Below are positions 1-36,471 of a stretch of DNA of 36,471 nt, piece after piece. The stretch spans positions 1 through 36,471 of the forward strand of contig JACMLN010000052.1 of assembly GCA_014379585.1 (NCBI GenBank). Direction: 5' to 3'. Below the pieces are notes generated by a model. It was not told where the DNA came from. It saw only the letters and a list, made by a program, of their open reading frames with translations, and ran no database searches. The position numbers were made by a program, and so were the translations under genes. Positions within the stretch are counted from its first letter, which is position 1, and every line of letters begins with the position of its first letter. This DNA is from Gloeobacterales cyanobacterium ES-bin-313 (lineage in GTDB: Bacteria > Cyanobacteriota > Cyanobacteriia > Gloeobacterales > Gloeobacteraceae).

Positions 1-1799
1 AAGTTGCGATCAACTTCGCGGATCACACCACCGAGTACGAAGGTCTGCCCATCGCGTAGGCGCAAGCGTTGGATATTCAGGTTGCGGCGAGTGAGCAGGG
101 TGACTAAGTTACCATTCGCGTCCCGTGTTTGGTCGTTAATCGAGCTGACTTCGGGTTTGAGCTGGACGTTGACGTAGCCGTTGTCGTCGATATTAAAGAC
201 GGAGATATCGAGGATAACGCCAACTTTGTCGATTCTGACTGTACTGGTGGTTAAACCAGTCGCGGGATCGACGTTGATCGTCGTTCCAACAATGACATCG
301 TCAGTAATGTCAAGTTTGGCATTCGTTGGCTTGGTAAAACTTTCGCCAGATTGGAGAACGATCTTTGGTGCAGCCAAGACTTTCGCTGAACCTTCTTGGA
401 TGGCCGCATCAATACGAAAGGCGATGGCGCTAATCAAAGAGTTCAGGGTGCTGAACACAAAAGTGCCGTTCGGAGATGAACCTGTACTTGTGATCGTCCC
501 TTGGGTAGTTGGTCCGATGGCTGGAGAAGCCGTACCTGGGCTACCCCCAAATGGGAGTGTTCCTCCATTGCTCAAGGAACCCAGACTGAAGTTTCCAGAG
601 GAACCACCGAAGCGAAAACCTAAGTCAGTGACATTGTTCAAGTTGATATCGACGAGTTTGACATCGATCATCACTTGGCGTTGGCGTACATCGAGTTGGG
701 CAATTTCAGCTTGGGTAATTTGTAGGGCGCGGGGTGTACCAATCACGGTCAAAGAGTTAGTCCGCGCATCGATACTGACAAACAGTTCGCCCTGCAGTGG
801 ACCTTGACCAATCGATGCACCGAGACCCGCACCAGCACCACCAGCAGCGCCACCGGCAGCAGCGCCAGCACCACCGACACCTGCAGTACTTGCACCAGTG
901 ACTTGGGCACCCAAACCACGCAGCACACCAGCGACTTGGTTGACATCAGTTTGGTTGAGTCTAAAAGTGCGAATCTGGGTCTGGAGCAGATCTTGGGCAA
1001 TATTCGTTCCGACTAACACTGTCTTGCCGACCCGTCGGCCTTTTAAGCCATTCAGGCGCAAAACAAAGTTGAAGGTATCGCCGAGTCCCTCACCCTGCAC
1101 GTCCATGGAAACCCGTTGGGTACCGACTTCGCTACTAAACAGGATGTTCAGACCAGCACGGCGAGCCAAGATCTGCAAGACTTCCCGAACAGGGGCATCT
1201 TTGAGGACTAAAGTGACCTTGTCGTTGGTGCCAAGTTCAATCGAAGGACCGACGGTGATCTCACCAATAGCGATGTCCCCGGTGGGCGGTGCGACAGCGC
1301 GAACATTAAAGCGACGGGTAGCTTCCCCATCTGGGTTGCTATCGGGCACACCTGTGCGACTGGAAACGGGTGTCTTGAGTGCAGGATCCAACAGGGGAGC
1401 ACCCAAGTCAAAAACAATCCGTGTGGCAGTGGATTCACCGGGAATGACACCGGGCGCTTGATCCAAACCGACAAGCCGAAGCCGAACGGTTTGTGAATCG
1501 ACTTGGGTGGCTTCCAAAATATCTAGATTTTGGGCAGGACGTTCGAGGCGGTAGCTGCCATCTGGATTTGGGCCAATCTTCAGCTGGGTATCGCGTAACT
1601 CAGCAACCCAGGCTTTGTCCCGCAAGGTCGTGATCACCTGCGCCCGTGGGCCTGTGCCATTTAACTCAACGACCAACTGGCGTTTGCCACCCCCTTCAAC
1701 AACCTTGATCCCAGTGATATTCGCAGCGTCGGCTGCGGTAGCCAAACAAGGGATCAAGGCGGTAGCGCAGAGAACTCCCCACACACGTAAAGCTTTCAT
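1..1799 (-). CDS. pilQ: Type IV pilus secretin PilQ, 3' end cut by window edge
   Basis: Outer-membrane secretin through which the type IV pilus leaves the cell. I translated the minus strand from ATG at 1799; it stays open for 599 codons to the window edge. The N-terminus is a signal peptide (MKALRVWGVLCATALIPCLA, then TAADA). An AMIN-like beta domain (about residues 28-130) follows, then an STN/secretin N-terminal region near LKDAPVREVLQILARRAGLN. A Gly/Ala-rich loop lies near residues 300-330 (DNA about 810-900). The secretin core contains VLAAPKIVLQSGE and ends in view at FVLGGVIREVDRN, the conserved gate region. The start overlaps the stop of the PilP-like gene by one base (TAATG), showing translational coupling. 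It is the last gene of the pilD-pilM-N-O-P-Q run. The remaining C-terminus lies left of the window. Confidence 0.93.
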   Translation of the reverse strand, partial: MKALRVWGVLCATALIPCLATAADAANITGIKVVEGGGKRQLVVELNGTGPRAQVITTLRDKAWVAELRDTQLKIGPNPDGSYRLERPAQNLDILEATQVDSQTVRLRLVGLDQAPGVIPGESTATRIVFDLGAPLLDPALKTPVSSRTGVPDSNPDGEATRRFNVRAVAPPTGDIAIGEITVGPSIELGTNDKVTLVLKDAPVREVLQILARRAGLNILFSSEVGTQRVSMDVQGEGLGDTFNFVLRLNGLKGRRVGKTVLVGTNIAQDLLQTQIRTFRLNQTDVNQVAGVLRGLGAQVTGASTAGVGGAGAAAGGAAGGAGAGLGASIGQGPLQGELFVSIDARTNSLTVIGTPRALQITQAEIAQLDVRQRQVMIDVKLVDINLNNVTDLGFRFGGSSGNFSLGSLSNGGTLPFGGSPGTASPAIGPTTQGTITSTGSSPNGTFVFSTLNSLISAIAFRIDAAIQEGSAKVLAAPKIVLQSGESFTKPTNAKLDITDDVIVGTTINVDPATGLTTSTVRIDKVGVILDISVFNIDDNGYVNVQLKPEVSSINDQTRDANGNLVTLLTRRNLNIQRLRLRDGQTFVLGGVIREVDRN

Positions 1800-2419
1800 T
1801 ATTGATTGACCTCCAGAGCACGGATAACGTCTTCCCCTTGCTCGCGGAAGACTACAGTACGAGTTTGGGCAGAAATGGACTTGACAATCGATGACTGCAC
1901 CGCGTCACCGACATGGGCAATCTCTTCGCGTCCTTGATAGGACAAAATAGCGTAGTTGTTCTTAGGTGTATCAACAATTCCGACGACAGTGATGGTCTTG
2001 GCAAAAAATTCTTTGGGCACTACGGTTGCAATCGCTGGCGGAAGCTTCACGACTTTCACGGGTTTGGCCTTAATCGCTGCGGGTGCCGTCGCCACAGTCC
2101 GAAATGGATCGTCCTTGCCCGATTGCGTTTTTGCTTGAATCAAGGCCGATTGGGGAGAGGTCACCGGGATGAGTGTGCCGCTCACGGGGGGAGCAGGCTT
2201 GGTTGGCACCACAGGGACATCGGCGATCGAAGCTGCATTTTTGGTCAAAGCAGGTTTAGGAGCACTGGCTACAACAGGAGCTTCTGGGCTGGGAGATTGC
2301 TGTTGCAAAAAATACCAGCCTCCCCCGCCAAGAGCAACGATGCCGAGGGCTACAAACAGCAGAGGATTAGGCCCCGAGCGTGTTTGCTCTACGGGCTGGA
2401 ACTGGGTGTCGTCTTGCAT
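1799..2419 (-). CDS. PilP-like type IV pilus inner-membrane/periplasmic protein
   Basis: A 206-residue protein between pilO and pilQ, the position of pilP in proteobacterial pilus operons. It has one N-terminal membrane helix (PLLFVALGIVALGGGGWYFL, about residues 19-38), then a Pro/Ala/Lys-rich linker. A C-terminal beta domain (about 140-206; YAILSYQGREEIAHVGD, then RTVVFREQGEDVIRAL) resembles the homology region of PilP/GspC proteins that contacts the secretin. Unlike classical PilP it has no lipobox cysteine and is anchored by a helix. Its likely job is to connect the PilN/PilO inner-membrane complex to PilQ. The assignment rests on position plus fold pattern, so the family name is less certain than for its neighbours. 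It lies 8 bases after pilO and overlaps the pilQ start by one base. Confidence 0.7.
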   Translation of the reverse strand: MQDDTQFQPVEQTRSGPNPLLFVALGIVALGGGGWYFLQQQSPSPEAPVVASAPKPALTKNAASIADVPVVPTKPAPPVSGTLIPVTSPQSALIQAKTQSGKDDPFRTVATAPAAIKAKPVKVVKLPPAIATVVPKEFFAKTITVVGIVDTPKNNYAILSYQGREEIAHVGDAVQSSIVKSISAQTRTVVFREQGEDVIRALEVNQ

Positions 2420-2427
2420 GGTAAGTG

Positions 2428-3111
2428 TTACTTAGGTGGGTTGGCGGGAGGAGCGGGTGCTGGGACGGCAGGTGCAGGCGGAGCACCGGATGCAGGGGCG
2501 GATATTTTTGCTCCCTGGATATAGGCTGTGAGATCGAAATCAACGGTGAGCTTCTGGGTGGTTGGCGCACCAGGCAGTAAGCTTTTGTTTTCGATCGGTT
2601 TGAGGGTGACATTTTCGATGCGCAGAATTTCTTCGAGGCGCTCGATCTTGCCAATCATCTGGAGGACATCGCTAAAACTGCCTGTCAAACTCACTTTGGC
2701 AGCCGTCGATTGGATATTCGCAACCCCATTCAGTTCAGGCATTGCCTTGATCTCGCCAGGGGTGAACTTGCGCAGATCGACGTTGCTACTTCTGGCCAAA
2801 TTGGTGACATCGATCAACAAAGAGGGCAGCTTGTCTTGGTTGGGAATCAGCGAAATGGTCGAAGCCAACAGTTTCTCAGAACGGACTTTCTGGAGAAGCA
2901 ATCCAGTCTTCTCGGCCACTTGTTGTTGCTTGGTACGAATTTCTTGTTGCTGTTGTGCAATCTGAGTATCTAGTTCTTGGATGCGGTTGTACTGGGGCAA
3001 AGTGATCTGCCACGCAATAAGGGCAACGACCAAAAGCCCTCCGCCACCCACCATCAAGGCGATTCCTCGACGATCTAGTTCAATACCAAAAAAACGTGCA
3101 GACGTAGTCAT
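2428..3111 (-). CDS. pilO: Type IV pilus assembly protein PilO
   Basis: Inner-membrane protein that pairs with PilN to form the periplasmic alignment complex. The 227 residues start with a short cytoplasmic tail (FFGIELDRRG). One membrane helix follows (about 17-36, GIALMVGGGGLLVVALIAWQ), then a Gln-rich coiled coil (about 45-80, IQELDTQIAQQQQEIRTKQQ). A ferredoxin-like periplasmic domain contains SLTGSFSDVLQMIGKIERLE, the usual PilO pattern of a short-window alignment helix. The C-terminus is Pro/Ala-rich and low in complexity. The ATG overlaps the pilN stop in an ATGA arrangement, indicating translational coupling. Confidence 0.9.
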   Translation of the reverse strand: MTTSARFFGIELDRRGIALMVGGGGLLVVALIAWQITLPQYNRIQELDTQIAQQQQEIRTKQQQVAEKTGLLLQKVRSEKLLASTISLIPNQDKLPSLLIDVTNLARSSNVDLRKFTPGEIKAMPELNGVANIQSTAAKVSLTGSFSDVLQMIGKIERLEEILRIENVTLKPIENKSLLPGAPTTQKLTVDFDLTAYIQGAKISAPASGAPPAPAVPAPAPPANPPK

Positions 3112-3818
3112 CGTACTAATTTCTCCTGCTGGACGCGACGCAGTTTTTCTAACAGGCCGACAGAACCTGTACTTTCGAGGGCAGTTACAAGTTCGCGGAG
3201 CTTGCGACCGGACAATTGCACTTTGATCTTGTAGGAGATGGTCGTTGGGCTACCATCTTTGCTCTCTTCTTTGGTGGTGTCTTGCACCGTGGCATCGCTG
3301 ACAAAAGGAGAATCCTTCAAAGTCAATTGGAAAGCAGCGACATCTTCAAATCGCAGTGCCTTCCCATCGAGCTGAACAAAATCACCTTCTTTGCTGTTGC
3401 TCGCCGCCAAAGAATTGAGCCAAACCCCTTGGGGAACCCGACGACGCAGGTCTTCCATCACCGCTGACCATGGTCTAGACAGGTCAAAGAGATTCACCAC
3501 CGCTTCGACGCGCTGACGCTCAGATTCCAGGTCTTTTTTGATGGTGGCAATTTCGGCAAGTTGGCCATTGAGTTGGGTCACTTGACCTGCCAAGTCGGCG
3601 CTTGTGCTTTCACGGGCGCTCACTTGAGAGTTAAAGAATAAGGTGATCCCGCCGACAGCCGCCAACGCCAGCACAGGTACGGCAATCCCGATCAGCAGCG
3701 GCTCGATGCCGCCAGTAGACTCGTTGAAGTCTGTTTGAGCAGGTGCAACGTAGCCACCAGTCTCCCCTGCTGGGCGATTGGGCTGGTCTTTGAGAAAGTT
3801 AATCTCAGGTACAAACAT
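3108..3818 (-). CDS. pilN: Type IV pilus assembly protein PilN
   Basis: Bitopic inner-membrane partner of PilM and PilO. I start it at ATG 3818, which gives MFVPEINFLKDQPNRPAGE. The cytoplasmic INFL motif near the N-terminus is the conserved PilM-binding segment of PilN. This start has a GAGGAG just upstream and leaves 22 bases after pilM. A frame-open start 69 bases further up would overlap pilM by 47 bases and add residues that do not look like PilN. One membrane helix lies near residues 44-65 (LLIGIAVPVLALAAVGGITL), followed by a coiled coil and a periplasmic domain containing VPQGVWLNSLAASNSKEGD, typical of PilN. Confidence 0.9.
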   Translation of the reverse strand: MFVPEINFLKDQPNRPAGETGGYVAPAQTDFNESTGGIEPLLIGIAVPVLALAAVGGITLFFNSQVSARESTSADLAGQVTQLNGQLAEIATIKKDLESERQRVEAVVNLFDLSRPWSAVMEDLRRRVPQGVWLNSLAASNSKEGDFVQLDGKALRFEDVAAFQLTLKDSPFVSDATVQDTTKEESKDGSPTTISYKIKVQLSGRKLRELVTALESTGSVGLLEKLRRVQQEKLVR

Positions 3819-3840
3819 GGGCTCCTCAGGGTGCGCTGGA

Positions 3841-4932
3841 TTAAAGACTACGAAGACCGAGGCCGAGGGCGATTCCGACCCCTGCACGGCTTTCTTCAGG
3901 AACGCTATTTTCTGGAAGTGCCAGGATCGACAGTGGGTTGATCTGCGTGACAGGTAGGGTCAAGCGCTGACTCAAAAATTGGTCGAGCTGGCTAATATTC
4001 GCCCCACTGCCTGCAAGCAGAACTTGAGCCACGGGAGCGACATTGCCTTGAGAAAGATAAAAATCGAGAGAGCGCTGAATTTCTTCGGCAAGTTCGGTGA
4101 GCACCCGACGTAGTGCCGCTACTCCCCGTCCTGAGAACGACTGATCCTCTGTACCAGCGCCACTTACCGAGGGTGTGAGGCTCTGGAGCAAGCTTGTGGC
4201 TTGGTTCGGTGGCAAGTCCAAGGTGCGGCTCAGTACTTCTCTAAATTCCCAAGTACCAAGATTGACAGTGCGCGAGAACTGTGGGACGCCCTTAATCAAA
4301 ATACTGATTTCAGTTCCCTCAGCCTGAAGAATCACAAGCGCAATGGCTTCGTCGGGTGAGTACTGCAAAAGTTGGTTGCGTAGAGCGCGAATGAGCGCAA
4401 AGCTGGCAATATCCACCGTTCTGACATTTAGGTTTGCTCGTCGAATTGCCTCGGTGTAGCTATTCACAACACTATGTTGCGCGGCAACAAGCAGCACTTC
4501 TTGGCGCTTGACCCCATCAGGGTCGATGGTGGAGTCGAGGGGTTGAAAATCGACAAATGCTTCTTCCCGTGGGAAAGGCAAGTAAAGTTCTGCTTCCTGG
4601 TTTAAAACCACTTCGCGCAGTTCGTCCGCTTGCAAGTCAGCAGGTAGTTTAATCAGCCGAATCACCGCTTCGCGGCCCGGAATAGCGGTCGAAACAGGCA
4701 AACCTTTGAGGCGATGGGTGGTCACTAAGTCTTGAATCACCGAACCCACTGCTTGGGGATCTTCGACGCGACCATCGACAACCGAATTGGCTGGAGTAGG
4801 TGCGGAGACCAGATGCTTGAGGCGCAGGCGGCTGCCCCGTTTTTCGAGTTGTGCAATCGTTACCTGCTCGGAATTGATTTCAATCCCGATGCCGCCCTTG
4901 CTACCGAATAAGTTTGCGAATACGCTTGCCAC
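3841..4932 (-). CDS. pilM: Type IV pilus assembly ATPase-fold protein PilM
   Basis: Cytoplasmic actin-fold protein that binds the N-terminus of PilN and links the pilus motor to the envelope complex. The 363-residue length is normal. GIEINSEQVTIAQLEKRG near the N-terminus is the first phosphate-loop region. ELYLPFPREEAFVDFQPL and the later LAGSGANISQLDQFLSQRL are conserved PilM blocks, the latter forming the adenosine side of the fold. Start is GTG at 4932, with AGGGA about 8 bases upstream. It lies 43 bases downstream of the prepilin peptidase gene and begins the M-N-O-P-Q series. Confidence 0.93.
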   Translation of the reverse strand: MASVFANLFGSKGGIGIEINSEQVTIAQLEKRGSRLRLKHLVSAPTPANSVVDGRVEDPQAVGSVIQDLVTTHRLKGLPVSTAIPGREAVIRLIKLPADLQADELREVVLNQEAELYLPFPREEAFVDFQPLDSTIDPDGVKRQEVLLVAAQHSVVNSYTEAIRRANLNVRTVDIASFALIRALRNQLLQYSPDEAIALVILQAEGTEISILIKGVPQFSRTVNLGTWEFREVLSRTLDLPPNQATSLLQSLTPSVSGAGTEDQSFSGRGVAALRRVLTELAEEIQRSLDFYLSQGNVAPVAQVLLAGSGANISQLDQFLSQRLTLPVTQINPLSILALPENSVPEESRAGVGIALGLGLRSL

Positions 4933-4975
4933 GTTTGTATCCCTGACTGATGAAAAAATGATGGAACGGTGAATT

Positions 4976-5884
4976 TCAGATGAAATTCAGGTAACTTGCA
5001 ATCAATATTTCCCCAAACAGTAGCCCACCTACCCCTCCTAACGCTAGAAATGGACCAAAAGGAAAGGGTTCTTCTCGTTTTAGCTGTCCGGTGGCAATTG
5101 CCACCACGCCGATTACGGCTCCCAGAGTAAAGCCAAGTGCTAAACCGACCAACAAAAGCTGCCAACCCAACCAGACACCCATCATTGCAGCTAGGATTGC
5201 ATCGCCACCACCCATCGCTTCTTTACCCATTACCTTTTCGCCAACAAAGCTAATCGTATCGAAAAGACCGATGCCCAAAAGCAGCCCGTAGAGACTATCT
5301 ACAAGTCCTGGTGGTCCTGCATTGCCAAGCCCCGTCGCCCAGATCGGATAAAAAGTCCGAAATATCAGTCCAACGAGGATACCTGCGCGGGTCAGCTCGC
5401 TGGGCAGTTCCATAATATCGATGTCGATCAAGCTCAGGGCGAGCAGAACAGCGATAAAAAATCCCCAAGCGCTCATCTCGACCAGGCTTGTGGGCGTAAA
5501 GCTAGCCTGAAAGTGAAGGGCAAGACCCGCAAAAAGCACTGCTCCCGCCAATTCAACCGCTGGGTAGCGCCAAGAAATGCTCGTGCTGCAATGTTTGCAC
5601 TTGCCACCAAGTATTGCCCAACCAAAGATCGGTATATTTTCAGTGGCACCGAGGGGTGTCTTGCACTGCGGACAGGCGGATGGGGGCCATATTAAAGAAA
5701 GCCCTTGGGGTAGGCGATAGGCGACGACATTCACGAAGCTGCCTACGGCTGCACCGATCACAATCCAATAAAGCAGGGCAAACCACACAGCGTCATTCAC
5801 TCCAAAGGCGAGTGTTTTTAGAGTACCCCGCCAGACCCTTCTGACCAGTACACTAAGAATCGCCCAGTCTTTAAATGGTTCCAT
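4976..5884 (-). CDS. pilD: Prepilin peptidase / N-methyltransferase (PilD family)
   Basis: Polytopic aspartic peptidase that cleaves prepilin leader peptides and methylates the new N-terminus. The zinc-finger-like cytoplasmic loop is present (CPQC and CKHC pairs), as in the bifunctional form. The two catalytic aspartate regions are [14 protein letters not shown] and the GxGD-type [13 protein letters not shown]. About seven membrane helices are visible. The start is uncertain. ATG 5884 (MEPFKDW) has GGAG close upstream; ATG/TTG further up overlaps mtnP more; GTG at 5800 ([12 protein letters not shown]) would best match the short N-terminus usual in the family. The ATG at 5884 and the mtnP ATG at 5883 share the CATG palindrome, so any pil promoter must lie inside mtnP or inside this N-terminal stretch. 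Confidence 0.92.
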
Positions 5885-6767
5885 GTCTCCAAAAGCACGT
5901 ATCGGCATCATCGGTGGTAGCGGTCTCTATCAGATGGCCGACCTTACCGACCGCGAAGAAGTTTTCATCGAAACACCCTTCGGAAAGCCTTCCGATGCTT
6001 TTATTCTCGGTACCCTCGCAGGTGAGCGGGTTGCATTCTTACCCCGCCATGGTCGAGGCCATCGTCTTTTGCCCAGTGAACTGCCTTTTCAGGCAAATAT
6101 CTACGCCCTTAAACTTCTCGGTGTGCAGTACATTCTTTCCGCCTCCGCAGTTGGTTCCTTAAAAGAAGCCTATCCTCCCTGCGATGTCGTACTCCCCGAT
6201 CAGTTCTTGGATCGCACCAAAGATCGCCCCTCGACTTTTTTCGGCGATGGCCTTGTCGCACACATCACTTTTGAGCAGCCCATTTCTCCAGAACTGATCC
6301 AAATCGTTGCCGAAGCTGCCCAATCCTTAAATGTAGGGATTCACGTCGGCGGCACCTACGTCTGTATGGAAGGCCCTGCTTTTTCGACATTAGCCGAATC
6401 TCGCCTCTACCGCAGTTGGGGTATGGACATCATTGGTATGACAAATTTGCAAGAAGCCAAACTCGCCCGTGAAGCCGAGATCGCCTACGTGACCATTGCC
6501 TTCGTCACCGATTACGACTGTTGGCACCCCGACCACGGCAGTGTCAGCATCGAAATGATCCTCGAAAACCTCGGCAAAAATGCGGTTCTTGCCCAATCAC
6601 TGATTAAAGCCACTGTCGAACGTCTACACACTTCTGCACCTGTTTGCGGAAGTCACAGCGCCCTCAAATTCGCCTTGCTCACCGCTCCGGAAATTGTCCC
6701 TGAAACTACCAAGCACAAACTCGCTGCGATTCTTGACGCTTATCCTCAATACCATCCAGTTTCGTAG
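5883..6767 (+). CDS. mtnP: S-methyl-5'-thioadenosine phosphorylase
   Basis: Phosphorolyses 5'-methylthioadenosine to adenine and 5-methylthioribose-1-phosphate, the entry step of methionine salvage, in the cytoplasm. The 294-residue length fits. The N-terminal phosphate loop is [31 protein letters not shown] is the conserved block carrying phosphate- and substrate-binding residues. [20 protein letters not shown] and [19 protein letters not shown] form the purine/ribose pocket typical of [14 protein letters not shown] is the MTAP-type C-terminal block. It is divergent from the pil operon and has no partner gene of methionine salvage next to it here. Confidence 0.95.
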
Positions 6768-7057
6768 TTGAGGATCAATGTTCACCGCTGTTGGATGGGG
6801 TAGAAACGCTTTACATATAGAATTCTTGCGTGGTATTTTGAGTGGGAAAAACTAATCCCTGAACATATATGCAACTCTCCTTCCTGCGCATTTCAAGCTT
6901 AATCCTGCTCTCGCTTAAGAATTCCTCTACGGATTCTCTCTTGGAGTTCTCCAGCAATGGCATACTAATATTGTGCAAATTCTTAAGTTAATGTACAGAC
7001 AAAATCTCACTGCGAACTCCCTTTTCGATTCTTTGCCTCTCTACTCTGAGTTTTGCC
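6768..7057. other. Intergenic region before the Kelch gene
   Basis: This is 290 bases between mtnP and the Kelch-protein gene. It is AT-richer than the mtnP side. I see no convincing gene, RNA, long inverted repeat or clear sigma-70 promoter. A short open frame from about 6973 continues into the Kelch gene in another frame and has no support. Confidence 0.5.
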
Positions 7058-9313
7058 ATGTTCTCTACCCTTTCACGTCGTTGGTTTCATCTATTGACTG
7101 CTTTGCTAATCGCCTTTGTGGATATAGCACCTTCGAGCGCTACTTCAAACCCAAACCAATTCTCAGTGGCTTTGCAAGCAGATTGTCTTGGCTGTACTCT
7201 CTCTGAGCAATTTCCAGCTCTTCACTCACAACTGCAAGGCGAAGTCGAATGGAAAACTCGGACACATCAATTTGGGAAGCAAATCCTAGTGGGACTTGAG
7301 GCGACACTTGACTCTACCAATATCCAACCACCGTTGGGGCTAAAACCCCTTGAGCAGCAAGCGTGGATGTCCATGGCGCAAAGAGATCAGATGCACCTAT
7401 TTTTACCCCCCACCTACAACGGCATCACAGTTGTTGAACAGGGAAAAGTACGGGTGGAAGTGCAACCACTTAGAGCACAATCGGCAAAGGCTGAACGACA
7501 GGGTAAGGTGCTTGTCTACAAGAATGCTTATCCCAACACAGATAGCCTTCAAGTCGTCAAGCAAGGTCAGAGTGAGGAGTTTTTGTACCTACACAACAGC
7601 ACGTCACCCACGATTTTTGACTATAAAGTGAAAGTCAGCCAAGGAGTGAAGATTCGCTCTGTGGCAGGGAGTATTGCGTTTGTAGACAGCCGAGGTCAAG
7701 GAGTGCGCATCGAGCGACCCTGGTTGGTGGATAGCGCTGGCAAACGCAGTGAAACGGCTGTGCATTGGCAGATCCTTGAGGGAGGAAAGCGCTTAAGGCT
7801 GGTAGTGATGCCTTTGGGATTGCGCTATCCGCTGGTCGTGGATCCCTCTTGGACGATTACTGGCTCGATGAGCACGGAGAGGTATTTACATACAGCAACA
7901 TTGTTGCCCAATAGTAAAGTCCTTGTTGCAGGGGGAGGCACTCAGAGTGGTTCTGGAATATCAAATAGCGCGGAGTTATACGACCCTCAAACTGGTACCT
8001 GGAGCAGCACTGGCTCTTTAAATATAGCTAGGTACCAACACACAGCTACATTATTGCCAAACGGCAAGGTTTTGGTAGCAGGAGGAGTAGGCACTGAATT
8101 CACCAATGGAACTAACACTTTAAATAACGTAGAACTGTACGACATTTCCACAGGCACTTGGACAGTTACAAACTCCATGAGTGCGAAAAGGTACCTTCAC
8201 ACCGCCACATTACTTCCCAATGGCAAAGTCCTCATAGCTGGAGGAGGAGTTGTCGGAACCAGCAGCATCACTGCTTTGAGCAGTGCAGACTTGTACGATC
8301 CACAGACAAACACTTGGAGCAACACGGGTTCAATGAAAGGGGCTAGAACTAATCACACAGCGACACTATTGTCCAATGGTAAGGTTCTTGTTGCAGGTGG
8401 CATTGATGGCATTAGCCTGAGCACTGCTGAGTTATACAATCCGCAGACTGCTTCCTGGACAACCACTGGCTCCATGAACATGGAAAGGTACTCTTACACA
8501 GCAACATTGCTATCTAATGGCAAGGTACTTGTTGCAGGAGAAGGAGGCAGCAATGGAAGTGCTGAGTTATTCGATCCTCAGACTGACACTTGGAGTATGA
8601 CTGGCTTCATGAACAAAGCTAGATCAAGCCATACAGCAACGCTATTAGCTAATGGCAAGGTGCTCATTGCGGGAGGAATCAGCAGCAGCGGATACTTAAG
8701 TAGTGCCGAGTTATACGACCTGCAAAGTGGCACTTGGAGCATCACCGACTCTTTAAATACTCCTAGATCCTGGCACACAGCAACTTTGTTACCTGATGGC
8801 AAAGTGCTTGTGACAGGGGGACAATATATCCCCAATCAAATTTTCAATGTTTTGAATAGTGCAGAGGTTTATAACTCGGCAGCAACAAGTCTAGGTTTCT
8901 ATCCCATATCAGCATGTCGGATTGTTGATACCAGAAATACTGCCTCGTCAAACCTGCCTATCGGTAGTCCAGTGACTTACACAGTCAACCAAGGAGGTGC
9001 TACTTTCGACTACAGCTCTCAAGGTGGAAGTGCTTCAGGCTGTGGAATTCCAACAGATGCTAAGGCTGTCTTCTTCAACTTTGTTGCTGTTAACGCAGCA
9101 GGCTCTGGCCATCTCCAAGCTTGGCCTTTTGGTACCTTCATTCCAACTGCCAGCGTTCTGAACTACGCGAACGCTCCTGGGTTGAATATTGCAAATGGCA
9201 TTGTCTTACCTGTGTGCGATCCATCGGCAGCAACTTGCACTAAGGATTTGAATCTGCAGGCAAATCAGTCAACTATCAAGTTGGTTGTGGACGTAGTTGG
9301 CTACTTTAAGTAG
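7058..9313 (+). CDS. Secreted Kelch-repeat protein with C-terminal VDTRNT-type domain
   Basis: A 751-residue exported protein. Residues 1-29 are a signal peptide (RRWFHLLTALLIAFVDIAPS). A beta-rich N-terminal region (about 30-265) ends in LRYPLVVDPSW, a motif often preceding Kelch domains in secreted bacterial proteins. Seven Kelch repeats follow (about 269-610), each with the core HTATLL.NGKVLVAGG and a later AELYDPQTGTW-like strand; seven blades would close a propeller. The C-terminal part (about 615-751) has CRIVDTRNT, SGCGIPTDAKAVFFNFVAVN, SVLNYANAPGLNIANGIVLP and ends VVDVVGYFK. This is a stand-alone beta module seen at the ends of secreted bacterial proteins. Its role is unknown; extracellular adhesion or glycan binding is a guess. 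It is monocistronic, and base use is AT-richer than mtnP, hinting at acquisition. Confidence 0.9.
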   Translation: MFSTLSRRWFHLLTALLIAFVDIAPSSATSNPNQFSVALQADCLGCTLSEQFPALHSQLQGEVEWKTRTHQFGKQILVGLEATLDSTNIQPPLGLKPLEQQAWMSMAQRDQMHLFLPPTYNGITVVEQGKVRVEVQPLRAQSAKAERQGKVLVYKNAYPNTDSLQVVKQGQSEEFLYLHNSTSPTIFDYKVKVSQGVKIRSVAGSIAFVDSRGQGVRIERPWLVDSAGKRSETAVHWQILEGGKRLRLVVMPLGLRYPLVVDPSWTITGSMSTERYLHTATLLPNSKVLVAGGGTQSGSGISNSAELYDPQTGTWSSTGSLNIARYQHTATLLPNGKVLVAGGVGTEFTNGTNTLNNVELYDISTGTWTVTNSMSAKRYLHTATLLPNGKVLIAGGGVVGTSSITALSSADLYDPQTNTWSNTGSMKGARTNHTATLLSNGKVLVAGGIDGISLSTAELYNPQTASWTTTGSMNMERYSYTATLLSNGKVLVAGEGGSNGSAELFDPQTDTWSMTGFMNKARSSHTATLLANGKVLIAGGISSSGYLSSAELYDLQSGTWSITDSLNTPRSWHTATLLPDGKVLVTGGQYIPNQIFNVLNSAEVYNSAATSLGFYPISACRIVDTRNTASSNLPIGSPVTYTVNQGGATFDYSSQGGSASGCGIPTDAKAVFFNFVAVNAAGSGHLQAWPFGTFIPTASVLNYANAPGLNIANGIVLPVCDPSAATCTKDLNLQANQSTIKLVVDVVGYFK
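7861..8880 (+). repeat. Seven in-frame Kelch repeats
   Basis: Seven degenerate direct repeats of about 140-160 bases inside the secreted Kelch gene. Each encodes a variant of HTATLLPNGKVLVAGG followed by an AELYDPQTGTW strand and a short (G/S)SMN-type link. Insert lengths vary between blades 1-3 and 4-7. They are protein repeats, not a CRISPR array or satellite. Confidence 0.9.
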
Positions 9314-9388
9314 TCGTTAGCCGTTATAGTAGAGACCTCTCGATGTTTCCTGCATCCTCCTAATGGCAAGCTTTCTGGCAGGTTAGCT

Positions 9389-9421
9389 TATAATTGACTT
9401 GGTAGTTAGAAGCTAACTACC
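9389..9421 (+). promoter_or_regulatory. Candidate abiE promoter and AbiEi operator
   Basis: A TATAAT hexamer at 9389-9394 is followed by a perfect inverted repeat. The left arm GGTAGTTAG (9401-9409) is separated by AAG from the right arm CTAACTACC (9413-9421). Transcription from this -10 would begin at the edge of the repeat, so a bound protein would block initiation. AbiEi antitoxins are known to repress their own promoter by binding inverted repeats through the N-terminal winged helix. I see no good -35 hexamer at the normal distance, so the promoter is tentative while the repeat is certain. Confidence 0.55.
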
Positions 9422-9451
9422 GCGCTATTTACAGGAAAATGAGAGCAAACC

Positions 9452-10045
9452 TTGGCACGTAGAGCTTTTCGGAAGACGGCACCTCCGTCGGGACTCTTTA
9501 GCCCTCGCCAGATGTCTGGGCGCAAAAATATTCAGGGCAAACTGCAGAAGCTCCTGAACGAAGAGTCTATTGAACATATTGGACATGGGGTTTATCGCAA
9601 CCTGAATTTCCCGATGACTCGTCACCATAGTTTCCTGGAACCCGCACTGCGAAGTCCACAGGGAGTTATTTGCCTACTTTCTGCCCTCAGTTTTCATCAG
9701 CTTACGACCCAACAGCCATCAGAAATTTGGTTTGCCATCGCTAATAAAGCCCATCCACCCAAAGTGATTGAAACGCGCCTTAAGATTATTCGGATGTCAG
9801 GAAAGTCTTTACAGGAAGGCGTAGAACTCCATGTTCTTGAAGGTGTGCCAATTCGTATTTTCGGCATTGCTAAAACCATCGCGGACTGTTTCAAATTTCG
9901 AAGCAAGGTAGGTCTAGATGTTGCCCTTGAAGCACTCAAGGAATGCCGTGAGCAGCAACGTTGCCCTATTCAAGAACTTTGGCACTTTGCTAAGGTTTGT
10001 CGTGTGAGTAGTGTGATGCGACCCTATCTTGAGGTACTAACATGA
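9452..10045 (+). CDS. abiEi: AbiEi-type antitoxin of type IV toxin-antitoxin system
   Basis: A 197-residue antitoxin and transcriptional repressor. The N-terminal part (about 1-55; SPRQMSGRKNIQGKLQKLLN, then HIGHGVYRNLN) fits the winged-helix domain. The C-terminal domain contains PQGVICLLSALSFHQLTTQQ, EIWFAIANKAHPPK and GVPIRIFGIAKTIADCFKFR, the conserved AbiEi antitoxin blocks. The start is TTG at 9452, because an in-frame stop lies just upstream and the nearby ATG is in another frame; GAGAG lies 7 bases before it. The final codons overlap abiEii by 4 bases (ATGA). In type IV systems the antitoxin counters the toxin without binding it directly. Predicted roles are phage abortive infection or stabilising a genomic island. 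Confidence 0.88.
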   Translation: MARRAFRKTAPPSGLFSPRQMSGRKNIQGKLQKLLNEESIEHIGHGVYRNLNFPMTRHHSFLEPALRSPQGVICLLSALSFHQLTTQQPSEIWFAIANKAHPPKVIETRLKIIRMSGKSLQEGVELHVLEGVPIRIFGIAKTIADCFKFRSKVGLDVALEALKECREQQRCPIQELWHFAKVCRVSSVMRPYLEVLT

Positions 10046-10959
10046 CGAAAGACAATATTAAAAATATCGGAGCATCTATCCGTGCTCGTTTATTAAAAGA
10101 GGCAAAGCGATTGGAAAATGACTTTAATCTCATTCTTGAGCGATATGCTCTAGAGCGCATCCTATATAGGCTAGGCTGTTCAGAATACCGTTCAAGATTT
10201 ATTCTCAAGGGCGGAATGCTTCTATCTATTTGGTCAGTAGATCCCTATCGTCCGACGCGGGATGCAGATTTACTAGCCTATGGGTCAAATGAGCCTACAG
10301 CTTTAGCAGAGATTTTCCGCGAGATCTGCCAGTTGGATATTGAACAAAATGATGGGCTTACTTTTGATCTCAGTGGCGTAATCTATTCAAAAATTAAAGA
10401 AGATCAAGAGTATGAAGGAATAAGACTAAAATTCAAGGCATTTCTTGATGGTATTGAAATTTCTCTACAGTTCGATATTGGCTTTGGAGACTATGTGACT
10501 CCTGAACCAGAGGAAATGGAATGCTTTGTACTCTTGAACCTGCCAAAGCCTAGCTTGCTAATCTACCCTAAGGAAACTGTAGTGGCAGAAAAATTTGAGG
10601 CGATGGTCAAGCTGGGTCTATTAAATAGTCGAATGAAAGACTACTATGATCTCTGGTTTCTCAGCAGCAATTTCACTTTTGATGGCAGGATTTTGTCAGC
10701 AGCAATCGGGAATACCTTCACTCGCAGGAAAACAACAATTCCAGAAGATATCCCAGAGTGCTTAAGCGACAAGTTTTCTCAAGATCGAGCAAAACTTCAG
10801 CAATGGCAAGCATTTCTCAACCGTACACCACTCAAAACTGAGAAAAAGATGCTTGCTGAAGTCATTAATGTTTTGGAACTTTTTCTAATGCCGCCAGCAC
10901 AGGCAATTACTACAGGTCAGGCTTTCACTAAAGGCTGGATTGCCTACGCATGGAGATAA
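10042..10959 (+). CDS. abiEii: AbiEii-type nucleotidyltransferase toxin
   Basis: A 305-residue toxin of the DNA polymerase beta-like nucleotidyltransferase superfamily (AbiEii/AbiGii). Visible motifs are LKGGMLLSIW (about 56-65), the metal-binding RDADLLAYGS (D74 and D76), KETVVAEKFEAMVKLGLLNS, and RMKDYYDLWFLS. Together these make up the four conserved AbiEii motifs, so the enzyme looks intact. Relatives transfer nucleotides to tRNA 3' ends and block translation. Translation is coupled to the antitoxin through a 4-base overlap. Codon use is AT-rich relative to mtnP or the ado/aar genes, consistent with horizontal transfer. Confidence 0.9.
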   Translation: MTKDNIKNIGASIRARLLKEAKRLENDFNLILERYALERILYRLGCSEYRSRFILKGGMLLSIWSVDPYRPTRDADLLAYGSNEPTALAEIFREICQLDIEQNDGLTFDLSGVIYSKIKEDQEYEGIRLKFKAFLDGIEISLQFDIGFGDYVTPEPEEMECFVLLNLPKPSLLIYPKETVVAEKFEAMVKLGLLNSRMKDYYDLWFLSSNFTFDGRILSAAIGNTFTRRKTTIPEDIPECLSDKFSQDRAKLQQWQAFLNRTPLKTEKKMLAEVINVLELFLMPPAQAITTGQAFTKGWIAYAWR

Positions 10960-11026
10960 ATAGTGGTTAGTACCCTACACAGACTCACTGTACATTAGAT
11001 TCTGACATCCCAACAAATGCCTTCAA

Positions 11027-11596
11027 TCAATCCTGACCATGACCCGCAGCTTTAGCTTCTTGAAGAACGCGCTCTACCAACCCATTTTTGAGTGCTTCCA
11101 CTGGAGTTAATCCCTCAAGATAAGGATTGGGACGCACCAGCCAACTTAGCTTTGCAAAGTCGGAAAGCTGTAAAGCTTTAAGCACCTGCGGAAATCCAGG
11201 TAGCACTCCATCTGACCCTTCCGGAAGAAATTGCCACAAGGGAAAGCGCAAAGCCCCGTTGTCCATCACAGCTAAGAGTGTTTGAGCCTTCACACGATCA
11301 TGAGGAGTCTGGCGAGAAGTGTTGAGAATCTCGGCTACCTTGGGGGCTGTCACAGTATCACTTAGCAATCGCCGACGGTGCTCAAATGCCTTCGCAAGTG
11401 ACTCGATCTCCAGATCCAAACGCTCTTCCTGGGTAAAGCTGCTTCCAAGTAATTGGTCTGCTCTCCTGTTGCTGTCCAGGTTGGCTTGATTGTGGTGATA
11501 TTTAGCAAGAACCTCCAAGACCTGCTGCTGCTCTACTTCACTGAGAGACTTTAGAACACGCAGCTTTGCCTCGTCTTGCGGTGTGATGGTAAGCAT
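11027..11596 (-). CDS. Orphan Xre/MbcA/ParS-type (DUF2384) antitoxin-like protein
   Basis: A 189-residue cytoplasmic protein. Residues about 1-75 are a charged helical region (LKSLSEVEQQQVLEVLAKYH). A short DNA-binding-like helix pair follows (VAEILNTSRQTPHDRVKAQT). The C-terminus (about 110-185; ALRFPLWQFLP, VLPGFPQVLKAL, WLVRPNPYLEGLTPVEALKN, VERVLQEAKAAG) has the layout of the toxin-binding domain in MbcA/ParS/Xre antitoxins that pair with RES-domain toxins. No RES or other toxin gene is adjacent: upstream on its strand is other sequence and its downstream neighbour is convergent AbiEii. It may be a solitary regulator or the remnant of a two-gene module. Confidence 0.7.
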   Translation of the reverse strand: MLTITPQDEAKLRVLKSLSEVEQQQVLEVLAKYHHNQANLDSNRRADQLLGSSFTQEERLDLEIESLAKAFEHRRRLLSDTVTAPKVAEILNTSRQTPHDRVKAQTLLAVMDNGALRFPLWQFLPEGSDGVLPGFPQVLKALQLSDFAKLSWLVRPNPYLEGLTPVEALKNGLVERVLQEAKAAGHGQD

Positions 11597-11686
11597 GGCT
11601 CGACACTAATTTCTATTCTTAGCAAGCCTAGCATTTCCGTAAGAGATGTCAAGTTGATCGTGGATACGGTTTGACGTTTTAGGCAC

Positions 11687-11716
11687 AAGAAAACCGCCCT
11701 GGGGAATCCAAAGCGG
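11687..11716 (-). terminator. Rho-independent terminator of the M43 protease gene
   Basis: On the minus strand, CCGCTTTGG pairs with CCAGGGCGG (two G-T pairs) around a 5-base loop ATTCC, followed by TTTTCTT. It lies 26 bases after the protease stop codon. Stem, loop size and T-run are those of an intrinsic terminator. Confidence 0.72.
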
Positions 11717-11742
11717 CGTAATAGTGATCTAAATAGTCGAAC

Positions 11743-12639
11743 TTACAGAGCAGGACGGTAGGTGCTGACGATCGAATTCATCCGGGTACCTTGTCCTGCG
11801 GTGAACGTGTTCATGCAGGAGTCGTCGGTATAGTCCATGAAGTTGGTGATTGGATCTACGCCACTGGAACGGCAGGTATTGCGGCCAACAGGACAACCGT
11901 AGGCCGGTGATGCTTCGGCAGGAGTGTCGCTGACAAGGTCATTTGAGGAGGAGCAAGATCCTTGGAAGGTGTGATAAAGCCCTAGCCAGTGACCAGCTTC
12001 ATGGGTGCCAGTATCGCCGAGGTTGTAGGGTGCAGCCGTACCACCAGGCAACGACGAGAAAAGGACAACAACGCCGTCGTTTGTCGGATTTGAAGCAAGG
12101 CTCCAAGGGAAAGTTGCCCAACCGAGCAGACCACCACCAGGCTTGGCTGTGTAAAAGTTGAACGTTGTTGTGGGTGAGATCACCAATGCCGACTTCGCTT
12201 GTTGTTCAGCCGTTGTACCGGGCTGCATGGTAAACCAAGACGCATTGTTGGTTCTGTCGATCGAAGAGATCGTAAAGGAGTAGCCTCTGCTGGCAAAGGC
12301 AGCATTGAGCACATCGATCTGGGCTTGGAGCTGTGAGTCCGGTACATTTCCTTCAGAACCACTGTAGATGACGTGGATGGCCACTGGAATCGTGGTGGCA
12401 GCCGCAGAAGTCCTCACACTTTCTGGATGGCTCGCTACCCACGCTTTCACTTCCTGTTCAATTTGACGTTGACGAATGGACTCGGGCATTTTGGTCGCGC
12501 AGCGTGCGCCACTCTCAACAAATGCCTCTTTGGAATCAAATACGTTGTCGCCGACAGCAAAACCTGGTTTTGCCTGAGCAAGAGCGGGGAACAGTGCGCT
12601 AACCAAAAGCGCTGCTGCCAATGTTGATGCAAGTTTCAT
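11743..12639 (-). CDS. Secreted zinc metalloprotease, M43 (pappalysin/cytophagalysin) family
   Basis: A 298-residue exported peptidase. Residues 1-23 are a signal peptide (TLAAALLVSALFPALAQA). A short propeptide-like region follows, then the catalytic domain beginning near IPVAIHVIYSGSEG. The zinc site HEAGHWLGLYH (H213, E214, H217, H223) is the extended HExxHxxGxxH of metzincins. The later ITNFMDYTDDSCMNTFTAGQ holds the Met-turn and the pattern typical of M43. Cysteines in GSCSSSNDLV, YGCPVGRNTC and DSCMN probably form disulfides outside the cytoplasm. It is monocistronic with its own terminator. The substrate is unknown. Confidence 0.92.
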   Translation of the reverse strand: MKLASTLAAALLVSALFPALAQAKPGFAVGDNVFDSKEAFVESGARCATKMPESIRQRQIEQEVKAWVASHPESVRTSAAATTIPVAIHVIYSGSEGNVPDSQLQAQIDVLNAAFASRGYSFTISSIDRTNNASWFTMQPGTTAEQQAKSALVISPTTTFNFYTAKPGGGLLGWATFPWSLASNPTNDGVVVLFSSLPGGTAAPYNLGDTGTHEAGHWLGLYHTFQGSCSSSNDLVSDTPAEASPAYGCPVGRNTCRSSGVDPITNFMDYTDDSCMNTFTAGQGTRMNSIVSTYRPAL

Positions 12640-12766
12640 CTTAGTGGTTCAATCCTTTATAAAGGTGACATAGAATCGTACCTTTTTCGCCTGGATTGTA
12701 CTGTCCAAGCGGATACGGATGTGCAGTACTTCAGTATTAAAATAAGACAGCACCTGGAGGGAATTG
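12640..12766. promoter_or_regulatory. Divergent intergenic region with a 12-base palindrome
   Basis: It separates the M43 protease (minus) from the DUF3110 gene (plus). A perfect palindrome CCTTTATAAAGG sits at 12654-12665, about 15-26 bases before the protease ATG. It is placed where a repressor or a -10-like element could act. A TATTAAAAT stretch lies near 12735 ahead of the DUF3110 gene. Both readings are tentative. Confidence 0.3.
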
Positions 12767-13132
12767 ATGCAACTTAGTGTTTTGATCTTCAATGCAGGTT
12801 CAGAAAACGAGGGAATTTATACATTGAGTGCGGAAGGCGAGAACGCTGTCGTTGCCTTCGAGAACGAAGATGATGCCCATCGCTACGCTGTGTTGCTTGA
12901 AGCGCAAGACTTTTTGGTTCCCCAAGTCGAAAGCATTGATGCCGATGAAATCAAGCGCTTTTGCGACGACTCTGCCTTGGGTCTTTTGATTATCGAGTCT
13001 GGGCAACTGGTTGTACCACCTGAAAAGTCCAAAGAGAACCTAGATTGGCGGCCCGACGATGCTCCGCCTGTCGAATCGGAACTTGACCAGATGCGGGCAC
13101 AACTGGAAAAATTATTTCGTGGTAATTCGTGA
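12767..13132 (+). CDS. DUF3110 family protein
   Basis: A 121-residue cytoplasmic protein. SVLIFNAGSENEGIYTLSAE, NAVVAFENEDDAHRYAVLLE and VPQVESIDADEIKRFCDD are the hallmark blocks of DUF3110, a small family of cyanobacteria and plastids. The function is not established. I take ATG 12767, with GGAGG 6-7 bases upstream, rather than the TTG just before it. The C-terminal tail (residues about 85-121) is acidic and helical. Its stop overlaps the next start by 4 bases (GTGA), so it is co-translated with the EVE-domain protein. Confidence 0.82.
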   Translation: MQLSVLIFNAGSENEGIYTLSAEGENAVVAFENEDDAHRYAVLLEAQDFLVPQVESIDADEIKRFCDDSALGLLIIESGQLVVPPEKSKENLDWRPDDAPPVESELDQMRAQLEKLFRGNS

Positions 13133-13602
13133 ACGTGGCTTACTGGTTATTCAAAAGTGAGCCTCTGGTCTTCTCTTTGACGGATCTCAAGAAAGAGCCA
13201 ACGGACTGGAGCGGAGTGCGCAACTACCAAGCCCGAAACTTCATGATGACCATGCAAGTTGGCGACCAGGGCTTTTTTTACCACAGCAACACCGATGTGA
13301 TCGGAATCGTCGGTACTGTCGAAGTGGTACGCACAGCTTACCCAGATCACACAGCCCTAGATCCACTCAGCGATTACTACGACCCAAAGGCAACGGTGGA
13401 AAAACCGATCTGGCAGATGGTCGATATCGCTTTTCGATCAGCGTTTCCTCGAACGATCACACTCCTTGAACTGCGAACAACCCCAGGACTAGAAGCGATG
13501 CCCCTGCTCCAAAAAGGCAGCAGACTTTCTGTGCAGCCTGTTTCTGCTGAGCAATGGGAGATAGTCTGCGCACTTTCACGAAAAAATGGAGGGCAGAACT
13601 AG
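13129..13602 (+). CDS. EVE domain-containing protein
   Basis: A 157-residue protein made almost wholly of one EVE domain, a PUA-like fold that recognises modified bases in DNA or RNA. YWLFKSEPLVFSLTDLKKEP, TDWSGVRNYQARNFM, VGDQGFFYHSNTD and IGIVGTVEVVRTAYPDH are the canonical N-terminal blocks. RTITLLELRTTPGLEAMPLL and a closing RLSVQPVSAEQWEIV match the rest. Start is GTG 13129, in a 4-base overlap with the DUF3110 stop; GTG 13135 is an alternative. No restriction or modification gene is next to it, so a housekeeping RNA role is as likely as defence. Confidence 0.9.
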   Translation: MNVAYWLFKSEPLVFSLTDLKKEPTDWSGVRNYQARNFMMTMQVGDQGFFYHSNTDVIGIVGTVEVVRTAYPDHTALDPLSDYYDPKATVEKPIWQMVDIAFRSAFPRTITLLELRTTPGLEAMPLLQKGSRLSVQPVSAEQWEIVCALSRKNGGQN

Positions 13603-13633
13603 CCAGTATCTGCTTGGGTGAGTCTGAACCCGC

Positions 13634-13656
13634 GCGAGAGCAAGGGTAGTTCTCGC
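13634..13656. other. Small hairpin after the EVE gene
   Basis: GCGAGA (13634-13639) and TCTCGC (13651-13656) form a perfect 6-bp stem with an 11-base loop, 32 bases after the EVE stop. No T-run follows, so it is not a standard intrinsic terminator; it may mark the 3' end of the DUF3110-EVE transcript. Confidence 0.3.
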
Positions 13657-13722
13657 AGAAATATCTGTGGCGGCGCGTCGTGTCTATGACATGAATCTTA
13701 AAAAATACTTCTGTAGGTGTAC

Positions 13723-13785
13723 ATTCAAGTGTGATATGAAATGATCTTGAATATAGGTTGATGTACTCTGGTGCTATTCTTTAAT
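13723..13785 (+). promoter_or_regulatory. Candidate promoter and inverted repeat ahead of the ten-gene locus
   Basis: TTGATG at 13758-13763 and TTTAAT at 13780-13785, spaced by 16 bases, resemble a sigma-70 promoter. Just upstream, ATTCAAG (13723-13729) and CTTGAAT (13746-13752) form a perfect 7-bp inverted repeat with a 16-base gap, a plausible regulator site. Transcription from here would begin near 13792, which supports a translation start at 13834 or later. Confidence 0.35.
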
Positions 13786-13833
13786 TTTGGTATTTTTCCA
13801 AGCCTTGTACCTAGTTCTTTAGTTCGATCCCTG

Positions 13834-15207
13834 ATGCCCAAGCTCATTGCCTTTCTAAGAACTATGTTTCTCTGTTCCATCTCATTCGTACTCTTCGTCG
13901 GATGTGCTTCTGAACCACCAGTACCCATTCCAGGGCTTGGTGAGTTGGTGCCTGTTGTTACCCAACCCTCAGACAAACTAGAAGTACATTTATTTGTCGA
14001 TGCGACAGAGTCTATGTCTGGATTCACTACATCGACTGCAGCAGCCACACCCTATCAATTACTCCTTAAAGCCCTAGAAGACGGCGTCAACAGCCTTCCT
14101 GACCCGACGAAGAAAGTGCTTAAATTTAAATTCGGCAAAGACATCGTTCCTTTCCCAGGCAGTCTGCATGTAACGGCGGGGAAAGAGAAAAGCTTTTACA
14201 ACGGGGCAGGCCAGATCACCCTCATTCAAAATGTCTTACAGCAAAAGTATACGCCAAGCAATCCAGAGAGTCTTTCTGTCGTTGTTACAGACTTGTTTCA
14301 ACAAGATCGCGACACCGGGTTGCTGATTGCTGCGCTCTCTAAAAATTACCTCTCCAAAGGTCTTTCAGTTGCCTTGATCGGAGTCAAGAGCGAGTTCAAT
14401 GGAAAAATCTTCGACATGAACAACAGCACTGCTGGAGTGCCCTACATCGGAACGCGCCCAGTCTACGCCATCGTGATCGGCAGCTACGGCAATGTCAGTC
14501 ACTATATAGAAGCGATTAAACTCACCAATACGTCCCTACAAAGCAGTGGCACCAAGTACACCATTTTTACGCCTCAGGTCTTTGCAAAACCGATCAGTTT
14601 TTTAGGTGATTGCGCAGTACGCGATCCAGCAAGCAAGGATGCTTGGAACCTCGACAAAGTCAGCGACAATTTGAAGCCAGATGGCCTCCTGCCGGGAACG
14701 AACATCTGCAAGTTTCTGATCGATCCTGTGGCCCAAGCTAAGTTTACTGCTCTTATCCAAGCACCTGTTCTGCTTTCTGAAGACGTTGCCAGTTACGATC
14801 TCCAACAGTCTGAAATCTTTGTCGAGGTACAACGCGCCATAGAGCCACCCACCCAAACAGAGCAAGAAAATCCTTCGCCCAAACCGCCCTCAAATCTTTC
14901 TGAACCCCTCAAGGACATTGAAATTTCCACAGATTTTAGTAAAGATACTAGCAATGCGCTTTTGCTCAAAATGACCTTGAATTTCAAGTCTCAGCAGCTT
15001 GCGCAAGGCTCCTACCTAGTTCAAGTATTTTTTAAGCCGAAGATTAGCAACTACCCAATGAAATGGGACGATTGGAGTACTGACAATGCCGCTGTCGAGA
15101 AATCGAAGACCCAGGAGTTAACGAGTTTTATTAAAAAGCTATACTCCGCTAGCATCGAGACCCAGAAGCCAGAAGCCAGAATGGCGTTTTACGTTACCAA
15201 ACCTTGA
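13834..15207 (+). CDS. Lipoprotein with vWA-like domain; first gene of the ten-gene locus
   Basis: About 457 residues. The N-terminus (MPKLIAFLRTMFLCSISFVL) runs into FVGC with Cys24, a lipoprotein-type signal, so the body should be outside the cytoplasm and lipid-anchored. KLEVHLFVDATESMSG carries D56-x-T58-x-S60, a MIDAS-like DxSxS variant at the end of a hydrophobic strand. SVVVTDLFQQDRD, about 100 residues later, fits the other metal-site loop of von Willebrand A folds. A Pro-rich stretch (IEPPTQTEQENPSPKPPSN) precedes a C-terminal beta domain. I chose ATG 13834 because it gives a compact lipoprotein signal and lies after the candidate promoter. GTG 13771 and ATG 13864 are alternatives. 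No family name recognised beyond the vWA-like fold. The next gene follows after 23 bases. Confidence 0.72.
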   Translation: MPKLIAFLRTMFLCSISFVLFVGCASEPPVPIPGLGELVPVVTQPSDKLEVHLFVDATESMSGFTTSTAAATPYQLLLKALEDGVNSLPDPTKKVLKFKFGKDIVPFPGSLHVTAGKEKSFYNGAGQITLIQNVLQQKYTPSNPESLSVVVTDLFQQDRDTGLLIAALSKNYLSKGLSVALIGVKSEFNGKIFDMNNSTAGVPYIGTRPVYAIVIGSYGNVSHYIEAIKLTNTSLQSSGTKYTIFTPQVFAKPISFLGDCAVRDPASKDAWNLDKVSDNLKPDGLLPGTNICKFLIDPVAQAKFTALIQAPVLLSEDVASYDLQQSEIFVEVQRAIEPPTQTEQENPSPKPPSNLSEPLKDIEISTDFSKDTSNALLLKMTLNFKSQQLAQGSYLVQVFFKPKISNYPMKWDDWSTDNAAVEKSKTQELTSFIKKLYSASIETQKPEARMAFYVTKP

Positions 15208-15230
15208 TTGAGAAAACTTCGGAGGATGCG

Positions 15231-15692
15231 ATGGACAAATTGAGGTGGATTGGAACTGTCATCGTGGGCGCTGTTACAGCTCTGCTGATGGCATTTTTTT
15301 GGCCTTTCCTTTGCTACCAAATGCGTACCTTTATCGGTATCAACGGCAGTGCGACTTGGTTGAAGCAATTCACGGCCATTGGCCTAGTTGGGGTCGGGAT
15401 CAGTCTGTTTTTATGCTTGGTCTGGTATGTGTTAGGCGAGTTCGTATTTAAAGAGTCTGCAACTGGCTTGTGGTGGGTATTTCTGCTGATCACCTTGATC
15501 GCTGCTATCGTTCCCGCTTTTTGGCCCGGTGCTTTTCCCGTCAGGGTGAGCAATCTTTGGGTCGTGTCGCTGTTTTATTTCATCAATAACACGGTCATCG
15601 GATACTGGTTATCTACCTTCTTTTTCTACCCGTCTACCCAGCTACTTGTTCCCCTAGGAGCAGATGGTTTCTACACAAAATCCAAGAGATAG
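15231..15692 (+). CDS. Four-helix integral membrane protein of the ten-gene locus
   Basis: About 153 residues with four predicted membrane helices: IGTVIVGAVTALLMAFFWPF, FTAIGLVGVGISLFLCLVWY, GLWWVFLLITLIAAIVPAFW and VVSLFYFINNTVIGYWLSTF. No enzyme motif is visible. Start ATG 15231 has a strong GGAGG 6 bases upstream; an earlier TTG that overlaps the previous stop lacks this. It lies 12 bases before the tubulin-like gene. The likely role is as the membrane base of the complex whose other parts are encoded around it. The sequence alone gives no specific function. Confidence 0.75.
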   Translation: MDKLRWIGTVIVGAVTALLMAFFWPFLCYQMRTFIGINGSATWLKQFTAIGLVGVGISLFLCLVWYVLGEFVFKESATGLWWVFLLITLIAAIVPAFWPGAFPVRVSNLWVVSLFYFINNTVIGYWLSTFFFYPSTQLLVPLGADGFYTKSKR

Positions 15693-15704
15693 GTAAGAGA
15701 CACT

Positions 15705-17198
15705 ATGAGCAATTATGTAATTGGCATCGGGGGAACAGGCGCAAAGTGTGTCGAGGCGTTTGTACATATGGTTGCTGCTGGTTTGGTAAACCCTTCTGAT
15801 CGGGCCAAAGATATTTCTGTCCTGTTGATCGATCCAGATGTCGCCAATGGCAGTTTGGAGCGGGCTCGCTCTACCTTGCAGAAATACCGGGAAGTGCGTA
15901 CAGTTCCCTCTGTCGGTAGGATCGCTTTTCTGCGGGATGGTTTAGAGCCAGTCGATCGGCAAAAATCCCAATGGGCCTGGAGTCCTTTTGCTGATGAAGC
16001 AAACCCTTCCTTTCAGAGGCGCTTCACCTACGCGGGAATGGGTGTGCTGGAAGCAGGACTATTAGATGTCCTCTACACGGATGCTGAAAAGAAAGCTTCT
16101 TTGCGCAAAGGTTTTTTGGGGCGGCCTTCCATTGGTGCAGCGGTGATGGCTGAAATTCTCGACCTCGACGATCCAGATCTAGAAGAACCGTGGAAAGGAC
16201 TGAGCAACCGTCTCAAAAATGACAAAGATCCAAAAGTATTTATTGTTGGCTCGATCTTTGGTGGTACAGGAGCCTCCGGGATGCCGACGGTGGCGCGGTT
16301 GCTTGCAGACTTCATGAGCACCAGTGAGATTCGAATCGGCTGTGCTTTGGTATTACCTTACTTTTCGTTTCCAGCCCCCGACGCCCAACAAGCCCAACAG
16401 GTTCAGGCGAGAGCAGAAGAATTTCTGCTGCGGAGTCAGGCTGCTCTGAGTTACTACCAGTCCAAACTTTCAGAAGATCGCGATATTTACGATGCTGTTT
16501 ATCTGTTGGGCACCGACGATTTGCCCCAGGTAGAGAATAATAGCCTTGGATCCAAAGAGCAGCGCAATCCCCCCCATTACCTTGAATTGTACGCGGCGAC
16601 AGCGGCTCTCCATTTCTTTGAGCAGCAACTGAATGATCCTGTGCGCACGCATATCATTCGAAGTCCAGGAGTATGTTTAAATTGGTCGCAATTACCTGGT
16701 GGAAAGGTAACAGAGTATTCTTTGGCCAATCTTGCGCGGTTTAGCTATGCCTACCTGGGCTATTTCTATAAGGAGTTGCTTAATCCTGCTGAACTGCAGC
16801 GCAAAAAAGCACCTTGGTTCGGACTTTTCTTCAAAAAGGAGCGCCTCTCCGAAATCGAGGTCTCCCTCAAAAAAGTACGGGATTACTGCGAGTTATTTCT
16901 CGTTTGGCTTAAAGACACCCAGTCTTTCTCAGGGAACTGCCAGGTAGATTTGTTCAGAACCGATACTTACAGGGTTGAGGCAGACAGCGAAGGGAACAAG
17001 CGCGTCAGCATTTTGAAAGATGAGTATATTCGTCTTTACGCTGTCGAGTCTTCCCAGAGCAGGCTTGTTCCCAATACGTTTCTCGATATCAAAGTTGCTC
17101 TTGATCGACTTACCCCTGAGCAAAGTGTTGGCGCTTCCGATGTCGGCTGTTTTATCCATGCACTGTACAAACTATGCAGTCCCAAAAAGGAGCTTTAG
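15705..17198 (+). CDS. Tubulin-like GTPase (Tubulin_2-type)
   Basis: A 497-residue cytoplasmic protein with the glycine loops of the tubulin/FtsZ superfamily. The N-terminal GIGGTGAKC (residues 7-15) is the first nucleotide loop. FGGTGASG (185-192) follows the hydrophobic strand KVFIVGSI and corresponds to the GGGTGTG signature loop. VLLIDPDVANGSLERA fits the second strand, and the segment NPPHYLELYAATAALHFFEQ is a helix typical of the bacterial tubulin-like (PF13809-type) proteins. It is clearly not FtsZ: it is longer, diverges from residue 200 on, and has no C-terminal FtsA/ZipA peptide. By superfamily it should bind GTP and may polymerise. The next gene, an actin/Hsp70-fold protein, starts 2 bases after its stop. 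Confidence 0.82.
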   Translation: MSNYVIGIGGTGAKCVEAFVHMVAAGLVNPSDRAKDISVLLIDPDVANGSLERARSTLQKYREVRTVPSVGRIAFLRDGLEPVDRQKSQWAWSPFADEANPSFQRRFTYAGMGVLEAGLLDVLYTDAEKKASLRKGFLGRPSIGAAVMAEILDLDDPDLEEPWKGLSNRLKNDKDPKVFIVGSIFGGTGASGMPTVARLLADFMSTSEIRIGCALVLPYFSFPAPDAQQAQQVQARAEEFLLRSQAALSYYQSKLSEDRDIYDAVYLLGTDDLPQVENNSLGSKEQRNPPHYLELYAATAALHFFEQQLNDPVRTHIIRSPGVCLNWSQLPGGKVTEYSLANLARFSYAYLGYFYKELLNPAELQRKKAPWFGLFFKKERLSEIEVSLKKVRDYCELFLVWLKDTQSFSGNCQVDLFRTDTYRVEADSEGNKRVSILKDEYIRLYAVESSQSRLVPNTFLDIKVALDRLTPEQSVGASDVGCFIHALYKLCSPKKEL

Positions 17199-17200
17199 CA

Positions 17201-20200
17201 ATGAATGGCGACCAAGGAAAAGCAGGTAGTAAACCCCTGCTGCCCAAGCTAAAAGCAGATGCTACGGTTGCTACCCCGTCAGAGGCTGCCTCTTGGGTCA
17301 GCGTAGACGGGGTGATTTTGGCAAATTTGGCTGAAAGTTTAGTGGTACCGGATCTGAGTGCAACCCAGCGGTCGATCGACTCGATCCCGGATATTTGGGC
17401 ACGGCCTTTGCTTTTCAAGCAGGCGCTGCACAACAATGAGCATCCTTTGCATCTAACAGTTTTAGGTGAATGGCGGGGTTTACTGGCCATTCTCGCTCTA
17501 CGAGAGTGGCGTAACTTGCGGCTCTACACCAAACTTTTGGATCTCAAAAATCCGCCAGATACTGGCTACGACTTTATTAGAGCTGCCAACTCCTTACTCC
17601 CCCGTCACCAAAGTATTTCGCCCGATACGACCTGGGACAAAGTCCATATCCTTTTTTACGGGGACGAACCCCAAGGCAGCACAAAGGGCAATCCAATTGG
17701 GATCACTTCACCTTTGACTTTGGTCTGTACAGCAGCGGATCTTGCCAGCCAGCCAGGGAATGAGAAGCAAAGCCGATTGGATGAGCGCGTCACTTGGTTT
17801 ATCAGCGGCATGCTTGAGGATCCTTCTCGGCACCTCGATCCTGAAGAAAAACATGCCTTAACGTTTTGGCTCAACCACGTCAAGAAGGGCTTGCAAAGTG
17901 GGGGTAGGGTGAACCGCGATGCCAGTGAACTGATCGGTCGCCTGAATGAATTTGTAGTTGCTTTGCGAGCTGATCGGGTGCCGGCGAGAGAACAACACAG
18001 TCTTAGTTCCCGCAGTCTTGCCCTGCAGACAGGCATCTATCGGATTTTAGATAACCCAGTTAAAGGGATAGAAACTCCCCTCCATCAGTCCATGGTGCGG
18101 GTGAAACCGAGCGCCAGCCTCAATCCACCCAAAGATTTGCTGATTCTTGACGAGAGCTTCAAGACCAAACTGGGCATCTGGCGCAGAAATAATCTCGCCG
18201 AAATACGCGTTTTTGGGACAGAAAATCTTGGCAGCATCAATTTTGCAGAACTAGGCGACAATCCAAACCGACTTGGGTCTCGCGCTGGTGCTCCCCAACT
18301 CAAAGATGGAACACGGGAGGCGGAATGGCGTTTCCCCAAAGCCCTTTTTACAGAACGCTTAATGCTCGTGCGGGCACAGGGAACTACTTTCCCAAATGTC
18401 CTTCCGGTGTCGGGGCAGCGAGATCTGATCTTCCGCAATGTCAGCGTCGTGCCGATCTTGCCGATTGATAGCAAGCTTTTGGACTACTACATCCCCTCTG
18501 ATCTTGCTGAACGGATCCACTTTCGTCAAGAAGGTGAGAACTTCATTGTCGAGTTGATGGTCACTCTTGGTTCGAGTTCAGAAGAATCCGTCGAAGAGTA
18601 TAAACTCACCATTGATAGGGTCTACACCCCTCAAGATGTCGAATTCCGCGAAAACTTGCCTGTCTTGGAAATCTGGCCAAACTTTCGGACACCGACCTGG
18701 AACTGCTATTACACCTACTACGATCTAGTGGGACTTGAACCAACAGATGTCTTCTACGCTCGTCCCTATACAGGCACCGAAGAAGTTGTTAAGCGTTCAA
18801 CCTTAGAACGCGAACTCCTGCTCCATGAAGTCACCCGCACCAGCAAACCGCCTGAGGCAATGATCTGCGAAGCTGTCCGCAAAGATAAGCGACGGTTCTC
18901 CGTTGGTTGTCTGCTGCTTACAGAGTTGCCCTTCAAAAATCAGATGCATCAGAGCATCTGGCACATCGGTATGGACTTTGGTACCTCTGCCAGCCAGGTC
19001 TACTACCGCCGAGACACAGGCAATATTCCAAAGCCACTCCAGTTTCAACAGCGCTTTTTCTCTGTGACATCACCTGGGGAAGAGAACCGCTTCGAGATGG
19101 TCAAGTTCTACTTGCCACCCTTCGAGCCAGTTTCCCCTTTTCCGACCCTCTTTCGGCAGGAACCGAAACTGCCGGGGAACCAGCAGGATCCTTACGATCA
19201 GCCATTCTTGCGCGGCAACATTCGCTACTCCAAAGAAGGTCAACTGCTGCGCGGGCTAGCCAATGAAAAAGTCAGTTCGCGCTTCAAATGGGCTGAGGAG
19301 CAGGAATTAACCGATGGATTTATCGAACAACTAGCCCTTCAATGTTTGGCAGAAGCTGCATCGGAAGGTGTAGCAGAAGTACGTTGGCATGTCTCCTATC
19401 CCACCGCCTTCGACTTCGTCTTGCTCCAAATCCTGCGCAACACCTGGGGCTGTGTCTTAACGATGACCCGCGATCTCGGTTTCCAAACCGACGACAAGCG
19501 TCCCAACTTTATGACCGAGAGTGTGGCAGCGGCTCTCTTTTTCTCCAGCAAAGACAAAGTTAACCTCACCCAAACCGTCTGCATCGATATCGGCGGTGGC
19601 TCTTCAGATATCTCGATCTGGAGCAAGACGGAGCTGATTCAGCAGTCCTCCATCAAGTTTGCTGGGGAGGAAATCTTTATGAATCTCCTCAAAGCCTACC
19701 CTCTGATTTTGGAGCGCTTCGATCCAGAGTGGGGCAAGCAGTTGGCCAAAGTCGTTGGCTCAGAATCATTTTACCCAGAAGCAGATTCTCTCCTCCGCGC
19801 TAACCGCGACAAACTGAAGCAGCGTCTCCCCATTGCCTTAGCGCAAGTCCGCGACCCGATGAGCGATCCTGTCTTCGGACTTATCCATCTCATCGCTTTG
19901 GGTGTCTCAGGGATCGTCTTCTACTCAGGACTCCTGATCAATCAACTCCACCGCCAGGGCGCACTTCCCTACGATGTGCTACCCGAACTGTGTGTCGGCG
20001 GCAATGGCGCACGTACTTTTGAGTGGCTCGGAATCGGAGAATTTTCTGAAGATACACCCCACAATCGCCTGTTTGCCGAACTATTGGTTGCCTCTTCGGA
20101 GCTAGAGCGTGTGCGAAACTACGCTGTTAGAGTCAGCTCCGAACCGAAAGCCGAAGTTGCCTACGGACTTGTCCTACAAGATGAGTTGCATCTAGAAGTC

Positions 20201-20569
20201 AAGAAAAACGATGAAGATTTCATTGTCATCGCTGGCGAAGATTTCAAGGATGAGAAGGGTGAGCCTAAAGGTTGGGATACCCTGATTACCGCTGGCCTGC
20301 TGAAATCAGGTTTATCCATTTCTAAGGAGTTAACTCAACTGCGCAAATTTGTAGAGGTCTACAACAACTATGCAAGTAAAAAGGGGAGCTGCGTTCGTGC
20401 TATCGACCTTGATGCCTACGCAAAAGACATCGAAATGACGGTGCAGCAAAAATTAGACAGCTATAAGCGAATGAACGAAAGCAATATCACTGTTGAACCA
20501 CTCTTCATCACTGCCCTCAAGCGCTTGATTGTTGCTGAGACACAGAAGTGGTCGGGCAAAAAGAGTTGA
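17201..20569 (+). CDS. Large protein with C-terminal actin/Hsp70-fold ATPase domain
   Basis: 1122 residues from ATG 17201, which has AGGAG 9 bases upstream; an earlier ATG at 17174 overlaps the tubulin-like gene. The N-terminal half (1-580) matches no domain I know. Its most conserved-looking block is LTVLGEWRGLLAILALREWR, then VHILFYGDEPQGSTKGNPIG and SPLTLVCTAADLASQPG. The C-terminal half carries all three actin/Hsp70 signatures: phosphate-1 GMDFGTSASQVYYRR (D592), phosphate-2 CIDIGGGSSDISIW (D796), and adenosine loop CVGGNGARTFEWLG (G933-G936). ESVAAALFF lies between them, as in Hsp70-like proteins. No signal peptide or membrane helix is visible, so it is cytoplasmic. It may be a filament-forming or client-remodelling ATPase working with the tubulin-like protein. 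A distant relation to SrfB-type proteins is possible but unproven. Confidence 0.85.
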   Translation: MNGDQGKAGSKPLLPKLKADATVATPSEAASWVSVDGVILANLAESLVVPDLSATQRSIDSIPDIWARPLLFKQALHNNEHPLHLTVLGEWRGLLAILALREWRNLRLYTKLLDLKNPPDTGYDFIRAANSLLPRHQSISPDTTWDKVHILFYGDEPQGSTKGNPIGITSPLTLVCTAADLASQPGNEKQSRLDERVTWFISGMLEDPSRHLDPEEKHALTFWLNHVKKGLQSGGRVNRDASELIGRLNEFVVALRADRVPAREQHSLSSRSLALQTGIYRILDNPVKGIETPLHQSMVRVKPSASLNPPKDLLILDESFKTKLGIWRRNNLAEIRVFGTENLGSINFAELGDNPNRLGSRAGAPQLKDGTREAEWRFPKALFTERLMLVRAQGTTFPNVLPVSGQRDLIFRNVSVVPILPIDSKLLDYYIPSDLAERIHFRQEGENFIVELMVTLGSSSEESVEEYKLTIDRVYTPQDVEFRENLPVLEIWPNFRTPTWNCYYTYYDLVGLEPTDVFYARPYTGTEEVVKRSTLERELLLHEVTRTSKPPEAMICEAVRKDKRRFSVGCLLLTELPFKNQMHQSIWHIGMDFGTSASQVYYRRDTGNIPKPLQFQQRFFSVTSPGEENRFEMVKFYLPPFEPVSPFPTLFRQEPKLPGNQQDPYDQPFLRGNIRYSKEGQLLRGLANEKVSSRFKWAEEQELTDGFIEQLALQCLAEAASEGVAEVRWHVSYPTAFDFVLLQILRNTWGCVLTMTRDLGFQTDDKRPNFMTESVAAALFFSSKDKVNLTQTVCIDIGGGSSDISIWSKTELIQQSSIKFAGEEIFMNLLKAYPLILERFDPEWGKQLAKVVGSESFYPEADSLLRANRDKLKQRLPIALAQVRDPMSDPVFGLIHLIALGVSGIVFYSGLLINQLHRQGALPYDVLPELCVGGNGARTFEWLGIGEFSEDTPHNRLFAELLVASSELERVRNYAVRVSSEPKAEVAYGLVLQDELHLEVKKNDEDFIVIAGEDFKDEKGEPKGWDTLITAGLLKSGLSISKELTQLRKFVEVYNNYASKKGSCVRAIDLDAYAKDIEMTVQQKLDSYKRMNESNITVEPLFITALKRLIVAETQKWSGKKS

Positions 20570-20630
20570 TAGCTCCTGTGAGCGTAGTAGAAATAAGGAT
20601 GTGGTAGAGCCGAGTGTTTAAGGAGGAACG

Positions 20631-21656
20631 ATGAGTCAGCATTGCCCAAGATATAAGCTTCCCTACAATGTACTCAGTAGTGCGTTGGCGGTTTTCCTTG
20701 TCCTCTCCGATACGTGTGGAATGCGAGTGAATGCACAACAACCAGAACTTGCAGGTTCGGCTCCCAGTGAATATGAGCAGAGCGCTCCAGGGACAATAAC
20801 GAAGCCTGATCTAAAGGCAAAAAATCGGGCTACTTCAGCAGCAGCCACCCCGAGTGCACCCAGCGACACTGCTGTAAACGGCTCAGGAAAAACACCTCAA
20901 GAAGCAAAAACTGCTGTAGACAAAACTCCAGAACTCAATTGGGTGGCCATGGGAGTAAGCGCTGGCTTGAATACCCTACCATCACTTATTTTTTTCATTC
21001 TTTTATGGCTCAAGCTTGACAAGCAAGCTGAGAATATCAATGCCAAGATAAAGAATTTAGATAATAAGGTTTCTACACTTCAAGGATCACAGCAAAGCAA
21101 AACAAGTAGCCAACCATCAGCGACTCGCCTTCCTTTTGATCCAGACCTTAAGTCTAAACTCGAAAGATTAACTGAGTCCATTGAAGAGTTGAAGCAAGAT
21201 ATCAAACCTCAAGCAGTTACAGTCACTACAGCTATTGATAAACAGGTCGAACCTGACATCCCCATTCGCTCAGATCTACACCCTTTTGTTCAACGTTATA
21301 ACGCCATTTTAAGTAAATATGAGGATAACGCTGAAAGAAAATCCACTTTAGAAGGAGAGTATCGTGGTCAAGTTACATTGGCATCTGTCAGTAATTCTGA
21401 AGATCTCGATAGTGAAGTTCCTCCAGAGTTAAAAGAAGCAAGCGAGCGAGCCACTTTCTATCTGGTTGAAGACGAAACTAGCTATCTCGCATTGCCAATA
21501 CCAAGTATGGCTAGCGTGGGCACTTCCTATGCGAAAGCTATGTACAATATCGAGGGTGATGGGCTTTCTGTTGCAAGTATTCAGAAACCTGCGCAATTCA
21601 AGCAACAGAGCAATGTTTGGAGACTTGTTAGCAAAGGCAAAATGACGGTGGGATAG
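20631..21656 (+). CDS. Membrane-anchored coiled-coil protein with the locus-specific C-terminal domain
   Basis: A 341-residue protein with a very strong ribosome site (AAGGAGG) before ATG. Residues 1-34 look like a signal peptide (SSALAVFLVLSDTCG, ending VNA). Residues 35-100 are low-complexity Ala/Pro/Thr-rich sequence. A membrane helix lies at about 104-129 (GVSAGLNTLPSLIFFILLWL), then a coiled coil (KLDKQAENINAKIKNLDNKV) and a linker. The last 127 residues (215-341) contain RYNAILSKYEDNAERKS, RATFYLVEDETSYLALPIPS, KAMYNIEGDG and WRLVSKG. This block is closely similar to the C-terminus of the next protein. If the leader is cleaved, the C-terminal domain lies in the cytoplasm, matching its partner. 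No known family recognised. The gene is AT-richer than the ATPase gene before it. Confidence 0.8.
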   Translation: MSQHCPRYKLPYNVLSSALAVFLVLSDTCGMRVNAQQPELAGSAPSEYEQSAPGTITKPDLKAKNRATSAAATPSAPSDTAVNGSGKTPQEAKTAVDKTPELNWVAMGVSAGLNTLPSLIFFILLWLKLDKQAENINAKIKNLDNKVSTLQGSQQSKTSSQPSATRLPFDPDLKSKLERLTESIEELKQDIKPQAVTVTTAIDKQVEPDIPIRSDLHPFVQRYNAILSKYEDNAERKSTLEGEYRGQVTLASVSNSEDLDSEVPPELKEASERATFYLVEDETSYLALPIPSMASVGTSYAKAMYNIEGDGLSVASIQKPAQFKQQSNVWRLVSKGKMTVG

Positions 21657-21672
21657 CAGAAGGCATTTCACG

Positions 21673-23526
21673 ATGAGCACTAAATGTATCACCGAACATA
21701 ATGGCAAACTTTGGTTCAGTTCAGCGGCTGGACTAGAAAGCTTAGATCTGCAAAGTTTTGCCCTTCACAACGAAAGTAGCGCGATTATTCCTACTTGTTT
21801 TCTTTCCCCCATTGGTTCGGATTATCCATGGTGCGGCACCAAGCGAGGTATTTATACTTTTGAGGACAATCTATGGAAAAACTTACGAGTCATTAACGCA
21901 ACACCTAGTGGATGTATTAGCTGTATAACGCAAGATTCGCAAGGCAGTATCTGGTATGCCAACGAAGCTGGTCTCAGTCGATTGGTAGATACGCTTGAAG
22001 CTGTTCTTCAGTACTCGAAAACCTATAAACTTTCGAAAAAGAAAGTGGTAAATTTACTTCAAGATACTGATGCCACCATATGGTGTGCAACAGAAGACGG
22101 CTTATTTGAATATCAGACAGGCAAAAGTGAATTTGATCGCATTAAAGAAGTGAGTATTATTAACTTTACAGAAGGCTATAGCAAAAAACTTTATCTGACT
22201 ACAGTAACTGGATTCAGCAAGTTTGAGGGTCGTACTCGAAATGTGATCGATAATTGGTGGTTAGGCTTGCCAGACGGTGCAACCCCCCAATGTATTATGG
22301 ATGATGCTTCAGGCAGACTTTTATTTGGTACTACTTCAGGTCTTTGTGTGCATGATCAAGAAGAATCCGGGCTTGTACAATTCCCAAAAGACCAAGTTTC
22401 AGTTCAGTGTCTATTTGCAGACTCACAGGGAAGAGTCTGGAGTGGCACAAATCATGGCTTATTCCTAGTAGATGGATACACTGCTATTTCTGTTCATGAG
22501 CTTGCTCATTCAAGAACTAGTAGCTCAACTTCTCGTCCACCAAGTTATGAAATCCCTACGAAACCAACCAGTAGCTTTACTGTTAATTCGAGTAAGTTGG
22601 AAATAGAAGTTAGAAGCTTAAGAGAAGAGAATAGAAAGTTAAGATTAGAACACTTAGACTATCAAAAAGCATTGAAGGAAAATGAATCATTCAGAAGAAA
22701 GGAAAAAGATTGGAGTAAAATTCATAAATCAAATCAGGATGAGATTGCGAGGCTAGAGGCTATTGTAAACAGCACGGATAGTATTCAAATTCAGGGGCTA
22801 ATTGCAGAAATTGGTCAGTTAAAAAGTCAAAATCAGCTATTGGAGCTTCAGACAATCAACAGCACTCAACAGCCCCAAGAAGAAATGAATAGCTGGCGGA
22901 GTGCTTACTATGAATTACTTGAAAAATATAAAGATCTTCAGACGCAACTAAAGCAACAAGCCTTTGAGCCTTCGCTCCCCCAGGAAACTCGTATAATTTT
23001 GGAGCAGCCAATTTCTACTGTAGACGCAAGCTCTGGAGAGAATGTAAGCCTTGAAGCAGATCGAACAGTTGAAGAATATCTCATTCCTCAGCCTCTAGTT
23101 GTTCCGCAAGAAGTGCCAAAGACAGTTGCTACAAGTCCCTTAATGAAAAATCTTCTTTCTACTTATAATGCAGTCTTGAGCAAATATTCAGAAAATGCTG
23201 ATCGAAAAGCTGAAATCGAAAGACGTTTTGTTGATGGAGTCAAACAAGTATCAGTCAGCAATATTCAAGACGTTGACGGGGGCGAACCACCTGAACTCCG
23301 CGAAAGTGATAGAGCCACGTTTTATCTTATTCAAGATGAAAATGATTATCTTGCATTGCCTATACCAGCAATGGCCAGTATGCGTTCTTCCTATATAAGG
23401 GAAATGTACAATATTACTGGTTATGGTGCCTCTATTATTTGCGTCGATGAAGTAGCCGTGTTCCAGAAACAAGGCAACGGTTGGCGCTTAGTCCAAAAAG
23501 GAGCAATCGTCGTTGGTAGTGCATAA
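21673..23526 (+). CDS. Seven-bladed propeller / coiled-coil protein with shared C-terminal domain
   Basis: 617 residues, no signal peptide, so probably cytoplasmic. Seven blades of the two-component-regulator propeller type occupy about 1-275. Blade cores include SIWYANEAGLSRL, TIWCATEDGLFEY, RLLFGTTSGLCVH and RVWSGTNHGLFLVDG. A long coiled coil follows (about 307-430; SKLEIEVRSLREENRKLRLE and later YYELLEKYKDLQTQLKQ). The C-terminal domain (about 488-617; TYNAVLSKYSENADRKA, RATFYLIQDENDYLALPIPA, REMYNITGYG, WRLVQKG) is homologous to that of the preceding gene. In sensor kinases such propellers sense ligands outside the cell, but here no kinase or receiver is attached. A scaffold or assembly role for the NTPases is plausible. 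The gene is clearly AT-rich. Confidence 0.85.
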   Translation: MSTKCITEHNGKLWFSSAAGLESLDLQSFALHNESSAIIPTCFLSPIGSDYPWCGTKRGIYTFEDNLWKNLRVINATPSGCISCITQDSQGSIWYANEAGLSRLVDTLEAVLQYSKTYKLSKKKVVNLLQDTDATIWCATEDGLFEYQTGKSEFDRIKEVSIINFTEGYSKKLYLTTVTGFSKFEGRTRNVIDNWWLGLPDGATPQCIMDDASGRLLFGTTSGLCVHDQEESGLVQFPKDQVSVQCLFADSQGRVWSGTNHGLFLVDGYTAISVHELAHSRTSSSTSRPPSYEIPTKPTSSFTVNSSKLEIEVRSLREENRKLRLEHLDYQKALKENESFRRKEKDWSKIHKSNQDEIARLEAIVNSTDSIQIQGLIAEIGQLKSQNQLLELQTINSTQQPQEEMNSWRSAYYELLEKYKDLQTQLKQQAFEPSLPQETRIILEQPISTVDASSGENVSLEADRTVEEYLIPQPLVVPQEVPKTVATSPLMKNLLSTYNAVLSKYSENADRKAEIERRFVDGVKQVSVSNIQDVDGGEPPELRESDRATFYLIQDENDYLALPIPAMASMRSSYIREMYNITGYGASIICVDEVAVFQKQGNGWRLVQKGAIVVGSA

Positions 23527-23592
23527 ATAGGACATCTAAAGAACTAGAAGATGATTGGTAGGGCAGTTCGTCTGCAATCTTAAGGAGAGGCG

Positions 23593-25872
23593 ATGGGTGT
23601 TACGGGTGTAGTCCAGCAAGCAGGTGTTCTCTGGTATGCCTCCGAAAAAGGGGTGGGGGGCATTGACTTGGAAAATAGAGGTGTGCTCGCCGCTACGCCG
23701 CTCGATGCGCGTTGCTTCTTGGCGGATTCTAGGACGGGTTTGCTGCTGTGTGGCACTGGCAACGGCATTTTTAGTTACCAAGGAAATCGCTGGCAGGCGC
23801 TCAAAATCGATGGCACGGGACCAGGGAGTGCTGTGCGTGCTCTGGTTGTAGATAGCCAAAAGATGATTTGGTGTGCGTCAAACCTGGGACTGGGGAAAAT
23901 GGTTGGTTCCTTCCAGACAGGGTTTGGGTGGCAGTCCACCTACGACACAACCGATGGTTTGCCTAGCCGTCGTGTCGATTGCCTCTGCGTCGATAATCAG
24001 TCTATTCTTTGGTGCGGAACTCCATCGGGATTGGCCAGGTATCAGCCGAATACAGATACTTTCACCGTCAATCCAGCGATTGAAGCTGGAGTGATTGCCC
24101 TCGCAGCGGATCGGCAAAATCAGCTTTTTGTGGCCACTGCAGAGGGCTTAAGCAAGTGGGATGGCAAACGGTGGTCAGAACTTTCTGGTTGGCGGCAACA
24201 TATTGCGGCCTCAGCTGTGCCTCAGTGTTTGTTGGCAGACGATAGTGGCTACCTCTGGTGTGGAACATCCGCTGGCCTTGTCGTGCGCGATGAAGGTATT
24301 TGGCAAGGGATAGATCTAGGGGAGCCAGTCTCTGTGTATTCATTGACCTTGGATGCGCAAGGCAGTCTTTGGTGCGGAACGGAGTCAGGACTATTCAAAG
24401 TAGAAAACTGGAAAGGGATCCCGCTCAAAGAGTTTCTAGAAAGATCCGTTCCGGCTTCAGCCGATGGGATACCTGCACAAACTCCAGAAGCAGAACGACC
24501 AACGACTATCGTTATCCCACCGTCGCCAACTCTGATTGAACCTATTGCATCATTGCAGCCAACAATTCTCAATGCGAATGAGGTGGCCTCGCAGCCTACG
24601 GTACTCAATCTTCCTGAATCTACTTCACTGCCAACAAGTCTGGATACCACCAACCCTATTTTACAACCGACGATTCTTACTACCACTGAGCCTTCTTTAC
24701 TGCCAACGATCCCAACAGCTACTGCTACTGCTCCCGACCGATCATCTGAATTAACAACATCGCCAAATAGCTATATTCGTCTATATGCTTCACCGACCCA
24801 ATCCACAATTCCAATTGGTGGCAAAGAAATTTTTCGCATTCAAGTAGAACGCCAAAATACCGACTCAAATATTTCTTTTGCTGACCTCTTAGGAAGCCAA
24901 GGGATCACAGCTACAGTGATTCAGAAGGATGCCAGCGCCGATTGGGCTAACTTACTGGTCACAGTCACAGAAGAAGCCGTTCCTGGAAATTACACCCTCA
25001 GGGTTCAGGCCGAGGCACCAGGAATAACAATTTATAGTTGCTCTGTGGAGATTGCCGTTGTACCAGCAGTCACTGGGTTGACAACCCCTAATGCATTAGC
25101 GCCTACGAAATTGACACCGAAGCGGGTTAACGAAGAAACAAACCTTGTACCCCTCTTTACTGTTTTGCTTCTCTTTTTATTAGGGGGTGGGCTGATCTGG
25201 GTGTTGGGTCGTTCTGCAGGAGAAAATACTACATCCACCACTCCAACCCCTGAAACACCTTCACCGATTGCTAAATCTCAACCCACGCCCGTACCTCAGC
25301 CTGAACAACCTGAGCCGCAGCCTGTACAAAGGGATACACAAACTAACACCCAAACGGAACCCCCCCCCGAACCTCAGCCCAAGCCTGTTGTGAACAGCAA
25401 TGCTTTCAGCGAGACCGAAGCGGCAAGTCTAATCAATAATTGGCAGCAGATCAAGAAAGAGATCTATTCAGATCCGCAAAACACGGACGGTGAGTCGAAG
25501 TTGGGCAGCATCCTGACTGGGGTGATGCTCAGGGGCAATAGCGGCAATGGTGGGCGCTTGAATTCCTGGCAGCAACTGCGGAGCGAAAGGCAGTTCTGGC
25601 GATACACCCAGGGTTCTATAGTTTTAGTGCCTGGTACATTTCGGCGCGTGGACGACCACACAGCCTTCGCCGTGATCGCGATTACTGAGTCTGGCGAAAA
25701 ATTTGATTCTGCTGGAAACATACTGAAGGATGCTGGCTCCCCCTACTACAACAGCACGTATCAAGTGAAGTATCGCTTTGCTTATGATGACCAGACCAAG
25801 GAATGGCGGCTCGCTGAATGTTGGGGAACCACCAAAACTTTGAGATCCTGTGACCTGGATCGCGAGTCATGA
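23593..25872 (+). CDS. Propeller-Ig-TM protein with C-terminal ARC6-like IMS domain
   Basis: 759 residues, ATG with AAGGAGAGG upstream. The N-terminal seven-bladed propeller (about 1-280) has cores such as MIWCASNLGLGKM, ILWCGTPSGLARY, YLWCGTSAGLVV and SLWCGTESGLFKV. A Pro/Thr-rich spacer repeats (Q/L)PT(I/V/S)L motifs (about 300-385). An Ig-like domain follows (about 393-490; YIRLYASPTQSTIPIGGKE, VTEEAVPGNYTLRVQAEAPG), then one membrane helix (about 518-539; LFTVLLLFLLGGGLIWVLG). A Pro/Gln-rich linker leads to a domain at about 604-755 (AASLINNWQQIKKEI, KLGSILTGVML, STYQVKYRFAYD, EWRLAECW). This fits the IMS domain found at the C-terminus of ARC6/Ftn2. With no leader, the propeller would be cytoplasmic and the IMS domain periplasmic. 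The stop overlaps the next start (ATGA). Confidence 0.85.
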   Translation: MGVTGVVQQAGVLWYASEKGVGGIDLENRGVLAATPLDARCFLADSRTGLLLCGTGNGIFSYQGNRWQALKIDGTGPGSAVRALVVDSQKMIWCASNLGLGKMVGSFQTGFGWQSTYDTTDGLPSRRVDCLCVDNQSILWCGTPSGLARYQPNTDTFTVNPAIEAGVIALAADRQNQLFVATAEGLSKWDGKRWSELSGWRQHIAASAVPQCLLADDSGYLWCGTSAGLVVRDEGIWQGIDLGEPVSVYSLTLDAQGSLWCGTESGLFKVENWKGIPLKEFLERSVPASADGIPAQTPEAERPTTIVIPPSPTLIEPIASLQPTILNANEVASQPTVLNLPESTSLPTSLDTTNPILQPTILTTTEPSLLPTIPTATATAPDRSSELTTSPNSYIRLYASPTQSTIPIGGKEIFRIQVERQNTDSNISFADLLGSQGITATVIQKDASADWANLLVTVTEEAVPGNYTLRVQAEAPGITIYSCSVEIAVVPAVTGLTTPNALAPTKLTPKRVNEETNLVPLFTVLLLFLLGGGLIWVLGRSAGENTTSTTPTPETPSPIAKSQPTPVPQPEQPEPQPVQRDTQTNTQTEPPPEPQPKPVVNSNAFSETEAASLINNWQQIKKEIYSDPQNTDGESKLGSILTGVMLRGNSGNGGRLNSWQQLRSERQFWRYTQGSIVLVPGTFRRVDDHTAFAVIAITESGEKFDSAGNILKDAGSPYYNSTYQVKYRFAYDDQTKEWRLAECWGTTKTLRSCDLDRES
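25360..25368 (+). repeat. Run of nine cytosines in a coding linker
   Basis: An uninterrupted C9 tract encodes prolines (about residues 589-592) between the membrane helix and the IMS domain of the propeller-IMS protein. Such tracts are prone to slippage; a one-base change would remove the IMS domain while leaving the propeller and membrane anchor. Confidence 0.85.
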
Positions 25873-26681
25873 AACAAACCGAAAAGTGGAAATGGTTCTA
25901 CTTGCTTTTGGGTGTCTTTATTGTTGGCAATCTTGGTGCTATGGCTTTTGTCAAATTTGTGATGACACTTCGCGACACGACCGCCCAAACAGAAACATCA
26001 ATCATGCCTTCTGTACCACAAGTTTCCACTGTCCCGAATTCCGTTCCACAGGTCGCTGCTGAACCAACTTCTGCCCCAAAAAGCGCTGTCTCATCGGTTC
26101 CCACGAATACATCATTGGTTTCTGTCTCACCGAATCTTAGTGTAGAAAAGTACGGTCATCTTCCTTACCAAGAAGCCTCCCAAGCTGATGTTGAACTCGT
26201 TGGTAGTTACGGCCTGAGTCAAAAAGACGAGCGCTATGAATTCTTGCACAAAGAAGCCAGTCATGCCTGGTTGCACATGCAATTTGCTGCCCGCGATGAA
26301 GGGGTATGGTTGATCATTATTTCGGGTTTTCGGACGGAGGTTCGCCAGACAAAAGTATTTCTAGATCAGCTCAAGAAAAAGAAGAATGAAGCTGCTGCCG
26401 CTCGCTACGTCGCCCCTCCTGGCTTTAGCGAGCATCATACTGGATACACCCTCGACCTTGGTGATGGTAGTGCGCCAAAGACGGATCTTAAAACAGAATT
26501 TGAGCGAACAAAAGCTTTTCGCTGGTTGACGAAACACGCCCAAAAATACGGATTTGAAATGTCTTTTGGCCCTAACCAAAAGGAGACAGGCGTTGCCTAC
26601 GAACCGTGGCATTGGCGCTATATTGGGACATCCCATGCCCTAGCAATATTTGATCGCGCCAGAAAAAAGAGTCTGCTATGA
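25869..26681 (+). CDS. Membrane-anchored VanY-type D-alanyl-D-alanine carboxypeptidase
   Basis: A 270-residue member of peptidase family M15B. An N-terminal anchor helix (about 5-35; FYLLLGVFIVGNLGAMAFVK) is followed by a Pro/Ser/Val-rich spacer and the catalytic domain (about 110-262). IISGFRTEVRQTKVF is the conserved SxYRS-like region. SEHHTGYTLDLGD supplies zinc ligands H189 and D196. EPWHWRY supplies the catalytic glutamate (E245) and third ligand (H248). All key residues are present, so it should trim the terminal D-Ala from peptidoglycan peptides in the periplasm. It overlaps both neighbours by 4 bases, so it is produced with the two propeller-membrane proteins. Nothing here suggests vancomycin resistance; no VanS/VanR or ligase genes are nearby. 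Confidence 0.93.
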   Translation: MKQTEKWKWFYLLLGVFIVGNLGAMAFVKFVMTLRDTTAQTETSIMPSVPQVSTVPNSVPQVAAEPTSAPKSAVSSVPTNTSLVSVSPNLSVEKYGHLPYQEASQADVELVGSYGLSQKDERYEFLHKEASHAWLHMQFAARDEGVWLIIISGFRTEVRQTKVFLDQLKKKKNEAAAARYVAPPGFSEHHTGYTLDLGDGSAPKTDLKTEFERTKAFRWLTKHAQKYGFEMSFGPNQKETGVAYEPWHWRYIGTSHALAIFDRARKKSLL

Positions 26682-28513
26682 GTACTAATTTGATCGCGGC
26701 GTCCAAAGAATCAGTTTGGTATGTAATCGACGCAAGCCTTTATTGCTTTGATTTCAATCGTCGCAGTGTTGAGGTGGATACAAGCTTCTCAGATCTTGGC
26801 GGTCTCACCATTCGCTGTCTTGTGAGTGTGGATGGCTATCAAAAACCTTGGTGCGGCACAACCAACGGCATCTATTTCTTGAAAGGCGAACAGTGGACTA
26901 AGCTTTCTGCAATCGGGGATTTTAGTCCAGGTACCACCTTCAGTTGTCTCGCTTTTGATGGTAAGTGTGTTCTAGCTGCAGCAAACCGTGGTTTGGCTTT
27001 GCTCAGTATTGGCGAGTATTTTTCTTGGGAGATTCTTTATAATACGACCTACGGATTGCCCAATAATCGAGTGAATTGTTTGGTTATTGACCAAGAACAG
27101 CACCTTTTGTGTGGAACATCACAAGGTCTAGCTACTAAAGATCATGAGCGGTTTAGCAACTTTGTCGCGGATGCACTAACAACTGCGAATATCCTCGATC
27201 TGGCGATCAGTCCAACCGGGCAAGTCTGGTTTGTCGAAGAGACTTCTCTGCGCAAACGCAAGAAGGATGGCACCTGGGAAACAGACACAGGCTGGTCACA
27301 TGGATTGCCTGAAGCTATGTTGCAGTGTCTCCATATTGATGCGGAAGGCATTATTTACGTGGGTACGAACCAAGGAGTAGTTGCCTGTAAAAATGGCATC
27401 TGGAAGTGTATTGATGGAACCGTGAGTGAAAATATTCGTTGTCTCTACAGTGATGGGCAAGGAACCGTCTGGTGTTTAACTACTAAAGCATTACTCTGCC
27501 TCGAAAACCTCAAAGCACTTAATTTGAATGAGATACTAGATTTTGGCTTGCTTCTCAAGGAGCGAGAGGTAAGAAGGCAGTCTGAAATGCCCATTATTTC
27601 TCCAGACACAGCGCTCGATGTTGACGGTAGAGCACCAACCATTTTTTTCAAAGATCGCGACGATACTGTTTTGCTAGCCGAGCAAGATCTACAAATCAAT
27701 GCGCCACAGCCTAGCGAAACTCCTCGCTTAAAATCTCCCCAAGCAGAAAAGCTGACCGCATCTGTGATACTCACCATCGAGCATGCTAAGGCAAAAGCAA
27801 CAAATAGAAGTCCAGCTATTTTCCGTGTTGCTATAGCGCGCACGAACTTTCCTAGCGATGTGCAATGGACGCTGGAAGGCTTGCCAGAGCGTGCTGCCTA
27901 TGGCTGCTCCACGAACTACAATAAGCTCACAATTTCAGTGGATGCTTCTCAAGTTAACATCAGCAAATTGCCCAAGCAAATGATTCCTCTTCAACTGATT
28001 GGGAAAGCGCCTGGTGTCACGATTGCGCCTATAGAACTCGAACTGCGCATCGAGAAAAGCTTGCCCTACTGGGTGTTGCCAACGCTTGGCTTTGTCAGTG
28101 TGTATGCTGTCATTATCATCGCCACAGCTTCAGCACCTGTCAAATTGCTAGAACCAGCTTGGACTGCAGATGACAGCATGCAGCACGCTGCCGAAGGAGG
28201 CATTAATCTACGCGTTATGGTGCCTGAGGAGGCAAAGCTAGGAGAAGGCAAATTAGAAATTTACCGTGGAGATGCTTCTTCACAAGCAGCCTCTTTTGTC
28301 GATGCTATTTTTGACTCCGAGCATGCCGGTTTATTTGTATATAAAAAAAGGTTGCCTGAAGGCAAATACCGTCTTTTAGTAACGCTTCCAGGCTATCGAC
28401 CCTTAGAAAAAGTGATTGTTAAAGAATCCGCCATGGTCACCAAGGCAGATTCTGATACAGGCATTGGTGCGCCTCCCCTCACTCTCGAACGCAAGTTCCT
28501 GAAACTCTTCTGA
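26678..28513 (+). CDS. Propeller-Ig-TM protein with PEGA-like C-terminus
   Basis: 611 residues, no leader, third propeller paralogue of the locus. Seven blades (about 1-275) are readable, with cores such as KPWCGTTNGIYFL, HLLCGTSQGLATK, IIYVGTNQGVVAC and TVWCLTTKALLCL. The link YNTTYGLPNNRVNCLVID matches YDTTDGLPSRRVDCLCVD in the IMS paralogue. An Ig-like domain (about 365-460) precedes one membrane helix (about 464-487; LGFVSVYAVIIIATASA). The C-terminal module (about 505-600; KLEIYRGDAS, LPEGKYRLLVTLPGYRPLEK) resembles a PEGA domain, which is associated with surface or wall attachment. The predicted layout is propeller inside, PEGA-like domain outside. The start overlaps the VanY stop by 4 bases. 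Confidence 0.83.
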   Translation: MSTNLIAASKESVWYVIDASLYCFDFNRRSVEVDTSFSDLGGLTIRCLVSVDGYQKPWCGTTNGIYFLKGEQWTKLSAIGDFSPGTTFSCLAFDGKCVLAAANRGLALLSIGEYFSWEILYNTTYGLPNNRVNCLVIDQEQHLLCGTSQGLATKDHERFSNFVADALTTANILDLAISPTGQVWFVEETSLRKRKKDGTWETDTGWSHGLPEAMLQCLHIDAEGIIYVGTNQGVVACKNGIWKCIDGTVSENIRCLYSDGQGTVWCLTTKALLCLENLKALNLNEILDFGLLLKEREVRRQSEMPIISPDTALDVDGRAPTIFFKDRDDTVLLAEQDLQINAPQPSETPRLKSPQAEKLTASVILTIEHAKAKATNRSPAIFRVAIARTNFPSDVQWTLEGLPERAAYGCSTNYNKLTISVDASQVNISKLPKQMIPLQLIGKAPGVTIAPIELELRIEKSLPYWVLPTLGFVSVYAVIIIATASAPVKLLEPAWTADDSMQHAAEGGINLRVMVPEEAKLGEGKLEIYRGDASSQAASFVDAIFDSEHAGLFVYKKRLPEGKYRLLVTLPGYRPLEKVIVKESAMVTKADSDTGIGAPPLTLERKFLKLF

Positions 28514-28541
28514 CCACAAAGCTATTCATGAGGTATTGATC

Positions 28542-30587
28542 ATGTTCTTGTCCAGACAACTTTCTATTGCTCTCGCCCTTTCTTTGCTTGTCACTCTACC
28601 CGTTACTGCAGCCAGTGTTTCGATCAAAGCCAAAGTGACGGGTAACCAAAACAACATTGCAAAAAAAATATCTATCTTAAATCTTGATAAAGGCAGCAAA
28701 GATGGCGTGAAAACGGGAGCAAAAGGTTCTGCAAGTTACCTCGGATTTACAGATGCCAAAGGCGCGAATCAAGCCTTTAAAGCACCGATGATCCTGCCAT
28801 TTGCAATTTCAAAGCCTGGCACCGAGGCTTCCGATGGCATTGCCCACTTTCCGGGGGGGTTGCCCCCGATCATCAGCAGTGGTACCCCAGCAACGATCGT
28901 CAGTTATGTACCGGACAAACCGAGAAAAATTGATATCAATCAACCGATTCCAGGATCTGCTAAGACGAAGAATCCACCTAGCCAAAAAGGCGGAAATGCT
29001 ACTGCCCAACCGCCCAAAAAAGTGGCGAAAAAGCCACCGAAAAAGACGCAACCGCCTGCTCAACTGATCCCCAAACCACCCATTCAAACCGTCGAACCTC
29101 TAGATTTTTGTGCTTCCCAGTACGGTGGAACCACTACCAATCGCCAGTTTTGCTTACGCGTTGACAAGTCGGATATTATCTCCCAAGCTGTCCTCTCGGG
29201 GGAGTTGCCGGGTGAAATCGACCCGCAGGAAGGACAAGGGATTTCGAAGCAATCTGATTGGGTCGATGATCGTTTAAGTGCAGTCGCTCAACGTTATGGA
29301 AACAACCCAAACGATCCTGTTGCCCAGTTAGCTCTAGGCCAAGAGTATTTGCGTTTCAACCATTACGAAAAAGCTTCCCAGTTCTTGGCAAACATTCAAG
29401 ATCCAGGAACCGATGACGAGTTTAGCGATCTGCTTACCCACAGTCGTATGTACGCGAACTACGCAGTTGGTAACTACGAGCAAGTTGTCCAAGATGCAGC
29501 CAATATCAAGAACAAAACCTACGCTCAATCAATGTACAACATCCAGGCCGCAGCCTATGCTGCTAGTGGCAATACAACTGCATCAGAACAGATTTTATCA
29601 GGTCTGATGAGCAGCAGCGAAGTGCTCAACAATCGCGCCATCAATACCCACACGCAAGATAAAGATCATCCCGAGGCCGCCAGAGCTCTTTTTGATCAAG
29701 CCCTCACCATCAATCCCAACAATCTCAGTGTCGTCAACAACCTAGCTATTCTCGATATCGAACAAAATCAGTTTGGCAAAGCCTACGGGCACTTTGCAGC
29801 TATTTACGATCAAGTTGCACCGATCAATAACTCAGATCCAGTGACGTTAAGCCTTAAACGCTCGACCCTTTGGTACGTCAATAACTATCAGATCAATGAA
29901 GACTATGTAAGGCAACAGAAGATACCATTGGATGTTCTTCAAACTGCAACAGGTGTTCAAGCTGGAGCAATGATACTTAAAACGATTCTTGGTGGCAAAG
30001 TTACTTCTGGGGATATTACTGGCTTATTGTTCGGCTTGGTTGGTTCTGCTATACAACAACAAAAAGTGAATGACGCGATTACGAAAGTACGCAACAATTT
30101 TCTTGACAATCTGACGATGCTACCGACTGTATCAGGGCCAAACCAGGTGGATCTATCAAAACGCATTTCTGTGACTGCTAAGAGCCAGCCAACGACCTCT
30201 AGGCGAATTTCTGATCCCCCAACTCAACCAATCACCCTCTCGGATCAACAGCCTCCAAAACAACCCTCGGCGATTTCGACTGCGCCAACCCAGCCCGACA
30301 CGAATGGGCGTACTGATGTTGCCCCTCTGGTCAATATTGCTGGTTTCAACACCAATACTGATGACCTGAAGCGGGTCATTGGTGACTTGCCGTTACTCGT
30401 TAATTATGCGCAGTATCCTGACTATGGAAAAATGCAAAAGTATATTAAGAATATTCCGCCGAAAGTGCGCACCCAGGCTCGCCGAACCATCGCTGATGCC
30501 CTCAGTGGTAAACCTGTGCAACTCAATAACGACTTAAGGCGTATTCTTTTCGCTTTCATGCGCTTCAAGACTTACGGGAAATTTTGA
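28542..30587 (+). CDS. Exported TPR-repeat protein, last gene of the ten-gene locus
   Basis: About 681 residues from ATG 28542, which has GAGG 8 bases upstream; a TTG two codons earlier is less likely. The signal peptide is MFLSRQLSIALALSLLVTLP (cleavage near TAA-SVS). The N-terminal beta region contains NLDKGSKDGVKTGAKGSASY, a loop pattern seen in periplasmic barrel-type domains. A Pro/Lys-rich linker follows (about 126-187), with a cysteine pair in DFCASQYGG and RQFCLRV. TPR-like helical repeats occupy about 257-430 (VAQLALGQEYLRFNHYEKAS, LFDQALTINPNNLSVVNNLA). The C-terminus is disordered, then helical. A G7 run (28853-28859) opposite CCCCC makes a strong small hairpin in the message. It probably scaffolds the periplasmic parts. 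The 3' end overlaps the convergent next gene by 23 bases. Confidence 0.82.
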   Translation: MFLSRQLSIALALSLLVTLPVTAASVSIKAKVTGNQNNIAKKISILNLDKGSKDGVKTGAKGSASYLGFTDAKGANQAFKAPMILPFAISKPGTEASDGIAHFPGGLPPIISSGTPATIVSYVPDKPRKIDINQPIPGSAKTKNPPSQKGGNATAQPPKKVAKKPPKKTQPPAQLIPKPPIQTVEPLDFCASQYGGTTTNRQFCLRVDKSDIISQAVLSGELPGEIDPQEGQGISKQSDWVDDRLSAVAQRYGNNPNDPVAQLALGQEYLRFNHYEKASQFLANIQDPGTDDEFSDLLTHSRMYANYAVGNYEQVVQDAANIKNKTYAQSMYNIQAAAYAASGNTTASEQILSGLMSSSEVLNNRAINTHTQDKDHPEAARALFDQALTINPNNLSVVNNLAILDIEQNQFGKAYGHFAAIYDQVAPINNSDPVTLSLKRSTLWYVNNYQINEDYVRQQKIPLDVLQTATGVQAGAMILKTILGGKVTSGDITGLLFGLVGSAIQQQKVNDAITKVRNNFLDNLTMLPTVSGPNQVDLSKRISVTAKSQPTTSRRISDPPTQPITLSDQQPPKQPSAISTAPTQPDTNGRTDVAPLVNIAGFNTNTDDLKRVIGDLPLLVNYAQYPDYGKMQKYIKNIPPKVRTQARRTIADALSGKPVQLNNDLRRILFAFMRFKTYGKF

Positions 30588-31104
30588 TCTCACTTTCCGA
30601 AGGTAGATGGTGAGTCCAGACTATTTTAGAATTTCTTTTCTTGGGCGGCCATTCAGCGTGCATCGGGACAATGCCAGTGAGTTGCTGGGCTTCCTGCACT
30701 GTCAGGGGGAGAACCGTCTCAACCGAGTAGACATTGGGTTGGCCAGTCACAACGCGGCTCTTGCAGTGGAGATGACGGTCGTAGCCTTTTAGCATCGTCC
30801 GCAGCATGTCTCGACGCGGAACGACATCGAAGTCGCCATCAAGTTTGCAGATCGCCGCGAATCCGATAATCGCAGCGAGCCTCGGTATGCCCAGAGAAGC
30901 CGCTTCCGCACCACCGACGTAGGCTTCACCGAGGGGTGTATTCGGTGCCTCCATAAGGATGTGGGTGACATCGTGGCGATCAATATGAAAGCGAATCGCT
31001 AAATCCACGGGTGGGATGTGGGTGATTGGGATCGCATTTTCGGGCTTGTTGAAGCCGTGCTCAGCGAAACGGTTTTGGAGGAGTTCTGCGACAGTCTTGG
31101 CCAT
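30565..31104 (-). CDS. Unrecognised 179-residue protein
   Basis: Starts at ATG 31104 (MAKTVAELLQNRFAEHGFNK); an upstream TTG adds three residues. No signal peptide or membrane helix is present. Blocks such as DLAIRFHIDRHDVTHILMEA, GEAYVGGAEAASLGIPRLAA and KGYDRHLHCKSRVVTG look conserved and globular, with several His and Asp residues, but I cannot assign a family. The tail is basic. It is divergent from the phytol/dolichol-kinase-like gene across 100 bases and convergent with the TPR gene, whose end it overlaps. A soluble cytoplasmic enzyme or regulator is the safest guess. Confidence 0.65.
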   Translation of the reverse strand: MAKTVAELLQNRFAEHGFNKPENAIPITHIPPVDLAIRFHIDRHDVTHILMEAPNTPLGEAYVGGAEAASLGIPRLAAIIGFAAICKLDGDFDVVPRRDMLRTMLKGYDRHLHCKSRVVTGQPNVYSVETVLPLTVQEAQQLTGIVPMHAEWPPKKRNSKIVWTHHLPSESEIKISRKS

Positions 31105-31204
31105 CGGAATCAAAAAGGTCTTTTTTCTAAGCTAGCCGATCAGGGCCTAGAGTGAAAACTTGGTACCTTGCCCGAAGGGTCGTGGGATAGCGCGGAGTGA
31201 AAAG

Positions 31205-31876
31205 ATGATTCCTTGGTGGCAACAAATTTTTTGGCTCGCTCTCTGGGTGGGTGGAGTGCTCGGCATTGCCCAACAACTCGCACTGCGCGGGACTCGGGAG
31301 GAGTATATCCGCAAATTTGTACATATTGGTACGGGAAACATCATTTTGCTGGCTTGGGCTCTAGACACACCTCTTTGGCTTGCTCTAGGATTTGGAATTG
31401 TCTTTAGTGCTGTGACACTGCTATCCTATAGGGTCAATATTTTAAGCAGTATCAACAGCGTCAACCGCAAAAGTTGGGGAACTTTTTTTTATGCCCTGAG
31501 CATTACACTTTTGATCGGAATTTTTTGGAGCCGTTCTGAGCCGCTGATTGCCGCCCTTGGTATCTTGATCATGACTTGGGGTGATGCATTCGCCGCCCTC
31601 GTTGGCCAAGCTTGGGGCCGCCGCACCTATCACGTTTTCGGAGTCAAGAAGACCCTCGAAGGTTCTCTAGCCATGGGATTGGTGAGCTTTGTCGTCTGCA
31701 TTTTATTGCTCGGATTTGTATATGGTGTTCGAATTGAAGTCCTGGGATGTGCGATGCTGCTAGCGACGACTGCAACTGCTCTTGAGACGCTCTCGGTGGC
31801 GGGGATCGACAATTTAACAGTTCCTTTGGGTAGTGCTATCCTAGGTAGTTGGCTCATTCGTCACTTTCTTGTTTGA
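31205..31876 (+). CDS. Phytol/dolichol kinase-like CTP-dependent membrane kinase
   Basis: About 223 residues with six or seven membrane helices. EEYIRKFVHIGTGNIILLAW, NSVNRKSWGTFFYALSITL, ILIMTWGDAFAALVGQAWG and FGVKKTLEGSLAMGLVSFVV are the conserved blocks of the SEC59/VTE5/CTP-dependent polyprenol and phytol kinase family. In cyanobacteria and plastids such enzymes phosphorylate phytol released from chlorophyll for tocopherol or chlorophyll reuse; other members act on dolichol, farnesol or diacylglycerol, so substrate is open. Start ATG 31205 has GGAG about 8 bases upstream; a TTG 45 bases earlier is unlikely. It lies 56 bases before ado on the same strand and may be cotranscribed. Confidence 0.87.
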   Translation: MIPWWQQIFWLALWVGGVLGIAQQLALRGTREEYIRKFVHIGTGNIILLAWALDTPLWLALGFGIVFSAVTLLSYRVNILSSINSVNRKSWGTFFYALSITLLIGIFWSRSEPLIAALGILIMTWGDAFAALVGQAWGRRTYHVFGVKKTLEGSLAMGLVSFVVCILLLGFVYGVRIEVLGCAMLLATTATALETLSVAGIDNLTVPLGSAILGSWLIRHFLV

Positions 31877-31932
31877 ATAATCTTGTAAGATAGCCGTACT
31901 CACTCGTTCATTTCCTCTCGACAGGTAGCCCA

Positions 31933-32628
31933 GTGAATATTCCTGAAACCGCCATCGACTATACCAGCGCATCCTACCGAGACGCTTTCTCGCGCATCAA
32001 CGCAATTGTGGTTGAGGGCGAACGCGAAGCCTGCGCAAACTATCTCTCGATTGCGACGATGTTGCCTGACCATGCAGAGAATCTTAAAAAGCTCTCGGCG
32101 ATGGAGAGCCGCCACCTCAAGGGATTCCAATCCTGCGCCCGCAACTTGGCAGTTATTCCCGATGACGCGTTTGCCCGTGCGTACTTTGGTGACCTAGACA
32201 ACAACTTTCAAAAAGCTGCCGCTGCCGGAGATATCGTCACCTGCATGGTGATCCAGGCATTGATTATCGAGTGTTTTGCAATCGCGGCCTACAACATCTA
32301 TATTCCGGTTGCGGATCCTTTCGCCAAAAAAATTACCGAAGGCGTGATCAAGGACGAGTACCTGCACCTGAACTTTGGGCAGCAGTGGCTTAAAGAACAC
32401 TTTGAAGAAGTCCGCGAACGGATTATGCAGGCCAACGCTGAGAATTTACCGATTGTTTGGCGGATGCTCCAAGTCGTTGAAGCGGATACTGTGCCCCTGC
32501 GCATGGACAAAGAAGCGATCGTTGAAGACTTCCTGATTGCTTACGGCGAAGCCTTAAGCGATATTGGATTCTCGACCCGCGATGTGATGAGAATGTCTGC
32601 GCGCGGTCTTGCCGCTGCCCCCCACTGA
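31933..32628 (+). CDS. ado: Aldehyde-deformylating oxygenase
   Basis: Ferritin-like di-iron enzyme that converts fatty aldehydes to alkanes or alkenes plus formate, the last step of cyanobacterial hydrocarbon synthesis. 231 residues, the family length. Iron ligands are all in place: E30 ([12 protein letters not shown]), E58 and H61 ([11 protein letters not shown]), E113 ([15 protein letters not shown]), E142 and H145 ([13 protein letters not shown]). The start is GTG 31933 with CAGG upstream. The aar gene follows after 6 bases, the standard cyanobacterial order. Confidence 0.98.
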
Positions 32629-32634
32629 GGATAC

Positions 32635-33675
32635 ATGTTCGGTTTAATTGGACATTTAACGAGTCTTCCCCACGCCCAGAGCGTCGCTCAACAGTTGGGC
32701 TTTGACGAATACGCCAGTCACGATCTCGAATTCTGGTGTATGGCTCCTCCTCAGGCAGTGGATGAAATTACCATCACCAGCATCACCGGACAGGTGATCC
32801 ATGGTCAGTATGTCGAATCGTGTTTCTTGCCGGAGATGCTTGCCCAAGGCAAGTTCAAGACGGCAATGCGCAAAGTGCTGAACGCCATGGCTCTCGTCCA
32901 AAAACGTGGCATCGACATCACGGCTCTCGGTGGTTTTTCCTCGATTATTTTCGAGAACTTCAACCTAGAACGCTTGCTCAATGTCCGGGACATCACTCTG
33001 GACATTCGGCGCTTCACCACAGGCAATACCCACACTGCCTATATTCTCTGTCAGCAGGTTGAACAGGGGGCTGCTCTCCACGGCATTGACCTTGCAGATG
33101 CGACGATTGCTGTGGTCGGTGCGACGGGAGACATCGGTAGTGCGGTCTGTCGCTGGATCGCCGATCGGCTCTCGCCCAAAGAACTGCTTTTGGTCGCTCG
33201 CGATCAAGAACGTCTGGAGAATTTGCGTCAGGAATTAGGTTTCGGCAAGATTGCCATTACCGAAGAAGCCCTTCCGAAAGCGGACATCATCGTCTGGGTG
33301 GCTTCGATGAACCAGGGGATGTCTATCGACCCTGCAACCCTGCGCAATCCCTGTCTCCTGATCGATGGTGGCTATCCCAAAAATATGTCTGGGAGCATCA
33401 TCGGCGAGGGTATTCATGTTCTAGACGGTGGCATGGTCGAGCACTCCCTCGACATCGACTGGAAGATCATGTCGTTTTTGAATGTTCCCAATCCGGCACG
33501 GCAGTTCTTTGCCTGCTTTGCTGAGTCGATGTTGCTTGAATTTGAGGGTCTACACTGTAATTTTTCTTGGGGACGTAACTACATTACTCCCGACAAGATG
33601 GAGCAGATCGGGGCACTCTCCCGCAAGCATGGCTTTCGCCCCTTGCTGACCCAAGCAGCAACAGCAGAGGTTTGA
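32635..33675 (+). CDS. aar: Long-chain acyl-ACP reductase
   Basis: Reduces fatty acyl-ACP to fatty aldehyde with NADPH and feeds aldehyde-deformylating oxygenase. 346 residues. The N-terminal acyl-binding domain ([20 protein letters not shown]) is followed by a Rossmann domain with [17 protein letters not shown]. The catalytic cysteine is C294 in [27 protein letters not shown] and [17 protein letters not shown] are conserved. ATG 32635 has GAGG 5 bases upstream. It ends the phytol-kinase-like/ado/aar run. Both enzymes look complete, so the cell should make hydrocarbons. Confidence 0.98.
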
Positions 33676-33684
33676 GCTTCAGAA

Positions 33685-33735
33685 ATACTGCGCAGTTCAT
33701 CGGCATCCCCATGATCTGGTGGAAAGGCGCAGTAT
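33685..33735. repeat. Long-stem inverted repeat between convergent genes
   Basis: ATACTGCGC (33685-33693) and GCGCAGTAT (33727-33735) are perfect 9-base arms around 33 bases, starting 9 bases after the aar stop. No T-run follows on either strand, so it is not a textbook terminator. It may still stop or protect the 3' ends of aar and the convergent kinase transcript. Confidence 0.55.
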
Positions 33736-33844
33736 CGTTTGCCCCTACACAATGATTTAATTGCTCGATTTAAAAGCGAAATGATATGAGATGCTGCTTC
33801 TACGCTCAAAACGTGGTTGCCCAAATACAAGCCGGTTTTAGCAA

Positions 33845-35188
33845 TCAAAAAGTCTCGCCATATTCAAGTCTGAAACGTTGGTAAATCTGGCTGTACTGCA
33901 TGATCCAATCTGCTTCCGGCTGCACTACTTTTTCGAGAGATACTAACTTCTCAGCGGCTTTCGCCACAGGGATTTGCCAGTAGCCTGCAGCCGCCAAAAT
34001 TGCTGCCCCAAAAGCAGGTTCAGGACAACTTGGCAGCAAAAGTGGACGGTTGAGCAAACTCGCGCGGATGCGGAGCCAGAGTGCGCTGCGCGTGCCACCA
34101 CCAACAGCCAAAAAGGTTTCTGCATTCATCCCTAAAGTCTGCAATTTTTCGATGCCGAAAGCCTCGACCATGGCGATCCCTTCGAGCAATCCAGCCCAAA
34201 AAACGGGGGAGTCCTTGGGTGTATTCGGTAAACTACCCAAAAAGTTTTTGTTCAGGATCGGAAAGCGCTCTCCACAAGGACTGAGGGGATAGGCAATCTG
34301 GCCTGTTGGCACGAGAACTTGCGCCTGTGCAGAAAGTGTCTCCCACTGCGCTTGTGGGAAGAATTTGCTCAAAATCGCCCCACCACAGTTGGAAGCGGCT
34401 CCTGGTAGCCAGAGATTCCCATCCGGGTGTAGGTGGCTGTAGACGGTTCCTTCGGCATTCTCAATCGGTTCGGGACTCACCCCTTTAAAGATCAACGTAC
34501 TGCCCAAGGAGAGGCAGACTTGGCCGGGATTGAGCGCACCACTGGCGATCTGCCCTGCCACTCCATCGGTGCAGCCAGCTACCAATTTCACCGACGTGCT
34601 TCCCCAATCGGACGAAAGGCTCCCGATCACACTTCCCGGTCGAACGACTTGTGGCAATTGCCAGTCGGGAATGCCAAAACCGAGAGCAAAATTCCAACTG
34701 GACGTTTTCGGATCGTAACCACTTTTGAGCGCACAGGTATGGTCTGTGACCCCTTGGGGAGCACCGAGGGCTGCCAAAAGATAATCGGTCGGATGGGCAA
34801 GGTGCGTTTTTGTGGCCTCTTCAGGATGCTCCCGGAGCCACCAGCACCACCGCGCTAACCCCCAACTGCTGGGAATACCAAGGCCAGCCCCCCGTGTATC
34901 GCTATAGAGCCATGCTTCTGTGACGGGCACACCAGAGCCATCGAGAGCGAGAACCGTTCCCGAAGTACTGCAAACACTGACTGCTCCAATTGAGCATGGG
35001 GGCAACTGCTGCCAAAGTTGCTTGAGGGTGGCCAGCCAGAGCTTGGGGTCTTGGGTGGTACCTGCGATTGGCCAACTCCCAGAGAGATTGGCTTCGACTT
35101 TGCCCTTTTCATTGACGAGCAGTAGGCGTAGACCTGAGGTACCAAGGTCGATCCCAATAAAATGGACGGCTTGAGATAGCGTGAACAC
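33845..35188 (-). CDS. FGGY-family D-ribulose/D-xylulose-type carbohydrate kinase
   Basis: About 447 residues. The FGGY N-terminal domain starts HFIGIDLGTSGLRLLLV, with the conserved Asp and phosphate loop. VAGCTDGVAGQIASG carries the catalytic base Asp. QVCLSLGSTLIFKG and FLAVGGGTRSALWLRIRASL are the second-domain nucleotide loops. The short length matches the cyanobacterial/plant group labelled xylulose kinase, whose Synechococcus member was shown to prefer D-ribulose; the substrate here is inferred. GTG 35188 (VFTLSQAVHFIG) gives a normal N-terminus and sits 1 base after the tnpB stop. ATG 35224 would overlap tnpB by 35 bases and add an odd WHKASR leader. It may be read through from tnpB. 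Confidence 0.88.
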   Translation of the reverse strand: MFTLSQAVHFIGIDLGTSGLRLLLVNEKGKVEANLSGSWPIAGTTQDPKLWLATLKQLWQQLPPCSIGAVSVCSTSGTVLALDGSGVPVTEAWLYSDTRGAGLGIPSSWGLARWCWWLREHPEEATKTHLAHPTDYLLAALGAPQGVTDHTCALKSGYDPKTSSWNFALGFGIPDWQLPQVVRPGSVIGSLSSDWGSTSVKLVAGCTDGVAGQIASGALNPGQVCLSLGSTLIFKGVSPEPIENAEGTVYSHLHPDGNLWLPGAASNCGGAILSKFFPQAQWETLSAQAQVLVPTGQIAYPLSPCGERFPILNKNFLGSLPNTPKDSPVFWAGLLEGIAMVEAFGIEKLQTLGMNAETFLAVGGGTRSALWLRIRASLLNRPLLLPSCPEPAFGAAILAAAGYWQIPVAKAAEKLVSLEKVVQPEADWIMQYSQIYQRFRLEYGETF

Positions 35189-35189
35189 T

Positions 35190-36425
35190 CTACTGGCCTT
35201 GTGCCAGTAGCATCCGAACCTCACGATTCAGAATTTCCTGCTTCTTAGGCCGAGTACTCTCGTTGCCTCCACAGGCTTCTCTCACCCCAATTCCCAGGGC
35301 TGCAAGTCCGCGATTGCGGACTACTTGTGATGTTGCTACATCTCGATGAGCTATGTAGTCGCATTCAGGACAGTCATGCATGCGTACGCTCAGGTCTTTA
35401 CAAACTTCAGATCCACATTCAGGACATTCCTGCGAACTTCCGTACGCTGACACTTTGGCGAAGTAAACCCCTCTTCGCTTACACACCCAGGCCAAAATAC
35501 TCAAGAACTGGCTCCAGCCTGCGTCCAAGATATGTTTAGCAAGCATTCCTGATGCCATGCCTTTGATATTTAGAGACTCAGCAAAAAGCATTCCAGCTTG
35601 ATCACATAACTTGTGAGCAATCGCGTAGTGATATTGTTTGCGTTGATTGGCAACGTGTTCATGATGACGAGCGACTTTTTGAAATGCCTTTAACTGGTTT
35701 TTGGAACCCTTTTGCTTCTTTGCGGCTCTGCGGTTCAGCTTTTTCAGCTTGTGTTGAGAGTCTACAAAGAACTTGGGTCGCTCCACCAGTTCGCCTTCTG
35801 AAGTGGCAACAAAGTGATTCAACCCAACATCAATCCCAATCGGAAAGCCGTGGGGCTGAACTGTCGGTAGAACAACTTCTGATTGGATGGCAACAACGGC
35901 ATACCAACCAGACGCTTTTTTGACAATCCGCACTTGCTTGACAGTGAAGCCTTCAGGAATCGGGCGATGCATAACTATCCGTACATATTTGAAGTGCGGC
36001 AGCTTAATCGTCCCAATCCCAATCGGGTTTGTCTTGAACTGCGGAAAGCAAAATGACTTGAGCCTTTTCTTGAATCTTGGGAATCCTCCACCGCGTTTTT
36101 GCATATTCACAAATGCTCCGTCTACTTGACGAAGAATCTGTTGAAGCACTTGGGCATCGACTATCTTCAACTCAGGGTTAGTCTTTTTTGCCCTTGTTAA
36201 AGCCGCAGACTGTTTGTGTAAGTCTGGATAAGGAGTATCAACAGGAATGATATATTCGTGTTTGAGGCTACAGGCGTTGATGCGACATTTGCGCGAGGCA
36301 ATCCAATCCCTTCGCTCTGCAAGGGCGTAGTTATACACCCGCTTGCAGATGTCTAACCAAGCAAGCATTTCTGCTGCTTGGTCGGCAGTAGGATAAAGGC
36401 GGTACTCGAAGTTCATCGTTGCCAT
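35190..36425 (-). CDS. tnpB: TnpB RNA-guided endonuclease, IS200/IS605 type
   Basis: 411 residues, apparently intact. The N-terminus (EYRLYPTADQAAEMLAWLDI) is the usual TnpB/OrfB start. RuvC-like catalytic residues are D199 in GIDVGLNHFVATS, E283 in LFAESLNIKGM and D362 in AHRDVATSQVVRNRG. The zinc finger is CPEC (334-337) and CPEC (352-355). The C-terminal REACGGNEST...EILNREVR pattern is complete. TnpB proteins cut DNA guided by an RNA that overlaps their own 3' end and the element's right end. No tnpA gene is seen, and the left end is within 46 bases of the window edge or beyond it. The start is ATG 36425 with GAGG immediately upstream; ATG 36416 is an alternative. Confidence 0.95.
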   Translation of the reverse strand: MATMNFEYRLYPTADQAAEMLAWLDICKRVYNYALAERRDWIASRKCRINACSLKHEYIIPVDTPYPDLHKQSAALTRAKKTNPELKIVDAQVLQQILRQVDGAFVNMQKRGGGFPRFKKRLKSFCFPQFKTNPIGIGTIKLPHFKYVRIVMHRPIPEGFTVKQVRIVKKASGWYAVVAIQSEVVLPTVQPHGFPIGIDVGLNHFVATSEGELVERPKFFVDSQHKLKKLNRRAAKKQKGSKNQLKAFQKVARHHEHVANQRKQYHYAIAHKLCDQAGMLFAESLNIKGMASGMLAKHILDAGWSQFLSILAWVCKRRGVYFAKVSAYGSSQECPECGSEVCKDLSVRMHDCPECDYIAHRDVATSQVVRNRGLAALGIGVREACGGNESTRPKKQEILNREVRMLLAQGQ

Positions 36426-36471
36426 TCCTCTATTTTATGCGAACAAATGTCCATGTGGCAACAACATCAGA

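Follow-up and report, generated by a model that had tools for sequence, protein, structure and literature searches.

Tubulin-fold and actin-fold NTPases nearly always act in separate systems. The described systems closest to the locus analysed here bring a tubulin-family protein together with a vWA protein and membrane components. Makarova and Koonin (2010; PMC2875224) predicted a vWA + tubulin-like + OmpA-type system (vWA–FtsZl1–OmpA) and proposed that FtsZl1 operons act in membrane remodelling. Kaur et al. (2020; PMC7159879) later described tubulin/HSP70/vWA conflict systems centred on GAP1-N2 GTPases. A further point of comparison is the ZorAB pair, one of the 5:2 rotary motors, a class that also powers type 9 secretion and gliding (PMC11890865).

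The window, by which we mean the whole stretch of DNA analysed, is 36,471 nt long and comes from the Gloeobacterales cyanobacterium ES-bin-313 (Gloeobacteraceae; contig JACMLN010000052.1). An earlier note on this DNA had read ten genes on one strand as a single envelope-spanning machine, and all ten ORFs were found where it placed them, within 13771–30587 (+) (Table 1). The ATG at 13834, its start for g1, yields a lipoprotein signal with Cys. Three 4-base overlaps were counted (15204/15207, 25869/25872 and 26678/26681) where two had been claimed, and with the first ATG as the start, g3 and g4 share 25 bases. A promoter and terminator scan was uninformative, with fewer promoter-like sites than in shuffled sequence. 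Most of the proposed protein identities were borne out by profile searches, with matches to Tubulin_2, MreB_Mbl (below cut-off), Reg_prop (three proteins: g6, g7 and g9), VanY and TPR; the vWA assignment of g1 lacked such support. The unit itself proved smaller than proposed: only g1–g5 hold across related loci, so the ten genes are not a conserved unit. The reading of all ten as one machine is not supported; that of tubulin-like and actin-like proteins joined to envelope proteins is.

Table 1. The ten co-directional genes of the locus, with window coordinates
Gene	Predicted product	Position	Strand	Conservation and support
g1	Exported lipoprotein, vWA-like MIDAS motif	13771..15207 (likely start 13834)	+	Conserved core; homologue near g4 in 45/59 loci
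g2	162-aa membrane protein, 3–4 TM	15204..15692	+	Conserved core; homologue near g4 in 53/59 loci
g3	Divergent tubulin-fold protein, Tubulin_2 PF13809	15705..17198	+	Conserved core; profile, motifs, AF2
g4	Giant actin/MreB/Hsp70-fold ATPase	17174..20569	+	Conserved core; motifs, AF2
g5	Exported/membrane-anchored coiled-coil protein	20631..21656	+	Conserved core; elsewhere often multi-copy
g6	Reg_prop beta-propeller + coiled coil + g5-type C-terminal domain	21673..23526	+	Lineage-specific tail
g7	Reg_prop propeller, TM, C-terminal ARC6-like IMS domain	23593..25872	+	Lineage-specific tail
g8	Membrane-anchored VanY-type D,D/L,D-carboxypeptidase	25869..26681	+	No homologues in related loci
g9	Reg_prop propeller with TM segment	26678..28513	+	Lineage-specific tail
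g10	Exported TPR protein	28536..30587	+	Single partial homologue, same place, G008/L076

The 497 aa g3 protein matches the Tubulin_2 profile with an E-value of 3.4e-10 and retains the GTP-binding loops GGTGAK and FGGTGASG, with G9, G10, G12 and the F185–G192 loop conserved across 59 sequences. Its AF2 model (pLDDT 85, pTM 0.91), searched against PDB structures with coverage mostly of the GTPase domain (residues 1–417), aligns with 22aj_B (Z 15.6, 218 residues aligned, rmsd 3.5) and with CetZ and FtsZ (Z about 15.4). A GTPase domain fold with T1 and T4 glycine loops places g3 in the tubulin/FtsZ superfamily. On our own reading of the sequence and model, a T7-type NxDxxD motif is not apparent after the predicted H7 helix, and FtsZ-like polymerisation is therefore doubtful.

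In g4, an N-terminal part of ~590 residues precedes an ATPase domain (residues 594–1004) carrying the motifs DFGTS, D-I-G-G-G-[ST]-S-D and GGNG, within which D601, G603, D805, G808, G942 and G943 are invariant in 51 sequences. The Pfam match to MreB_Mbl (E 3.6e-5) falls under the cut-off. The AF2 model (pLDDT 85), for which PDB search coverage was mostly residues 593–1017, aligns over residues 594–1004 with MreB (4czi; Z 13.5, 286 aligned, rmsd 3.8) and gave a Foldseek E-value of 4e-9. The two-lobed ATPase fold and the phosphate-1, phosphate-2 and adenosine motifs make g4 a member of the actin/MreB/Hsp70 superfamily. Kinship with SrfB/SrfABC was rejected, a Pfam search having returned no SrfB matches. 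The two proteins thus have the folds of the MreB/FtsA/Hsp70 and FtsZ/tubulin/CetZ families, but differ from MreB/FtsZ-type proteins in their very low identity (8–18%), their large extra domains and the constant pairing of g3 and g4 with each other and with envelope proteins.

Among 145 related genomes, g3 and g4 co-occur in exactly the same 13. Rather than being scattered without a kept neighbourhood, they are direct neighbours or a fusion in 56 of the 59 loci that could be tested, with a median gap of 18 bases; one locus (L131) has g4 without g3. The distance matrices of the two proteins show a correlation of r = 0.97, where the null reached 0.33 at most. Natural fusions occur in two gut bacteria, Syntrophomonadaceae and Spirochaetaceae MAGs, whose proteins (L147, 1660 aa; L149, 1704 aa) match both profiles in non-overlapping parts and keep the same synteny. 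Two more loci (L148 and L150) resemble the fusion type, but their contigs end before the tubulin part, and none of 297 relatives of the Spirochaetaceae fusion is a further example. With the core order kept across phyla, the fusions and the co-evolution of g3 and g4, the idea that ten unrelated genes merely happen to be co-directional is most improbable as a reading of the whole locus and is already refuted for g1–g5; g8 and g10, which lack general conservation, may be chance neighbours.

The unit is widespread but sparse. Across the cyanobacterial phylum g4 is carried by 27 of 386 genomes; of the genomes searched, about 7% of the cyanobacterial and 4% of the Bacteroidia ones have the unit, which occurs also in Ignavibacteria and Alphaproteobacteria. 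A sister genome from the genus Gloeobacter (G003) lacks it. The complete module sits on mobilizable plasmids in Gloeothece PCC 7822 and Picosynechococcus PCC 7003, and several copies can sit in a single genome. This patchy spread, together with the plasmid and multiple copies, indicates that the module is accessory. Since canonical FtsZ and MreB are both encoded elsewhere in the window genome, a role in replacing either is unlikely, and the alternative constriction or shape function entertained in the earlier note loses ground for this reason and because of the patchy, plasmid-borne spread.

How, then, does the locus compare with the described systems? It shares with FtsZl1 systems an operon of a divergent tubulin-fold protein and membrane proteins, patchily distributed across phyla. 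The vWA partner may be represented here by g1, a candidate on the strength of a MIDAS-like motif (D-x-[TS]-x-S and TD) that its homologues conserve; Pfam gave no vWA match in the window protein and one among 31 homologues (E 0.22), hhalign did not match it to YfbK, a vWA protein, and a PDB profile search brought no confirmation. The OmpA/MotB-like partners of FtsZl1 systems have a ZorB/OmpA-like counterpart in some members of the family, though the window genome lacks one. FtsZl1 itself is a Tubulin_2 protein of ~1000 aa with a coiled coil and a helical C-terminal domain, whereas g3 lacks this build: it is ~490 aa long against ~1100 aa (1088–1200 aa in canonical examples), scores 27–40 bits against PF13809 (g3-type proteins) where canonical FtsZl1 scores 320–380, and shows only slight similarity to the canonical cyanobacterial protein (E about 1e-5). 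Moreover, the same genome has a separate canonical paralogue (G000:C17), and on this ground we rejected the view that g3 is an ordinary FtsZl1. Neither an actin-like ATPase partner nor a tubulin–actin fusion was found in seven canonical FtsZl1 loci, and the text read of Makarova and Koonin (2010; PMC2875224) mentions no giant actin-like ATPase partner or such fusion.

The systems of Kaur et al. (2020) are also accessory loci whose partners vary, and they too combine proteins of the tubulin family and the HSP70 fold with membrane vWA proteins. Those systems are, however, defined by TRAFAC (DO-)GTPase/GAP1 and FNIII components, none of which a profile search found among the ten window proteins, and the paper treats the tubulin theme and the HSP70 theme as non-overlapping, whereas here the tubulin fold always comes with an actin fold. 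No g3–g4-type pair was found in the text read (PMC7159879). The claim that no described system has this composition was therefore too strong given the 2010 and 2020 precedents, although it holds for the tubulin–actin pair as far as those texts were seen.

The resemblance to Zorya lies in the motor pair that neighbours many of the Bacteroidia copies and some of those in cyanobacteria. A ZorA/ZorB-like (MotAB-type) pair joins the unit in 6 of 10 Bacteroidia loci, where it is co-directional (L232, L234–L236 and L238, with L239 cut), as it is in L247/L248, and in a few cyanobacterial ones (L077, G069 and L124). Profile matches reach 8e-15 (ZorB1) and 1e-7 (ZorA2), and the Asp at the MotB position is invariant. 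A ZorAB-like pair also comes directly after FtsZl1 in 3 of the 7 canonical cyanobacterial loci examined. Zorya is defined by ZorA and ZorB in the locus and itself lacks tubulin or actin partners, whereas a search of the window genome at E 1e-6 gave no ZorB-like gene, so the motor is not universal; the scans reported no matches to ZorC, ZorD or ZorE.

The g3–g4 neighbourhood and fusions point to an undescribed envelope-spanning machine common to several phyla. In the explanation that we prefer, and to which we give an even chance, g1–g5 would form an envelope-spanning two-NTPase machine with g3–g4 as its switch and an accessory surveillance or conflict purpose. GTP-binding g3 and the g4 ATPase would make one cytoplasmic complex, a single chain in some bacteria, tied to the inner membrane by g2 and connected to the periplasm and outer membrane by g5 coiled-coil protein(s) and the g1 lipoprotein. 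In Bacteroidia and some cyanobacteria the set would include the ZorAB/MotAB-like pair, a putative peptidoglycan-gripping proton channel that may supply or sense force. An envelope change, relayed inward through g1/g5 or the motor, would switch the nucleotide state of g3–g4, whose assembly or disassembly would deploy variable partners encoded downstream (propellers and a wall carboxypeptidase in the window). That this is an obligate mixed tubulin-fold/actin-fold complex, envelope-spanning and partly ZorAB-driven, which would unite both cytoskeletal NTPase folds with a proton motor and stand apart from the systems for division, shape and partition, is a proposal we rate just short of even.

The weakest step in this explanation is its purpose, for which the likeliest candidate would be an accessory response to envelope attack, for example by phage. 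Surveillance or conflict is more likely than housekeeping shape or division because canonical FtsZ and MreB are present. A link to conflict is suggested by two loci in which a g4 domain is fused to a caspase domain (L126, with an EACC1-like neighbour, and L127). Against it, a PADLOC search gave no convincing match of the ten window proteins to known defence families and no defence enrichment in flanking genes (130 flanking proteins and 129 controls from random regions, in which 83 and 109 families, respectively, had a match). In the g3 tree, the deep splits among cyanobacteria match taxonomy, a pattern that an ancient system lost many times would explain as readily as mobile defence.

The main alternative purpose would be envelope remodelling or transport. 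As an organiser of vesicles, surface structures or wall growth, the tubulin–actin pair would be a local scaffold directing wall enzymes and surface proteins, a possibility that we consider real but on balance unlikely. The presence, at either end of the locus, of partners that are exported or in the membrane, the co-directional wall carboxypeptidase and propeller proteins, the precedent proposed for FtsZl1 operons (PMC2875224), the missing defence-island signal and the shape of the g3 tree all speak for it; rarity, plasmid carriage, absence from G003, the non-conservation of VanY and the presence of canonical FtsZ and MreB speak against. Distinctly improbable is an apparatus for transmembrane transport, secretion or motility that draws its energy from the ZorAB-like motor and the two NTPases, analogous to the GldLM/TonB/T9SS energisers. 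The motor pair belongs to the rotary class that powers type 9 secretion and gliding (PMC11890865), and the exported coiled-coil proteins are multi-copy, but the motor is missing from the window and from most other cyanobacterial loci, profiles recognise no outer-membrane channel or secretion substrate among the core genes, and no secretion-system profile scored above cut-off. Both folds include partition NTPases and some copies are plasmid-borne, yet TubZ/ParM-like filaments moving plasmid or chromosomal DNA are very hard to reconcile with a core that lacks a DNA-binding adaptor, has constant membrane lipoprotein and TM partners and is mostly chromosomal; the Gloeothece plasmid, moreover, carries its own ParA/ParB.

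Were g3 and g4 indeed inseparable across phyla, and naturally fused, this would be a direct tubulin–actin link in one prokaryotic complex, and the long-uncharacterised FtsZl1/vWA systems would gain a testable partner and motor. Copies exist in culturable organisms with complete genomes or plasmids (Picosynechococcus PCC 7003 and Gloeothece PCC 7822).

The expectation that all ten genes travel together held for g1–g5 only. Propellers recur in the loci of Gloeobacterales alone; related loci gave no VanY, one partial TPR homologue and one weak IMS match, and IMS and VanY were accordingly rejected as recurring partners. In the window, g8 matches the VanY profile at 5e-43, a profile confirms g10 as a TPR protein, and the g7 IMS domain (PF13355, E 1.9e-8) had been overlooked in the earlier note. 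The domain that g6 shares with g5 is small and C-terminal in g5 also.

All ten ORFs that the earlier note had placed at 13834-30587 are present in the window, tightly packed on the + strand, and profile searches bear out a Tubulin_2 match for the third protein (g3), a weak MreB/FtsA signal for the fourth (g4), Reg_prop propellers in three proteins, and the VanY peptidase and TPR protein. A conserved motif favours the vWA identity proposed for the first protein (g1), which profile searches did not confirm. The searches also revealed an ARC6-like IMS domain that the earlier reading had missed. The AlphaFold2 model of g3 (pLDDT 85, pTM 0.91; 59 sequences) matches tubulin, FtsZ and CetZ with Z about 15, and its best 50 Foldseek matches are all tubulins or their relatives, whilst in the predicted g4 model (pLDDT 85) residues 594-1004 match MreB, FtsA, Hsp70 and actin (Z up to 13.5). 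Nucleotide-binding motifs are retained in both proteins. No T7-type catalytic motif was seen in g3 by inspection, so classical FtsZ filaments should not be assumed for this protein.

BLAST identified g3 homologues in 13 of 145 related genomes and strong g4 matches in exactly the same 13, and no other g4 match was stronger than E 2e-4, on a par with MreB. The recurrent gene order in these genomes is lipoprotein, small membrane protein (g2), tubulin-like, actin-like and exported coiled-coil protein, followed in Gloeobacterales loci by a propeller protein. Scanning 84,980 species genomes with a g4 profile gave 78 loci; where there was enough upstream sequence (59 loci), the g4 homologue has a tubulin-like gene as its same-strand neighbour, or is fused to it, in 56, and two of the three exceptions have a different architecture, with the actin-like domain behind a caspase domain. 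The g2-g3 and g3-g4 intervals have medians of 3 and 18 bases, respectively. Protein distances for g3 and g4 correlate at 0.97 over 57 loci (maximum of 2000 permutations 0.33), showing co-inheritance as a unit, with a contribution from the shared species tree. Four loci (L093, L099, L104 and L121) have a second actin-like gene downstream, shorter or differently ended (730-994 aa), and the more diverged tandem tubulin-like proteins of L073 (see table) have no profile kinship to g3.

Two MAGs, from Syntrophomonadaceae (L147, 1660 aa) and Spirochaetaceae (L149, 1704 aa), encode both proteins as a single ORF, in which the tubulin-like profile covers residues 4-413 and the actin-like one everything after about residue 520; it lies between an upstream lipoprotein homologue and small multi-TM protein and a downstream coiled-coil type protein. 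Since the fused proteins are 49% identical, from different phyla and separate assemblies, one assembly error is an unlikely cause. Such natural domain fusion is evidence that the tubulin-like and actin-like proteins act together.

The family occurs in 27 of 386 cyanobacterial-phylum genomes, several copies in some, and is absent from G003, a sister genome in the genus Gloeobacter. Gloeothece verrucosa PCC 7822 carries a complete module on a mobilizable plasmid of 47.5 kb, and Picosynechococcus also has one on a plasmid. In the g3 tree the deep splits agree with taxonomy (Gloeobacterales, support 100, apart from other cyanobacteria, 99), so the family is old as well as patchy. The module is accessory, and because the window's genome encodes canonical FtsZ and MreB it is no replacement for either. 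One carrier, the cyanobacterium G142 (one 3,757,845-base contig, 99% complete), has no match to the FtsZ_C or Tubulin/FtsZ GTPase profiles and is possibly an FtsZ-less genome; same-genus G337 has FtsZ. Three small single-cell genomes (L118, L144, L139; 0.9-1.4 Mb recovered) assigned to Alphaproteobacteria and Pelagibacteraceae also have the module or the actin-like gene, which is surprising in cells so streamlined. IMGVR_UViG_3300002450_000431 (L246/L196), a contig catalogued as viral, carries g2-g3-g4 (g4 1504 aa) and an HSP70-like gene, and is probably bacterial or mobile-element DNA.

Among Bacteroidia, 13 of 295 genomes carry the family. The tubulin-like and actin-like genes lie side by side in all ten loci inspected; a ZorA-like gene comes next in six, with a ZorB-like gene in five of these, the sixth being cut off by the end of the stretch examined. 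PADLOC assigns the small partner to ZorB1 (8e-15) and the large to ZorA2 (1e-7), Pfam gives weak MotB_plug, OmpA and MotA_ExbB matches, and the Asp at the MotB position is invariant in eight sequences. On two gut contigs (L247, L248) the lipoprotein, membrane protein, tubulin-like, actin-like, ZorA-like and ZorB-like genes form one directon. ZorAB-like pairs also adjoin cyanobacterial copies (L077/G002, G069, L124); the window's genome has no ZorB-like gene at E 1e-6.

The earlier claim that no such system had been described goes too far, as divergent tubulins with vWA- and OmpA-type membrane proteins (FtsZl1), Gloeobacter violaceus sequences included, were predicted in 2010 (PMC2875224); this is therefore not a wholly unknown class. 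A ZorAB-like pair lies directly behind the canonical FtsZl1 gene in three of seven cyanobacterial loci, an adjacency that probably accounts for the link to OmpA described in the 2010 paper; none of the seven has an actin-like partner. What differs here is the actin-like partner, its constant pairing and the fusion, none of them described in the searched text of that paper or of Kaur et al. 2020 (PMC7159879), although an unlabelled supplementary mention is possible. The locus is therefore best seen as a variation on a type of system that was known but had not been characterised.

The most likely reading is an envelope-spanning switch, composed of a membrane lipoprotein and TM proteins, a pair of NTPases that would work as a unit and, across many lineages, a motor that would grip peptidoglycan. 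Membrane remodelling, the reading Makarova and Koonin prefer for FtsZl1 (PMC2875224), is the main rival for its purpose, and the lack of enrichment of defence families in flanking genes counts against a conflict role. A conflict or surveillance role is favoured because the distribution is patchy and plasmid-borne, because the partners resemble ZorAB and Zorya is an anti-phage system (PMC11890865), and because the same actin-like domain occurs in caspase/EACC1-like architectures (EACC1 systems are described in PMC7159879). The caspase-actin fusions of L126 and L127 have no tubulin partner and resemble an effector recruited to a conflict system; the neighbours of the L126 fusion are a g1 homologue and an EACC1-like protein.

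Positions of features in inspected loci and in the window
Locus	Position	Strand	Feature
L250	8904-15392		Canonical FtsZl1, then ZorA/ZorB-like genes; cyanobacterial
L251	1395-7373		Canonical FtsZl1, then ZorA/ZorB-like genes; cyanobacterial
L254	9526-15296		Canonical FtsZl1, then ZorA/ZorB-like genes; cyanobacterial
L126	8282-12145		Caspase domain then actin-like domain, fused; Microcystis viridis
L127	9212-12511		Caspase domain then actin-like domain, fused; Planktothrix rubescens
L073 (G113:C42)	10352-14031		Two tandem tubulin-like proteins (512 and 549 aa)
Window	3-4932	-	Type IV pilus-like cluster, pilQ back to pilM
Window	35190-36425	-	TnpB-like ORF at contig end

Elsewhere in the window, the pilus-like cluster, recognised from gene order and a PilQ-like sequence, is unlinked to the tubulin-actin locus, and the terminal ORF resembles, by eye, a TnpB-type transposon protein.

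Follow-up and report, generated by a model that had tools for sequence, protein, structure and literature searches.

Conserved co-inheritance of a tubulin-like and an actin-like gene within a putative membrane-associated bacterial gene cassette

In bacteria, the classic partnership between the actin and tubulin folds is that of FtsA with FtsZ. The two genes described here, from a Gloeobacterales cyanobacterium, resemble this pair in that tubulin-fold and actin-fold partners are encoded side by side. However, their products fail the NCBIfam models for FtsZ and FtsA, the actin-like protein has an extra N-terminal region, and FtsZ is encoded separately in the same genome.

The tubulin-like protein shares the PF13809 superfamily with the FtsZl1/Tubulin_2 proteins (Makarova and Koonin 2010, PMC2875224). 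According to that report, the FtsZl1 genes have vWA-type and membrane-related neighbours, as at the present locus, and OmpA-like genes lie near some members. The T7 region of FtsZl1 is likewise not recognisable, and the same holds for elements from T6 to H7. However, canonical FtsZl1 is about 1,130 amino acids long and has a coiled coil, and most FtsZl1 proteins add a helical C-terminal domain. The main text of the report names no actin-like partner, and the unnamed neighbour families B1-B9 that it defines may include the actin-like protein considered here.

A closer counterpart is found in Synechocystis PCC 6803, where a Tubulin_2 gene, an FtsA-like actin gene and a coiled-coil gene also occur in a row. 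Sll0445, Sll0446 and Sll0447 carry Tubulin_2, FtsA and DivIC domains, respectively, and co-fractionate both with photosystems and with two pilus proteins, Slr2015 and Slr2018 (PMC9880817). Phototaxis is impaired in each of the three insertion mutants, and photosystem effects were reported in the same study (PMC9880817). The genes belong to the transcription unit sll0443-sll0449, which has a CRP site (PMC2633013). Expression of sll0443-sll0445 is increased in a lexA mutant (PMC4759255), and Sll0445 and Sll0446 are deregulated in a comFB mutant that has a pilus defect (PMC12313861). Sll0445-Sll0447 have been described in one organism, as hypothetical proteins tied to pili and photosystems; that literature (PMC9880817, PMC2633013) does not name lipoprotein or transmembrane genes as core components and does not describe a cassette shared between phyla. 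Finally, the predicted conflict systems centred on GAP1-N2 GTPases (Kaur et al. 2020, PMC7159879) also combine tubulin-domain and vWA proteins, some with HSP70. These differ in being defined by TRAFAC GTPases and by tubulins with a coiled coil or helical tail, and their tubulin theme belongs to Firmicutes and Actinobacteria (PMC7159879). No TRAFAC GTPase is present among the Pfam matches of the operon described below.

The window analysed is the whole stretch of 36,471 nucleotides from Gloeobacterales cyanobacterium ES-bin-313, whose assembly comprises 4.26 Mb in 198 contigs. Both ORFs of the pair are open and intact (Table 1), and the boundaries and loop motifs given for them in a preliminary description of this DNA are correct. 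The tubulin-like ORF runs from an ATG at 15705 to a stop that ends at 17198, and an AGGAG precedes the ATG of the actin-like gene at 17201. An alternative in-frame ATG at 17174 would cause the actin-like gene to overlap the tubulin-like gene by 25 nucleotides. The cassette is wider than the pair noted earlier, as it includes two upstream genes, giving the order lipoprotein, transmembrane protein, tubulin and actin. The first two genes overlap by 4 nucleotides, 12 nucleotides separate them from the tubulin-like gene, and only 2 nucleotides lie between the tubulin-like and actin-like genes. There are six further genes on the same strand downstream, with gaps of at most 66 nucleotides, and judging from this spacing the cassette and its followers to 30587 are likely one operon.

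Table 1. Positions of the cassette genes, their nucleotide-binding motifs and the genes downstream of them.
Feature	Position	Strand	Evidence or details
vWA-like lipoprotein, cassette gene 1	13834-15207	+	lipobox Cys24; MIDAS-like DATES, residues 56-60
Small multi-TM protein, cassette gene 2	15204-15692	+	three strong hydrophobic segments
Tubulin-fold GTPase, 497 aa, divergent PF13809 Tubulin_2 member	15705-17198	+	Pfam, predicted structure
T1 phosphate loop GIGGTGAK, residues 7-14	15723-15746	+	G9, G10, G12 invariant, 57 sequences
T4 signature loop FGGTGASG, residues 185-192	16257-16280	+	F185, G186, G187, G189 invariant, 57 sequences
Actin/Hsp70-fold ATPase, 1122 aa, N-terminal region of about 580 residues	17201-20569	+	profile and structure matches
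Phosphate-1 motif GMDFGTS, residues 590-596	18968-18988	+	D592, G594 invariant
Phosphate-2 motif CIDIGGGSSD, residues 794-803	19580-19609	+	D796, G798, G799 invariant
Adenosine motif CVGGNGA, residues 932-938	19994-20014	+	G934 invariant
Exported coiled-coil protein, mid-protein TM helix	20631-21656	+	directly 3' of actin-like gene
Beta-propeller protein (Reg_prop)	21673-23526	+	PF07494; C-terminal domain in common with the coiled-coil protein
Beta-propeller protein, C-terminal ARC6-like IMS domain	23593-25872	+	PF07494, PF13355
VanY-like peptidase, third propeller protein, TPR protein	25869-30587	+	PF02557, PF07494, TPR

The first of the downstream genes, encoding the coiled-coil protein, is matched by relatives that occupy the corresponding position in the loci of Gloeobacterales and Synechocystis; this is probably where Sll0447 lies. 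Relatives of the propeller protein with the IMS domain are found in several Gloeobacterales loci. The genes from 25869 onward, which are separated by gaps or overlaps of less than 25 nucleotides, lie outside the conserved core. There are three Reg_prop beta-propeller proteins in this one operon (21673-23526, 23593-25872 and 26678-28513), and their C-terminal parts differ.

The tubulin-like protein matches PF13809 at 40.2 bits, compared with a Pfam cut-off of 27, and 50 of its 57 relatives match the same model at an E-value of 0.001. In addition to the loop residues listed in Table 1, positions D45, S183, Q286, N288 and E294 are invariant in these 57 sequences. A search of PDB sequences with the tubulin profile yielded no convincing match (CetZ at E 0.41), and a structure search was thus needed to recognise the fold. 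The AlphaFold model (pLDDT 88.2, pTM 0.93) aligns with FtsZ, CetZ and tubulins at Z scores of 15-16 over residues 1-341, and the FtsZ match reaches 16.2 over residues 1-347. These scores come from a second structure aligner, which gave Z 16 where Foldseek had aligned the model poorly (TM about 0.25).

The NCBIfam FtsZ model (TIGR00065) does not match the protein, its C-terminus carries no FtsZ-type tail, and the model contains no extended coiled coil along its 497 residues. Residues 322-497 are modelled as mostly helical, unlike the C-terminal domain of FtsZ and tubulin. In addition, the catalytic acidic residues of T7 are not conserved, with at most 28% acidic residues at any column of positions 306-313 among the 57 sequences; T7 was placed here by the order of secondary-structure elements, and so this is strong but not final evidence. 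The unconserved T7 residues and the helical C-terminal part make classical polymerisation of this protein doubtful. The same genome encodes a canonical second Tubulin_2 protein (G000:C17, 340 bits), which has no actin neighbour, and an FtsZ elsewhere (G000:C191, 449.8 bits), and the protein in the cassette is therefore neither. We file it as a separate branch of the Tubulin_2/FtsZl1 superfamily, distinct from canonical FtsZl1.

The ATPase domain of the actin-like protein starts near residue 585, and the extension in front of it, which mixes helix and beta structure, is real. Residue E773 and the motif residues in Table 1 are invariant in 43 relatives from different phyla, and this invariance of key residues indicates that the nucleotide-binding motifs of both proteins are not due to chance. 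From residue 585 to about 1000, the AlphaFold model (pLDDT 84.5) matches MreB at Z 13.3 (residues 585-996), DnaK at 12.5 and FtsA at 12.4, with MamK within the same range. Because these scores all fall within about 1 of each other, the matches to MreB, DnaK and FtsA are best considered tied. The fold and the two phosphate motifs and the adenosine motif place the protein in the Actin/MreB/Hsp70 ATPase superfamily, and a profile search of the PDB finds MreB at E 8e-7. The family nevertheless has no Pfam model of its own: MreB is matched only below the cut-off (23.2 bits here). The NCBIfam FtsA model scores 16.5 bits against a cut-off of 175.85. Neither the HSP70 model (PF00012) nor SrfB (PF07520), an identity considered for this protein and rejected, matches it at E 0.01 or any of eight relatives at 0.1. 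There are also second actin-like copies in three loci (L137, L138 and L139) whose genomes carry the full cassette as well; only the C-terminal two thirds of these copies match, and they are located away from any tubulin-like gene.

The equal standing of DnaK and FtsA among the structural matches raises the possibility that the actin-like protein works as a chaperone or remodeller of the Hsp70 type, with the tubulin-like protein as its GTP-regulated client or adaptor. A true Hsp70 gene does lie 3' of the cassette in several loci. However, the extra domain is N-terminal rather than being a C-terminal substrate-binding domain, and neither GrpE nor DnaJ is encoded in the neighbourhoods examined. 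We consider this explanation highly improbable.

The two genes upstream of the pair hold the same positions in other loci, and the first of them encodes a lipoprotein in most relatives. In the window, the lipoprotein ORF is open from 13771. Residues C24, D56 and D153 are invariant or nearly so in 34 relatives, with Cys24 conserved in more than 90%. Pfam and PDB searches with this protein did not identify a vWA domain, and there is no Pfam match at all. However, comparison of its profile with those of known vWA domains gave Prob 88 and E 2.9e-6, versus 0.2 and 0.1 for controls. The relatives of the second protein have three or four transmembrane segments. It is plausible that the lipoprotein and the transmembrane protein form a membrane platform, in which case the actin-like protein need not serve as an anchor.

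The tubulin-like and actin-like genes are almost always found together. Seven of 59 relatives carry both genes and the other 52 carry neither (Fisher 3e-9). Among 386 cyanobacterial genomes, the tubulin-like gene is present in 25 and the actin-like gene in 27, with all 25 in common (Fisher 3e-37, a value that is descriptive only because the genomes are not independent). The actin-like gene is on the same contig in 73 of 80 tubulin loci from about ten phyla, and is directly downstream in 69. Of the remaining seven loci, four stop at a contig edge near the tubulin-like gene; in the other three (L053, L087 and the fragment L055) the contig continues but carries no actin-like gene. Relatives of the tubulin-like protein occur in Cyanobacteria, Nitrospirae, Acidobacteria, Aminicenantes, Poribacteria, Ignavibacteria and Calditrichia, and also in Bacteroidetes, Alpha- and Gammaproteobacteria and Firmicutes. 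One further contig (L060) is binned as Euryarchaeota, and its cassette groups with gene families of Synechococcus; it is probably mis-binned.

Gene trees of the two proteins, built from 66 pairs, correlate at r 0.925, and 39 of 43 supported splits are common while 4 are contradicted. The order lipoprotein, transmembrane protein, tubulin and actin is kept in most loci, including the Gloeobacterales cassettes, whose proteins are roughly 30-54% identical. In the Synechocystis genus group there is a gene between the tubulin-like and actin-like genes that by eye resembles a Uma2-type nuclease (L159 9185-9745, L162 6857-7462 and L163 9433-10089). The linkage and co-inheritance of the pair are firm. 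Co-occurrence, conserved linkage and congruent trees together indicate that the cassette is passed on as one unit, probably also by transfer. The preliminary description had proposed an independent tubulin-actin partnership, and had named homologues that never co-occur as an outcome that would count against it; the opposite is observed, with co-occurrence that is nearly without exception and trees that match. It had also set the pair apart from FtsZ-FtsA, and this distinction holds, given the lack of an FtsZ tail and the 580-residue N-terminus noted above. The independence of the pair is further indicated by the separate FtsZ, and by the fact that no FtsA exceeds the family cut-off in this genome.

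The fold, the gene order and the co-inheritance are all reminiscent of FtsZ-FtsA, and characterised proteins of the tubulin superfamily make filaments, as stated in the authors' response published with PMC2875224. Perhaps, then, this is a true cytoskeletal pair in which the tubulin-like protein polymerises with GTP and the actin-like protein acts as a co-polymer or, like FtsA, as a membrane anchor. The T7 and C-terminal features of the tubulin-like protein argue against this explanation, and they leave the FtsA-like filament anchoring implied by the preliminary description without support. No membrane-targeting tail was identified in the actin-like protein, whose C-terminal helix is confidently modelled. 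Filament formation is doubtful, and we regard a cytoskeletal pair of this type as unlikely.

The genes that follow the cassette vary by lineage, which gives the impression of a constant core with exchangeable outputs. There are ZorA/MotA-like genes in 14 loci and ZorB/OmpA-like genes in 13, and in Bacteroidota loci true Hsp70 or TerD genes are located downstream. Examples shortly 3' of the cassette are the paired ZorA- and ZorB-like (MotA/MotB) genes of L048 (16726-18965) and L073 (16054-18514), and the TerD-domain genes of the Bacteroidota loci L098 (16878-17444) and L085 (17045-18301), the last of which was called from sequence clustering and by eye. Such neighbours, along with a patchy distribution that includes plasmid copies, the LexA-dependent expression of sll0443-sll0445 (PMC4759255) and the tubulin and Hsp70 parts of predicted conflict systems (PMC7159879), are what might be expected of a response to stress or conflict. 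In such a system, the lipoprotein and transmembrane protein would detect attack or damage to the envelope, with the NTPase pair setting a threshold and the variable downstream genes acting as effectors. However, PADLOC models do not match the tubulin-like protein, the actin-like protein or the lipoprotein, and two weak matches to the transmembrane and coiled-coil proteins look like chance. The neighbourhood also contains no constant nuclease or toxin, and the published phenotype is one of motility. These observations cause us to consider a conflict response quite improbable.

An indication of function comes from Synechocystis. The Synechocystis loci have a row of seven genes, consisting of the four cassette genes from lipoprotein to actin, a coiled-coil gene and two others, which matches the published unit sll0443-sll0449, and the first five of these are in common with the window. 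Based on the genus, the gene order and the domain names, Sll0445-Sll0447 are very probably the same system as the cassette. The published CRP site, when searched for in the genomes, gave one match, away from the cassette. The phototaxis defect could be indirect, owing to the photosystem effects or to insertion mutants that are possibly polar. In addition, PilQ matches are absent or nearly so from some genomes that carry the cassette (G417, G419 and G426), so pili cannot be what the system serves in every genome, and their support is one of its outputs and not the core function.

We consider it fairly likely that the cassette encodes a membrane-linked tubulin-actin NTPase complex that supports envelope or surface machinery, including pili in cyanobacteria. 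The four conserved genes would encode a membrane-associated module with the pair as its cytoplasmic half, wherein the vWA-like lipoprotein is outside the inner membrane, the multi-TM protein is within it, and the tubulin GTPase and actin ATPase complete what is probably one complex. The GTP state of the tubulin-like protein and the ATP state of the actin-like protein would drive assembly or a conformational change, to be passed via the transmembrane protein to the envelope. Downstream genes would then provide the exchangeable outputs, such as coiled-coil and propeller proteins here and ZorAB/MotAB-like channels, true Hsp70 or TerD elsewhere, with support of type IV pilus motility as one cyanobacterial output. 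Physical association of the two NTPases is probable, as the published co-fractionation of their apparent Synechocystis orthologues suggests (PMC9880817), and we infer direct contact, recruitment to the membrane and nucleotide-driven work.

Inheritance as a unit and the need for the apparent Synechocystis counterparts in normal phototaxis give the system the appearance of a second bacterial tubulin-actin machine, alongside FtsZ-FtsA of cell division. A bolder and more speculative version of this idea, which we advance only tentatively, is that such a machine evolved independently and that its two proteins assemble dynamically together on a dedicated membrane platform to drive surface machinery. 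Perhaps the N-terminal region of the actin-like protein triggers GTP hydrolysis by a tubulin that lacks T7.

The Synechocystis complex is already known, as are, since 2010, vWA neighbours of Tubulin_2 proteins. In a search of open-licence literature we found neither the four-gene cassette nor its occurrence across about ten phyla reported, and likewise no account of the actin-like family as such or of the congruence of the trees. What emerges is a tubulin-actin pair that is tightly co-inherited across these phyla, with dedicated membrane partners and an actin-like family for which Pfam has no model. Since three Synechocystis genes have a motility phenotype, the cooperation of two ancient cytoskeletal folds outside of division is directly testable in that organism.

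The window includes several other features. On the minus strand, the genes at 1799-5911 are by eye PilM/N/O/P-like or encode a prepilin peptidase, and a PilQ-like piece is present at the start of the window (12-1226, minus strand). A tblastn search of the flanks of Gloeobacterales cassettes found none of the genes in 1799-5911, and their proximity to the cassette in the window is therefore probably due to chance. A two-gene unit at 9452-10959 resembles, by eye, an AbiEi/AbiEii toxin-antitoxin pair, and an IS605 OrfB/TnpB-like gene lies at 35190-36425 on the minus strand. The region 31933-33675 encodes an aldehyde decarbonylase (PF11266) beside a likely acyl-ACP reductase, which corresponds to cyanobacterial alkane synthesis.

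What the first reader, a model, noticed from the sequence alone, without database searches (positions are those of the whole stretch)
21673..28513. Three paralogous seven-bladed propellers with three different C-terminal outputs
Genes at 21673, 23593 and 26678 each open with seven WCGT..GL-type blades at the same register. Blade 4 entry links match (YDTTDGLPSRRVDCL and YNTTYGLPNNRVNCL). The C-termini differ: coiled coil plus shared domain; Ig-TM-IMS; Ig-TM-PEGA. None has a leader peptide, so the propellers should sit in the cytoplasm, unlike the periplasmic sensor propellers of hybrid kinases. They could form one hetero-oligomeric platform under the membrane.
Basis: partly seen in the sequence, partly recalled or inferred. 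Interest (0 to 1): 0.7.

Follow-up and report, generated by a model that had tools for sequence, protein, structure and literature searches.

The report
Propeller trio in cytoskeleton-like operon
In a primitive cyanobacterium, three sister proteins with wheel-shaped docking domains, probably inside the cell, have been added to an operon of tubulin-like and actin-like proteins whose apparent counterparts in another cyanobacterium are needed for movement toward light, and they may link that machinery to the cell envelope.

Summary
bp1 (21673), bp2 (23593) and bp3 (26678) each start with seven Reg_prop blades in one register, followed by different tails. The three propellers form one clade (98/97): they arose by duplication in this lineage. 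bp1's tail is a copy of the neighbouring gene's tail (54% identical). No leader was missed and the propellers are cysteine-rich (9-14 Cys against 0-3 in secreted Reg_prop proteins), so a cytoplasmic location is well supported, not proven. Of the tail calls, IMS is confirmed; Ig and PEGA rest on weak similarity.

The window lies in Gloeobacterales. The genes belong to a ten-gene run built on a conserved core: vWA-like protein, small membrane protein, Tubulin_2 (FtsZl1) protein, actin-like ATPase, coiled-coil adaptor. The core recurs across cyanobacteria and other phyla; by published domain order it matches Synechocystis sll0443-0449, whose disruption impairs phototaxis. A propeller gene beside the core occurs in five Gloeobacterales relatives (one each), three here, and none of 91 other loci. 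In nine genomes of the order core and propeller are present (6) or absent (3) together.

Best reading: cytoplasmic docking hubs joining this machine to exchangeable envelope domains. A hetero-oligomeric platform is plausible but untested. New variant of a known kind.

The parts
13771..15207 (+). vWA-like exported protein of the core (478 aa; true start probably further in); lipoprotein-like N-terminus by eye
   Evidence: ORF; hydrophobic N-terminus; no Pfam hit; homologues in the same place in relatives. vWA label rests on a DxTxS-like stretch seen by eye
15204..15692 (+). small multi-TM membrane protein of the core (162 aa)
   Evidence: three hydrophobic stretches; homologues next to tub in relatives
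15705..17198 (+). Tubulin_2 / FtsZl1-type GTPase-like protein (497 aa)
   Evidence: PF13809 40.2 bits over cut-off 27; GGTG loop invariant in 21 aligned sequences
17174..20569 (+). actin-like (MreB/FtsA-fold) ATPase-like protein (1131 aa)
   Evidence: MreB_Mbl E 3.6e-5 just under cut-off, FtsA E 0.027; orthologues in order relatives 42-44% identical
20631..21656 (+). cc1: leader-like N-terminus, TM at 109-127, coiled coil, C-terminal shared adaptor domain (residues about 213-341)
21673..23526 (+). bp1: seven-bladed propeller (1-281), coiled-coil-like middle, C-terminal shared adaptor domain (about 485-617); no TM
23593..25872 (+). bp2: seven-bladed propeller (1-285), linker, Ig-like region (about 380-490), TM 521-539, ARC6-like IMS domain (610-740)
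25869..26681 (+). VanY-family D,D-carboxypeptidase-like protein with N-terminal TM anchor, between bp2 and bp3 with 4-base overlaps
   Evidence: PF02557 146.4 bits; coordinates; absent from all 97 distinct relative loci
26678..28513 (+). bp3: seven-bladed propeller (1-290), Ig-like region (about 355-455), TM 466-484, PEGA-like tail
28536..30587 (+). exported TPR protein (683 aa), last gene of the run
   Evidence: PF14559 40.4 bits; leader-like N-terminus; its C-terminus matches the small gene after the propeller gene of Cyanaurora

Best explanation
The three propellers are cytoplasmic docking hubs that were added, in the cyanobacterial order Gloeobacterales, to an old envelope-linked machine made of a tubulin-like GTPase and an actin-like ATPase. 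SHOWN by sequence: one ancestral cytoplasmic Reg_prop propeller joined this locus in Gloeobacterales; in the window's lineage it was copied to three genes; one copy (bp1) lost or never had a membrane anchor and received, through a coiled coil, a copy of the adaptor domain of the adjacent gene cc1; the two others keep a single TM segment and carry different domains on the far side. INFERRED: the propellers sit under the membrane and bind peptides or partners of the core (tubulin-like, actin-like, cc1); the cc1/bp1 adaptor domain is the part that meets the filament proteins; the IMS and PEGA-like tails and the VanY protein act in the periplasm at or near peptidoglycan. The whole would couple a filament system inside to the envelope outside, in the service of pilus-based motility or of envelope remodelling, as its apparent counterpart in Synechocystis is needed for phototaxis.
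For: Seven-blade register and common origin. All nine locus propellers form one clade against eleven secreted Reg_prop rows, 100/99. Propeller beside the core in 5 of 5 other Gloeobacterales loci that have the core and in 0 of 91 other distinct loci, of which 68 show act; in the nine genomes of the order, propeller, tub and act are together present (6) or together absent (3). Domain fusion: bp1 tail and cc1 tail 53.8% identical, E 6e-40; sister rows in the domain tree, 99/93. The adaptor domain is a core partner: found with act in 38 of 44 other cyanobacterial loci. Ten genes on one strand with overlaps or gaps of at most 66 bases. Topology: no missed leader; propeller Cys 9-14 against 0-3; K+R on the N side of the TM exceed the C side in 5 of 7 propeller proteins (1 tie, 1 reverse), and the reverse holds for 6 of 7 TM-bearing cc1-type rows, with 1 tie, once L069_10 (its leader was scored) and L070_6 (no TM) are set aside. 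The IMS domain is that of the genome's own ZipN/ARC6 protein. Function of the counterpart: PMC9880817, passages read: disruption of sll0445 (Tubulin_2), sll0446 (FtsA-like) or sll0447 (coiled coil) impairs phototaxis, and the proteins co-fractionate with pilus proteins Slr2015/Slr2018.
Against: No interaction was tested. Ig-like modules are usually extracytoplasmic, yet here would lie on the cytoplasmic side of the TM. The positive-inside signal is weak in bp2 and bp3 (3 against 1 and 2 against 1). The core lacks propellers in most lineages, so they cannot be part of its basic mechanism. The Synechocystis counterpart was matched by domain order and domain names in papers, not by a sequence comparison with PCC 6803 itself. 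Its authors propose a thylakoid-plasma membrane link, which cannot apply to Gloeobacter (no thylakoids; recalled).
Confidence: 0.6

Rival explanations
1. The propellers are sensors, not scaffolds: each binds a cytoplasmic ligand or peptide and passes the signal outward through its TM segment to the IMS or PEGA-like head, or through bp1's coiled coil, an inside-out counterpart of hybrid kinase sensors.
For: Reg_prop propellers of solved hybrid kinases are the nearest sequence relatives in the PDB (4a2l E 1.2e-44); the different outputs fit sensor diversification.
Against: No kinase, cyclase or other signalling output in the three proteins. Blades are degenerate in bp1 and bp3. bp1's output is a structural adaptor domain shared with cc1.
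Confidence: 0.17
2. Function lies in the division site or peptidoglycan maintenance rather than in pilus motility: the propeller proteins are ZipN-like recruiters with VanY as effector.
For: IMS domain as in ZipN/ARC6; VanY D,D-carboxypeptidase placed between bp2 and bp3 with 4-base overlaps; PEGA-like tail.
Against: VanY occurs in none of the 97 distinct relative loci; most relatives' tails are not IMS (hhalign of the two tail families: probability 0.2); the locus is absent in 3 of 9 genomes of the order, so it is dispensable; the counterpart's mutants are viable with a motility defect (PMC9880817).
Confidence: 0.3
3. The propellers are outside the cytoplasm (N-out), as in other Reg_prop proteins.
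For: Ig-like modules and secreted Reg_prop relatives are extracytoplasmic; the charge bias at the TM is small.
Against: No leader and no room for one; bp1 has neither leader nor TM; 9-14 Cys per propeller; the IMS family is on the periplasmic side in ZipN/ARC6 (recalled).
Confidence: 0.07
4. The propeller genes are neighbours only, with no functional tie to the tubulin/actin core.
For: Most lineages with the core have no propeller there (0 of 91 other loci).
Against: Retained next to the core in all five other Gloeobacterales loci that have it, across two families, gained and lost with it, and fused to the core's adaptor domain in bp1.
Confidence: 0.07

Closest known systems
Synechocystis sp. 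PCC 6803 sll0443-sll0449 transcription unit (Sll0445 Tubulin_2, Sll0446 FtsA-like, Sll0447 'DivIC' coiled coil)
   Same: Same succession Tubulin_2, actin/FtsA-like, TM plus coiled-coil protein; the shared-domain protein of another cyanobacterium, L033_7, also gives a weak DivIC hit on its coiled coil (E 0.029). Regulated by SYCRP1/LexA, needed for phototaxis (PMC9880817, PMC2633013, PMC4759255, PMC12313861: passages only).
   Different: No propeller gene was found at any of 44 other cyanobacterial loci. PCC 6803 itself was not in hand for a sequence comparison.
FtsZl1 / vWA predicted membrane-remodelling operons (Makarova and Koonin 2010, PMC2875224)
   Same: Tubulin_2 protein with a vWA-type partner and membrane proteins (sections read: first part and section 6). 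PMC9871819 (passages) equates that family with PF13809.
   Different: The paper's usual P-loop GTPase, protein kinase and OmpA partners were not seen here; an actin-like ATPase, propellers and VanY are present. The word propeller does not occur in the paper's main text.
Reg_prop hybrid two-component sensors (HTCS; for example BT4663, PDB 4a2l)
   Same: Same blade family and propeller fold (4a2l_D Z 23.9, 3.3 A, 263 residues).
   Different: HTCS of this genome have roughly twice the propeller length, leader-like N-termini and kinase parts, with 0-2 Cys in the blade region. Here one propeller, no leader, 9-13 Cys, no kinase.
ZipN/Ftn2/ARC6
   Same: bp2's C-terminal domain is PF13355, as in this genome's own ZipN-like protein (26% identical).
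   Different: bp2 lacks the ARC6 solenoid domains that the genome's ZipN has and carries a propeller instead.

Membership tests
Reg_prop seven-bladed propeller | PF07494 above cut-off and seven blade motifs | tested here: met
   fold of bp3
HTCS (hybrid two-component sensor) | leader peptide, two propellers, Y_Y_Y, HisKA/HATPase/receiver | tested here: not met
   no leader, one propeller, no such domains; own-genome HTCS has Y_Y_Y, HisKA, HATPase and receiver
FtsZl1/Tubulin_2 operon | PF13809 protein with GTP-binding loop | tested here: met
FtsZl1/Tubulin_2 operon | vWA-domain partner with MIDAS | tested here: inconclusive
   no Pfam hit for 13771; DATES stretch seen by eye; homologue conserved in place
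sll0443-0449-type locus | order small TM protein, Tubulin_2, actin/FtsA-like, TM/coiled-coil protein with the shared domain | tested here: met
   (against other cyanobacteria; PCC 6803 itself known from papers only)
sll0443-0449-type locus | needed for phototaxis / pilus motility | not testable with these tools
   known only for PCC 6803 (PMC9880817)
ARC6-like IMS domain (bp2) | PF13355 above cut-off | tested here: met
PEGA domain (bp3) | PF08308 above cut-off | tested here: not met
   no hit in bp3; E 0.14 under cut-off in the homologous tail of L069
GrpE-like exchange factor (cc1/bp1 adaptor domain) | GrpE beta-domain fold | tested here: inconclusive
   3a6m Z 3.1, 2.5 A over 51 residues, within noise; no PDB sequence relative
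Known anti-phage defence system | PADLOC model hit | tested here: not met
   nine proteins of the run (vanY left out), only two hits at E 0.0019 and 0.0094, on a coiled coil and a TM stretch

The most novel reading that the evidence does not exclude
Gloeobacterales have a trans-envelope linker built of exchangeable propeller proteins that couples a paired tubulin-like/actin-like filament system to peptidoglycan. The propellers would be the first recognised adaptor heads for a Tubulin_2 (FtsZl1) machine, and the conserved coiled-coil plus small beta domain of cc1/bp1 would act on the actin-like ATPase, perhaps in the manner of GrpE on Hsp70.
Probability: 0.2. Interest if true: 0.75.

Novelty: new variant of a known kind. 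Interest (0 to 1): 0.52.

Why it matters
Tubulin_2/FtsZl1 proteins are widespread, and no PDB relative was found for the tubulin-like, actin-like or adaptor proteins; their partners are unknown. Here a lineage has tied a well-understood docking fold to that core, once as an ancestral single gene and then as a triplet, with a fusion to the core's own adaptor domain. That names the parts to test for contact. Gloeobacter lacks thylakoids (recalled), so a core that is kept there cannot depend on the thylakoid-plasma membrane link proposed for Synechocystis.

Tried and rejected
Missed leader peptides: rejected, no in-frame start upstream. Unrelated origins of the three propellers: rejected by register and tree. 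bp3 plus Cyanaurora propeller as sisters, which their like tails suggested: rejected at p 0.02, so tails and propellers have partly separate histories or bp3 kept the ancestral tail. Relatives' tail as an IMS domain: not supported (probability 0.2; Pfam gave only DUF3828 at E 0.0075, under cut-off). Defence system: no meaningful PADLOC hit. Fold identity of the shared domain: confident model (mean pLDDT 92.4), but no Foldseek match at E <= 0.001 and best VIA Z 3.5. The bp3 model is poor outside the propeller (mean pLDDT 57.4). Solved relatives of tub, act and shared domain: none at E <= 0.01 for tub and act; best E 0.033 for the shared domain, taken as chance. Promoter and terminator scan: 11 promoter-like sites against 19.1 expected and 23 terminator-like against 19.6, nothing to use. 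Propellers elsewhere in the phylum: 59 of 386 genomes match the propeller profile; the two of these that I opened (L173, L174) are about 370-aa proteins with leader-like N-termini and no Cys in the blade region, and in G042, G078, G083 and G035 the match lies on another contig or tens of kilobases or more from the act match. Literature searches showed no listed paper on propellers at this locus; only search listings and the named passages were read.
Full report
Where it is. The window is contig C56 of a 4.26 Mb assembly. Its order holds nine genomes in the collection; three relatives are named through as Gloeobacterales cyanobacterium ES-bin-141, Aphanocapsa lilacina HA4352-LM1 and Candidatus Cyanaurora vandensis, so the order is Gloeobacterales. 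Downstream genes look like the alkane pair (ADO, AAR) of cyanobacteria (by eye).

The observation. All three genes are where stated and all carry Reg_prop above the Pfam cut-off. Each N-terminal region of about 280 residues holds seven motifs spaced 37-47 residues apart. The same-register sum of blade scores is two to three times the best shifted register for each pair of window propellers. Against relatives the signal is weaker, and for bp2 against L073 the true register barely wins (238 against 222), with no blade best on the diagonal. The model of bp3 gives a propeller over residues 1-282 that matches solved propellers such as Cdh1/Cdc20 and virginiamycin B lyase (Z 24-26) and the BT4663 sensor (Z 23.9).

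Origin. In a tree of nine locus propellers, bp1, bp2 and bp3 form a clade (98/97), with the Cyanaurora propeller next (86/87, not firm). With nine HTCS half-propeller stretches and two secreted cyanobacterial propellers added, the nine locus propellers are one clade (100/99) and bp1-3 again one (100/98). So one propeller joined the locus in this order and was tripled in the window's lineage. bp1's last 120 residues match those of cc1, the gene directly upstream (53.8%, E 6e-40), and the two are sisters among 49 domain rows (99/93): bp1 was made by joining a propeller copy to a copy of its neighbour's tail. bp3's tail matches that of the Cyanaurora protein (E 3e-10), and bp2's Ig-like region matches the Cyanaurora Ig-like region (E 6.6e-5); propeller-Ig-TM-PEGA-like may be the older form and the IMS tail of bp2 newer. 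The four other relatives carry propeller, TM and another tail with two invariant Cys.

Surroundings. Ten genes from 13771 to 30587 lie on one strand with overlaps or gaps of at most 66 bases. The first four plus a coiled-coil protein form a core. Outside Gloeobacterales, 91 loci: tub in 89, act in 68, both in 66, all four core genes in 46, act plus shared domain in 46, a propeller in 0. Of these 44 are cyanobacterial (act 43, act plus shared domain 38) and 47 are from other phyla (act 25, act plus shared domain 8). Many loci are cut by contig ends or by the 20-kb limit, so the absences are lower bounds of presence. Of six Gloeobacterales loci fetched besides the window, five have the core and all five have a propeller gene beside it; the sixth (L074) was drawn from a genome without the core. 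Over the nine genomes of the order, six (window included) have tub, act and propeller and three have none; G386's act hit at E 9e-4 is a 373-aa MreB-like frame. Fisher p 0.012, without correction for kinship. A direct search with Reg_prop in 32 genomes put propellers at the locus only in those five relatives.

Side of the membrane. No start codon lies in frame upstream of any of the three genes. bp1 has no TM. In bp2 and bp3 one TM follows the propeller and the Ig-like region. Lys+Arg within 15 residues of the TM favour the N side in 5 of 7 propeller proteins, tie in one and reverse in one. In cc1-type proteins with leader and TM the C side is richer in 6 of 7 with one tie, two rows being set aside because the scored segment was the leader (L069_10) or no TM exists (L070_6). 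The shared domain therefore lies inside in cc1, as it must in soluble bp1. Locus propellers hold 9-14 Cys in 265-289 residues; seven secreted Reg_prop proteins hold 0-3 Cys in 294-904 residues. Against this stands the rarity of Ig-like modules inside the cell.

What the core does elsewhere. Makarova and Koonin named the tubulin branch FtsZl1 and proposed membrane remodelling with vWA proteins (PMC2875224). In Synechocystis the unit sll0443-0449 carries a CRP site (PMC2633013), several of its genes rise in a lexA mutant (PMC4759255), and disruption of sll0445, sll0446 or sll0447 impairs phototaxis while the proteins co-purify with pilus proteins (PMC9880817). I equate the loci by domain order; PCC 6803 was not compared directly.

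Mechanism. I take the propellers as cytoplasmic docking hubs of this machine. Shown: common origin, tripling, tail exchange, fusion to the core's adaptor domain, coupling of presence. Inferred: contact with tub, act or cc1, and action of IMS, PEGA-like and VanY parts at the wall. The adaptor domain is modelled with confidence and has no clear match; a faint likeness to the GrpE beta domain (Z 3.1) is a lead only, attractive because GrpE is a coiled coil plus beta domain that serves an actin-fold ATPase.

Verdict. The platform idea remains open; a hetero-oligomer is not a general need, since relatives have one propeller gene beside the core.

Noticed in passing
window 25869-26681: VanY-family carboxypeptidase placed between bp2 and bp3 with 4-base overlaps on both sides; no match in any of 97 distinct relative loci.
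   Followed up: partly
window 20631-21656 and 21673-23526; L029, L099, L115: The C-terminal shared adaptor domain has no Pfam model and no solved relative, and is amplified in tandem and within genes at this locus in other cyanobacteria (up to five genes).
   Followed up: partly
L070:207-1139: A second stand-alone seven-motif propeller lies some 5 kb from the main propeller gene at the ES-bin-141 locus.
   Followed up: partly
L034, L039, L106, L110, L122: A second, shorter actin-like paralogue lies downstream of the core in several cyanobacteria, in two cases joined to the shared domain.
   Followed up: no
window 28536-30587; L069:8308-8814: The last 130 residues of the TPR protein match a small gene that follows the propeller gene in Cyanaurora (40.6%).
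   Followed up: no
L123, L126, L130-L166: Tubulin_2 loci occur in Selenomonadales and Pelagibacteraceae; those of Pelagibacteraceae keep act, many of Selenomonadales do not show it.
   Followed up: no
L171:1066-3126: The genome's own ZipN/ARC6-type protein, which shares the IMS domain with bp2.
   Followed up: partly
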